Shown in pieces: positions 1 through 64,000 of a stretch of 64,000 nt of DNA. Each line of letters opens with the position of its first letter. The stretch's first letter is position 1. The DNA is taken from positions 20,661-84,660 of the forward strand of contig JAMQCK010000082.1 in the NCBI GenBank assembly GCA_024196135.1, given 5' to 3'. The position numbers and the translations under genes are program-made. Under the pieces are notes generated by a model. The model was not told the DNA's origin and made no database searches. It saw only the letters and a list, made by a program, of their open reading frames with translations. The DNA is from Pleurotus ostreatus/Saccharomyces cerevisiae fusant (taxonomy: Eukaryota > Opisthokonta).

Positions 1-695
1 CTCCATATAAAACTCATGGTGTTGCTCGCTCAGCATGCTACATACAATTGACTGAGTGGAAGGAGCTATTACGACAGAAGACCTCTGCTATATCATCCTT
101 ATCTACCTTCATTTCGCAATCATAGTCGCAATGGACATCTTGCCGCCAGTTCAACGGCCGTAAACTAGTACTAATAAGCTAGCCAATAATTTCCGAAATC
201 GCCAAACGCAACGCTCTGAATACCTTGTGTAAATATATGTCGCGTCAAAGACCATGGATGTTTGTGGCGCGCGACGAGGGTCAAGTTGTGGGTCCATATA
301 ATGCATGACACGTGCCTCGCGCGAGGCGGCGGCGGACGCCGCGCCTGTGTCTGTCTCCCGCAATCATCACTGTCACGAGCCTTCAGTAATGGTCCACTCG
401 TTCTCGTTGTTGGAACTGGCTACTCCACGAATGGGCAGAGCGGATACATAGGACAAGACACAACAATGCAACGTCCGCCATCTCACATTCGCCTTGGTCG
501 CCGAGGGGCCCGCGTCGAATGAATGAGCATCTAATAACATTTCGAACCTACTGGAACGTCTCGTAATCCATGGATTACTCTGTGCTTAAACTCTAGGTGC
601 CAAGCTTCTGACGCCGCCTGACCCTTTCGGCGCCTATCGAAGCGATGACTCTATCGATAGGCTTACAGCAGAGGGTCACCTTCGTTCCTGCTACC
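1..695. other. Intergenic region left of the BTB gene, no gene seen
   Basis: Only short open frames without family resemblance or matching splice sites occur here. The stretch immediately before position 696 is the presumed promoter and 5' leader of the first BTB gene. I see no RNA gene or mobile element. Confidence 0.5.
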
Positions 696-1714
696 ATGTC
701 TGAAGAGAAAATGACTGAAGGGGATACGTCGCCAGAGGCTGTTGACCGCCAGTCACCACGATGTACGTTTTCTCTACCGCTGCAGGTTCAAAATAAATCC
801 TGAACATCGACGCGACTATCTAGTCGCGTCTACCGACAGGGATATCATCGTCTTCCGCTCGAGGGATGGGACCCTCTTCAACATTCACTCCTGTAACCTG
901 CGCTGCACAACAGACGGTCCACTTGCCGAAAACTTTACCGCTGTTCCGGGAGAGAAGGTTCAGCTGCCGGAGAACGCGGCGACACTGGAGATGTTGTTTG
1001 GATTTGTCTATCCGAGCCTTCATCCATCTCTCGTCGATATACCATTCGCCAGATTTGCAGCCGTCGCCGAGGCCGCAGAGAAGTATCACGTAGCGCCGGC
1101 GAGAACTGTATGTCGGATCATCATCCAAGTATCGTGAGTCTTCATGAGCGCTTGTTGACGGGCGTTTTGGCTGATAGCTTATAGAGCGCTCTACAAGGAA
1201 CATCCCCTCGAAATACTCGAGTTCGCTTTTCGCCATGATCACAGCGATCTCCTCGATCTCGCGGCACCATATTCTTTGAAAGCGGAGGTGAGGAAGGCTC
1301 GACAGACCCTACCCTTGCCTCTCTTTGCTGCCTGGGTGCGTATCCTCTCATGTGGCAGCTCTGGGCTGATCAGTGTCCTATAAGGTTGACTACCGGCAGG
1401 CGTTTAACGATGCCTTCTGGTGCTCCGGCATACGCTTTCGCGACTTTCACCCAGGCAGTAAGAATTCGTGCTCGTATTGGCCAGAAGTGGTCTTCGCTGT
1501 CGATAAGGAGTTGGAAACTCAGAGGGGGCTCTCCGCTTTGTTTACCGATCCAGATGCTTGTTTTGGAGCGGGAAGTGTGCAGAGCAGGCGATGTAACGTG
1601 AAGCAAGACAGCGATACCGGCTGTTCTAATCAGCTATCAGAGTGGAAGGAGTGCTTCATCAGGGAAAGATCATCCTTACTGCCATTGTCGCGTATCTTCG
1701 CCTGTACAGAGTAA
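696..1714 (+). CDS. BTB/POZ domain protein, copy 1
   Basis: The model joins 696-762, 824-1133, 1185-1335 and 1385-1714 (858 nt, 285 aa), and all phases agree. The start ATG opens MSEEKMTEGD. Exon 2 carries the BTB core: DIIVFRSRDGTLFNIHSCNL, then LEMLFGFVYPSLHPSL and AEAAEKYHVAPA, which is the agaricomycete BTB pattern in which an exposed-residue strand is followed by the FVYP helix. Exon 3 encodes a helical extension (LEILEFAFRHDHSDLLDLAAP) that follows the BTB fold in this family. BTB proteins dimerise and often recruit partners to Cul3 ligases, but the target is not predictable here. A paralogue on the opposite strand at 6.7-7.7 kb has the same exon lengths (67, 310 and 151 nt). The last exon is less conserved, so the C-terminus could extend further. 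Confidence 0.85.
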
Positions 1715-1769
1715 TTGCACACAATGATACACCGAGATTACCATCGTATACTCTCTCGCGTCCCTGATC

Positions 1770-4700
1770 CTACCCTTCAAACCAGCCCTCCTCCCACAAC
1801 CACTCCGCATACGGCTCCAACTCCACTATCTTGAACCTCTCCTCGATCTCCACCCCTTTCGACCGCTGCCTCTCCTCATCCAGCATCGCCCGCCAAGCCC
1901 CGCTGAGACCGCCCGCCCATGCGACGAGCTCTACAGTCCACCCCCTCCTCAAGGCCGCCCGGACCGTGCCCGGGAAACCCGCCGCGCGCACATCAGCCCC
2001 ACTAGATCCGGCATCATTGCCAGCAAACGCGCTGAAAGGAGGATAGTCTCCTGGATTCCCGTCTCCCGTCGCGAGCACGATCGTCCCGCCGGGCGGCGCG
2101 GGGTGGAGTGCGGCTTCGGCGAGCGAGACAGAGGTTCTCTTGTTTAGGTTGCCATCCGCGCTCAAGAACGCGCGCATTGCTTCCTCCTCGGCCTCCGCCA
2201 TTGCTTGGTGCAGTTTGAGCTGCAGGAGCTCGTCGACGCCCTGCTCGCGGTACTTCAGCCGGCTCGGCGTACCGCTGCCGCTCCCACTACCTTCACCTGC
2301 CGCGGCAGCTCTGCTGGCGCCGACTCCCATTCTCCCGTCTCCCGTGGCTATCGCTCGCGCATCGCCCATCGATGTCCCGCGGGCGTGCCCGGGTTTCCTA
2401 CGCCCCGTCATAACCGACGGGCTGGTGTTGGTATGCTGCAACACGCCGTGCGCGTTCCCCACGCTTCCGAAGCGCGTATGTCGGCTCTTCACCGGGCTCG
2501 CGTGACGCGTCGTCTGCGTCGTCACCGGTCGGTCGACGCTCGCATGTCGCCGGTGCTTCCCCTCCTTGTCCTTCGACACCGCGTACCGCGTCTCCTTTCC
2601 CGCCCCATTCACGCCCTCCGCGTACCAGCTCGCGCGCTTGCTCTTCGTCGGCGAGCGGCTTACTCTATCGTGTCGCTCTTCGTAGTGCCCAACATCTGCA
2701 TCCTGCCGCACCTCGACCTCCACGGGTACGCGACGGAACACTGTCACTCGATACCCCGCCTCTCTCGCGCCCTCCATGGGCTGGTAGAGCGGGCTGCTGG
2801 CCACGCACTCGCGCCATCGACATGGTCGACCGCGCTCAAGAATGAGCGCGAGGGCGGCATGCGAGAGATGCCGAGTAGGGCGGCGGGTCAGAGGTGTAGC
2901 AGCACCAGTTGTCGTCAGAGACATAGCGCCGTTCTTATTGTTAGTTGGTATCTGCGGCAGCGGACGCCCGCGCGGCGGCGTCGCAGGCAGCGCGCTAGGA
3001 AGAAGGGCGCCCTTCTTCAAGGGCGATCCAGGAGGTACAGGCGCGGTGCTCCTGTTCTTAACTTTCGCGTCCTTATTGTCGCTGCTGCTCTCTGCTATGG
3101 GATTCTTCGGCCGCTTTCTGGGCGAGTTCTGGCCGCTATCGTGAGAGCGCTTGCTATCGGTGCGCCCGCGCGTCGGGCGGGTCTTCTTGAGCCAATTGAG
3201 GAGACCGATGAGGATGTTGGAGCTGCGGAGGAAGGTCAGCAAGGGCGGTTACAGGAGGCATCGAGACGAAAGGTGAAGAGCTGGACATTCGTTATGCAAC
3301 AAACGCATAGAAGGAATACATAGTCGCGCAGAAGAAATTCTGACAATAAAACACTCACTGGTCAATGAATACATGTACCACCGGATCCTCACTCGTCCCC
3401 ACCAATGGCGCGCCAGCATCCATATCCACGCCGACATCCATCCCCGCGACCGGACCCAGAGCCAGTCGATGCGCCTGCGCCTCCAACGCGCTCGCGGCCG
3501 CGGGGAAGGCACGAGTAAGCTGCGCGGCGAGGCCGGTGAGGCGGAGAGCGCGAGCTTTGACCGGGTCTGGCGGCGTAGTTGTCGAATTCATATTGTGTGG
3601 TGTAGTCGTATGCGTCGACACCTCGACGCTATGCGCGCGGCCCTTCAGCTTGCGGCGGCGCGCGGGGGTAGCTGGCGACGTCGCAGCCTCGAGCACGCCG
3701 TGCGTGACGTTCAGCAATCCCGCCGCCGAGCCACCGGTCGTAGAACCGATAACCGTCGAAGAGCCGGATAGCAACGTTGGCGTTGACTTCGATGCGTGCG
3801 AAGACAGCGCGGACGCGAGGCGCGAGGTCTTCCTCGCCTTCTTCGCCAACGCGCTGCTTGATGACAAGTGCTTGCCCGCGCTGTCCGTGCTCAAACCCTT
3901 GCTCGCGCTGCTAGTGCTAATCCCCTTGCTCACGCTCCCCGAGCTCACCCCCTTCCCAGCACTACTGGACGACACCACCGCGGGCGCCGACGACGAGCTG
4001 TCGTCCGCGTCTTCGCCCGTGTCAACAGCGGCGAGCACCGTCTTCTTCCGCTTGTGCCGCCGGCGCTGCCGGGACGCGAGCGCTTCTTGGAGCTGGCGAT
4101 AGCCCTCGGGGAGGTCAATGATGGGCGGAGCGGTCCGGCCATCGCGCCCGTCCGATGTTGGGATGTAACCATCGGGTGCACGAATGCGACCTTCAGGTGC
4201 GGAGGCTGCGGCATCCGCTTCCGCATCCACCGCACTTGAGTTCAACCTCGCCTCTCGCTGCGCCGCCGCGCGCGTGCGCTCCGCGGCGAGGAAGGACAAT
4301 ACCTCGTCGAGGTAGCCCAGAGAGGGTCGCGTGGCATCGTCCTCCGCGACGCTGTCCGTGCCGTCCGTGGCGGAGGACGCGTCATCGTAGGCGCCGAGGT
4401 TATCATAGCCTCCACGCACGTCACGCACGCCACGATATTCCTCCGCGATGAGGATCGTGCGACCTCCCTCCTCCTCTTCATCATCCTCTTCCTCGACCCC
4501 TTCTTCCTCCGTCTCCTCATCCTCCTCATCTTCGTCTTCGTCTTCTTCCGTTCCATCCTCCTCCTCCTCTGTACCCCCCTCTTCTTCTTCTTCCACCTCT
4601 TCTTCTTCCTCCTCCGTAACAGACAAACTCTCCGTCCCACCCTCCGCAGTCGACGTCGGCGTCGCGGACCGCGGCGGCGAGGGCGCGCCAGATGACGCGG

Positions 4701-5820
4701 TGTGCACCTCGAGCTCGATGCTGGCGGCGTAGGATGAAGGAGTGAATGCATCGGAGTCGCGATTCGGTGTGAAGGCACCCCGACCCACTATGTCCGTCGG
4801 TGTAAGGGTGTCCAACTGGATGCTCGTCGTACGTGCGCTCAAGCTCGTCTTCTGCGCGTTCGAGCTTGTCGTCTGCGCGTTCGAGCTTGTCGTGAGCGCA
4901 TTCGAGTCCACGCTCGCCGTATACGCGTGATGACCGACGGGCGCAAAGCGATCCGGGTACGCCGACGCGAGAACTTCCCGGTCCATCAACGCCAGAGCTT
5001 CCGGGTCCACGCTCGCCGTGCGCGATTCTAAGTACTGCGCAATCGGCTGCCTCGCCCACACCGTGCTGAAGTCCGGGGAGTCTGTCGAGCGCGGCGCGAG
5101 GGAGGAAAGGATAGTGGACTGGCGGTCGCGGTCGGTGCTGGTGCGCGACTGATCGGTAGAGGCGAGCTCGCGGCCTATGCTGGCGGGGTCCCGGTCTGTT
5201 GTCGTTGAAGTGACACGGTCATGATCCGTGCTAGCGTGGTCGCGGTCCGAGGTGGCCAGGTCGCGGTCGGTGGGGACAAGTAAGGATGAAAGGCCATCGT
5301 CGCTGGATCCTTGGACGCGCAGTAGTCGCTGCGAGACCGAGTGTAGGTGGGTGAACTCGCGGAAGACGCTCTGAAAGGCGCCGAGGTCGGGAATTTCTGG
5401 TGGTGTTTTGTGTCCGAGGAGAAGAGTGACGCACGGGTAGGCGGAGCAGGGGAAGGTGCGCGGTGACCGATGTGGCGTCAAAGGAGTCGTTCAGAGGAGT
5501 CCGAGTATGGATCAGGGTGGTTGAGGAGCAGCAAGGCGAGCCGTACGCAGTACAGGGGATGGAGGAGGAGGAGCAAGCGTCAGTAAGAAGTTCACTGGCA
5601 TGTACTGTATCCACGCACCGTCTGACGTCGCCTCGCTCGCCTGCGAATTGATCGAGAACGGGCTTATAGGTGTCGGCGACATCGTCGTGCTCCCCGAGCT
5701 CGACCTATGCATCCCGTAGGGTGGCGTAGAGCCATAAGCGCCGCGCGGCGAGCTCGAAGGGGGCGCCCCGTGTGGCGCGCGCGGAGGTGGCGTCGTATGT
5801 ATCGTGCTTGGTGGGTGCAT
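1770..5820 (-). CDS. NYN (PIN-like) domain protein with long disordered insert
   Basis: The model joins, in transcript order, 5820-5547, 5396-3359 and 3222-1770 (3765 nt, 1254 aa). The second junction rejoins VVHVFID with HSNILIGLLNWL, restoring the first beta strand and catalytic-type aspartate of a NYN domain. The C-terminus supplies the rest: helix GVDELLQLKLHQAM, the second acidic motif LATGDGN, GTVRAALRRGWTVELVAWAG and FKIVELEPYAEWLWEEG. NYN domains are Mg-dependent RNase-like folds acting in RNA turnover. Between the halves lies an insert of several hundred residues rich in Ser, Arg and Pro. Upstream, residues about 100-760 are low-complexity, with repeated TDRD/STD motifs, a run of nearly pure Glu/Asp and Ser-rich tracts. 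The N-terminal stretch YPCVTLLLGHK looks ordered but falls inside the 150-nt first intron as modelled, so the 5' splicing is the weakest part. Intron 2 is 136 nt. Confidence 0.75.
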
Positions 5821-6662
5821 TCCTGTTGTACAACGTCGACAGTCGGGATAAAAGGCGAGCGTATAGATAGTCCTGTCCTTGTTCTATTGTTCCTTGTCTG
5901 TGATGCTATCCGCTATGATGTCGGCGGCCCGAGCGCGAGATGCTGTGATGGCCTGAAGCTGCGGCCGGTCTTGTTGGTGGTGTTTATGTCCGGTATTGTA
6001 CAATGTCGTTCGGTTTCATTTACAGGTCTAGGAGAACAGCGAAGGGAGCGAGATTAAGAGATATTATACCGGGCTATGTTGCTAGAGATGACTGTGCGAG
6101 AGAAGAAACCGATGCCCGCCACCGTCTATCGCGCGCCACGCGCATTCCATCGGCGCGCCACGTGCCTTGCGTCATGCATGTGGGAGCTGTACATATGGAC
6201 CCATACCCAGCTCGTCTGGAGAGATTTGGATCATTCCAACGCTCGACTTAGGAGAGCGCGAACACTCAGAGAAAGCAGTGTCATTCATCTTCAGATGCCT
6301 GCTGGTTTCGAAATTGAGGGGAGTAGGAAGAGGGCAAAGCACATACTTAATCTCTCCGTGGGGTACGTGGGGTCTCACCAGAAGAGTCGGAGGACGAGAT
6401 CGTAGCATAGGAACCACAGCGTCAAGCCTATAGAGGAGCTTCCTTCACCAGGTACGAGAGCAAGGAAAGGGCAGTCGGACTTTTCGCCAGCATGGACGAA
6501 GTCCGAGGACCGCAAGACAGTGCCACCGCTTCGCACACCCTCTACCAGGGACAGACATTCCCAGCTCAGTTCGGAAGATAGGCTTGACTATATATTCTCC
6601 CAGATGCCGATCTGACGCAAGCTAAGCATTTCGCAGCTTGCCTCGTATATATACATATATTA
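5821..6662. other. Intergenic, no gene seen
   Basis: This lies between the start of the minus-strand NYN gene and the stop of the second BTB gene. Open frames are short and unrelated to known families. It presumably contains the NYN promoter. Confidence 0.5.
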
Positions 6663-7707
6663 CTACTGATTAAGTCCGGACAAAATTGATGACAGGCTCG
6701 GCAGACCTGACAGCATTTCCTGGAATTGTGCCTTCCACAATGCCAACTTCGGCACGCATCCGGTGGCGCTACTGTCTATGTAATGGATGGTATCACAGCC
6801 CACCCTTTCTGCTACGTCCTGGAATAAAGCATCTGCATCCATAAAGATATTCATGCCCCGCACAGACACTCTTCGCTCGAGGCCGAGAACAACGCGCGGC
6901 CACGCTTGACAGTCTTTGTATGTTGACTCATATTTGTGCATGACTCCAAGTCGAAAATTGTCGCATCCTGTGCGGAAGGCGTCCAATCGAGCGTCTCGAT
7001 ATATGACCTATTCAATCGCATCAGCCTGTGAAGAATAGTGCTGAGGAGTTCGCACCCAGGCCGCGAAGAGAGGCAGTGGCAATGCCTCGCACGCATTTGT
7101 AGTCGGGACGTCGAGAGAATATGTGACTGCCTGATCAAGAAGGTCTTCATGTCCGTGCCGATAAGCGTACGCCATTATAAGTAAAGGATCGTCTTTGAAA
7201 AACGCTCTTGCGTATCGTCAATGTCCCTTCACTCACGGCGTGAATGTGCTATCCGGCTGTCACTCACCTTATCTCGATGACGAAGGCGCACACAGCCAAG
7301 GCCGGCGCGACACGATACTTCTCTGCCGCCTCTGCGAACTTCAAGAGTTCCTCGATTGGGAGCTTCTTCAACGACGGATACGCTCCAGGGTAGACGAAGG
7401 CGAAGAGTGTCTCGAGTGTCTTCGCGTCTTCGGTGAGTTGCACGACCTCGGTCGGAGTGGAAGGAAAGTCCTCAGCGAAAGGTCCGTCTGTAGTGCATCT
7501 CAGGTTGCTGCGGTGGATGTTGAAGAGGGTGCCGTCGCTCGAGCGGAATACGATGACATCGTCGCCGGTCGAAGAGACTGGGGTGCGCATTTTCGACGGC
7601 GGTCAGCCCTGGCACGAATAGAAGTGACAAGACGACGCACATCGCGACGACTGACTGTCGCCCTTCTCTAAGTCAGGAGCTCCTGCAGCTGCGTTGTAAT
7701 AAGCCAT
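6663..7707 (-). CDS. BTB/POZ domain protein, copy 2
   Basis: In transcript order the exons are 7707-7641, 7577-7268, 7206-7056 and 7007-6663 (873 nt, 290 aa), with all phases closed. Exon 1 encodes MAYYNAAAGAPDLEKGDSQ. Exon 2 holds the BTB core, with DVIVFRSSDGTLFNIHRSNL, ETLFAFVYPGAYPSL and AEAAEKYRVAPALAVCAFV. Exon 3 gives AYRHGHEDLLDQAVTYSLDV and LPLPLFAAW. Exon 4 encodes a Cys-containing tail (GCDNFRLG, DCQAW, GCDTIHY). Exons 1-3 are the same lengths as those of the plus-strand copy at 696-1714, and all three introns have the same phase, so the two are recent paralogues. The fourth exons differ most. Function is that of a dimerising BTB protein of unknown partner. Confidence 0.88.
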
Positions 7708-8598
7708 GGTGGATGGAGGGAGGAGACGCGGCGTCGTTGTCGTAAGCCAATCGATACGGCGGGCGTTGAGCGTCTTCTCGATAGGCGCCGAGATAATCAT
7801 ATTCGGCCAAATCCAGCACGGGTAGGTCATATGCGCCGAGCATACCGGAGCTGAGCGTCATGCCACACGCCCGAGCCTCTCTGCGCCGGCTTCGATTTTC
7901 TAGTACAAGATACCCGGTTGGATTGACGACCATTGCCATCGTGGGAGCCACGTCCGTACAATGTAAGTCATGATTGAGACAGCCCCAGAGCGTAGACACA
8001 GGTGACTTGCGACAACGAGTATAAGGCCAAGAGAAGATAACTGCTCAATGGGGAAGCCCGGAACTATATGGCTCCTCGGCGAATGCCGGACACGAGGCAT
8101 GCTGGGCGTGCGAGACGTGCTCGATGCCTCTCCTTCCAGTCTTCGACAACCTCTGAAACCAACTAGGATGGACAACTACCTTGCGAAAGGCGCCTTGATG
8201 AGGAATATCGGACATGAGGCTAACGCTTAACGTCGGGGCGACGCGCAAGGTCAGGGCCTTCAGGCGCAGTTCTTTCACGTTCCGGCCTTTCCTGTAGGAG
8301 ACCCTAGCATGGATTCACTTGGGTCTTTTGGAATGCAGAGTAGGCGGCGGGGCCTCGTTGCCGACCCTTTTATCGATCGCCCATGCCCATGAAGACAGGC
8401 ATGGTCTGATCACATGATGGCAACGTTTTGTTGATATCGGAGCCCGCCGCGCTTTGCTGTGCTTGCTTATGTACACTTTTCTCGCACTCAACTCCTCTTG
8501 TCCCAAACCGCCACCTTCACCTCTGCGTCAGACGCTCTCCCGAAACCTTTCTTCCCCACCCCTATCTCTTGTTCCCACACGCTTCGCTCAGAGCAATC
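7708..8598. other. Intergenic with unassigned coding-like fragment
   Basis: No complete gene is recognised. A minus-strand fragment around 8290-8160 reads NVKELRLKALTLRVAPTLSV, which resembles a leucine-rich or BTB-tail strand, but it has no start, no continuation and no convincing partner exon. It may be a gene relic. The rest is the divergent promoter region of the second BTB gene and the gene starting at 8599. Confidence 0.3.
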
Positions 8599-10565
8599 AT
8601 GGATCGCCAACCTCAGGCGCTCACAAGAAACGGCTCCTTCAAGATTTGGTCCGCAGAGCAGTCCAGGCCACGCTTGCCTTCCATCGCTGACGAAGATTAC
8701 TTTCCCAACAAACAACTCTACCGCACAGGTCACCTGTACCGCGCAGGGGTATCGATCTGGCAAACTATGGCGCGCAACCTACGCCGCGAAGGCTTCCCAT
8801 ACGACGGGCCACTCGCATACACCAAAGGTGATCGTCCCGCGCTTCTTCTGTATCATCGAGTTCCGGCAGGCGGTCGGCCTATATGTGTTGTCTTCCTGCT
8901 CGCGACGTTCGGTGGCATAGAAAAGGACGAGATCCCGAGCTCTTTCCAACCATTCCTCGTTCGCACGCGCCCAGCGTGCGCGAGATACAAGGACACGCCA
9001 CTCTTGGACACGGACCCCGTGCCCATCCACAACTGGAACAGGTGGGATAGCTACATTATTGCCCTCCCTATTGAGCTCGATGACTCCGCCATCGACACCT
9101 CGCAATTGAAGTCGTGGACGATCGGACAAGATAGGACATGGATCAGCCGCGAGTGGCTCAAGCACCTGCGAGAATTGGCGTCCAAGAACGCGGAGAAGCT
9201 CGGAGCAATATGCGAGGGAGATCCTGAGTTCATCACGCGAGCTTGGAATGAGATGGTGCGCGGCATGACCTCGTCGCGCGGTGTCTTTTGCTCATTCTTT
9301 GTCTTCAACAGATTGCCGCGAGAGGATCGGAGCGTCGTCTGCCTCCGATTATCTGTACCCAACCTTCAAAGTCTTTCTCTTCCGCCGGTTATACAGCTCT
9401 GGAAGCCTGCGCTCGGTCTTACCTGAACGCCGCCATCTTGCAATACGGTCTCGAGCCTATAGCGGTCGACCTCCTCCCCCTCGACGTGCACGGCATCCTG
9501 GACTACCTCGAGGCCCGCAAAGCGAATGCCAATGGCTCCGGAGCTCTCGTGCCCTACAAACCTCGATACACCGAAGCCGCGCAAGAATTAGAAGAAGGCG
9601 AAATCCCCGGAATCACGATGGATCTTGAGCTTCGTGCCGCGCGGATCCTGGAAGGCGAAGACCTTGACAAGCTGTTCTCAGATTGGCCCATCAAGTTCGA
9701 CGACGGTGAGGTTCCCGGTCTTCGTATGGCCACGTCTCGGAAGATGATGGCTGCTTCGTCGTCGTCGGCAATGGAGATTGTGTCGCCGTCAATAGCGTAC
9801 CCGTCCACGCCGGTCAAGTGCTCGTTCGCGCGGAACGAGGGCCCATTCACGCCGACAAATGGTCCATTCACGCCGATGCAATACACCCCATCTCAATATA
9901 CGCCAAGCCAAGCCTTATACACGCCCCAACCGCTACAGGCGCCTCTTGTCGAGCACGACATCCCGCCGGAAGTCGAGGAGCGCTTATTGGAGCGACGCAA
10001 GTTGCGCAAACTACGGGAGCAGGCGCTGGCTACGCGCAAGAGCCTTCTTTCCGCGCGCAAGGACCAATGTACCTCGACGCGCAAGGGCCAAGATCCATCG
10101 ACGCGCAATGGCCAAGATCCATTGGCGCATAAAGGCGAAGGTCTGTCCACGATCATGGAAGAGGGCCCGTCGACGACGACGTCTCCCGACCGCTGGAGAC
10201 CGCCACCGCCTCCTGACCGCAGGCGGCGCACGAACGCGACGCCGAGGACACCCATGAAGGCGATAACGAATACTTCGACGGACGCGACAACAACTTCGCC
10301 GATGGATATAACACCGCAGACCCCCAAGCGCGGCAATGAATCGGCGTGCATTCCTTGGACGCCGGAGACGCCGACGCCTTTGACACGTTCGCGCTCGATA
10401 TGCGAATCACCGACGCGTCCAACGCTCAGGCGGACGCCCTCAACGCTCAAGAAGACATCCTCGTCGTCCTCCTTCAAGGCTCCGTCGCTCACCTCGCGCG
10501 GGCAGGGTCATTACACGCCGTACCCCAAGCTGTCCAAGGCACGACAAGTCGAGCGGCCTGAGTGA
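8599..10565 (+). CDS. KGxRPA-family protein (unnamed), copy 1
   Basis: Exons are 8599-9255 and 9312-10565 (1911 nt, 636 aa) with a 56-nt phase-0 intron right after a Met codon. The N-terminal domain (residues about 40-220) carries YTKGDRPALLLYHRV, then VVFLLATFG and WDSYIIALPIEL. The same blocks, and the same intron position after a Met codon, recur in the genes at 42468-44551 and 47417-48382, which defines a family of three in this window. I know no name for it. The C-terminal half is low-complexity: tandem PFTP/QYTPSQ motifs, a Lys-rich charged stretch, repeated GQDPSTRNGQDP-type units, and many T/S-P sites typical of disordered, phosphorylated tails. A predicted helical charged segment (PPEVEERLLERRKLRKLREQ) sits between. 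The order of strands around RPALLL recalls the PemK/MazF barrel, but this is only a suggestion. Confidence 0.8.
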
Positions 10566-11400
10566 CTACAAGATGGCGTGTTTGAATATGCTCGTGAGGC
10601 GCTTTGGAAGTCGGTCGCGCGAAGGATTACCGCTTCCATCGCGCTCAGCGGGGCTTCGTCCTTCGTTCTGCCCAGCGCACCTCCCTCGCCTCCTTCGAAG
10701 TTCTTGCCACTCGTTGCTCAAGCGTACTTCGGACATCTGCTTCAACCGAAGGCAGAACCGCCTACGCAAGCGTTGATTCTCCGTCACCTTCAGTAGTTCA
10801 ATTCGCCACCGTCTGCATCAAGGCTTGTCAGGGAATCATCTGCATAGCCGCCTTCATCGTTCTGCTAATGTGCCCCAATTTCCTACTCACATATTCCAAT
10901 CCTTCTCATTTATCATTTCTTCTCACCTGTGCCATAGCACAATTGAATCGCCGCCGTACTCACTCATTCTCGTCTCCCTACACTCATCCGTCTACTTTAT
11001 TTTTTGTGCCCCGATTTTCTGCATTTAGCCTGAGGATTGTCATCTACTAGTAGTCTACCCGAAGTTAGGCAGTCGACCTACTCTGTACATATGCTCTCGG
11101 TCTCATTCTCAATGAACCAGTCACTCCTTTGTATTTATGCATGAATGCTCGCGCGGCGCGAGAGAATCGCAACATGGGGAGAGTGCGTGATGCGTGACAT
11201 TATCATTCACGTGCGTGTGGAACCCGGATAATCTGTGGCGCACCCCATGTCGCGACCTCTGTCGATGAGCCACGGCGCGCCAGCGCGGAAAATGTAGCCA
11301 GCGACATGAGAATTCCTCAACATTAAGGGGTATACACGATCTCATAATGCAGGAGGCGCTGACCGTAGCCCCAGCACCGCCTCATGCTAGGCCATACCGT
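10566..11400. other. 3' flank of KGxRPA gene copy 1, no gene
   Basis: This is AT-richer sequence with short frames only. It includes the likely terminator region of the preceding gene and the edge of the repeat array. No CAATG-periodic modules are visible before about 11.4 kb. Confidence 0.5.
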
Positions 11401-12234
11401 TCGTGCTTAGGTTGACCTCGCCGTCGTGTTCGTACCAGGCCAGCTGCGCGTACTACGCTGCAGCCAAGTGCTACGCAATATGAACGAAGTCGCTCCACTG
11501 GATATGGTCACTGACTCTTGACAGAGGTTTGGATCCGAGTCCTTCGACGACGCGCCACCGCCCTTGCACCTCGGGTAGCTTCCATTGTCCTCAGCATGCA
11601 CAGCGCAATGACTCGAACAATGCTGAGCTCGGCACCGAGACTTCTGGTGAAGTTTGAGCGGAGTTCGAAAGACGACACACATAAGCGGTGCGTGCTCGGG
11701 ATTTGATGGGCACGCCCTCTTGTCTCTTACCCTCATCTGCGCCACCACCACCCTGACCTTTCCCTCTTCCAGCCTCGACATACCGGTCTCGTCACGCGCA
11801 CCGATGATTCGACGACTTGAAGCGCCGTCAACGCACTCGCGGGCTAGCCCAATGCGACGACGAGGGGTGCGCTCAATGGTCCGTGGTTCCACATTCCTTC
11901 GGGCTCTCCGGGCTGACCGTCGACCTTAGTTCTCGTCAAGAACCAGCTTTCAAAGCCTGCGCAGCTCAGGAGCGCCAATGCTCGCGCGAGTGTACCCAAT
12001 GCCACAGCGGATGGGCAGCTCATTGGTGCGCCGTGCGAATGATCAGCGTGCTCACGCTCCTCAGCCCCACGACGCCTCGCAGGTGCATTTTTATCACGCA
12101 ATCTCGTGCTCGTCTCATACTGCGATGCCTCCCACAGCCCGAAGGTACGCTACTCGATCGCTCGACGTGTTCGCGTCACTGACTTTGTTTTCCCCAGCTC
12201 AACATCCAGCCACTTGGCCAGCACTTACCGACGC

Positions 12235-12355
12235 TACGCAAGCGCGTCAATGCCGGTGCCGTGCAAGAGCATCTATGCCGATGCCATCCAAGAACATCGA
12301 TGTCCATGCCACGCAAGAGCATCAATGCCGATGCCGCGCAAGAGCATCAATGCAC
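12235..12355 (+). repeat. 25-nt tandem repeat cluster
   Basis: About five copies of ATGCCGATGCCACGCAAGAG followed by CATCA. Because 25 is not divisible by three, the reading frame rotates each copy and all three translations stay open (RASMPMPRKSI, NADATQEHQC, RCHARASM). The same element recurs in nearly every unit and is the probable seed of the longer modules. Confidence 0.75.
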
Positions 12356-12824
12356 TCGCGACAAGGACCTCTTCCCCCACGAGCGGGCCCAATGGCGCGG
12401 TGATAGGGTCGTTGAAGGGTGCGCATATTTCGTGTGTTCGTAGACTCGTCACTGACGGCGCTCGTCAGATCTCTCAGGCATCGCACTTTGAGCTTGAAGA
12501 GCCCGGTGCAACGAGTCCAAATGGTCGCCGCAGTCGTCCAAGCCGCCAGGTGGCAATGTCGAAATGAAAGCTCGCTCGTCCTTATCAAGGATAGACATGT
12601 GCGTACGCGTGGAAGCTCTACTCCGCGCGGACTAATGCACCTCTAGGGCTCTGTCCAATGTACTCATTCTCGACTACGATAATTTTATCCTCGACTGCGA
12701 CATTTCCATTATGGGCTGCGACGCTTTCAGCCTCGGAAGCGATCGTCAAGGACAGCGATCATAAGGACGAGAGGCGGGGTAGAAGATCGAGCTCTAAGGA
12801 CCGACGTCGCCCAATTGCACTCGT

Positions 12825-13005
12825 CCCGCGCGGCGACGCAATGCATTTCCTCCGCGCCGGGCGCAATGACTCGGGCGCGGCGACGCCTAATGAATCTCCA
12901 GCGCAGTGGCGCAATAGCTTTCTTCAGCGCGGTTTCGCAATGCGCTTCGCGCAGCGGCGCAATGACCCTGCCGGCGATGCAATGAGGTCGGCGTGCCAAT
13001 GAGGC
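12825..13005 (+). repeat. GCGCGGCG-CAATG repeat block
   Basis: A run of about 20-30-nt elements of the form GCGCGGCGACGCAATG plus a variable spacer (TTTCCTC, ACTCGG). Equivalent blocks sit in the same place in other units, always downstream of the intron-like GTGCGT/CTGAC/CAG segment. Confidence 0.65.
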
Positions 13006-13958
13006 CGGAAGCCAACATTCTCTGCATCGACGAAATCCGCCAATTCCTTCCCCAACGAAGGACTGCGCGCTCAAGTCGCAATATGCTGTAGCGCCCTGGC
13101 GCAATGTCCGAGCCTCAAACTCAAGTCGCCGCCATAAGCTTCAGCTACTGCATCAAGCTCAAGCTGTCGCATCAGCTTGAGGGTCGTAGGTTCGCATACC
13201 TATCATCTTCCAGTTGTCGCCTGTGCAGTAACGTCTTCTGCAGAGCGGTAGATGGATGCCTCCCGACTCCGCCTAACGACTTCACATCGTCCTCAGTATG
13301 CCTCTGCTCCGCCGCTCGTAGGCTGACAATTCCCTTCGAATAATGTTACTCACGTGCTTCGCCTCAGGGTCTCCGTCATACCTGGATACATCAGTAGACC
13401 ATCGCTCTGATGCTACCACACACCGCCGCCTCGGCGGCCGGGCTCCACTCTCGCTTCGGCAGTGGACACTCGGTCCCTTCGTGATCTTCTTCTATTCTTC
13501 CTGCAGTATCTGAATTTCCGACAGGCTAACTACTCCTGCGCTGGCTGCGCTTCTGAAGGAAAGTTCGTGGATGGAGGAAGGGAAGGTCTGTCGATGAACG
13601 AGGAAGCGGTCTGATGGTGGATTAGGAAGCGGACTGGCTGGCTTGAGTGGGCGTCATGCGTGCATGGTGTCAGATTTATTTCTATGTTTTCCGTCGGCGC
13701 TGTGTGTAGCAGGCTTATAAATTCGATGGGTCTATCTATGGGTGGACGTGGAACTGGAAGAACGACGTGCGTGTTAAGTTGAAGTTGCCGATCTGCGGCG
13801 AGGCAGACGGATTACCCAGTGGCCCTAATCAAAACGCCTCGGCATCATGTTCGATATATTTATTTCTGTTGGTAACCCGCAGCTAGCAACACCACCCGAG
13901 CCAGCTGCTACGCAATGTGCGCAGTGCGGATCTCGGAATCGAACAATGAGCTTGGGCT

Positions 13959-16570
13959 GGTAACGTGACCGCCATGCGCAGCGGAGTTTGAAAAGCGACA
14001 CACATCAGCCTCGCGTGTCGACGATTTGATGGGCGTTCTCTTCTGTCTCTTACCCTCATCTCCGCCACCCACATTCCCCTTTGCACTGACCTCGACAGTC
14101 TGCCCTCGAATCCGCCAACCTGCACCCAACCACGCCAGTCTGTTCTTTATAGCGATATCTCGACGTCGATGGCTCGCAAGCGCCGTCAATGTTCTCTCGG
14201 GCTCGCCCAATGCCACGACGAGAGGGCAACCCAATGGTACGCCGCTACTCATGTAGCGTGACGTTTTCTCGTCGCTGACCTCATCTGTCAGATATCGCGG
14301 ACATCCCCAAGCTCACAGCGGCTCGCAAGTGCTGTCGAAATCGCCCGAGGTAGCCCAATGTTTCTGTGGCCAGGCTCCTCAATGGTGCGCTACTCGACTT
14401 CTAGCATACGCGTTCTCATTAGCTGACCTCGGCACTACTAATCTAATCAAATCGTCTGCGCTAGGGATCCTCGAGACTTTCGCGCCAAACTTCAGTCCTC
14501 GGCGAGGACTGTACTCGAGCTGCAGCCCTCGATGTGTCGCAAGTGCATCAATGCTCTACCGAGTCAGCCCAATGGTGCTGCGAATGGGTAGCTCAATGGT
14601 GCGTCCGCGATCGCTCAGCGTATCTGCGTCGCTGATCCTCATCGGCAGACACTCGACATCGTCTACTCGCCCCACGGTGCTCCGCAAGTGCACCAATGCC
14701 CCCGAGAGCTCGCCCAATGCCGCGGAAATCGGGCCGCTCAATGGTGCGTCACCATCGGTATCCCCTTTTCCTGTTGCTGATCATGAGCCCCAGATTCTCT
14801 CGATGTCGTCTAATCAAACCCCACGATGCATCGCAAGCGCATCAATGTATCGCGGACCCGCCCAGTGCCACAGTGACCAGGACAGCCGAGTGGTACGCCA
14901 CTCGACTCCCGAAAGTGTTCGCGCCTCTGACTTTGTTTGCCATCTCTCAGAATCAAGCTCTTCGACCTGCACTTACCGAAGTCACGCGAGAACATCAATA
15001 CGATGCCACGTAAGAGCAACAATGTCGACGCTATGCAAGAGCGTCAATGCCGATGCCGCCCCAAAGTATCAATACCTCCGCGACAAGATCATCATCGCCC
15101 CCGCGAGCTTACCCAATGCCGCGAAGACAGGGTCGCTCAATGGTTCGTGGGCACCTTTTTTCCCAAGCTCGCCACTGACCGGCTTCGTCAGATTTCTCCG
15201 GCATCGCATCTCGGCCAGTCTAGCGCCTCAAGCGACAGAAGAGCGTGACGCCTTAAGTACAAGCCGGCAAGTTGCAATGAGCTTTGTCCATGAACATCAG
15301 GCGGCCTGCGTAGCGGGAGGAAAGTTTTCTCGCTCCCATGAAGGGTAGGCAGGTGCGTTCGCGCGATGAATTTCCTACCACTCGGACTAACGCTGCTTCA
15401 GGGTGCTGCTCAATGCCATCGTACTCAGTACCGATGTATTCAGCCTCGACTTTGACGTTTCCAGCCTCGACCGCGACCGTCAAGGACCTCGACTTCGATC
15501 CTCAAGAGCAGCGGAAAGAGGTAGAAGATCAGGCCTTGAGGACTAATGCCGCTCAAATATCTTTCGCTCGCGTGGCGACGCAGTGATATCCTCCCCGCGC
15601 GGCGTCGCAATGTTCTCATCCAGCACGGCGATGCAATGAGGCTGACCGGTCATTATGAGGTCGGCAGGCCAACGATCTCCTTCGTCCCTTAGCTGTGAAG
15701 CGGCTATCCTACGCACTAGGACTTGCGCTCAAGTCGCAATGTGTATACGTCAAGGTCAGGTCGCCCCGTCAACCTCTAGCCCTCGCTTCAAGCTCAGGCC
15801 ATCGCGTCGAACCCAAGCCATTGCGTCGGCACGTTGAAGGTGTGTTCGTGGATTCTTCGACGATCACTCGTGAATTTACGCCGTCTTCAGCACTGTATGA
15901 GACGGATCGCTCAAGGATGCCCCCGGGTTCTCCTTGAACGCTCCCTAGCATATACAGCGCCTTCACTTCGTCTTCGGTATGCACCCGGTCCGCCGTTCGT
16001 GGACTGACAGTCCTCTTCTCAGTATATCCCCTGCAAGCTCGCCTTTCTGTGTGCCCTCATATCCGAACGTCCCGGTCGCTTCGGTGGCTTGCCATACAGG
16101 CACCTCGTGACCGGACCCTTCGACGGTGGCGGTTGTTATTTCCTTCGCGATCTCCTTTCACTCTATCAAACCCTTCGACAGGTTCACTTTTCCTGCGCTG
16201 GGTTCGCGTCTACAGGGCAGTTCGTAGATGATGGGAGAGGTGTTGGGAGAGCTGAGGAGAGACGATGCATGTTTGGAGTCGGATGGGTGACTCGTATTGT
16301 GCGCTGTGTGTTTTGTATAGCAGACTTTCGCATCCTATGGGTTTATCTATGGGTGACCTCGGGACTTGAATCGTGACGTGCGGATTGAATTGAGCTTGTC
16401 GATCGGTGGCGGCGCAGACGGAGTACTCGATGGCCACAATGACAAGGCCTCAGCATCAGGACAGTTATCTATGTCTCGCCTTGATACCTGTGAGTCGTCA
16501 TGCTCCTCCACCGCCGAGCGATTTGCGCAGGGGACTACACAGTGTAGACCTCGAACAACGAGTCTGGTCA
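13959..16570 (+). repeat. Array unit U2, nine intron-like segments
   Basis: This is the best-preserved unit for splice grammar. Intron-like segments occur at 14237-14291, 14385-14464, 14599-14648, 14744-14793, 14893-14950, 15143-15191, 15353-15401, 15841-15891 and 15977-16022. Each has a GT(G/A)CG, GTTCG, GTGTG or GTATG donor, most have a CTGA/CTAA-type branch point, and all have an AG acceptor. Exon-like lengths are 93, 134, 95, 99, 192, 161, 439 and 85 nt, which are not consistently multiples of three. The frames I followed from exon 1 all stop at or before the third junction. A 339-codon open frame across 14329-15348 ignores these splice sites and is probably accidental. Confidence 0.75.
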
Positions 16571-19057
16571 GGTAACGTGACTGCCATGCGCAGCGGAGTT
16601 TGAAAAGCGACATACAAAAGCGGCGCGTGCTTGCGAATTGATGGGCATTCTTTTCTGTCTCTTACCCTCATCTCCGCCACCCACATTCCCCTCTTCCGAT
16701 CACGATGCACCGACCGCGACATCCCGCACTCAACACCGACGCGTCCGCCTCGATGGCTTGCAAGCGTCGTCAATATACTCGATGGCAGGCAAGTGCCGTC
16801 AATGTTTTCGCGGGACAGCCCAATGCCACGACGATCGGGTAGCCCAATGGTGCGCCACTCGGGCGTTCCGGCATGTCTCCGTTGCTGAACTTGACGGTCA
16901 GATAGCTTCGACATCCTCAAGCGTACAGCGACTCGCAAGTGCCGTCCACATCTCCCGAGGTAGCCTAATGCCACTGCATTCGGGCTCCCCAATGGTGCGT
17001 CACGCGACTATCATGTATGTGCTCTCGCTGCTTACCTCAGCGCTAGAATCACTCAAGCTTCGCCAAGTATCTACTCAAGTCTTCCGCGCCCGCTTCTCGC
17101 CTAAAGTCTTCGGCGAGTGTATACTCAAGCCCTCAATGCGTCGCAAGTACATCAATATTCTCCTGAGTTCGCCTGATATCGCAGAGACTGGGCGGCTCAA
17201 TGGTGCGCCGCGCGATTGTTGTGCGAGTTCCTTTCCCTGACCTTCATCTGCAGAACCCCTCGACGTCGTCTCCTCATGCCCCCGATGGCTTGCAAGCGCA
17301 TCGATGTACGGGCGCGCTCAATGGTCCGGCGACCGAGCGTCCCAATGGTGTGTCTTTGCCTATTCCTCCATGTCCTCCCCGCTCACCTTCGGCTGCAGTT
17401 TCCCACCCTAAGACTGCACAAGAGCGTCAATGGCGATGCCACGCAAGAGCTATTGTCGACGCTATGCAAGAGCGCCAATGTCGACGCTGCACAAGCACGT
17501 CAATACCAATGCCGCAAGAGCATCGATAACAATCTCCGTGACAAGGACATTAATGCGCCTCGCGAGCTTGCCCAATGCCGCGCAGACCGGGTCGCTGTAT
17601 GGTGCGTGAACTCCATCAGTATTTTCTGTGCTCATCGCTGACCGCCTTCGTCAGAATTCCCGAAAATAGCTTCCCAAGCCGACGCTTCACCTCGAACAAC
17701 CTGGCGTGTCCCGAATGGCCTGTCGCATCAAGGTAATGGCCTGACGTCTCGAGCGCTCGAGGAGCCCTGACCCTCAAGCGAGTGAAGATTTCGAATTCTC
17801 GAGCGCCAGCCATCAAGCCGCAATGTCATCCGTGCCGTCAAGTGGCAATCGCATACCTGTCGTCAAGTGGCAATGTTTACTCGACTTGGACTGTATGAGC
17901 AAGAAGCGGGGAAGGAGATCAAGGAGAGACGCCACCCAATTATATTTCTTCCGCGCGGTGCCGCAATGACTTCCTCTGGCGTAGTGGCGCAACCACTCTC
18001 GCGCGGCGACGCAACCAGGTCTGCGTGCCAATGAGGTCGTCGAACAAATGAGGTCGGCGGGCCAATGCTATCCTTCGTCAACAAACTTCGACAATGTCTA
18101 TCCCGACTACAAGGTCACGAATTGCAGTAGCGCCTAAATCGCAATGTTCTAGCTCAATTCGAAATTTGGTATACCTCAAGCTCAACTTGTCGCGGGCTTC
18201 CCAAGTCATCGCTTCAAGCCCGGGTCGCTGCGTCAAACTCAAGTCATCACGACGCGCCAGATTGCGGGAAGAGGACAGTAGGTAGGTGCGTGCACCGTAG
18301 ACTTCTTAGTTGTCGCTTGCGCGCAAACGTCTGCAGGATTATCGTAGCCGACAGATCGTGTGTGATGGCTCTCGACAACCTCGTACCCTTATCGTCTTGG
18401 GCGCTTCTGCGCGACCCCGCGCGTTGCCTTCACCCTGACTTTGGTATGCCCTCGGTCCGCCGCTCGTAGTCTGACAATTTCTTCTCAGAACATTTCCTGC
18501 GAGCTCGCCGTTGAGAGCGCCCTCGTGCCTTGACACTGCAATGCGCAAGTAGACCGTCGCATCGGTCGCCGGACCTCACTTTCGCTGAAAAGGCAGTGGT
18601 CAATTTCACGCTTCGCGTTCTCCTTCTACTCTGCGTACATCATCTCATTCTTCGGCAGATCGATCATTCCCGCGCTGGCTGGACGCTTGGATCAAGGTTG
18701 GTGGATGGCCAGGAGGCGGTATGACGATGGATGAGAGAGCAGGCTGGATGGCTAAGGAAGCGATCGGGATGGCTGAGAGGGAATGAGGCTATGGTGTCTT
18801 GTGTATTCTCTGTTGCTCGTTGTGTGTTCTATACAGCAGACTTGCACAGTTTGCGGGGATCTATGCGTGGATTCTGGACCGGAAGTTTAAAGTGTGTTGA
18901 GTTGAAGTTACCCACCTGCCGATGCGTAGACGGAGTACTAGAGATATCTGACATGATGCAGAGGCCTTCCTACCATGGCCTCCGCCTCTGTTGAGCTCTC
19001 GCGGCTGGGCATGCTCCTCTAGCCGCAGCCCTGAGGTCGGACAACGAGCGTAGGGCA
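16571..19057 (+). repeat. Array unit U3
   Basis: The head GGTAACGTGACTGCCATGCG starts at 16571. Module donors of the form CAATG-GTGCG recur about every 140-210 nt. The segment about 17216-17880 is almost identical to 22037-22700 in U5, so U3 and U5 are much closer to each other than to the units beside them. I did not find the GTGCGT/CTGAC/CAG segment that precedes the GCGCGGCG block in most units. Confidence 0.75.
17216..17880 (+). repeat. Near-identical block shared with 22037-22700
   Basis: The block runs from TGTGCGAGTTCC through two exon-like modules, the 25-nt repeat cluster and the SHARLFEVKRRLGK-type reverse frame. The copy in U5 differs by scattered single bases only. This marks a recent two-unit duplication inside the left arm. 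Confidence 0.8.
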
Positions 19058-21400
19058 GTAACGTGACCGCCATGCGTGCCACTGATGGCGGAGCGGAGTT
19101 TGAATGAGCAACATACATAAGCGGCGCGATTTGATGGGCGTCCTCTCTTCACCCCTACTTTCATCCCGTCGCCCCATCTGCCCCTTCATCGACATCGACA
19201 ACTAGCACTCGACAACGGTATCTCGATCTCGATGGCTTACAATTGTCCATATCGTCGATGGCTAGCAAGTGCCGTCAATGTTCCGGTCGAGCCCAATGCC
19301 ACGACGAGCGGGCAGCCCAATGGTACGCCACTCGGAGGTCGTGGCATGCTTATGTAGCTCACCCCTTCCGCCAGATACTGTCGACGCTCCAATTGCCCTC
19401 AAGCCTTCAGTAACCCGCAAGCGCCGTCTATATCTCCCGGCACCGAGGTAGCCCAATGCCCTCGCGACCGGGCTCCTCAACGGTGCGTCGCGCGACTATC
19501 ATACGCGCTCGCATTGCTGACCTTGGTGCTGGTATCACCAAGTCTTACTCAAGTCTTCGGCGAGCAAGCTCCTCAAACTTCCGATGCTACGCAAGAGCAT
19601 CAAGTCATCGCGAGCTCCCCCAATGCCACAACGTACGGGCAGCTCAATGGTGAGTCACAGCCAGCAGCGCTTGCGCTTGTCGCTGACCTTTGTCGCTAGA
19701 TCCCCTCGACATCGTATGTTTAACCTCAAGAACCCCTCAGCATCGTCTAACAACCTCCCGATGCCACACAAGTGCGTCAATGTAATCGCGCTCTCGAGTT
19801 TGCACAATGCGGCGATGACCCGGGAGCCCGATGCCCCGGCGACCGGGCAGTCCAATGATACGTCATTCCCCTTGTATTCTCTGCGCTGAGCGCTGACCTT
19901 CGGTTCAGATCTCATTGACGTCTAGCTGATCGGACCACACACACCGACGCCGCGCAAGAGCGTCAATGCGGATGCTACACCAATGCCGGTGTTTCTCAAG
20001 AGCATCAATGTCGATGCTGTGCAAAAGCAAGACAACGGGGATGCTTCAAAGAGCGTCAATGCCGATGCCACGCAAGTGCATCAATGTCCTCACGAGCTCG
20101 CCCAATGCCGCGGAGGGTCGCTCAATCGTGCGTGTACATCGTTTCTCGATCAGTTTACCACTGACCGCCTTCGCCAGATCTCTCGGCAAGCGCCTATCAA
20201 TAAGGCCGATCCCTAAAGCGACCGAAGAGCACGGCACCTTGATCGTTCGAGCCGTCTAGTAGCAATGTACAAAGAAAAGCTCACTCGTTCACATTTATGG
20301 CAGTCAGGTTCGTCCTCACGATCGACTGCCTACCGCTCGGACTGACGCCGCTTCAGGGATCTCCTTGATTTTTTCGTTCTCGAGTTCGACAGCGACCGGA
20401 AAGGACAGCGAACCTAAGGCGAGTGGCAGGGCAGAAGATCAAGGACCGACGCCACCCAATAATTTTTCTCTGCGCGGGGCGCAATGACCTTCAGCGCAAC
20501 CTCGCAACGATTTCTTCCGGCGCGGCGACGCAATGGCTTTCTCTGGCACTACGTCGCAATGTGGTCGGCAGGCCAATAGTCTCTTCCATCCTCAAGCCAT
20601 TTCCTGCCAAAAAGGGTTGCAGTAGCGCTCAAGTCGCAATGATCTAGTACGCCCAATCTGCGATGCGCTATACCTCAGACTCAAGTCGCTGCGTCAACCT
20701 CAAGTATTGAGACACCGCGTCACGCTCGAGCTGTTGCGTCAAGCTCTGAACGTTGGAAGGTAGTAGGTGCGTGTACCGCTTGATTAGTTGTCGCCTGCCC
20801 GCTAACCTCCTCTTAGAGCGGTGGATCGATGCGTCCTGACCGCACTCAACGGCTTCATATCGTCGTCGGCAAGCCTCCCGCTCCGCCGCTCGTATACTGA
20901 TACTTCTTCGCAGAATTGAGCTCGCGATGTTCCGGTCGAGCGTCGCCTCAGTGACCGGACCTCGCCCCGGTTCGACTGCGAGGATCGTTTTATCCCTTTG
21001 CAATTTCCTTCTATTTTGTCTATGTCATCTAATTCTCCAGTAGGTCAAGTATTGGCGCGCTGGCTGGACGTATGGAATTGGTGGATAGACAAGGGAGCAG
21101 TGTGAATGGCATGATGTGTGTTTGGGATGTTGGATGTGTTCTGCGTTTTGTATTGCGTGTAGCAGATTCTCACAGTCGATGGGCTTATCTATGGGTGAAC
21201 TCGGAAATCAAGCGTGACGTGCGTGCTGAGTTGAAGCTGCCAACCTGCGGTGGCGTAGACTGAGTACTCAGCAGTCATCATGCAAAGGTCTCTGACTCAC
21301 GACAAATGCAGTGTAAACTGTCTCCTTTGAGCTTCTGCGACTGGCCATACTCCTCCAGCCAGCTGCGCGGATATCGGAGTCGAACAACGAGCCTGGGAAG
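19058..21400 (+). repeat. Array unit U4
   Basis: The head is GTAACGTGACCGCCATGCGT followed by a short CCACTGATGGC insertion before GGAGCGGAGTTTGAA. Similar CTGATGGC insertions recur in the right-arm units M3 and M5. Repeats of the 25-nt element lie at about 19945-20090. The segment near 20310-20357 has a GTTCGT donor, CTGAC and a CTTCAG acceptor. The flank before the head resembles that of U6. Confidence 0.72.
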
Positions 21401-23732
21401 GTAACGTGACCGCCATGCGCAGCGGAGTTTGAAAAACTACATACATAAGCGGTGCGTGCTTGCGATTTGATGGGCATTCTTTTCTGTCTCTTACCCTCAT
21501 CTCCGCCACCCACATTCGCCTCTTCCGACCACGATGCACCGACCGCGACAGCCTGCACTCAACACCGACGCGTCCGCCTCGATGGCTTACAAGCGTCAAT
21601 ATACTCGATGGCTGGCAAGTGCCGTCAATGTTTTCGCGGGCTAGCCCAATGCCACGACGATCGGGTAGCCCAATGGTGCGCCTCTCGGGCGTTGTTGCAT
21701 GTCTCCGTTGTTGAACTTGACGGTCGATAGCCTTTCAAGCTCACAGCGACTCGCAAGTGCCCTCCACATCGTCCAAGGTAGCCCAATGCCACTGCATACG
21801 GGCTCCTCGATGGTGCGTCATGCTACTATCATGTATGCGTTCTCGTTGCTTAACTCAGCGCTAGAATTCCTCAAGCTTCGCCAAGTACTTACTCAAGTCT
21901 TCCGCGCCCCCTAGTCTCCTGAAGTCTTTGGCGAGTGAATACCCAAGCCCTCGATGCGTTGCAAGTACATCAATATCCTATCGAGTTCGCCCAATATCAC
22001 AGAGACCGGACGGCTTAATGGTGCGCCGCGCGATCGTTGTGCGAGTTCCCTTCCCTGACCTTCATCTGTAGAACCCCTCGACGTCGTCTCCTCATGCCCC
22101 CGATGGCTTGCAAGCGCATCGATGTACGGGCGCGCTCAATGGTCCGGCGACCGAGCGTCCCAATGGTGTGTCTTTGCCTATTCCTCCATGTCCTCCCCGC
22201 TCACCTTCGGCTGCAGTTTCCCACCCTAAGACTGCACAAGAGCGTCAATGGCGATGCCACGCAAGAGCTTCAATGTCGACCCTACGCATGAGCGTCAATG
22301 TCGACGCTGCGCAAGCACGTCAATACCGATGCCGCAGGTGCATCGATAGCAATCTTCGCGACAAGGACATCAATGCACCCCGCGAGCTCGCCCAATGCCG
22401 CGGAGACCGGGTCGCTGTATGCTGCGTGAACACCGTCAGTATTTTCTGTGCTCATCGCTGACCGCCTTCGTCAGAATTCCCGAAAATAGCTTCCCAAGCC
22501 GACGCTTCATCTCGAACAACCTGGCGTGTCCCGAATGGCCTGTCGCTTCAAGGTAATGACCCGACGTCGCGAGCGCTCGAGGAGCCCGGACCCTCAAGCG
22601 AGCGAAGATTTCGATTCCTCGAGCGCCAGCCATCAAGCCGCAATGTCATTCGTGCCGCCAAGTGGCAATAGCATACCTGTCGTCAAGTGTCAATGAGTAC
22701 TCGACTTCGACCGTATGAGCAAGAGGCGGGGAAGAAGATCAAGGACAGACGCCCCTCAATTATATTTTTTCCGCGCGGTGCCGCAATGACATCCTCCAGC
22801 GCAGTGGCGCAATGGCTTTGCACAATGGATCTCACCCGCGCGGCTGCGCAATGACTCGAGCACGGCAAGGCGATGAGCCCGGCTGGCCAATGATTTTTTT
22901 TCGTCAAGCGCATTTGACAATCCCCAACCTGGCGAAGGAATTCAGTAACGCTCCAGTCGCCATGTTCCACCGCGCCTAATTCGCAATGCGCTATCCTTCG
23001 ACCTCGACAATATCCGGCCATCGCTTCAAGCTCGAGCCGACGCGTCGGCACGTTGAAGGTGCGTTTGTAGATTTCTTGATGATTGCTTGTGTATCAACAT
23101 CGCCTGCAGCACCACATGGGATGGACCGTTCAAGAACGCTCTCTATATCCAGCGCATTCACTTCGTCCTCGGTATGCCCCCACACCACCGCTCGTAGACT
23201 GACAATGCTCTTCCCAGAACATCCACTGCGAGCTCGCCTCGACTGCGCTAGTAGACCATCAGTTCGCTGACAAGTGAATCGTCGGCTCGGTGGCCGGACC
23301 CCACTTTCGCTTCAAAGGCGGTGGTCATTATTACGCTTCGCGTTCTCCTTCTACCCTGCCTATAAAATCTGACCCATCAACAGACTGACTATTGCTGCGC
23401 TGCTCGCGCGTTTGAAGGGCGGTTTTGAATGGACGAGGAGGCAGGCTGGATGGCTGGTGGGAGCGATCGGGATGGCTGAGCGGGAATGAGGCTATGGTGT
23501 CTGGTGTATTACCTACTGTCCGCTGTGTGTCCTACGCAGCAGACTTGCACAGTTTGCGGGAATCTATGGGTGGGCTCTGGACCGGAAGTGTAAAGTGTGT
23601 TGAGTGGAAGACAAACACCTGCTGATGCGTAGACGGAGTACCAGAGATGTCTGTCATGATTCAAATGCCTTCCTAGCTCTCGCGGCTGGTCCTCTAGCCG
23701 CAGCCCTGACGTCGGACAACGAGCGTGGGCCA
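21401..23732 (+). repeat. Array unit U5
   Basis: CAATG- or CGATG-ending modules with GTGCG donors occur at about 21671, 21809, 22017 and 22161. Branch and acceptor pairs such as CCCTGACC...CTGTAG and CGCTGACC...CGTCAG follow at the expected distance. The unit is a near copy of U3 over its centre. Its tail includes an intron-like GTATGC...GACTGACAATGC...CCCAG segment near 23172-23218. Confidence 0.75.
22037..22700 (+). repeat. Near-identical block shared with 17216-17880
   Basis: This is the partner of the U3 block. The two have the same order of modules and 25-nt repeats with only scattered differences, consistent with unequal exchange or gene conversion within the arm. Confidence 0.8.
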
Positions 23733-26460
23733 GTAACGTGACCGCCATGCGCAGCGGAGTTTGAAAAGCGATCTACATAAGCGGCGCACGTGCGTGTTTT
23801 GATGGGCATCCGCTCTTGTCTCTGACCCTCATCCCGCCACCCAGCTCCCCCCCTTCCGACCACAATGCACCGACATGGACAGCCCGCTCTCAACACCGAT
23901 GCGTCCGCCTCGATGACTTGCAAATGTCGTCAATGTTCCCGATGGCTGGCAATTGCCGTCAATGTTTTCGCGGACGGCCCAATGCCACGACTAGCAGGAA
24001 GTCCAATGGTACGCCACTCGTATCGCGTGTGATGATTTGTCGCTGACTCAGACTTTTCAGATATCCTCGACTTCTTCGCCGTCCCAAGCCACAGGTGGCT
24101 CGCAAGGGCTGAGAATATCTCTCGAGGTAGCTCAATGGCACTGAATTCAAGTACCTCAACGGTGCGCCACTCGACTTTCATACGCATTCTCAGTCTGCAG
24201 ATCCCATCGACGGCGTCTGCTATCCTCCTCGATGTCTCGCAAGGGCATCAATGTATTGTCGGCTCGCCCAATACTATTGCGACCGGGTAGCCCATGGCAC
24301 GTCATTCCATATATCCATCCGAACCCTCGGCGCTGACCCACGACATCAGAACTAACACCGGCCACTCTACCCACCCTAAGGCTGCGCAAGAGCGTCAATG
24401 TTGATGCTTCGCAAGAGCGTCATTGCTGATGCTACGCAAGTGCATCAATTTTCTCGAGCTCGCTCAATAACACAGCAAACGGGCAGCTCAATGGTGCGTC
24501 GCTGCCCGCATTGCTCGTCCCCTTCTCTGATCATGGTACCCAGGTCCCCTCGACGACGTATACCCAAGCTCTAGAGCCCTTCGGCATCGCCTGGAAGCCT
24601 TCCGATGCTACGCAAGTGCATGAATGCAATGCGCTCTCCGGTTCGCTCAGAGCCTCGGAGACCGGGCGGACCAGTGGTACGCCACTTGAACGTACAACAC
24701 GCACATGTTACTGACTTACTGTTCTTCAGCTCAAGTTTTGGTTGCTCGACCTGCAGTCACCGATGCCACGGGCGTCAATGTCGATGCTACGCAAGAGCAT
24801 TAACGTCGGTGCCAAGCAAGATCATCAATGCGATGCCACGCATGAGCGTCAATGCGGATGCCACGTCAGAGCATCAATCCGTCCGCGAGACCTACCACCG
24901 TGCCGCGCGCTCGCCCAATACGTTCTGACCGGGCAGCTCAATGGTGCGTGGACGTCGTTCTTAGTCCTTGGGCTCGTCGCTGACCGTCTTCGTTATATCC
25001 TCTCCCGGGCTCGATCAGGCCGACGCGGCTCAAGTCCGAACAACCGCCCAAAGTCCGAGCCGTCAACTGGCAATGTGCTCTATCCGTGAACTTCAGGCGG
25101 CTGGGCAGCGAGAGGAAGGCATTCTCGCTACAACGGGAAGTAGGTCGCTACCACGGAGAGTAGGCAGGTGCGTGCGCACGATGATTTTCCTCCTACCTAG
25201 ACTGACGCCATTCTAGGGCTCTGCCCGTTGTTCTCGTTCTCCACATCGACGTTCTCAGCCTCAACGTTGATCGTCAAGAACATCCACTATAAAAAATATC
25301 CACTATCAAGAAAAAGGCCTACGCAGAAGACCAAGGTAAACCGACGTCGCCCCCAGTATATTTTACCCGCGCGGCGCCGCAATGAATTTCCCTAGCGCGG
25401 CAGCGTAATACACTCACCTCGCGTGGCGGCGTAATGGATTTCTCTCGCACGACTCCGCAACGAATTTCTTCCGCGCGGCGCCACAATGTATTGTCCTCGC
25501 GCGGCGACGCAATGACTCCCTTCCGGCACGACAACGCGATGAGGCCGGTGGGCCAATGAGGCCGGCAGGCCAGTGTCCTCCTGCATCGTCAATTCCTCTC
25601 CCGAAAAAAATGCAGTGGCGACGGAGGCGCAATGTCTCTACCGCGCCCAAGTCGCAATGTTTCTACCGCGCCCAAGTCGCAATGCGTTATACCACAAGCT
25701 CAAGGCGCCGCGGTTTCCTCAAGTTCGAGTAGCTTTAGGCTCAAGTCTAGTCTCGTAAACCATCCTCCTACTCAAGTCCTCGCGCCAACCTCAAATCATC
25801 GCGTCGAGCTCAAGCCGTCGCATCAGCTAGATGGCAGAGGACGGTAGGTGCGTATGCCATTTATCGCTGGCGCGCTGACGTCTTCTTCAGAGCGATAGAT
25901 TGATGCCTCCCGACACCACTCAGCGGCTCCACATCGTTCTCGGTATGCCTTCCACATCGTCCTCGGTATGCTTCCCGCTCTGCCTCATGTAGACTGATGT
26001 TCTCCTTGCTAGGCTGGAATATCCTCTGGCTAGGTTGGAATATACTCTGCAAGCTCGTCTCAAAGGGACGCTACTCGACCCGGATAATTCGGGTAGTGAC
26101 CGGACCCCACCCTCGCTTCGATGGCGGTTTGTCCCCCGCATTAGTCTCTCCAAGATCATCTCTACCCGCATATATCTGATACCTTTTCCAGAAATCGTCT
26201 ACTCGTACTCGTTCTGGTCTACTCGTACTCGCGCTGGATTGGTCGAGGGGCGGTTGGGGATGGGGCAGGAGGCGTGTGTGGTGTTGGATGCGTGTACATG
26301 TATTATGTAGCAGTGCCGGAAGCGAGTGCGGTGTCGGGTACGGTGTTGGATGCGCGTGTTGGTGCTCTTGTAAATCATGTATTGTGGGTGTATAGAACAT
26401 GGCGTTCAGTGCTGGATTCTTTGCGGCGACGTAGACTCGATGACTCTTGGCTACAGTAAG
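23733..26460 (+). repeat. Array unit U6 (innermost left)
   Basis: The head is at 23733. The 25-nt repeats lie at about 24370-24450 and 24760-24890. The GTGCGT/CTGAC/TAG intron-like segment is at about 25168-25217. The GCGCGGCG-CAATG block is at about 25360-25530. The tail, with the GCGGCGACGTAGACTCG block homologous to GCGGCGTAGACGGAGTAC of other units, fades out near 26460, where the spacer gene's upstream region begins. Confidence 0.72.
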
Positions 26461-26904
26461 CCTCTACAGGGACCCACAAACAACATCGTCCACACGGACC
26501 CACAGGTACGCACGTTCCTCCTCGGCTTTTACCGAAGTTCTCCATTGAATCCCAAAACGTGCGCTCCTCTGCCACCTGCCCTGCTGCCCCGCGCCTCCCC
26601 GCCAGCTACATACTTTGGTGCTTCCCTGCCAGCTACCTCGGCGCTTCCCACCCGCGAATATCTGTGTGCTGCTTGGCGAGCCTGAAGCATAGCGCCCGCT
26701 CCAACGCACCCATTTCTGGCCATGACATTCCACCGATGACATGCCCTCGCCCCAGCGCCGAATCCTGATGACATGCCCCCGCCTCGTGGCTGGGGCGCGG
26801 GCTATGTGTGTTATCTACTTCGAACGGCCATGTTCTCAGTGCTCGACATGCCCCCCTCGCCGTCGAACATGCTCCCTTCGCCGCTATGTTGGCGGCGCTC
26901 GACT
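26461..26904. other. Presumed promoter region of the spacer gene
   Basis: This is a C-rich, non-repetitive stretch between the innermost left unit and the signal-peptide start codon at 26905. In-frame ATGs upstream (26773 and others) exist, but they would place a proline-rich, non-signal sequence before the hydrophobic segment. Confidence 0.4.
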
Positions 26905-28156
26905 ATGATGATCGTCCTCACGCTACTGCTCGCCCTCGGAGCCCGCGCCGCGCCCGCTGATCGCGATCGGCGCGGGGTGACGCTGCGAGTCGATCTGCAT
27001 CCGGGGCTGCTTGCGTTTGGTCCCGCGGCGGCGGTCGTGCTCGCGAGGGAGGGGGAGGAGGAGGGGTTGGCGGGGGTGCCGTTGGTGGGGAGGTCGAGGG
27101 ACGCGGCGATGCTTGGGAGAGCGAGCGACGGACCAAAGGGGGGTGAGGGGAAGACTGAGGTGCGTGGATTATTGCTGCTGTGGGGGAAGGCGGTGCTGAT
27201 TGGTGTGGGGTGTAGGGAGAGGAGGAGGATGCTACTGAGTGGGTTGTGGTCGCCGCCGAGGACGACGGCCAGCAGCAAGACCCATCGGACGGTGGCGATG
27301 CGCCAGGAGATGACGATACGCCTGAAGACGACCTCGTGCAGCCAAAGGCGCACCCGAGCCGCCGGGGGATCGTGGGCATCGTGTTCCTCAGTCTGTACGT
27401 CGAACCATTCGTCTGCCCTCAGTCCATCGACCACCCTCCCTTCCCCTCTTCTCACCCTAGCTCCCTTCCCTTCTTCCCGCCCCAACTCCCTTCGCCCGCG
27501 TCTCCTCATTCTTCCCTTTCCTCGACCTCATTCGCGTCTCCTCGTCCTTCCTCGTCCTTCCTCATCCTTCCCCATCCTCTCTACCCCCATCACCTATCGC
27601 TGACCCTCCCCCTAGAACCCTCGTCCTCACCCTTTTCCTCGCCGCCTACCCGCCCGCACGGCGAAGGACGGTAATATATGTTCAGAAGACTACAACCCAC
27701 GTTCGCGTCATCACCTCGCGTATCCACCTCCCCTCTGCCCTCTCGTCCCTCACCCACCCCTCCTACCACCGCATTGGGGAGAAAGTGGGGAGTCTGTTCC
27801 CCACCAAGCCCTTTGGCAACGTCAAGACGAGGCTGTCGAAGACATCGGAATCCAAACTGGTCCGCTGGGCGGAGGAGGATATGGGCCTCGACGCCGCAGA
27901 GGGTCATCTCGCGTTGGATGATCTGGAGAACGACCACTTCCTCAACGAGGACGGCACCGCTGCTGCTGATGCCCTCTTCGCCGCCGACGGACCCCTCTTC
28001 ACCGCCGACGAAGACCTCGAACTCGCCGACGGCGAGTACATACCCCTGCGCGCCGCAAAGGGGCGCGCGCGCGTGTACGGCACGGTCGGCGAGGGCGTGT
28101 ACGGCACGGTCGGCGAGGGCGAGCGCAAGACGGCGGGGAGGAGGTGGTGGAGGTAG
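26905..28156 (+). CDS. Small secretory-pathway single-pass membrane protein
   Basis: Exons are 26905-27159, 27216-27394 and 27616-28156 (975 nt, 324 aa), with phases agreeing. The chosen ATG begins MMIVLTLLLALGARAAP, a clear signal peptide. A luminal, acidic middle region follows (GEEEDATEWVVVAAEDD and an Asp/Pro-rich stretch). Then comes a single membrane segment (GIVGIVFLSLTLVLTLFLAA), which is only formed when exon 2 is joined to exon 3, and a basic PPARRRTVIYVQ stop-transfer. The cytoplasmic tail contains THVRVITSRIHLPSALSSL and SYHRIGEKVGSLFPTKPFGN, which look conserved, then an acidic tail and two YGTVGEG repeats. I do not recognise the family. Intron 2 (221 nt, pyrimidine-rich) is longer than usual. 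It is the only gene between the two arms of the inverted array. Confidence 0.72.
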
Positions 28157-28700
28157 AGGCGAGGTGCGCGGGGAGACGTGCAGCGACGCCGATTGGGTCG
28201 CATATACGCGTTCTTGCGGTGCATACATGCGTCCTTATAGTGCATATATGCGGGCTGGACGCGTGGATGCGCGACCTGGCGGTCTAGCGCAGCGGGGGAC
28301 GACAGGCGAAGGCGATGCATGCGCATATATGCAGATTTGAGCGCAGGTATGCGGCTCGCGGGCGGCGACTTAGACTGGCTCCATGTAGTACTACTTTATG
28401 TTCTTATTTTCTTGCTTGTATCTCTCGGTTTCCTCCCTGGCCGTGTATTTCTCGGTCACCTCACTAGTCGTGTACCTCAGGCCTGGTCTACTCACATACT
28501 AACTATGTACCACTACTCTATCCCCATAGACGAAAATGTATCATGATGAATGATCTGCGTGTGGCGACAACTCTAGTCGAGCGCGTCGGGTAGTCGGTCT
28601 CGTTGATCAGCTTCCAGTGCGGAGGCCGGTTAGTCTCGTTGACTAACCTCCATAAGTACTGGAGTTCGAACCACCGTACGGCTAAGAGAGCCTGAGGGCG
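28157..28700. other. Spacer downstream of the membrane-protein gene
   Basis: No gene is seen. The stretch at about 28200-28335 repeats GCATATA(T/C)GC-like palindromic words. A B-box-like GGTTCGAACTCC on the minus strand near 28660 has no matching tRNA body. Confidence 0.4.
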
Positions 28701-31153
28701 TTGCATGCCACCTCAGAGAGATCGGGGAAAGGCCTCTTCTCGGTCCAATCTGGCTACTTGTTCCCAGTACGGCGCCGCGAATTCCAATGCACAACACCAG
28801 GATATATACACCCACAGTATATGCAACGCATCCGGCACTTCACACGCATCCGATACCATAGATGCATCCGGTCATATACCGGCGCCATAACACGTCTCCA
28901 ACACCATTTCCACGACGGATATAACACTGCGCATGCGCCCTTCCCCACCACCCATCCCATTGCCCCTTCAGCTCTCCGCGTCACGCCCCTCCATCCCCTG
29001 CATGTCGCCCCTTGAGTCAAAAGACAGTATGAGAGAATGTCTGAGGAAAGCATCAGCTATGCCAGTACAGACGACCTGCTGAAGAAGATTGCGAGGAAAA
29101 ATCTACTACTCATCGCCACCGATGCTAGAGTGGGACCTGACCCTTGAAGCGACGCTCTCCACGATCCGGTCATGAGAAGGCGAGATCGCAAGGAGTATCC
29201 TAGGAATAGCACTGTCAGCCTACGAGCGGCGGAGCGGGAGGCATACCGTGGACGATGTGAAGCCGTTGTGTGGGGTCGGGTGGCATAGCTCTACTGCTTA
29301 AAATGAATAAACGCGACAATTCGACGTTGATACATCGTGATGGCTGGAGCTTGAAGCGACGGCTTGAGCCTGACGCGACGACTTGAGCTTGAGGTATAAC
29401 GTATTGCGGATTGGGCGCGCTAGAACATTGCGAGTGGGGCGCTCCTAAATTCCTTCGGTTGGATAGCGATTGCCGTATGCCGTCTATGAAGGTATCATTG
29501 GCCCGCCGACCTCATTGCGTCGCCGCGGTCGAGTCATTGCGCCACTGAGCTGAAGAAAGTCATTGCGTCGCCGCGCGTGGGGATTTCATTGCGATGCCGC
29601 TCGAAGAATGGCATTGGACGGTGTCCGTTTTCGACCGGTGACCTTCTGCACTGCCTCTTGCCCTTATGGTCGGCGCCCTTGACGGTCTCTGTCGATGTCC
29701 TTGAAAATCGATGTCGGGGATAAAAGGTCGAAGTCGAATACAAGACAGCGATCTCGAGGACAAATATGTCGCATTCGAGGATGGAAACGTCAATGTTGAG
29801 GATACAGGATGTCGAAGTCGAGAAACAGAGCATTGGGCAGAGCCCTTGAATGGCGTCAGTCCGGGCGGTAGTAAAGTCATCGCGCGCACGCACCTGCCTA
29901 CCCTCCGTAAGAGCGAGAAAGCTTTCCTTTGAGCCTTGCCACTTGACGGCTCGGACGATCGAGGCGCCGCGTTGTTGGAGTTGAAGTGTCGGACTGGTTG
30001 AGACGCGATGACAGAGATCTAACGAAGGCGGTTAGTGGTCAGCGCAGGAGATCACGGTGACGACGCACCATTGAGCTAACCGATCTTCGCGACATCGGGC
30101 GAGCTCGTGGGGGACCGTCGGTGTTCTCGCTGCGGTGGCATTGATGCTCTACGCGGCGTTGGGCCAGCTCGCGGGCGCTATGTCCCCGCCGGAGGAGGCA
30201 TTCGTGCTCTTGCACGGCGTCGGTATTGATGCTCTTGAGAGGCATCCACATTGATGCTCTTGCATAGCATCGGAGTTAACGATCTGGCTCGAGGCTGGCG
30301 AGACTGGACGATGTCAGGCTTCAAGGCAGGACGTCAGCGCGAGGGAAACGCTGAAGAAAGTTAGAGCGACGTACCATCAGGTCTGCCCGCTTGTTGTGCA
30401 TTGGGAATTCCGATCGCAGAGGCATTGACCAACGCCGCAATGCATTGATGCACTTGCGAAGCATCCTGAGGTCATGTAGACGATGGCGATTAATCTGGTG
30501 ACGATCGTGAGTGAAGCGAACTCGCACGAAAATCTCATGGCACACCATTTTACCGCCCATCTGCAGTGGCATTGGGCCGGTTCGAGAGAACATTGATGCA
30601 CTTGTGCCGCACCCTGAGCTTGAAGAGAGTACTTGCAGACGACCTGAAGACATCTAGCGCGGACTAATTGAGAACTATAGCCGAGGTCAGAAATACGAAC
30701 GCATATGTAAGTCAGGTGGCGCACCATTGAGGAGCCCAGACTTCGCGGCATTGGGCTACCTCGGGGAATATTATTGACACTTGCGAGCCACTGAAGGCTT
30801 GGAGTGAATGACACATCGACTAAATCTGTCATTTGAAGTCAGCGACAAACGTACGCCGCTACTCAGGTGGCGGCGCACCATTGGGCTACCCGCTCATCGT
30901 GGCATTGGGCTCGCCCGAGGAGAACATTGACGGCACTTGCAAGCCATCGGGAACGCTTGCAAGTCATCGAGGCAGAGGCTTCGGTGTCGGAATCGGACTG
31001 TCGAGGTCGAGGGTATACTGTCGTAGTTAGTGAAGGGGAATGTGGGTGGCGGGATGAGGGTAAGAGCCAAGAGAGGACACCCATCAAATCGCAAGCACGC
31101 GCTGCTTATGTATGTCCCTTTTGAAACTCCGCTGCGCATGGCAGTCACGTTAC
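28700..31153 (-). repeat. Array unit M1 (innermost right)
   Basis: The head is at 31153 reading leftward, and the tail extends to about 28700 (CACGCATCCGATACC-like words shared with other tails). A perfect intron-like segment lies at 29893-29845: GTGCGTGCG donor, GACTGAC branch, TTCAAG acceptor. The 25-nt repeats are at about 30180-30270. The GCGCGGCG-CAATG block is at about 29510-29600. Confidence 0.72.
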
Positions 31154-34005
31154 CTGCCCAGGCTGGTTGTTCGAGACTCTGACTTACATCGTGTAGTACA
31201 CTGCGCAAATCGCTTGGCAGTGGAGGAGCACAACAAGCCACAAATATTGAAGCGAGACATAGTGGCCATAGTGATAAGGCATTGGCATCAAGACAGATAT
31301 CTGAGTACTCCGTCCAGGCTGCCGCCGGTGGGAGGCTTCATCTTAACACAGCACGCACGTCACGCTTCCAGTTCCAGTGTACCCATGCATATCCCCATAG
31401 CCCGCGAAAGTCTGCTGAACACAACGCACAACACAGAAAATATTGTACATCACGCCCGCTCAGCCATCCAGACCTGTCCTGCCTCCATCCCGAATGCTCC
31501 CTCATCCACTCAAAAACTGTCCTTCAGACGCCTGAGCAGCGTAGGAGTAGCCAATCTGTTGGCGAGTTAGGTAACGTAAGCGGAGTCGAAGAAGATTGCA
31601 AAGGGAAAAAGCGATCACCGCAGTCGAAGCGGCGCAGGGTCCGGCCTCTGAGGCGACTGGCGCACGACTAGAAAATCGAAGCGAGGGTGTAGCCGAGGTG
31701 TCCAGGAATGAATGCGAAGCTCGAGGCGAAGCGCGCGAGGCAAAGACTGCGAAGAGAACTATCAGCCTGAGAGCGGCGGAGCGGGGGACTGACCGAGAAC
31801 GATGTGAAGCTGTTCAATTAGTTCGGCAGTCTCTGAAGAAGACGTTAGCGCGAACGAACGGTACACGCACCTACCATCCTCTACCAGCAAGCTGACGCGT
31901 CGTGATGACTCGAGCTTGAGGACCGCGGCGACTTGAGCTTGAGGTATAGCACATTGCGGATCGGGCGCGTTAGAATATTGCGACCTGCACGCTACTCATG
32001 TATTCGTCGAGATAGGGATTGTCGAGTTTCGTTCATGAGGAAATCATTGGCCCGCCGGCCACATTGGTCCGACGACCGCATTGGCACGCCGGCCCCATTG
32101 CGACATTGTCGCGCGAGAGAAATGCATTGCGCTGCCGCGCGGAGGAGGTTTATTGCGCCACCGATCCAGAGAAAGTCATTGCGATGTCGCGCAGGAAATC
32201 CATTGCGTCGCCGCGCGGGAGAGACATCATTGGGCGGTGCTGGTCCTTGATCTTCTGCGTAGGCCTCCTGTCTTGATGGTGTTGCCCTCAAAGATTGATT
32301 GTCGGGGTCCAAGGTCAAAGTCGAGAACGAGAGCAATGGGCAGCGCCCTAGAACGGCATCAGTCTAAGTAGAAGGAAAATCATCGTGCGGACGGACCTGC
32401 CTACTCTCCGTAGTAGCGAGGCAGCCTTCCTCTCGTTGCTCGGACCGCCTGATGCCCATGGACAGAGCTATTGCCTGTTGACGGCTCGGACTTGAGGCGA
32501 TTGTTTGGACCAGAGCCGCGGTGGCCTGGCCGATGCAGAGGCGATCCAGGGAGAGGATCTAATGAAGGCGGTCAGCGACGAGCCCAAGGACTAACAACGA
32601 TGTCCACGAACCATTGAGCTGTCCGGTCTGCGCACATTGGCGGCACGGTGGTAGGTCTCGCAATCCGAATTGATGCTCTGACGTGGCATCCGCATTGACA
32701 CTCTTGCGTAGCATCGGCATTGACGCTTTTGCATAACGTCGTATTGGTGATCTTGCGTGGCACCGACATTGACGCCCGTGGTATCGGTATGTGGTCCAGC
32801 AGCTGAAGTTCTCGGATGAAGGATCAAAATCAGTGACGTGAGCACATTAAACGGTCGAGTCGCGTACCGTGCGGCGGCTCAATTGCCGTGGCATTGGGGG
32901 AACTCGTGCGATGTCGCAGTATTGCGCGAGCCCGAGAGCGCATTGTATTGATGCACTTGCGAAGCATCAGAAGATTTTCAGGCGATGCCGAGGGGCTCAA
33001 GAGCTTGGGTATACGTTGAGGAGACCTGATTACCATGATCGACGACAAGGCGAAGCGATGCCGGCGGGGACGCTCCATCGAGCTGTCCGGTCTCCGCAAC
33101 ATCGGGAGAGCTCATGGGTACCTTCAACTCTCTTACGCGGACATTGATGCTCTTGCGTGGCATCGGCATTGACGCTCTTGCGCGCCGCCGGGTTGGGGCG
33201 ACTAGGCGTTAACGAGATCTAAGGCCGAAGGTCAGCGCCGAAAATACGGATGGATAAGGGATGGCGTACCGTCAGGCTGCCCGGCCAATGTGACATTGAG
33301 TGAGGTCCAGATTCATTGATGCATTTGCGAAGCACGGGGAGATTGCTGAACGACGTAGAGGGGATTTGTCTATGAAGGTCAGAGTCGGAAACACACATGA
33401 CGATGGCGGAGCGCACCATCGAGCTGCCATCCGCCGTGTCAGAGAAATTATTGATGCACTTGCGACGCATCGAGAGCTCGAGCCGGGTACCTTTTGAAGA
33501 CTCAAGGACATCGAGCACTGGTGGCCGGAGGAAGTCCGGCGAGGACGACTTGGGGAGACTATCGCAAAGGTCAGCGACGAGAATGCATATGAAAGTCGCG
33601 TGGCGCACCATTGAGGAGCCCGGGCACAGTCACAATTGGACTACCTCGGGAGGATTTATCGGCACGAGCGAGCCACCGAAGGCTTCAGGATGTGTTGAAC
33701 GTCGAGGATACCTGGAGTCCAAAGTCAGCAACAAAGGCATGCTTCGCCACCTGAGTCGCGCACCATTGGGCTTCCCGCGCGTCGTGGCATTGGGCTCGCC
33801 CGAGAAAGCATTGCCGGCGTTTGCAAGCCATCGAGGCAGAGGAGTCGGTGGCCAGCGCGGACTGTCGAGGTCAGAGAGTCAGTGCAGGGGGGTGTGGGTG
33901 GCGAGATGAGGGTAAGAGTTAAAAATGGACGCCCATCAAATCGCAAGCACGCGGCGCTTATGTATGTCGCTTTTGAAACTCCGCTGCGCATGGCAGTCAC
34001 GTTAC
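31154..34005 (-). repeat. Array unit M2
   Basis: The head is at 34005 reading leftward. It has GGAGTTTCAAAAGCGACAT, where left-arm units have TTTGAAAAG. The 25-nt repeats are at about 32670-32790 and 33130-33190. The intron-like segment at about 32395-32347 has a GTCCGT donor, GACTGATG and TTCTAG. The GCGCGGCG-CAATG block is at about 32100-32235. Confidence 0.72.
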
Positions 34006-36665
34006 CGGCCTAGGCTCGTCGTTCGACATGCGCTGCATACGTTGCGAGGCAACTGGCTGGGTGAACATCTCCAGCTGCATGTAATCAACAGACACTAAGC
34101 ATCTAACATGATGCTGAGGTCTTAGAATTATGGCCACTGAATTTTTGTCTACATCGCCGCAGGCGAGTCTCAACAAGTTCAGCTCAACACGCAAGTCACG
34201 CTTCGAGTTCCGGGTTCACCCATGAATAAAACCATCGCCTGTAAAAATCCGCTATACAGGACACACAGCGCAAAGCATAGGTAATATATCCAGCCCATCC
34301 TCATGCCATCCAGACCATTCCCTCGTCCATCCACAACTTCCCTTTAGGCGAACAATCGGCCAAGAGTAGTTAATCTATTGGAAAGTTAGATAGTTTTCCC
34401 GGAGTAAAAGGAGATTGAAAAATGACCGCCGCCGTTGAAGCGACCGAAGAGTGCGGTCCAGTCACCGACGCGACGGTATACGCAAGGCGTCTGCGTAGAA
34501 TATTCTAGGAAGAGAACTGTCAGCCTGCGAGTGACGGAGGGGGAGGCATACCGAGGACGATGTAAAGGCGTTGAATGGGGTCGGGACGCATCGATCTACC
34601 GCTCTGAAGCGGAGGTTAGCACGCAGGCGAAACCAGATAAGATGGTACACGTACCTACTATCCTCGAACGTCGAGCTGACGCGATGGCTTGAGCTTGACG
34701 CAACAGCTTGAGCCTGGGGTATAACGCGCTGCGGATTTTGTGCGCTGAAACATTGCGACTTGGGCGCTATCGAAGCTCTTCGTTGGATTGGGGTTGTCGA
34801 AGATCGTTGACGAAGAAAACCATTGGCTGGCTGACCGCATTGCGTGACCACGCGAGAAAACTATTGCGTCGACGTACAAGAGAATTCATTGGCCCATCGC
34901 CTCATTGTAATGCCCCGCCGGAGGTGATTATTGCGGGGCCGAGCGAGAGTTCATTGCGCCGCCGCGCTGGGAGCTCCATTTTATCGACGCGACGGTGAAG
35001 GACATTGCGTCGCCGCGCGGGGGAATGAGGATAGGGCGGCGTCGGTCTTGAACAGTTGAGGTCGTGACGGGGTCCTTCGAGGCCGATAACGTCGAAGGCG
35101 AGGCCGAAGCCGAGCACAAAAACGTCGAAGTCGAGAAGGAGAGCATTGGGCAAAGCCCTAGAGCAGCATCAGTCTGTGTGGTAGGGCATAATCAAACAGA
35201 CGCACCTGTATACCCCTGGCGGGATGAGGGAGCATTCCTCTAAACATTGCCACTTGACGGCTCGGACAATCGAGGCACCGGGTTGTTGTAATGCGCCCGA
35301 CTGGGCGAGAGGCAATTCTCGAAAGATCTGATAAAGGTAATCAGCGACTAGCATAGAAGAGACTAACGTCGATAACGCACTATTAATCGACCCGATCTAC
35401 GCGGGATCGGGCTAGCGCGCGGGGGGCATTCACGTCCTCGTCTCGGAGGTATTGACGCTCTTGCGTAGCATCGGTATTGATGTTCTTGCGTGGCATCGTC
35501 TGGACGCTCTTGCGCAGCGCCGGCGTTGATACTCTTGCATAGAATCGTCTTCACGCTCTTGCATAGCGCCGTATTGATGCTCTTGCGTGGCATCCGAAAG
35601 TGCAGGTCAACGAGCTGAAGAGAATGAAGTCAGTGGTGCGAGCACGTTGAGCGAATGTGTGGCGTACCATTACGCGGATTCTTCGCCGCGCCATTGGGCG
35701 GTCCCGCCGGACATTGCTGTACTTGCGAGGCACCGGGAGGTTGCTAGGCGGTGTCGGGGGGCTCGTAAGTTTCAGCATACGACGTCGAGGGGTTCTGTCG
35801 ATGATGGTCAGCGACGAGGACACGCGATGCCGACGGTAACGCACCATTGAGCTGCCCGGTCTCCGCGGCAACATTGGGCAAGCTCACGGGGACCTCAACG
35901 CTCTTCCGCGGACATTGATGCTTTTGCGTAGCATCGGCATTGATGCGAGTGACCTCGATATTGACGCTCCCGCGCGGCGGTGGGGTTGGGAGGCTGCATG
36001 TTGTCGAATTCTAAATCCGAGGGTCAGCGGAGAGGACGGGGAATATATATAATGGCGTACCATTGGGCTGTCCTGTCCCCGCAACCTTGGGCGAGCCCGC
36101 AATAGATTGATGCGCTTGCGAGGCATCGAGGGTATGAGACGACGTCGAGGAGTCTGTTGACCATGTTCAGCACTGAGAAAGTGTATAAGTATCAAGTGGC
36201 GCACCATTGAGGAGCCCGAACGCAGTAGCATTGGGCTACCTCGAGGAGGTTGGTCGGCATTTGCGAGCCACTGGACGCGCAATGGTGGTGTACACGTTGA
36301 AGACATCTGGTGAACATGATTAGTGAGGAACGCATATTACGCCGCAATAGTGGCGTACCATTGGACTGCCCGCTCGTCGTAACATTGGGCTCGCCCGAGA
36401 AAACATTGACGGCGCTTGCAAGCCGTCGAGAATATCGAGGACGTTTGCAAGCCTTTGAGGTGGAGGCGTCGCTCTTGAACGCGGACTGTCGTAGTCGAAA
36501 GCATACTGTCATTGTCAGTGGTGGGGGGAACATGGGTGGCGGAATGACGGTCAGAGTCAAGAGAGGATGCCCATCAGATCACACGCGCGCGCCACTTGTA
36601 TATATTCAAACTCCGCTGCCATCAGTCACCAAAAGGGGGAAACACCCGCATGGCTGTCACGTTAC
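34006..36665 (-). repeat. Array unit M3
   Basis: The head is at 36665 and carries an inserted segment ending CTGATGGC before AGCGGAGTTTGAA, as in U4 and M5. The 25-nt repeats are at about 35455-35600. The intron-like segment at about 35207-35161 has GTGCGT, GACTGATG and CTCTAG. Confidence 0.72.
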
Positions 36666-39114
36666 CGGCCTAGGCTCTTTGTTTCGACTGGGAGATCGGC
36701 GCTGCGCGCATTGCGTGGGGGATGTCCATTGACAGTCGCCAATTGATAGTAGCAAGCTAAGTCGAGAGCCTCGAGATAAGCTTGCAGGAGATGGCTTAGG
36801 AGACTGTTCAGGCAGAGATTCTGAGCGCCCTGGTGAAAGGATGACCATTATGATCACCTAGTCCACGCCGCCGCAGATCGATAAATTCAGCTCAACAAGC
36901 CAGTCACTCTTCGAGTCCCAAATATACCCCTGGACAATTCCAATGGCCGGAGAAGTCTGAAATACACAGCACGGCACTATACACGCATCCAACACCATAC
37001 GAGCATCCTACCCCTTCGGCCCTCCGCGCATCGTCTCCCCATCCACTTGAAACTGCCTTTTAGAGGTCCAACCAACGCAGGAATGTATGATCTGTTGATA
37101 AGTCAGTTAATGCAAGCAGAGTAGAAGAAGACCGCGAAGGAGAAAGATGACCACGGCCATCGAAGCGCGAGTGAGGTCCAATTACTGAGGCGACGGTCGA
37201 CCGGAGCATCTAGGCGATGGTCTACTGAGGTGTCCAGGTATGGGAGCGCACCCAGATGCGAAGCCCGCGAGCTTTACTCTGGAGAAAATTGTCAGCCTAC
37301 AAGGTGCCGTGCGAGAGCATACCAGAGCCAAGGTGAAGGTAATGGCGAGAGTCATCCGAACGCGATGAGTGAGGTAGGGAGCAATTGCACGTATTCCGCT
37401 GCCTTTCAAAAAGGTTAGACCGCGAACAGCTGCGAGGTACATACGCCGTGCATGCGTCTTTGATCCTGAAGCTGACGTGTCGACTTGAACTTGACGCGGC
37501 AACTTGAGCTTGAGGTATAGTGCATTGCGAACTGGGTGCGCTAGAACATTGCAATTTGAGCTCTACTGAAGTCCTTCGTCGAAGATATTCGACAATCCCT
37601 ACCCCGGCGAAGGAAACATTGGCACGCCGACCTCATTGCATCGCCGACCTTATTGCATCGCCGCCCGAGCCATTGCGCCGCTGCGCGAAGTGCATTGCGC
37701 AACCGCGCTGCAGAAAGCCATTGCGTCGCCTCGGGAGAGTCATTGCGTCATCGCGCGCGAGATATCTCATTGCGTCTTCGCGCCCGCGTCATTGCGCCCC
37801 GCGCGGAGATAGATGATTGGGCGGCGTCAGTCCTTGATCTTCTGCCCCGCCACTCTCCCTTATAGTCCATGTTCTTGACAATCGATGTCGAGGATAGAAG
37901 CCGGTATTGAGGACAAAAACCGTTCAAGTTGAGAGCGAAAGAGCAGCGCCTGTGAGCAAAAACTTAGAATGACATTAGTCCAAGCGGTAGGGATTTTATC
38001 GCGCGGACGCACCTCTCTGCATGACCGAACTTTCCTGCGAGCATTGCCATTGGATGACTGGGGCTTTAGGCGTCCGATCCGACTCTTCGAGAGGCGGTGG
38101 TACCGGAGACCTAACGAAGGCGATAAGTGGCGAACTTGTGGAAACATGTTGTGCACGCACCATCGAGCGACCGGTCTTTCTGGCATTGGGCGAGCTCGCG
38201 AGCATCGACATTGACGCTCTTGCATAGCCTCGACATTGGTGCTTTTGGGTGGCATCAGCGTGGATGCCCGTGGCATCGGTAAGTGCGTCGAGGGGCTGGA
38301 TGTGTAGCTGAGGCGAACAAAGTCAGTGACACGTGCATATTGAGCGGTCGAGTCACGTACCTTTAGGCTGCATGGTCTCCGCAACAATGAGCGAGCCCAA
38401 GAGCGCGCGACATTGATGCACTTGCGCAGCATCGGGGCGTCAAGCATACGACATCGAGAGGACCTGTCGATTACGATTAGCAACGAGAGCAAGCAAGTTT
38501 GGCGGTGACGCACTATTGAGCTGACCGTTTGCTGTGGCATTGGTCCGACTCGGTAAGAGATCGATGCTCTTGTGTAGCATCAGCATTGACGCTCTTGCGC
38601 GGCGTCGGGCTGGGTGGATGGGACGTCGACGAGTTCTGATATCAATAGTCAGAGAAATAAAATCAGACGATGATCGCGGAATGTACCACTGAGGAGCCCG
38701 GACGCAGTGAGATTGGGCTACCTCGGGAGATGTCGTTGGGGCTTGCGAGCCACTAAGATCTCGGGGGCAAGTTGAGCGTCGAGGACATCTGGCGGCCAAA
38801 TTCAACGACGAACGCATGCCGCGCTACACAAGTGGCGGCGCACCATTGGGATACCCGATCGTCGTGGCATTGGGCTCGCCCGAGAAAGCATTGACGGCAC
38901 TTGCAAGCCGTCGAGAATATTGACGACGTTTGCAAGCCATCGAGGCAGAGGCGTCGGTGGCCAGCGCGGACTGTCGATGTCAAGGAGTCAGTGAAGGGGG
39001 TGGTGGGTGGCGGGATGAGGGTAAGAGTCAAGAATGGACGCCCATCAAATTGCAAGCACGCGCTGCTTATGTATGTCGCTTTTGAAACTCCGCTACGCAT
39101 GGCAGTCACGTTAC
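36666..39114 (-). repeat. Array unit M4
   Basis: The head is at 39114 and matches M2 (GGAGTTTCAAAAGCGACAT). The intron-like segment at about 38013-37965 has GTGCGTCC, GGACTAATG and TTCTAAG. The GCGCGGCG-like CAATG block is at about 37620-37830 and is unusually long. Confidence 0.72.
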
Positions 39115-41700
39115 CAGCCTAAACTCGTCGTTCGACATCTGCGCTGCGTATGTTGTGTGGCGGCTGGCCGGAGGAGTATGGCCAATCGCAGAAATGCAAA
39201 GGAGACAGCGTACCTGTAATGATCCAAAGGCCTTTATGTTATGGTCGCTGATTACTCAGTCTACGCGGCCGCAGGTCGGCGACTTTAGAGCTCAACTCGC
39301 ACGTCACACCTCAAATTCCAAGTTCACCGGTGATTCGACTCAGAGACCGTAAACGTATGCTACACCTTCACAACACAGGAAATACATCCGACACCATACA
39401 TGCATCATGCTCGCTCGGCCATTCAGATCGCCCCCTCAGCCATCTACGGACTTCCCTCCAGACGCCCGAGCAGCGCAGGTCAGATGATCTGTTGAGGGGT
39501 CAGATAGAGCATGCGGGGTAGAAGGAGATCGCGAAGTGGGGCCCGGTCACCAAAGCGATGGTCTACCCGAGATAGGGCGCACCCGAAGGAATTCTCGGAG
39601 TGGATGTTCTATGAAGGGAATTGTCAGCCTATGAGAGGTGGAGGGGGAGCCATACCGGAATCAAGGAGAAGCCGTTGGGTGGATTTGGGGCCCATTGCAC
39701 ACAGCATGTCACTCTGAAGAAGCCGTCAGCGCGCAAGGGACGGTTGGGCGATTCACCTGGTCGATCGATAGCAGGTTGAAGGATATCACATTGCGCCTCG
39801 GGCGCTGCGGCAGTCCTTTGTCGGGATAGAAATTGACCGTTTTCGTCGATGCAGGAGATCATTGGCCGGCCGCCCTTATTGCGCCGCCGCGCTGGAGGGA
39901 AGTCACTGCGAAGTCGCACGAGTGGATCATTGCGCCACCGCGCTAGATAAAGTCATTGAGCTGCCGCTCGCAGAAAGCCATTGGGCCACCGCGCGGTCAA
40001 ATCCACTGCGCCGCCGCGCCCGAGTTTCTGGGCCGCCGCGCGGGAGGGATATGATTGGGCGTCCCTAATGATTGATCGCCTCGACGATCGCTGTCGATGC
40101 TGGTAACGTCGAGTTTGAGGATCAACATGTCGAAGTCGAGAACAGAAGCATTGGGCAGGACCCTAGAGCGGCGTCAGTCCATGCGGTAGGGGGATAATTC
40201 GATCGAGCCAACACACCTGTTTACCCTTGATGGAGACAAGCAAGCTTCCCTTCGAACATTGCCACTCGATGACTTGAAAATTGAGATGACCGTTTCGCCT
40301 TGAGGCGCCGCGTGCGATGGACGAGCAATCTACGATGTCAGTCAGCGGCGCACTTGTGGAAGTACGTTGTCCACGCACCATTGAGCGACCCGGTCTCCGC
40401 GGTATTGGGCGGGCTCGCGGGGTCTGCCCTCAAGCGGGCTTTCCTTGAAACATTGCCACTTGACGGCTCGAACCTCGAGGCGTCGATCGGTGTGCGAAAT
40501 GCCTAAGAAGGCTGTCAGTGATGAGCGCAGAGAAAATCAAGAGTGTCTACGCACCTTTGAGCGACCCGGTCTTCGCGACATTGGGCGAGTTCGCGAGGTC
40601 GGTTATGCTCTTGAGGCGAAGGTGTTGATGCTCCTGAGCAGCATCGGCATTAACGCTCTGGTCCGGCCATTGACGCTCTTGCATGGCATCGCATTGATGC
40701 TCTTGCGCGGCATCGCCATCAAAGCTCGCAACATCGGTATGTGCAAGCCGAGTGGCTGGATGCTGGACTGAAGAAAAAAGAGTCAGTGGCGCGAGCACGC
40801 TGACGGTTCAGCGACGTACCATTGGTCCGCACGAGTCGCTGCGCCATTGTACGGGTCCGCGATACATTGATGCACTTGCGGGGCATCGGGGGCTTGCATA
40901 GACGACGTCGAGTCGATCTATTTGCGATCGTCAGTGACGAGGGCTCGCGCGACGACCGCGTGACGCACCATTGAGATGCCCATCTGCAGTGGCATTGGGC
41001 TGGCTCGGGAAGGTATTGATGCACTTGCGACGCATCGCGGGCTTGAGTCGAATACTTGCCGTGGACCTGAGAAAACTGTCGTCAAGGTCAGCAGTGAGAG
41101 CGCGGATACCGGCCGAGCAGCGCACCATTAAGGAGCCCCGATGCCATAGCATTGGGCTACCTCGGGAGATATCGACGGTTCTTCAGAGCCACTGGGAGCT
41201 TGAGGGAGCCTGAGCTTCAAAGATATCTTGCATACAATGTCAGCAACAGAAGCATGCCACAGAACACGACTAGCGTACCATTGGGGTACCCGCTCAGCGT
41301 GGCATTGGGTCCGCCCGCAAAAACATTGACAGCGCTTGTAAGCTGTCCAAGTAGAGGCATTGAGGGCAAAAGCGAGCTGTCGGGATTGAGAGCCAGCTGC
41401 GGGGGTCAGTAAAGAGGGAAGTCCGGGTGGTGGGGTGAGGTTGAGAGACAAGAAAGAACGCCCATCAAATCGCGCACATGTCCGCTTATGTGGATTTTCA
41501 AACTCCGCTGCGCCATCAGTGGTCAAAGGGGAAGCGCTCGCATGGCGGTCACGTTACCGGCCTGGGCTCGTTGTTCGACATCTGCGCTACGCACATTGCG
41601 CACCAGCTGACTGGATTGGAACGGCTGGCCTCATTCAATTGGAAGAATATGGCCAGCGGAGATTACTCAACAGGAACCGAGACATCAGACATGATACAAA
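39115..41700 (-). repeat. Array unit M5 (outermost right)
   Basis: The head is at 41557 with the CACTGATGGC insertion. Homology continues to about 41700, then stops. The 25-nt repeats are at about 40620-40735. The intron-like segment at about 40216-40155 has GTGTGTTGG, GGACTGACG and CTCTAG. Confidence 0.7.
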
Positions 41701-42467
41701 GTCCTTTTCGCCAAATTCGCCAGAGGAGCTGGGAAGGGGCGAAGATGGGCTCAGAGCGGGGCGAAGGACTCCACAATTGATCGAAATCCTTCGAGTCTGC
41801 GCTGGTCGATATCGCTCGAGGTCTGCTCTGGTTGACGACCTCCGGGTCTGCGTGCCCTTCTCTCATCGTGCGTCGGCGCCAGTTGGGCGAGGATTGAAAG
41901 AGCGTGGAAATTGTTGGCCGAGGATATGTACAGGACATAGGGTAGATGAGTGAGAAGACGGTGCATGTGGTGAGTACATGAGTGAGCATGATGGGTATAC
42001 GGGTGAACATGGGGGTATAAGAATGGGCATGGGTAGTATTTAGATGCGTATGTTGGGCATATGTGGGTATATGAATTGACGTGACGAGTGTACGGTGAGC
42101 ATGACTGCGACCAGCGCAATAGATAAGTGATAAATTAGCATGTGCGAATAAGAGAAGACGAACATAAGGAGGAAGAAGCGAAGACAGTTCAATGAGGGAG
42201 AGATATAGTAGATACAATGAGCGTTATATGCGAGAGATGGGATACAATGAACGTGGGTGGATGAGAGACAGAAAACCAGTCAAAGGAAAGTGGATGGGCT
42301 ACAGCGGATGGAGATGATACATAAGGCACGCGTTATGAGTAAGTAGTTATTCTACGAGATGGTCAGCGCGAGCGACGAAGAAAAAGGATGAAAGGGGACG
42401 TACTAATAGGTGCGTCAAGCCATACGTGTTGGAGACTACTGAAATCGCTCGACGTCCCTCGCGCCGA
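41701..42467. other. Array boundary, no gene
   Basis: Array homology ends near 41700. The purine-rich stretch at 41940-42120 is built of GTGAGTA/GTGAGCATGATGGGTAT-like words. Minus-strand frames here are Thr/His/Tyr-rich and show no family resemblance. The 3' end of the following minus-strand gene lies at 42468. Confidence 0.4.
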
Positions 42468-44551
42468 CTAAGCATCTTCTTCTACCTCCCCGCGCTGCCG
42501 CTTCGTAGGATGCTCGAATGCGGCGCTGACTAATTTGCGCTTCTGAAGGTTGGGTTCGTCGGTCGGTGATGGCGTGGAGACCGAGGACGTCAACGACGGT
42601 CGAGTGAGCGAGGATGTCGATGGCTTGGCGACGTAGAGGACTGTCGACGCGGAGGACTGAGCCCAGGCGTACGAGGAACAAGCTTCGGCGAGTGTCTGTG
42701 GGATGGCGGGGGGCTCAGGCTCGGGGGTAGACGAGGAGGATTTCCGTGATTCAATCGACGAGGTAACTCCGGGTTGAGAGGGCTCCGAGGCAGCGGACTG
42801 AGCACCAGAGGAAGCGTGGAGAACGTCTGGTATTGTCGGCCGTGAGTTGTCCTGTTCCTTTTCGCTCCAGATAGACTTCGAATTCTCGGTGGACGGCGTC
42901 AGTAGAGGGCGCGCCTCCGACGAAGACGAGCGATGTGGGACCGGTGTAGGTGCCTTCTCCATTAGCCGACGAGCCTGCAGCCTCTCCATCGCCGCCAGCA
43001 TCGTGCCCGAGTGACGTGGAAGTTCTGATAACAGCTGAGTCTCCCGAGGAGGAGTTTTCGACACCGACGCCAACCTGAATATCTCCTTGACTATGCGCGC
43101 AGCAGGCGACGGTGATGGCGACGGCGACCGCTCGAACGTCCGAGTCGGCTTGCCTTCCGATCTGCGTTTAGAAGGACGCGACGGAAGCGGCGTGTCCGAG
43201 GTGCGTTTCGGCGGGGTGCGAGGGTCAGGTGTGGGCGGGATGTGCGAGGTCTTCGTCGGCGTAATGGGCTCAGCGTTCTTCTTGTCTAAGTCGGCGTCGG
43301 CGGTGGAAACCATGTCAGCGGAAGAGACAAGATATTCCCCTTCGGCATTGAATGCGCAGTCGAGCGTCGCCTGCTCCTTAAGAGCATGAAGAGCAAGCCG
43401 AGAAACCGCCTTTGATGTAGAGACCGAAAGGAGAGAAGTCGGCGTAGTCTGACTCGGAATGTCGCGTCCGTGGCTCGTGGTGGGAATCGGGGGGAGGGGG
43501 CGACGGGGTCGAGTGATGGGTTGAGTGAGGGTGGAGTCGTATGAGGACGAGGAGCGCGGCGTGGAAGGGGCGTTTGAAGTTGAGGTTGAGGAAGGTGGGT
43601 TTGAGGATGGCTCGTTGGCATGATAGTGAGTTGCCTTCAGCGGCGCGAGGGCCTTCTTGGACGGTGGGATGGGATGACCAGGCGGGAGAACAGATAGATA
43701 CTGTGCGAGAAATATTTAGTACGGTGACTCACCAACGAGAGTAAAGGAAAACTCACCATCTCATACCTCACACTCTCGGCGAAGTCAGGATTCCTCTTCA
43801 ACTCACCGAGGAACGTGTCGCGATTCTTGTCCACGAGCTTGTTGAGCGCGCGCAGAGTAGACCCGGATACGAAAGCCTGCTTGGTTGCTGAACTATTCCT
43901 GTTGATAACGCTATCGTAGTACGGGACTATAGACCAGACATCCGCGCTGGAGGAGATGACGTCGAAGGGGAGGGCGATGACCCAGGACGCCGAGCAGTCA
44001 AGGCCGTATACGGGGATGGTGCCGTCAAAGGTGAGACCAGACCTTTTACGTGTCGTGTCGACCTGATCGTCTGCAGGCCGCGCGCGGAGAACGTAGTCCT
44101 GCAGCGCCCAGCTGATGTGTTTCTTGTCCCGCGTGCGCCCGAACGAGGTGATGGGCAGCACTGTGAAGGCAACGGCATCGCTAGGTACGTCAACCGCGCA
44201 TCGAAGAACAATCGCCGGGCGCGCGCCCTTGCTGTAGTGCAGGCCGGGGGAGTCGTCGTAGCCTGCCTCGCGGAGGCCGGCGTGGACGGGCGACCAGGAC
44301 GAAAAGCGGAGGGCGACAATCTGCCCGGGGCGGATCGGGAGGATGAGCTGGCGTCGAATGGGAGGTGCGGGGATGTGAGTGACCGGGCGAGGAGCCGGTA
44401 TGTGGGTGATCGAGCGACCAGCTAGTATGTCGGTGACCGACAGAGGCCTTGCGCCGGTGGGGAGGAGAGCGCCGGTCCCGGTGGGAAGAAGGGTGGAGTA
44501 TGACGGCCTCGGGTCGCGGGAGTGAATCAGATGAGAGCGCGGGGCCGGCAT
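42468..44551 (-). CDS. KGxRPA-family protein (unnamed), copy 2
   Basis: In transcript order the exons are 44551-43757 and 43700-42468 (2028 nt, 675 aa) around a 56-nt phase-0 intron after a Met codon, at the same place as in the paralogues. The start MPAPRSHLIH was preferred over an upstream in-frame ATG at 44761 because the extra stretch is compositionally odd. The domain at residues about 74-265 reads PGQIVALRFSSW, HYSKGARPAIVL, VLPITSFGRT, then WALQDYVLRA and ASWVIALPFDV. The rest is disordered: a Pro/Ser-rich region, KALAPLKATHYHANEPSS, a PTPDPRTPPKRTSD stretch and a basic KRRSEGKP motif that could be a nuclear signal. A short helical segment (AARIVKEIFRLASV) and ETQLLSELPRHSGTMLAAME look conserved. 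Function is unknown. Confidence 0.78.
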
Positions 44552-45546
44552 CGAGTGTTTGTTGTACTGTGTACGAGGGACGGGCGATGTGGGCCTCGAC
44601 AAAAGATCGAACAAAGCCGGCGGAACGACGAGGATGTGTGTTATGAATGGAGGTGTGAGACAAACGATGGAGGTCGGAGACGAGCGGTGGCGGCTGTGTT
44701 TGTGCGCGATTGGGCCGAGAGGCCGGGCGAACACAACGTTGCGCTCACGTGATGGGGACAAAGACTGCCGGGAAGGGAAGGTGATGGCGGGTTGTGACGG
44801 GTCGGCTGCTGCGCGAAGGGCAACTGTGACACGTACCTTGAGCCGTTAGTCAAGGCTTCTTGGGTCCTTTCAGAAGCATTGTCAGACAGGTGCCCCGCTT
44901 TATCATCCTTCGAGTTTGCCTGCTGTTAGCGCAGAACAGGGCGCACACAGAGAGCGTATGTGAGAAACGCGCGAGATTGCCTATGATAATTGACGGAGAG
45001 GTTCGATGCTGTCAAACAATGATGGACATCCGATGGCCGACCTGGACAATGCGGCATCTTGAGGAGGACGGAAGAGACCGGCCCCCTAGGAGCGATGTTG
45101 GAAAAGACAGCAGACTGAACGTTGCCAGGTGCGCTATGGAAGGCTTCCGAGTCGGCGGCGAGCCTGTCATCGACCTACTGCGAGCCCTCCCTTGGCTTGC
45201 TGTTGTCCCGTCGTCGTCGCCCGAAATCGCCTCGTATGCCATCGCCACGCCGCTTCGGCAAATGCCGGGATCCGTATGGTTCCGTTAATGTTTTCCTTTT
45301 GGAAGGCTTTGTCCTTGGCTATTTCCACATCGCCGACAATGCATGATCTATGTGCCTCGGTCATAATCAATGGCTTTCAACTATGCTTTCTTTGTTCTGA
45401 AGCATTCGCGCCCTCGTGGTATGCTCATGGCTTGCTCAGGTAATGGTATATAAGCGCGATGGCTAGTGGCCACATTGAACCTTCGACCTCCCACCGTTGT
45501 CTGATTCATCACCACTCGACCCCTTCTACTCTTCCAGCTAACTAGA
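44552..45546. other. Intergenic between divergent genes
   Basis: No convincing gene is seen. It separates the minus-strand KGxRPA gene from the plus-strand zinc-finger-like gene and should hold both promoters. Confidence 0.45.
45444..45460 (+). promoter_or_regulatory. TATA box of zinc-finger-like gene, 17-nt element
   Basis: ATGGTATATAAGCGCGA lies about 85-100 nt before the ATG at 45547. The same 17 bases occur, in the matching orientation, upstream of the paralogue that starts at 50501. Exact identity outside coding sequence suggests a conserved core promoter or a recent duplication. Confidence 0.6.
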
Positions 45547-46332
45547 ATGGCGATAAGCTACGACTTTATCGCCTATCTAAGGACGGTCGACCTCGCTGCC
45601 AAATTCCACCCGACGCAGTCTCTCTCCACCGTGCTCCCCCCGAGCCACCTCGTCAAGCTCCTGCTCGCCGACCACCTGCTGGAAGAGCTCACGCCACTCC
45701 AGCCCACTAAGGGCCGCCGCATCGCCTGCGACTTCAAGGACTGCCTATGGATCAGCGGCTCCGACCGTCACGACCACTTCACTGCCACCCCGCACTTGCG
45801 CGTCGACGTTGAGGCCCACGCCCAGAGTCACCTCGATGCACTCGGTGGGGACAACATGAAGACACCGATCCTCTGGAAAGACGTCCCGCTCGCGCAGTCG
45901 AGCGACGGCCTCGACATATTCCCCTGTTTCTGGAAGTGCAACATCATGTGCGAGGCGCCGAAGGGCGCGCAGCTGCTCGAGCACCTGGTGGAGGCGCACT
46001 ATTCCGGGTATGTGATGTATAGCTGCCCGATGTGCAGGATGAATCTGGCGCTTGAGGTGGAGGAGGAGGAGGAGCATGTGCCGGCGCACGTCCGGGTGAA
46101 TATGGCGCTGATTTTCAGGGACATGAGTCTGCGGCGGGACGCCATGAAGACCCATGACGCGCCCGATGTTCAGGCGCAGAGGATCCTGCTCGAGCACTAC
46201 AAGGAGGGCTGCCCGGACTTCTCGCCCTGGAAATCGCCAGTTTGGGATGACCTCCCCGAAGACCTGAAGGAGCGCTTAGGCGAGCAACTCAAGGCGCTTT
46301 TGGCCGCTGTCGAGAAGCAGAGCGTTCGATAA
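45547..46332 (+). CDS. Double zinc-finger-like protein (unnamed), copy 1
   Basis: A single exon of 261 aa starting MAISYDFIAYLRTVDL. Two atypical C2H2-like modules are visible: C61-x4-C66 with H91-x3-H95, and C127-x3-C131 with H146-x4-H151, followed by a CPMC knuckle (C160, C163). The N-terminal helix and the segment PTKGRRIACDFKDCLW are shared with the gene at 49290-50501, and the finger spacing also with 51577-52428. The C-terminus has an acidic run (EVEEEEEHV), then the shared block ILLEHYKEGCPDF. The wide spacing makes a nucleic-acid-binding role plausible but not shown. No close named family is known to me. A TATA box precedes it. Confidence 0.8.
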   Translation: MAISYDFIAYLRTVDLAAKFHPTQSLSTVLPPSHLVKLLLADHLLEELTPLQPTKGRRIACDFKDCLWISGSDRHDHFTATPHLRVDVEAHAQSHLDALGGDNMKTPILWKDVPLAQSSDGLDIFPCFWKCNIMCEAPKGAQLLEHLVEAHYSGYVMYSCPMCRMNLALEVEEEEEHVPAHVRVNMALIFRDMSLRRDAMKTHDAPDVQAQRILLEHYKEGCPDFSPWKSPVWDDLPEDLKERLGEQLKALLAAVEKQSVR

Positions 46333-47416
46333 GTCGTGGTTGAACTATGCTGTAGACTTACCATTCTCGCACTGTTTCGTGCGCGAGTAATCTTATCTTG
46401 ACATGATAACGGAAAGTACATTCCTCGCCGGTGAGTGAGGGGATGTCCTGGGCGTCTATAGAAAAAATCGGTGACGCAGGTGTCGCTGGAGGAGGAGGCA
46501 AGATGATCGCTCGAAGCTAGAAGACGGAGTAGCCGCGCGGAGGAGACGGTGTGTGCCTCCAATAGCAGCGCTTCGTCGAGCATCTAGAAAGCGTTCGTTC
46601 GCGCGATAACGACCGCTGCTACTCTGTGATACGAGATGATGGTCACAATGAAGAACAAGGCATCCCAAAAGCGGGTCCGTCAACGGAAGCTTCTCTGCCG
46701 GAAATCACCGGAAATGCCACGTGGAGAGTGGCACTGGGCGCAGCGAAATGATTTTCCCAGAACGCCTCCCTCTCGACGCGCTGACGCGACACCTTCATTC
46801 GCGGGTCTCTCAAAGATATACCGTACTCGCCCCCCGTTCTCGCGGAAGTCCCCTCGTTTGAGCAGTCCCAAAAGCCTCAGGTTTCCTATGTCGCGCGCGA
46901 CGCCGCGCGTTGCCCCAGTCTCGCGTCTCGACCATGGCAACTGACCCGCCGATCATCCACACACGTTCTGTCGCGACTCATTCGGTCTCTGAATGCGAGT
47001 CACAACATATAGCCACGTCCACGTTGCTAGTCAGCCGTCAACAACGCGCGACGCGGGTGCGCTTTGTCGGCGTCGGGGCTACTCCCTGAAGGCTGTTGCC
47101 ACCGGCCACTTTCCGGGTAGCAGTTCCACTTCACACCACCCTCGCCCTCCAACTCTTCTCCCTCCTCTGGTCGCGCAGCATCCAGCATGGTCCAGCTCGC
47201 GAGCGCGTCGCGACACCGCCCTCGTCAACGTTGCGTCACTCGCCCCTATCGACGCGTGCGGTCACATGACCTCATATGAAATCGAGCGCGACGCGACGCG
47301 TCCAGCCGTCTCGAACCGCGATCAGTGGCAAGGTGGCTTGTCCGGTTTTCGCTCCGTGTGATTTTTGCTGACTCCGGGTAGTCGCACCAAACTCGTAACA
47401 AGAAAACAAAGCAAGA
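46333..47416. other. Intergenic, no gene seen
   Basis: Only unsupported short frames on both strands. The region serves as terminator of the zinc-finger-like gene and promoter of the following plus-strand gene. Confidence 0.45.
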
Positions 47417-48382
47417 ATGCCGGCCGAAACTACCCGTTTAGGCAACCAAACCGGTCCAAAGCCACCCAAAGCGACCATGCGACCCGCTGGGTCCCGCACG
47501 CGCTTGCCCGCTGCGGATTTCGGTGGTAACCTACCCAAGGTGGGAGAGGTGCTCTCCCTATCTGAGTCAGGCTGGGCCTCCTTGCGTGCTGTTGTGGTCG
47601 ACGCCGGGTACGAGATACCTGAATTACATTATGCCAAGGGCGGTCGGCCCGCTATTGTACTCGGATACGTCGAAGATGAGGCGGGGAAGAAGTTTGTCGA
47701 GGTCCTGCTTCTGGCGACATTCGGTTTGAAGCATGCAAACGCCCACGACAACAAGGCCCGGATTGACCGGGCCCTCCGGGACTACGTCGCTCCCGTCTGC
47801 GACGCGAAAAGCTGGCCCTGGCCCGAGGGGCATTTCCCAATCCGTGACATGAACTGCGCCGGGAACTGGGTGATCCTCTTGCCGCTCGCTGTGAAGGTCG
47901 ATTCGCTCCGCACTTTCGAGCGCTGGCGGGGCACGTGCCCGAGCATTTCCCCCTCGGTCTCGGGCCTAACGCTCGCGAGCCTGCGAAGGTCCGCGTACGA
48001 GAACTACTTCAAGGTGTTGAAAGATGCGTATTACGCCCGTGATGAAGCATTGAGGCTCGTAAAAGCAATGGTACGCGCTAACGGCGCTTTCTCCATTCTA
48101 CCCCTCATTCATATATTCCTCCCCTTTCAGTACGACGCCACCCTTCCCCCGGGCAAAGCGCATCCCGAGATTAAGTATCCCCCGCCCGAATTCCGCTTGC
48201 CCTTTCAAAAGATGGAGCGTGCCGGACCTATGCGATCTCTCGATCTCAACTCCACGAAGCGCAACACGCCGTCCGCCGACTCGAGGCAGCAGAAGGCCGC
48301 CGGCGCCCTGCCTCTTTTCGAACAAGCAAAGCGGCTGAGGGTCCAGATCCACCGCTGGACGCGCCTGCCGGGCGCCCCGTAG
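47417..48382 (+). CDS. KGxRPA-family protein (unnamed), copy 3
   Basis: Exons are 47417-48070 and 48131-48382 (906 nt, 301 aa). The 60-nt intron (GTACGCGCTAAC...TTTCAG) is phase 0 after a Met codon, as in the two paralogues. It is a multiple of three and stop-free, so an unspliced read-through adds 20 hydrophobic residues. The domain (residues about 41-218) reads KVGEVLSLSESGW, LHYAKGGRPAIVLGYV, FVEVLLLATFG, RALRDYVAPV and AGNWVILLPLAV. The tail is short, unlike the other two copies: YDATLPPGKAHPEIKYPPPE and an Arg-rich end. This compact copy is the best representative of the core fold. The strand order again suggests, without proof, a PemK/MazF-like barrel. Confidence 0.8.
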   Translation: MPAETTRLGNQTGPKPPKATMRPAGSRTRLPAADFGGNLPKVGEVLSLSESGWASLRAVVVDAGYEIPELHYAKGGRPAIVLGYVEDEAGKKFVEVLLLATFGLKHANAHDNKARIDRALRDYVAPVCDAKSWPWPEGHFPIRDMNCAGNWVILLPLAVKVDSLRTFERWRGTCPSISPSVSGLTLASLRRSAYENYFKVLKDAYYARDEALRLVKAMVRANGAFSILPLIHIFLPFQYDATLPPGKAHPEIKYPPPEFRLPFQKMERAGPMRSLDLNSTKRNTPSADSRQQKAAGALPLFEQAKRLRVQIHRWTRLPGAP

Positions 48383-49289
48383 GCGTTTGTTTCTCTCTTC
48401 CTCTGCCCCGATTGTCCTCTCCCCTCTTTGCGAGCGGGGGTCATTGTTTTTTTATTCGCCCTAGCGGCGATCCATTGCTGCACCGTCCGGTGCATTGATT
48501 ATGGCGCAAGCAGGTGCACTTGGTCGCGGCTTTGTCGGCTCTGGTAGTCGCGGCTTCGTCGACCCTGGCAGTTGCGGCTTTTGTCAATTGACAAAGCGCG
48601 GCCGCTCGACGCGCGCTGCGTTTCCGCTCACGCGGTGACTGAATGCTGGCACGGCCTATTGGTCGCTCTCGCTACGCGGGCTTCAGAACTCGCTTCGCGC
48701 ACTGCTGAACTCGACGATGACTTCGCCCTGTATCGCGACCGCGCTTCGGAGCTCGACGACGAACCACCTTAGACGGCTACTCTAGATGTCGACGACGTCT
48801 CCTAGCGCCATCGGTTATTTATGCCGATTCCTTCGGACTGGCGACTCAAAACTCTGCTCTTTACGAGCTGCCGAGACCAGCCTCTCGTATGGGTGAGTTC
48901 CGATACTCTTCTCGTTTTCGTATACTAACGACCTCTTAGTATTCGACTACCATACCGCGTACTCCCTACACGCGTCTCGTGTACTCTACATGCGTCTTGG
49001 GTACTCCTACACGCGTCTCCCGGCCTCTACCCGCATCCCCCTGCTCCTATCCCAGCCTCCTTATTGTACCATCACTGTATCTACCTAATCACCCTATCCC
49101 CCATTCACTAGAGCAAGTCGCGGCGCGCGTCGGTCACGTTGTATCTCGTCTCTGTATCTATCGCTAGAATCTATTCTCTATCCCTGCGCTGTCTATCAGA
49201 ATGAACCATATCTGCGTCGCATAGAAGAATAATTCATTCCGTACCGCCTCGAAGAATAATCTATGCTCTGCGTTGCCTCGGGACGATCA
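48383..49289. other. Intergenic, with small direct repeats
   Basis: The stretch at 48525-48585 repeats GCGGCTTTGTC/GCGGCTTCGTCGACCCTGG words about three times. The stretch at 48950-49030 repeats TACACGCGTCTC words. No gene is supported. Confidence 0.4.
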
Positions 49290-50501
49290 TCAAGACTGGC
49301 TGGCTGAGTGAGTGAGAAAGGCGCGTGCAAGCTCGTCCACAGACGGTCCTGGTTGACTATTGGCCGCGTCCTGCATCTCGGCATCAAGCTCGAACTGTCC
49401 ATCTGCGTCGAGCTCAAACTGCCCACCTGCATCGAGCTCGAGCTGCACCTCGGCATCGATCGCAAACTGCCCCTCGGCGTCAAGCTTCCACTCTGAATCG
49501 AGCGCAAGCGCCTCTAAATCCAGCGCAAGTCCTTCTGAATCGAGCGCAAGCGCCTCTGAATTGAGCTGCCACTCCGCATCGAGTGCGAGAAGCGCCTCTG
49601 CATTGGGCGCGAACTGTCCCTCTTCAACCAGGGCGAGCGTCCTGAGCTGCCCCTCCAGATGCTCCCTCACGTCGTCCGGGAACTCCTCCCAGGGTGGTGC
49701 GTTGATGGACATGAGTGTAGGGCAGCCGAGTTCGTAGTGGTTGAGTAGGAGGATCTGCGCCTTGATGTCGGAGATGTCTTGGAGCAGATCATTAGTAGCT
49801 TGGGGCTGGGAGATTGTGGCGACGTGGTGACCGGCGGTGGCGTCGTGAGGGCCGGCGGTGGCATCGTGAGGACCGGCGGTGGCATCGCAAGCAGCTTCCA
49901 GATCCTGAGCGGCGCGGCGAGCACTTTTTGGCAGAGGAATCGTGGATAGCAACGTCATATCCTTTTGGACGTACTTCGGCACGCCATCTTCTGCGTCGAG
50001 CGCGAAGTCCATGTTGCACAGCGGGCAGCTGTACATCGCGTGACCATTGTAGTGTTTCAAGGCTAGGTGCTCGGCGAGCTTTGATCCTTGGGGTACCGAC
50101 TCCAGTTCCCAGCATTTGTAGAAGCAGGGGAGCATGTCGAGGCCCTCGCTCGACTGCCTGATAGGGACTTGGTGCCACAGGCGCGCGCCCCACAGCTTTT
50201 CCTGGCCTAGCCTCTCGAGGTGATTTTCCACGTGGGCATCGATTTCCATTCGGCAGCGCTGGGGGAAGAGCGCGTCGTGCAAGGTGCAGTTGCGCGTCCA
50301 GAAGCAGCCCTTGAACTCGCAGACGAGGCGCCGGCCTTGGGTGGGTTCGAAGACAAGGCAGGGAAGTGCCTGCTCGGCGAGGAGGAGCTTGACGAGGGTC
50401 TCGGGGGAGAGCGTAGCAGAGGCAGACGTTGCGGGCAAGAGTCTCTTAGACAGGTCGACCGTCTTGAGGTACGCGCTGAATTCGTCGCTGATGGAAGTCA
50501 T
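49290..50501 (-). CDS. Double zinc-finger-like protein (unnamed), copy 2
   Basis: A single exon of 403 aa beginning MTSISDEFSAYLKTVDL. It has the same two modules as the copy at 45547: C61-x4-C66 with H90-x3-H94, C126-x3-C130 with H145-x4-H150, and CPLC (C159, C162), then the shared ILLNHYELGCPTL block. It is longer than its paralogue because of two repeat insertions. One is a triple HDATAG(P/H) heptad around residues 210-230. The other is a C-terminal run of roughly 8-residue units of the type LALDSE / GQFELDA between about residues 305 and 380, which is acidic and probably disordered. The 17-nt TATA element of the paralogue is found 76-92 nt upstream of this start. Confidence 0.8.
   Translation of the reverse strand: MTSISDEFSAYLKTVDLSKRLLPATSASATLSPETLVKLLLAEQALPCLVFEPTQGRRLVCEFKGCFWTRNCTLHDALFPQRCRMEIDAHVENHLERLGQEKLWGARLWHQVPIRQSSEGLDMLPCFYKCWELESVPQGSKLAEHLALKHYNGHAMYSCPLCNMDFALDAEDGVPKYVQKDMTLLSTIPLPKSARRAAQDLEAACDATAGPHDATAGPHDATAGHHVATISQPQATNDLLQDISDIKAQILLLNHYELGCPTLMSINAPPWEEFPDDVREHLEGQLRTLALVEEGQFAPNAEALLALDAEWQLNSEALALDSEGLALDLEALALDSEWKLDAEGQFAIDAEVQLELDAGGQFELDADGQFELDAEMQDAANSQPGPSVDELARAFLTHSASQS
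49330..49590 (-). repeat. Coding tandem repeat, about 24-nt units
   Basis: Units encode LALDSE, GQFELDA and close variants inside the C-terminus of the gene at 49290-50501. The repeat number is likely to vary between strains. Confidence 0.6.
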
Positions 50502-51576
50502 TTTAGAGAGTTGAAGCAGAGGAGCGATGTCGAGCGGTGAGGGGTGGTTCAGTGACTTACTGCGCTCTTCCGTTCGCGCTTATATACCATTTGCTTTTGT
50601 CGACATAGACGCGCCTCGAGGACTTTATGCCACAGGACAAAGGGCGCGTAGGTCAAGGCGATGCATGTTTGCGATGCACCGTTCATATCCCCGGTCAAAA
50701 GCATTGATGGTTGGGCGCTTCGCGACGCGGCGCCGACGCCGGACTACTCGGAGAAGATAGATCGCCTGAGAATACGGAGTTCATAAATTTCCGGCATTGA
50801 CTACAAGCTACAAAGACCTTGACCTCGTCAGGGATCGCGGCTGGCCACTCGGAGAACAACCAGCAGCGTGAGAAGGGCGAGAGTCACTGCGGCCCCGAGT
50901 CGTCTTGTTCTTCCCGTTGCTAGGTAATATACGTGGGCTGAGAGACATATATGAAAGAGATCTGGCCATCGGAGGTGCTGTCGGCGATGTGGCCAGAGCC
51001 AAGTTGTTGCCACCATTCACGTCCGCGTCCACGTGTTTGACTCGGCAAGATCCGGGTTGAATGGTTCCGTTGATGGATCCGCTTTGGGTATGTCTTGTTC
51101 TTGACTGCGACGACGGACCGGCGATTCTTCTCACGCGTGCTATTGTCTTGGTAGAACTGGGGACAACAGTTCCTGGTGAACCATGGCTGTGGCTGATCCT
51201 GATGAAGGAGCTATATCAATCGTTCTCAGGCGCTTATAGCAAGCCAACCCTTCACCCCCGCTCGAATGTGAGAGCGAGTGAAGGCATGCAGCGAGATTTC
51301 TGCCGAGTTCGGACATGCAAGGTGTGTGATATGCGCGCATCTATACACTCGGGGATAGCTTGTGACTAATCGCACGTCCAAATGGAGGCGACTCTTTGTC
51401 TCTTGGGACAATATGAAAATGGAGGCGTTTGTGTCGGTCGCTTTGACCAGCGCCACTGAAGCACCGCCTTCGTCGTATAAAGAGGTAAGAACAAAAGATA
51501 TTTCACCTCTCTTCCTTCTCCCACCATTAACGCGCTTTCGGCTCACCCATTCCATCCGCCACCTTATCTCGCTGCT
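50502..51576. other. Intergenic between divergent zinc-finger-like genes
   Basis: No gene is seen. It contains the TATA element of the minus-strand gene and, near 51476, a TATAAAG followed by AGGTAAG ahead of the plus-strand start at 51577. Confidence 0.45.
50577..50593 (-). promoter_or_regulatory. TATA box, same 17-nt element as at 45444
   Basis: Read on the minus strand this is ATGGTATATAAGCGCGA, identical to the element upstream of the paralogous gene at 45547. It sits 76-92 nt before the ATG at 50501. Confidence 0.6.
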
Positions 51577-52428
51577 ATGGCTTCGCATATCTCACCTCCA
51601 GCCAGGGCGCCGCCTGCTCCGCGTCCAAAGATAAAAATTCACCAATCCATGTCCCGATATCTGCCCAACTTCGACCGAATTGCCTCGTTGAGAGCGGGAT
51701 ACAATCTCGCATTGGAGCATCTGATGCCCAAGGAGGACCTCCCACGAGCGCACTGCAGGCTCAGCAAGGGGTCCTGCAAGCGGTCGCAGCCCGTTGACAT
51801 GAACAACACGCAGGCGGCGGTCAAGGAGCTCCGCGCGCACGCAACAGAACATCTCAACGGCGCGGTGGGGAAGGAGGCCAGTACCGACGCGAGCGCTGGC
51901 GCCGCGTCGACATCGAAGCCGCGCAACGCACCGACGGCGAAAAAGGGACGCCCCATCAAACCACTACGCTCGGGAAACCAGGTGGTCACCTGCGGCTGGG
52001 GCGGCTGGTGCACGATGCAGATGAGCCGCTCCAACTTCGTCGCGCACGTCCTCGGCGTCCATTTCCAGCCTTTGACCTCCCATAGGTGCCCGCTGTGCGG
52101 TTCAGAGATCGCGCGGCACCCGACCTTGACGGACGAGCAGCCAGACCGTTGGGTGCCCGTACAGACTGCTTACGGTGGCGATGGGCGGTGGCTCAATGCC
52201 ACCGAAATTCGGGAGGTCGTGCTGCAGGATATTTTGCTGGAGCACTACGAGCTGAAAGATGAGTGGGGGAGAGATGTGTGTGGGGGGCTTAAGAAGCTCA
52301 TGCGGAAGGACTATGGATGGGAAGACGTGCTTCGCGATGGGTGGCTGGAGGATAGGCCTCCGTATCGCTTGAAGACGCAGCCTTACGCTGCCATGCAGGT
52401 GCCGCGCCGGGTGCCTGCTAGATGTTGA
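51577..52428 (+). CDS. Double zinc-finger-like protein (unnamed), copy 3
   Basis: A single exon of 283 aa (MASHISPPARAPPAPRPK). It is the most diverged of the three copies, but it keeps the order of ligands: C60-x6-C67 with H88-x3-H92, then C139-x5-C145 with H157-x4-H162, then CPLC at 171-174, and the downstream ILLEHYELKDEWG block. Between the two modules it has an Ala/Ser-rich linker with a basic KKGRPIKPLR motif that resembles an AT-hook core. The presence of GRP flanked by Lys and Arg makes DNA binding the more likely of several options, though this is inference. The N-terminus lacks the AYLRTVDL helix of the other copies. Confidence 0.75.
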   Translation: MASHISPPARAPPAPRPKIKIHQSMSRYLPNFDRIASLRAGYNLALEHLMPKEDLPRAHCRLSKGSCKRSQPVDMNNTQAAVKELRAHATEHLNGAVGKEASTDASAGAASTSKPRNAPTAKKGRPIKPLRSGNQVVTCGWGGWCTMQMSRSNFVAHVLGVHFQPLTSHRCPLCGSEIARHPTLTDEQPDRWVPVQTAYGGDGRWLNATEIREVVLQDILLEHYELKDEWGRDVCGGLKKLMRKDYGWEDVLRDGWLEDRPPYRLKTQPYAAMQVPRRVPARC

Positions 52429-52591
52429 TGGACGATCTCTTGGATCTCACTTACATATCTTACCCATGCCACGCCGTAGACCATTGGAGGGCGCCAGGCT
52501 AAACACTAATTCGATACCATTTTCGGGCTCGTATCCGTTCGCAACCCGCAGACCAATAGAGCGCTATATTTTTTCGACGACCGAGCATCCA

Positions 52592-54916
52592 TCAACACCC
52601 GCCCAGCTCGCGCACGGCATCGTTGATCGCCTGCGACACAGTTTTGCACGCCGCCTCCATCTGCGCGCGCATCTCGTCATCCACCACCGCCGGCAATATC
52701 CGCCGCGCGGCCCACTTGTCTGGGTGGAAGCGAAGGCGAGCGTTCTTGAGGAACGTCCGATACTCGTCAGCGGTCATGATCCCCTTCATCGCCTTCGTGA
52801 ACCTCTCGACCATGTCCCAGGTGAGCGAGGCGATGTCGAAGGCAACGGGGTGTGCGAGGACCGGCCAGGGCACGCTGCGCGCGACGAGCGGATGCGAGTC
52901 GGAGAAGGGATGAGTGGGCGAGTCGAATTCGTGGCTGACGGTCAGGAAGCGGTCGCGCGCGTTCATGGGGGTGAAGCTGGAGAAGGGCCATCGGTGCGGC
53001 CAGCGCGCGTCGCGGAGGAGGCAGCGTTCTTCTTCGGCCGCGGTGGCTGCGCGTCGGCGAGCTTGACGTTCTTGTTTGGCTTCTTCTGCGCAACGCTGGG
53101 CTTCTTCTTCCTCTGCGCAACGACGCTGTTCTGCCTCTTCTGCTCGACGCTTGATGTCGTCCGTTTGGCGCTTCGCCTCCGCTTGCGCGCGTCGCATGTC
53201 TTCTTCCTCCTTCCGACGCGCCTCAGCAGCCTCCTTGGCGAGACGCTCCTGCTCGGCTTTTGCGGTCTTAGCGTCTTCTGCGTGTCGTCGCTCCTGCTCA
53301 GCGAGAGCATCGCGGAGAGCTTGCTCAGCCTTCGCCGCGCGAGTTGTTTGGAGTCGCTCCTTCTCCCTCGCCGACTCCAGGTCCATCTCCAGCATCTTCC
53401 GGCGAGACTCGGCAACGTCGAGCTTGTGAAGTGCCTCGTCGCGCTCGCCGACCAGCTGTTTTTGCTCGTCCTGCATCTTTGCACAGTCGCTTCGCAGATC
53501 CGCGCACTCGCTTCGCAACTGCGCGCAGTCATCACCCAGCTGCGCGCGCTGGGTCGCCCATTGGGTGCGCTCAAGTTCGAAGGCCCGGCGCTCCGCCTCG
53601 AAAGTCACCTCGATCTCCTGCATCTCGACAAGCGTCTTCCCGACGTCTGCTTGCGCCTGGCTATACCAGTCGGCGTAGTCGGCAGCTCTTTGCTGCCATA
53701 CCAGGCGGCACTGTAGCTCTGAGATGAAGAGGGTCTCGAGCTCGGAGGGCGCGGGGGTCTATGTTGAGGGAATCCAATCAGCCGCATGTCACCTGGGATG
53801 TGCGTGACGTACTGGCGTTGGCGTATCCTTAGCGACGTCTGCGTTGCTGTGGTTCGTAGAGGACTGTCGATCAAACGATGTCTTTCCATTGATGTCGCCG
53901 AAAGTCAAGCGTAGCGGCCGCCCGCGAAAGATCTTCCCGTTATTGGCTCGAAGGGCAGCTGTCGTGGCTAAGGGAAATCGTCGTTAATCGGAGAGAAGGA
54001 TTGCGGTAGAGACCATCTACATCTGGGTGAGCTGAATGTGATGAGAGCATCACGGCAATGTCTTCCGCGGTATGTCTTCTCAGGATGCATCAAGACGCTT
54101 GATCCCGGTTAATATCCGCGTATAGCAGAACAAAACACGCGACAAACTGGGTCACAACTCCATGCTGTAGTGCCACGTGTGAAGAACCACCGCAACAACG
54201 AGTTCATGAAGATGACGCACCTGCTCGAAAAGCGTGCGCAGTTGGTCCTCAGTCACTTCAGGCGATAATTCCTGTATACGGGATCAGGAAGGACATGGTC
54301 TCGAATACTGGTTGACTCACCATACAGAACAATTTCCTCTCATCGACCGCCCGCAGTTTGACCTTCTCCCCAAGAACAAGTAGCTGTAGCCGAGCTGTTC
54401 GTTTCCCCGCGGCCTTTGCCGCCTCCGCGGTTGGGAAGCGAACGAGTCCGCCTATATGTTGGAAGGTACTGACATCTCTAGTAGCTCCGTGTCCTTTGAC
54501 TGCATCGAGCAGCACAGCCTTCGACGTCCCATTCGGCAGTGGGGATATGAGGCAGGAATAGTGGGCGGCCACGGAGGGGGTGAGTGGCTTGCCGTCAGCT
54601 TGGAGAAGCTCTAGGTCGGCGTTCATGGGACCTATAGGAGCATCTTGAAGTGAGGTCACGGCGCGTTCGCCTTGGGGGCTGGATCAGACAAACGAAAGAA
54701 GAATAGAACGCGCAGCCACGCACGCAGAGTTGCTGTACTGAATTGTATGAGGCCCTCGACTTCGGTTCTGAACTCCATGTCGTCTTTATAGGAAGTGATC
54801 GGGGACGTGCTGAGGAAGTAGACACCCGAATCTATGCATGTAACGTGTTGTTCTAGGGCGTTGAGCTCGGCGAAGGAATAGAGGCCGCAAAACCGGACGC
54901 AGGTGGCTATAGACAT
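52592..54916 (-). CDS. RRM-like / coiled-coil / HPDKW protein, copy 1
   Basis: In transcript order the supported exons are 54916-54724, 54670-54321, 54271-54221, 54164-54148, then 53967-53813 and 53758-52592. One small exon between 54147 and 53968 could not be placed. The N-terminal part starts MSIATCVRFCGLYSFAELNA and continues with IGGLVRFPTAEAAKAAGK. ELSPEVTEDQLRTLFEQ-HGV and ALRANNGKIFRGRPLRLTFG then form a recognisable RRM-like beta-alpha pattern. A long Glu/Arg/Ala coiled coil follows (MQDEQKQLVGERDEALHKL through KQERQARRRAATAAEEE). The C-terminus is globular: ARWPHRWPFSSF, SVPWPVLAHP, FLKNARLRFHPDKWAARR. The RFHPDKW motif recalls the HPD loop of J domains, but no full J domain is visible. 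A tandem duplicate follows at 55428-57606. Confidence 0.65.
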
Positions 54917-55427
54917 GGTCGTGGCTTCAGGTAGGAATCCTGTTCTCGGCGCCTAAATTCTGGGTATATTCGACAGGCGCCTAGGATCCCGAGGGGACGT
55001 AAGATGCGCGCGCAGGTAAGACGGCCTGAGAAGGAGCCGAGACGTGCATTCGACTCACGGGCGCCTTTACCAACATCGCACCCATTTAATACGAAGACAA
55101 AAGCTGTGAAAATCGCTGCTTATGGACCAAAGAAGCCTCTTTAGAGGGCAAAGCGGTCATGATATGTTTGTTCCTGACGGTCAGGAGCAAGGAGGTACCG
55201 TGTGAATTCTTCGGTAAGTGCCTTGGCCCTCGGCACGCAGCGGACCCAGTCTCGTGACCTGGATCCACAAGCGCCTATCCCGCATGAAAACACATTGCCA
55301 CGTTCTTTGAGCGCTTATGGAGAAGTTATCTGGACCTCAAGCGTGTAAATGGGATGGTGTTCCTCATTCAACACGTACTACCCGTGTAAAGTGTGCGAAG
55401 CCGTAAAGCGCTGCAATCAGGAGACCC
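54917..55427. other. Spacer between the tandem RRM/coiled-coil genes
   Basis: No gene is seen. It contains the promoter of copy 1 and the 3' flank of copy 2. Confidence 0.45.
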
Positions 55428-57606
55428 TTAGCACCCTCCCATTTCGCGAACCGCATCGTTGATTGCTTGCGATACCGTCTTGCACGCCGCCTCAATCTGC
55501 GCGCGCATCTCGTCATCCACCACCGCCTGCAATAACCTCCGCGCAGCCCACTTGTCCGGGTGGAAGCGCAGGCGGGCGTTCTTGAGGAACGTCCGGTACT
55601 CGGCGACGGTCATGATCCCCTTCATCGCGCTGGTGAACCGCTCAACGGTGTCCCAGGTGAGCAAGCCGATATCAAAGACATTGGGATGCACGAGGACCGG
55701 CCACGGTACGCTGCGCGCGACGAGCGGGTACATGTCGGAGAAGGGGTTTAGCGGGAAGTCGAACTCCTGGCTAACCAGCATGTACCGGTCGCACGCGTGC
55801 TGAGAGGTCCAGCTGGTATACGGCCATCGGTAAGGCCAGCGTGCGTCGCGAAGAACGCAGCGCTCCTCCTCCGCGGCGGCAGCAGCCAGCCGACGCCTCT
55901 GACACGCGGCCTCTTCCTCGAGGCGCCGCTGCTCTTCCTCCGCACGGCGTCGCACCTCGGCTTCTTCTGCAAGCCGCCGCTCCTCTGCCTCTTTCGCAAG
56001 GCGGACGGCCTCCGCCTTCGCGAGCCGCTCCTGCTCCTCCTTCCGCCAACGCGCGTCCTTCGCCTCCTTCGCGAGGCGCTCCTTTTCGGCCTTCTCGGCC
56101 TTGGCTTTGTCAGCCTTTTCCTTGTCGGCGTGCTGTCGCGCCTGTTCGTCACGTCGACGCGTCTGCTCGTCTTGCTGGCGCGCCTGCTCCTCCCGCAACT
56201 CGCGGAGCTCCACGTCCATGCGAGTCAGCAGCGCGCGGTACTTCTCCCGCCACATCTCGAGGTCCATCTCGAGCATCTTCCTGCGCGACTCGGTGACTTC
56301 GAGTTTGTGCAGGGCGTCGTCGCGCTCGGCTTTCAGCGCGATACGGTCCGAATCGCACTGCTCGGCTGGGTTCGCCGAGGACTTCTCTCCGGCTTTGCGC
56401 TGCCAGGAAAGTCCCGTCTGAATCTCGGCGATGAGCGCTGCCTCGAGCTGCGCAACGTCGGCAGGAGGGACGTTGGAGGATGAAGGCGGCTACGACACGA
56501 GCTCATTAGCGCCCATGTCAATGAGTCTATATCGCCACTTACAGCAGTCGTACTCGCATTTGCTTTCTGTGCGTTGGACCCCCAGTTCGCATCACTGAAA
56601 AATAGCCGCAGATTACGGTCGAAGAATATGTTTCCGTTATTTGCTCGGATGGCGATTGCCGCTAGCAAAGATTGTCAACTCGGGAGACCTATCAATCTTA
56701 AGGAAGCACTCACCTTCCGCGGCCAAGCTAAAGCTGACGACTGCATAGCGGCTCAGTCGGCCACGCGTCTTCTTCTCGGGATTGAGGTAGATGCTGGGAA
56801 GTACGAATGAGCGGACGATTGGTGCACGTTCTCGGCTATAACTCACTCGGTGATGACTCCATGCTGATGAACTAGTATCAGTGCGAGTGAGCCATGGAAG
56901 AGAGAAGAGGCATACCGTTTCGAATAACGCGCGGAGATCATCTTCAGAGACCCTGGGCGACAATTCCTGTGGGCGTTTGTGATATAACCTTGAGCAAGCA
57001 TCGAACGACGACTCACGGAACAAAACACCCTCTTTTCGTCGACAGCACGCACAGTGACCGGGCTGTCTAAGATAAGCAGCTTCTTCAAGGCCGCGTCGTC
57101 CTCTGCCGCCTTCGCGGCGTGCGCTGAAGTGAAGCGCACGAGCCCACCGATGTTGTAAAAGATGCCGGCAACGCTGTCGGCTCCGTACTTCCTCACCGCC
57201 TCCAATGACCTTCGACGTTCGGGGAGGTAAAGGTGAGATTATTCGAGTGTGCCATTCGGGGACGGCGCATGGGCCGAGCGGCTGGCCGTCGACCCGAAGG
57301 AACTCGAGCGCGCTACCTTGAGGGCCCAAGGGTAGCCCATGTAGACTGACTATGACAAGGGCACCTGTGCTTCCGGTCAGCGGGGTCGCTAACACAACAG
57401 ACGAGGTACGCACATAGACCCGGATTGCTGAATTGGATGAGGCCCTCTACATCATTTTCAGGTCTCGCATGGGGCGAAACATGGATTCGAGAGAGTGAGG
57501 TTTGGAAGTTGGCGCCTTTGTCTATACAGGTCACTTCCAGCTCGAGATTGTCGAGTTCATCGAGAGTGAAGCGGCCGCGAAAACGCACACACGTCGAGAA
57601 CCCCAT
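55428..57606 (-). pseudogene. RRM-like / coiled-coil / HPDKW gene, copy 2, frameshifted
   Basis: Exons in transcript order are 57606-57414, 57364-57017, 56966-56916, 56863-56847, 56733-56714, 56661-56543 and 56489-55428. Exon 1 (193 nt) and exon 3 (51 nt) are the same length as in copy 1, and the protein follows the same plan: MGFSTCVRFRGRFTLDELDN, ALEFLRVDGQPLGP, IGGLVRFTSAHAAKAAE, ELSPRVSEDDLRALFET-HGVIT, IAIRANNGNIFFDRNLRLFF, a coiled coil rich in EEQARQQDEQ, then FLKNARLRFHPDKWAARR. Exon 2 is 348 nt against 350 in copy 1, and the frame breaks near 57205 between SPLPPRTSK and LEAVRKYGAD. It could be a decaying gene, a sequencing error or use of an unseen intron. All other junctions close in phase. 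Its own spliceable RRM exon helps to interpret copy 1. Confidence 0.6.
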
Positions 57607-58389
57607 GGAAGTGGGTTGGGAAGAAGAGCAGAGCAGCTGGGCGCCTAAAATTTGTGAGCACGGGCGCTTAGAGCTCAAGTACAATGTAATATGCGTGCGG
57701 AAGAAGCTGAGGAGGATGAGGCGGAGCCGAAGTACGCACATCTGAACTTTTTCCCGTGCCCTTTCAGACCAGAATCAGGGTTCGCCATTAAGGACATTGA
57801 CATTCATTGCCGGCGCAGTATACGAGAGGATGGGGTGGTGAGAAATAAGGCAGCCCATCCCCATGATGTGTATGTCATCTCATGATGGTCGAAAGTAAAG
57901 AAGAATGGCCAGTTCCTCGGGAACTGCCGAATTAAATCAGGTGTCGGAACTTGCCGGCGTCGTAACTTGAACGCTTGTCCGCAACCACCATCTTCGGGCT
58001 CGTCGCTGCTCTCAGAAAGGGGTATTGCGATGTCCGAAGTGCTGGGATGTCCTATTTGTGCGTCCTTGTCAGGAATAACACCATCATCTCGTTCCCTCAT
58101 CCTCGGTGTCGACGTCAGGCCGTAATGACAGTAGCTCCAGCTAGCTCAATGCATCGTGTGCCACTGGTCGATTGCGGCCCTGCTTGTCCCTAGCGACACT
58201 TTCAATCTCAAGGCTATCTCGAACGCCACGTCTAGCTATCTATTCGCGAGCGAATCATGGCATGGGGCGCTGCCTAACCGATGACGATGGCAGGCTCTAT
58301 CGGCAGACTACATCAAGGACAAGCTAAGCGTCCGATTGTCTGTCGTTCTCTTCCATCGCCCTCTTCTCTCCTCAAAGGTGCTCTCTTAC
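57607..58389. other. Intergenic between divergent genes
   Basis: No gene is supported. A 98-codon minus frame at 57804-58100 contains a FFFTFDHHEMTYTSWGWAAL stretch, but it has no family resemblance and no flanking exons. Confidence 0.4.
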
Positions 58390-60963
58390 ATGGCGTTCAC
58401 AACCGCACATGAGAGTGCCGAAAAGAGCGTATCTGAACTGACAGAAGCAGTAAAAGAGTACGACATCGACCCCCAAGCGGAGAAACGCCTCAGGCGAAAG
58501 CTCGACTGGCGGTGCGTTTTCCTTGACCTTGAGACGACGGTTCCTCGACTAACTAATCATTTCAGCATACTCCCCGTAGTCTCGATATGCTACATGTTTC
58601 TCTTCTTGGATGTGAGTCGTCATTGCTAGACGGCCGTTTGGTGTATCTGAACCTTGCGCTAGCGCACCGTCAGTGCTTTTTTTTGATCGCTTTAAGGCTC
58701 GCTAATCGCACCCCGCCCTTTCAGAATGTCGGGAACGCGAAGTATGTCGTCCATACATCGCAAACCGCCATTCGAACTGACACTCGTTAGGTCCGCGGGA
58801 CTCGCCGAAGATCTGAGGCTAGGAACCTACGACTGTGCGTATGCCACCAGTATACCCCAGCATGCCTGAGGTCGCTCATGATATACTTTTTAGTCAACAT
58901 CGGCGCGAGCTTGGTACGAGCTCCTATGACCGTCCTCCTGACCTTTGACTCCACCCCTTTGCAGTTCTACATCGCCTACATGGTATGCGAAGTTCCCTTC
59001 GCTTTGCTCATCAAGCGAGTTGGATTTCATCTGGTCCCTATCTCGTACGTCGTGCCTCACCTCTGCGCTCCGAATTTGAACCCCTTACACTCATGCCTTC
59101 GCAGCATCGTCGCCTTCGGTGCCGTCACCATCGCCAGCGCGTTCATCCACAATAAGGTCGGCTTCTACGCCACGCGAGTCTTCCTTGGGATTAGTGAGGC
59201 AGTCTGCTATCCGGGGATCAGGTACGTAGTCGATGGCTCGACTTCTCAATGCAACTGCATCGCGCGCTCCACGTCTTGACTCCACGATGCCCAGCACCGC
59301 GCTGATATAGAGCTGACAGCTATCTCCTCTCGCGCTACTACCGGCGCCATGAGCTGACGAGCCGCGTCGGATGCTTCATGCTCGTTGCTGCGGGAGGCGC
59401 TGGCGGATGTGCGTAGGGTAACCCATTCGCTCTCGACGTGTGCTTACGGTTAACTCCCCAGTCGGTGGACTCCTCGCTGCAGGCCTCCTTAGCGTCGACC
59501 ATATTGGGAGTCGCCGGTCGTGGCGGAACATATTCTTGGTCGGTGGGTAGGCGTGTTCTACGTGCGGTTTATGCCGCCTAAGATGTCGTAAATGACCACA
59601 ACATTCAGAGGGCATTCTCACCGCAGCGTGCGGACTCGTCATGCTATTGATCTTCCCAGCGGACCCGGAGCGCACGCGCATGCTCATGCCAGAAGAGCGC
59701 AAGCTGGCGATAGCGCGTCTTTATGCGGATCAGCCGTCGGTACGATTCTCTTTATCTGTCGAGCTCGTCTCCTTGACAGCCATGACATCGACGTGATGCC
59801 TGACTGACGACTATGCACAGATATCCGTAACGAAGGAGCGGACGACTTGGTCTCTCGTAAAGCGTGGCATATTCAGTCCGACGACGTTGGCTTGTAGCTG
59901 GTAAGCTTCTTCTGATGTTCGTCTTCGCCACCGTCTAACGCGATGCTATTCCCAGGTTCTTCATCACGACCAACATCTCCGTCCAGGGGCTTGGCGTCTT
60001 CCTGTGAGTAATTCAATCACTATCGTCGTTCTCTTTCTCATTCTTTCGTCCGTCATAGACCGTCGATCCTTAAGCTCAACTACCCGGACGTGTCGACGGT
60101 GCATATTCAGCTGTTGATCGTCCCGGTGTATATGTGCGTGATCTTCGCGCTGCGCCACGAAAGATACTCATTACATCTTCCGACTATAGCGTAGCCATGA
60201 TCATCGCCCTCGCCTGCTGCGCTGGTTGCGTCAAGTATCGCATCCACTGGCCGTTCATGCTGTTCAGCGGCGCTCTGTGTTTGACCGGATGTACGTTCGA
60301 AGCGTCTGCTAGAGATTCGACTACTCACGCTGCCGATAGATACCATCTCGCTCGCCGTACCCCAAACGGCAACGAAGGCGCGCTACGCGGCGTGCTTTCT
60401 CAGCTTGACAGGCGGATTCGTACGTCGGCTCTCCCGTTGTCTCCGAATGTCGCTCGAATACCTCTACGTAGATATCAGGTCCCATAGCCGTCGGTTGGGC
60501 GGTCGCGAATGCATCACCAGATACACTACGCGCCATGGTCGGTGCGGTCGTCACCGGCATCGGGAACATTGGTGCGATTCTATCAGTTCTCATCGATGCG
60601 AGCCATGTACTTAACACCCCTCCCCTCGTCCACTCCGCACCTTCACCTTGCCCTCGTTTACACCTCTCAGGCGCCATCGCCGGCATCTGGGCCTACGTCG
60701 CCACCGACGCGCCTACCGGCTACCACAAGGGCAACTCGTTCAACGTCGCGATGGCCGCTTCGCTCTGCGTATGCTGCGTCGGGCTTGCGCTGTACCAGAG
60801 GGGCGAGAACGCGAAGCGCGAGAGGGGTGGGAGGGACTATCGCCTGGGGCGCGAGGGAGTAGAGAGGTGAGTGCTTGGGGAGGTTTGTGGCGGGTCGAAG
60901 TGCGAGCTGACGAGACAATGCAGGCTGGGGAACCTTCATCCGGCTTTCCGATATATGACCTAA
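58390..60963 (+). CDS. MFS transporter, allantoate permease (Dal5)-like
   Basis: Eighteen exons: 58390-58511, 58566-58611, 58725-58741, 58791-58834, 58894-58913, 58965-59044, 59105-59221, 59320-59408, 59462-59542, 59609-59739, 59821-59900, 59956-60003, 60059-60133, 60190-60290, 60340-60419, 60479-60571, 60671-60866 and 60924-60963 (about 486 aa). The family pattern is plain: cytosolic RRKLDWR, ILPVVSICYMFLFLD, NVGNAKSAGL, FYIAYMVCEVPFALLIKRVG, TRVFLGISEAVCYPGI, YLLSRYYRRHELTSRVGCFM, SWRNIFLV, and the C-terminal GNIGGAIAGIWAYVATDAP, GYHKGNSFN, ERLGNLHPAFRYMT. This subfamily of proton-coupled anion symporters takes up allantoate, nicotinate, vitamins and similar organic anions, so the substrate is open. 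All phases close except at the 60419/60479 junction, where one base is missing, so either a micro-exon is overlooked or the copy is frameshifted. Confidence 0.85.
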
Positions 60964-61355
60964 TAGAGGATATACACATGCAAGGGTTCTTAGACTTTGT
61001 AGACACGCAGAAGGTCGGCAGGTCATGAGAAACTGTCTTTCACGATGCGACGATCCACTAACCGACCCGAAGCACGGGCTCGTGGTACAGTGGTAGCACG
61101 TTCGCTCAGCACAAGGACATGGTCTGCGAGGGGTCGTAGTCTCAAAGTCGCGCATGCACTGCATCGTCTTACCGAATGTATACTACAAAGAAACACTGTG
61201 AGAGGGGTATATAGGTGGCGGTGGGGTAGCGGGGAAAAGCGCAGCGCGTCGCAACATGGCCGAAAAACAGGTAGCGGGGCACATCACGGCGGGTAGCGTA
61301 GCGCGGCGCGGCGCATTACAACGGATAGCGGAATAGATTAGGACGACCTCCGCGC
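60964..61355. other. Intergenic between convergent genes
   Basis: This is the 3' flank of the transporter. It contains a tRNA-like 5' half at about 61078-61110 that is not completed (see rejected list) and a GTAGCG-repeating stretch at 61220-61335. Confidence 0.4.
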
Positions 61356-62805
61356 CTACTTCGTCTCGTCCGCTGGCCTCAGGATAGGACGGATGGCGTT
61401 GGGGTTCAGGAGTTGGCCGTTCATGAAGTCCTCTACGGTGCCTTGCTCGCTGGCGGGGACTGGGAAAGGGGGACGCGTGAGTGATCAGAAGAAAATACGA
61501 GTGGCGAGTGAAAGCTCAAGCGATCGAAGGAAGCACAAGCGAACGGCGGATGCACAGGAGACCCCTAGAAGAAGGACAAGCAACCAAAGGGCGCATGAGT
61601 GACCAAAGGGTACACAAGCGACCAGAGGGCGAAGGATCACAATGAAGCGCGCAGGAACATCACAAAACACGCACCGTACTCGTACCCCTCCGGCAAAGGC
61701 TGCGAACTATGCCGCCACTGCGCGGCCGACGGCCCCAGCGCAAGCGATGCGCGCGGGCCGGGATCGATGGGCTCGGGCATGATGTCCGCATAGCGTAGGC
61801 GTCTGTGTGGGCCGTCCTTTGAGACCGACTTCGGCGGCGAGGGTATCCGCGAAGATGTCGACGGTGCAGGTGCTGGCGACCTTGGCCGTGAGGGTACTGG
61901 CGACTTCGGTGGCGAGTGAGCTGGTGACCTTGGCCGCGATTGAACACGCGCGGAAGGGCGCGTGGACGGCGTCGGAGACGTGACGCGTGTCTGTCCTCGC
62001 ACAATGACCGGCAGCGCAGCGGAACTTGCCTCTGATTTCGCGCCCACCGAACGTACAGATCCAGCACTAGACAAACCTGTAAGTCGCGTCAATATACTGA
62101 CTAATTAGATCATGGGGAAGACATGCGTTCGATGAATTTCGACCCTTCCTTGCCGAGTTTGGGGCGCACCGGCGGTGGCACGGGCAGAATAGTCTCCGCG
62201 CTGACAGGTCTGCTCCCCAGCATGGGGAAGTTCGCGCTCGTCAGTGACATCGTATTCGAATCCTGCGGAGAGAAGTCTGCGATATAATTTGTGAACGGCG
62301 CGAAAGAGGGAGATTCGAGGCAACGCACGCTCATGGAACCGAGTCTCCTTCCCTTCGATGAGCATCGGGGCGCGGAGGGGATACTCGCCAGTCGAGCGGT
62401 AAAGTGATTCCGTCTTCGTTGTGTGGGTTGATGCGGACGAGTGGTCCGCTGAAGATGTTGACCGCCGAGGGTCGTCTGAACAGCGCCTGCGCTCTTCGTG
62501 TGCTAGCGATTCCACGTCCGCTGCTGTCACGAGATAGAAGGAGTCGTCTGTGAAGAAAAGTCAGAAGAAGAAGAGATGACGAGGGTCGCTTACTGAAGCA
62601 TCTGTTACTCACTACTTGACGCAGCTGGCGACGCAGCTGAAGGCAAGGCCGCAGTGTGAACTGGTTTGCGCTTCTTCACCAGCTTCTTGGGTGGCGAGCT
62701 AGGCGCTAAGTGAGAGAATACGTTGAGCTTCATGAAGGACAACAAGCGAAAAGTTCACTGACTAGGAGATCTTGGCGACTTTGCGCGACTCGGAGGCCGG
62801 GACAT
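61356..62805 (-). CDS. Ser/Pro-rich disordered protein, unknown function
   Basis: Proposed exons in transcript order are 62805-62763, 62705-62613, 62547-62329, 62276 to about 62123, 62076-61675 and 61459-61356. The start encodes MSRPPSRAKSPRSP, then PSSPPKKLVKKRKPVHTAAL (basic, possible nuclear signal) and NDSFYLVTAADVESLAHEER. The middle part reads ANFPMLGSRPVSAETILPVP and PVRPKLGKEGSKFIERM, which looks conserved. A long tract of SRPRSP / PPKSPVPSRPR repeats follows. The end, LPEGYEY-VPASEQGTVEDFMNGQLLNPNAIRPILRPADETK, is well formed. The phase does not close between exons 4 and 5, and I could not find an alternative donor, so the middle junction is wrong or the gene is damaged. No enzymatic domain is recognised. 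Confidence 0.5.
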
Positions 62806-63419
62806 AATTGCCTTCAAAAGTGGCGCGCGAATAAGTGGCCGTGCGTAGGAGTAGAGAGGCAGGAGCAAAGCGTAGCAGAGTGACCAGATTAAATGGGTAT
62901 AAGGGCAAAAAGACCATGTCTCGTGTTCGGGCCGGTTCGTCCAGGAGTAGCACAATGGGAAAAAGAACAATAGGCTGAAGATTACGAAGTAGCCAATACT
63001 AGAGCATCAGGAAACACTGATTCCAAGGCCTGCCGAGTTAGCCACAGGAACGGTGAAAGCGCGAGGGCGGTCTATGCCGAGAGCTTTCTGGGTATAATCA
63101 TGGCGACATCCAAGATTTGAACATGCGACAATTGTGTACGACTAGGGACGCAGCCAAACAAGGCAAAGCTGGAACTCGGCAAACGCCGGAAACGGAAATT
63201 CTAGCAGAGGTGAGGCGAAGACTAGCGGTCTATCGTTCCAAAGCAGAGAATTAGATCTGGATACTAAATATTCTGACAGCCATCAAGCGGAGGATAATTC
63301 AGCTGTACGCTGCAACGAGTAGCGCAGCCGCTTTACCTCGCGCACGCGCGCGAGGACGCCTACAAAACAGCAGTGAGCATTTGTCGATCTGTTAGTAAGA
63401 AGCGCGCACCCTTTGGCAC
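62806..63419. other. Intergenic, no gene seen
   Basis: AT-richer sequence between the start of the Ser/Pro-rich gene and the stop of the edge gene, both on the minus strand. Only short frames are present. Confidence 0.45.
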
Positions 63420-64000
63420 TTAATCCCTTGCGACGGGGCGCTTGAGAGAGAAATCGTACTTGAAGGGCAGTTCCTCATCAGGATACACCTCCCCCACGCA
63501 GTACGCGACGGAAATTGCAGCGATGTGCGGACCCTCGCTGCCATCGTCCTTGTCCAAGTGCCTCCTTCGATTCTCCGCTTTCTTGTCCCTGTCCTGCGCC
63601 ACATTCGCTTCCACTCCATGATCCTCGTCTGCTTCATTCTCACCGCCGTCTTCATCGGTAGACCAATCCTCATCACTGGACAAATCGCTCAATTCCTCGT
63701 CCAGAGTCCACTCGAAATTCCCGTCTGGGGTCGGAGGAGTTGCGAGATCGACCATAATGAGGGGTCTATCGGGATAGTCCGTGCGCGCGAGATCCTTTGC
63801 CATCTTTGCCTCGTTGCGCTTGATCACACGAAGCGCCGACTCGAAGAGGAAGACCGCATCGTCGAGCGTTATGTTTCCTGTGAGATTTGGGTCAGCATTG
63901 TCGCTCAGTGCGCTGGCGAAGAGATCAAGCGAATAGAACGAATCATATCGCCAGAGAAGTCATCATACCTTCGAACCCCCAAACGCCGTCCTGATGCCAG
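63420..64000 (-). CDS. Acidic protein, 3' part only (runs off the window)
   Basis: Exons visible are 63969 to beyond 64000 and 63877-63420, joined G|GA to read DGVWGFE-GNITLDDAVFLFESALRVIKRNE. A region with TDYPDRPLIMVDLATPPTP follows. Then comes an Asp/Glu/Ser-rich acidic stretch (LDEELSDLSSDEDWSTDEDG), a basic turn (DKKAENRRRHLDKDDG) and the end PHIAAISVAYCVGEVYPDEE...KRPVARD. The intron at 63878-63968 has GTATGA and CTCACAG ends. The 5' part, which should contain any recognisable domain, is outside the window, so no function is proposed. Confidence 0.65.

Follow-up and report, generated by a model that had tools for sequence, protein, structure and literature searches.

H/ACA guide RNAs consist of two hairpins with a short single-stranded box after each (ANANNA, then ACA). 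Xist A-repeats, roX RNAs, and NORAD are examples of long RNAs in which structured or protein-binding elements recur. Whether covariation backs structure in long non-coding RNAs is reportedly contested (Rivas et al. 2017). In fungi, meiRNA (sme2) of Schizosaccharomyces pombe is described as a non-coding RNA that acts as a decoy of Mmi1 (PMC4077057, PMC6789587). A set of 17 conserved structural RNAs of fungi comes from a screen of Ascomycota genomes only (PMC8216456).

The array reported here is found in a window of 64,000 nucleotides, the whole stretch of DNA that was analysed. Its repeated module, like an H/ACA RNA, displays two hairpins with a box after each, but the module is predicted to be exonic and is repeated. 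In the 51-module alignment CAATG stands at both places instead of box H (ANANNA) and ACA, and a search of the window with 4227 Rfam families gave 0 matches at gathering score. Xist A-repeats, roX RNAs, and NORAD belong to single or few genes, whereas the array presents tandem genes by tens with a module that would end at a splice donor. By working principle, meiRNA appears to be the nearest case, in which repeats of a short motif would gather an RNA-binding protein on a fungal non-coding RNA. The likeness goes no further than the principle; the array RNA would carry CAAUG beside covarying stems, many predicted introns of about 50 nt, and tens of gene copies, and it is not placed in the meiRNA family. 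The 17 fungal structural RNAs share with it the support by covariation, but the passages of PMC8216456 consulted mention no tandem arrays or spliced modules, and "tandem", "exon", and "Schizophyllum" have 0 occurrences in its main text. No description of such an RNA was recognised in the portions of the literature consulted, which include parts of PMC8216456 and PMC9187340.

The units thus compared are, rather probably, modular long RNAs of a new eukaryotic RNA gene class. One exon would equal one self-folding two-hairpin module with the donor right behind the hairpin, splicing would string the modules into a multi-site RNA, and tens of divergent tandem and inverted copies would give each Schizophyllum commune nucleus its own set. 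The novelty concerns the architecture of the RNA; its function we infer.

Self-BLASTN of the window gives many off-diagonal matches, same-strand between units inside 11.6–26.3 kb and opposite-strand to 28.8–41.6 kb. Together with a profile of the units, these matches bear out the inverted array proposed in the preliminary description, with 11 units, six on the plus strand facing five on the minus strand across a centre of about 2.5 kb (Table 1). Each unit shows the head, module series, and tail claimed for it. New relative to that description are the covarying hairpins in the modules, the CAATG behind them (mostly at a splice-donor-like GT), the lack of a kept reading frame, and the presence of the family on 15 contigs of the genome. 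Identity of unit matches is about 63–87%, and the best-matching pair is 16294–17992 and 21136–22812 (87%). Units as cut are 2103–2852 bp long. They were cut 30 bp ahead of the heads first read from the sequence, except that the outer end of each of the two innermost was chosen by hand, and the profile starts fall 19–31 bp from those heads, partly by construction given the 30-bp cut. The array takes nearly half of the window and is well away from the ends of its contig of 84,660 bases. One end of contig C1039 aligns with the right edge of the window at 95.7% identity (1337 bases), and the flanking genes adjoin it, so that this edge at least is seen twice. Pfam (E <= 0.01) gave 0 domains in ten proteins from the array units, centre, and edge, and no domain in ten flanking ORFs. 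In the ten proteins there is accordingly no transposase, reverse transcriptase, or other transposable-element protein by Pfam, and the earlier statements that no transposon protein is present and that no named family has this structure agree with the Pfam and Rfam results.

Table 1. Features of the array and its genome. Profile starts are the first coordinate of plus-strand units and the last coordinate of minus-strand units.
Feature	Position	Strand	Modules or remarks	Basis
Unit p1	11610..13921	+	11807-11878, 11954-12025, 12326-12394, 12925-13001	profile + module model
Unit p2	13933..16527	+	14164-14236, 14313-14384, 14527-14598, 14672-14743, 14821-14892, 15023-15142	profile + module model
Predicted intron, p2	14237..14291	+	55 nt, directly after module 14164-14236	
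Predicted intron, p2	14599..14648	+	50 nt, directly after module 14527-14598	
Predicted intron, p2	14744..14793	+	50 nt, directly after module 14672-14743	
Predicted intron, p2	14893..14950	+	58 nt, directly after module 14821-14892	
Predicted intron, p2 second half	15353..15401	+	49 nt, after GGCAG, not AATG	
Unit p3	16544..19030	+	16777-16849, 16923-16994, 17131-17202, 17280-17347, 17454-17505, 17533-17601	profile + module model
Unit p4	19030..21366	+	19253-19322, 19405-19482, 19579-19649, 19756-19857, 19942-19985, 20060-20127	profile + module model
Unit p5	21374..23705	+	21603-21675, 21741-21812, 21949-22020, 22098-22165, 22249-22300, 22356-22421	profile + module model
Unit p6	23705..26312	+	23937-24008, 24090-24161, 24227-24296, 24424-24493, 24600-24676, 24779-24830, 24853-24943	profile + module model
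Centre between half-arrays	26313..28821	no strand	26300-28800 unique in genome (sole match is itself); no Pfam domain, five ORFs	
Unit m1	28822..31178	-	30879-30952, 30725-30796, 30546-30617, 30399-30469, 30224-30275, 30069-30123	profile + module model
Unit m2	31204..34031	-	33764-33836, 33609-33681, 33417-33475, 33270-33340, 33076-33168, 32892-32972, 32718-32768	profile + module model
Unit m3	34037..36684	-	36359-36431, 36205-36276, 36061-36131, 35845-35939, 35668-35738, 35562-35598, 35427-35476	profile + module model
Unit m4	36706..39143	-	38844-38916, 38687-38758, 38514-38585, 38361-38437, 38161-38235, 37634-37736	profile + module model
Unit m5	39148..41586	-	41279-41351, 41126-41197, 40969-41040, 40820-40891, 40668-40718, 40555-40624, 40379-40471	profile + module model
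Array-family contigs			C35, C187, C352, C401, C599, C709, C814, C885, C907, C935, C976, C1039, C1055, C1079, C1216	DNA search

A unit consists of a string of modules of about 70 nt, each with the order hairpin A, CAATG, hairpin B, CAATG. Hairpin A is a stem with a GCAAG loop, the loop of hairpin B opens with AATG, and GTRCGY is often found after the final CAATG. In unit orientation CAATG is present in 241 copies, where the remainder of the window predicts 26. An alignment of 51 modules (A1) displays near-invariant blocks GCAAG, CAATG, GCCCAATG, and GGG. These 51 were taken from 60 candidates, whose listing omitted loci L015, L016, and L023. Of the nine kept out, three are near-duplicates or close copies and six have another form or spacing of hairpin B; because the latter were left out, the selection favours the consensus. 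A covariance model built from this alignment detects 68 modules across the window, every one within the array and in unit orientation (4–7 per unit). Elsewhere in the genome it detects 189 modules in 19 fetched loci, on one strand per locus. TRF reports 25-nt repeats inside units; these belong to the larger modules, and a simple tandem repeat or satellite was rejected. A likeness of the motif to U4, U6, 18S rRNA, and tRNA was weighed and dropped.

The units had been called spliced-looking, and the pattern GT...CTNAY...YAG does stand behind the modules far above background. GT is found directly behind 50 of the 68 window modules, compared with 5.4% of sense positions (modules included), and is missing there from 18. 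The full pattern of an intron of about 50 nt, with GT, branch site, and AG spaced as in fungal introns and as a spliceosomal intron-bearing gene would have them, is directly behind 38 of the 68 (background 0.43% on the sense strand, modules included, and 0.10% on the antisense strand). Among the 51 window modules outside model building, 33 show the GT and 21 the full pattern. A regular expression for donor, branch site, and acceptor, applied to the window and 16 other loci with L017, L022, and L027 left out, gives 115 donors, 95 of them directly after AATG. The expression presupposes introns, hence the tests from the module side. A length of about 50 nt is typical of the predicted introns, and hairpin B ends four bases ahead of the donor in most intron-bearing modules. 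A set of 109 sequences was formed from 109 of the 115 donors.

The two-hairpin structure pairs 88.6% of cells in the 51 modules of the alignment, vs 82.3% in shuffled and 26–50% in slid controls, and shows 43 changes on both sides of a pair vs 15.5 in shuffles; 0 of 500 shuffles reach either measure. All column pairs were then ranked, to allow for shared descent. Pair 50–82 of hairpin B is first of 2298 and pair 10–28 of hairpin A third, while the second-ranked pair, 52–71, lies outside the structure. Structural pairs 11–27 and 52–80 come 19th and 23rd, and the seven remaining ones, which vary less, fall between 75 and 1543; the low rank of most structural pairs is due to their near lack of variation. 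Part of the double changes divide one module type from another and may each go back to one old event. Among the 109 sequences, pair 6–37 is first of 741 (70 vs 30 for the next) and pair 8–35 eleventh. A further 49 donor-anchored 40-mers, unaligned, were taken from loci outside the model without selection by hairpin form, alleles of A1 loci included. They give 78.3% paired vs 74.6% shuffled and 31–48% slid, with 26 both-side changes vs 9.5 (0 of 500 shuffles).

Some results weigh against the structure. Single modules fold with energies that are only mildly low (mean z −0.75; below −1 in 19 of 51), compared with −0.33 and 12 of 51 for the antisense. RNAalifold retained only the inner stem of B in the 51-module set and gave both stems in the 109-sequence set. 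A single stem common to all AATG sites was not found. Strong stems right before AATG are only moderately enriched. By this measure AATG ranks second among window tetramers that have 40 sites or more, and in the other arrays it ranks first, with 9% strong stems vs 2%.

A protein flanking the array (45541–46329) is 59–91% identical to five proteins, each named Schizophyllum commune, and since its closest matches are of that species the genome is likely that of S. commune. S. commune belongs to the Agaricales, in keeping with an early guess at Polyporales or Agaricales. For predicted proteins also, the only named matches are from S. commune, among 7996 candidates sharing most words that were scored in one search. 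The genome searched comprises 40.05 Mb in 1277 contigs. A DNA search with one unit as query, as suggested in the preliminary description, places relatives on at least 15 contigs; two further units as queries added none among the best candidates scored, so that 15 is a minimum. The pattern GCAAGNGCNNCAATG occurs at 89 places in the genome, 76 of them on array-family contigs (at least 2 of these 76 outside arrays), vs 3 places for the reversed pattern. Counting as a unit head a profile match that begins at profile position <=75, there are 44 heads, of which the window contains 11 and the fetched stretches 33, alleles included. Copy numbers are uneven from locus to locus.

Plasmid and phage searches with single units gave no match. 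A pattern search of viral contigs hit 7 contigs with one match each, taken as chance given the single matches. No array contig is among the TTAGGG matches listed, which gives no link to telomeres. Several array contigs are alleles of each other, with 87.4% identity over 8.5 kb between C885 and C976 and 81–91% between parts of C187 and both C599 and C1055; the match of C1039 to the right edge of the window is likewise allelic. No species known is more polymorphic genetically than S. commune, according to PMC7403608.

The units are likely non-coding, as judged from sequence. Six spliced units show stops in every frame, the same exon differs in length modulo 3 from unit to unit, the 25-nt repeats rotate the frame, and no reading frame was found to be conserved across copies. 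In three allelic pairs, 10 of the 13 indels within module exons have a length not divisible by three, and 15 of 25 exons are of equal length. Numbered from the first base of the exon, the three positions carry 40/24/26 substitutions, a slight imbalance not readable as a frame. Protein coding was rejected given the stops in all frames and the frame-breaking indels.

Divergence in three allelic pairs is 13.9–14.5% in intron interiors, 8.8% in other array sequence, 8.8% at branch sites, 7.9–8.6% in modules, 6.5% at acceptors, 3.6% at donors (0 to 8.3% by pair), and 2.3% in the AATG before the donor. AATG and donors thus show 4–6 times less allelic difference than intron interiors, while whole modules are no better conserved than the remaining array. 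Defining introns in one allele can alone lower the divergence of the signals by up to half, to about 7%, and donors and AATG lie below this value. Of 342 CAATG cases 282 (82.5%) are retained, which places the word ninth among 325 of five letters, vs 64.7% for its permutations and 20 of 36 (55.6%) for antisense CATTG; the CAATG count reads each pair both ways and includes one paralogue pair (p3/p5). Because AATG and donors vary less, hairpin pairs covary, and sense CAATG is kept, the pattern suggests that selection acts on an RNA that is spliced, structured, and non-coding.

Each unit would be transcribed from its head, and removal of the introns would join the modules end to end. The joined RNA would have about six modules and some twenty CAAUG, many beside a stem. 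Since a short motif recurs next to short stems, a multi-site protein-binding RNA is proposed, in which a CAAUG adjoining a stem may be the binding site and tandem copies and extra modules would supply more sites. The array would then be eleven copies of a frameless gene for a predicted spliced long non-coding RNA that would probably offer an RNA-binding protein many sites, as a multivalent platform or a decoy; to this reading as a whole we give about even credence. If transcribed and spliced as predicted, the units would form a many-copy natural experiment in the co-evolution of RNA structure, exon borders, and repeated motifs.

Tandem growth, high divergence, and copy numbers that are uneven between loci would also be seen in a selfish or passive structured array, whose copies stay transcribed and spliced to be tolerated and have no host function, and whole modules no more conserved between alleles than other array sequence would fit as well. 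This is unlikely, since neutral copies would not show kept AATG, donors, and sense-strand CAATG or compensating hairpin pairs, and no transposon domain is found in the ten proteins tested. The hairpin might instead serve splicing only, setting or exposing the donor behind it in exons with no further role. The four-base distance from hairpin B to the donor in most intron-bearing modules would agree with this, but hairpin A and CAATG are also present at places without a donor, in the 25-nt exon repeats and in the modules lacking GT, and CAATG is conserved all through the units, which makes the explanation improbable.

It is quite improbable that the units are small-RNA precursors feeding a Dicer pathway through their hairpins or their inverted layout. 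There are many hairpins and two facing half-arrays, but the helices are short (the conserved helix B has eight interrupted pairs), no long near-perfect stems of the kind seen in Dicer or milRNA hairpins were found, and facing units are about 64–78% alike by self-BLASTN, too different for long perfect duplexes. The density of the short motif could reflect an array of binding sites read on duplex DNA with the introns incidental, which we regard as very improbable given that enrichment and conservation of CAATG are strand-specific, that pairs covary, and that donors stand at a fixed place behind the module. Equally hard to credit is a decaying protein-coding family with many small exons. The intron-exon layout, the slight imbalance of substitutions over the three positions, and the listing of two other-strain units by NCBI as hypothetical proteins would agree with it, but the stops, the exon lengths, and the allelic indels described above and the absence of any Pfam domain in the proteins tested argue against it.

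The two NCBI protein models, EV715DRAFT_266605 and EV714DRAFT_273494, come from other S. commune strains and correspond to array units. Several of their predicted joins coincide with the CAATG borders predicted here. If the spliced non-coding RNA reading is true, at least two hypothetical proteins in the public S. commune annotation would be such RNAs. A further protein, P0001, from a 902-base record, reads across predicted introns, and the record is most simply genomic DNA, uninformative on splicing. The contigs of P0008, a protein that matches a unit, and of P0005, a homologue of the flanking protein, are both 254,104 bases long, which suggests that the two lie at the same locus in that other strain.

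The second halves of the array units, e.g. 22760–22890, display GC-rich short stems followed by CAATGA. Stem-CAATGA types read by eye in these halves are GCGCGGCGGCGCAATGA and GGCCGGCAGGCCAATGA. The GC-rich stems together with CAATGA suggest a second kind of module, outside the coverage of the covariance model.

Units on two other contigs of the same genome, C187 (stretches L019/L020) and C599 (L022/L023), point outward, with minus units at the left end and plus units approximately 20 kb rightward, whereas the array in the window faces inward. In other S. commune strains, array units are annotated as the hypothetical proteins EV715DRAFT_266605 (P0002) and EV714DRAFT_273494 (P0008). These share a stretch of about 200 residues that is nearly identical across the two strains; the remaining parts of the models differ.

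Three mutually related open reading frames (~25–33% identity) are situated left and right of the array, and a pair related to each other (35–37% identity) is found on its right side. No Pfam domain was found in either group. The first member of the pair shows matches of 59–91% identity, all five named S. commune. Two other open reading frames have a C-terminal part in common (78% over ~140 aa).

Open reading frames in the window
Feature	Position	Strand
Three-member flanking family	8410–9423	+
Three-member flanking family	43640–44845	-
Three-member flanking family	47399–48379	+
Related pair, first	45505–46329	+
Related pair, second	49293–50579	-
Common C-terminal part	52595–53758	-
Common C-terminal part	55431–56489	-

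Self-comparison of the window also gave an inverted repeat, 715–1308 and 7165–7668, with ~6 kb between copies and 68% DNA identity; the translated open reading frames are at most 61% identical.
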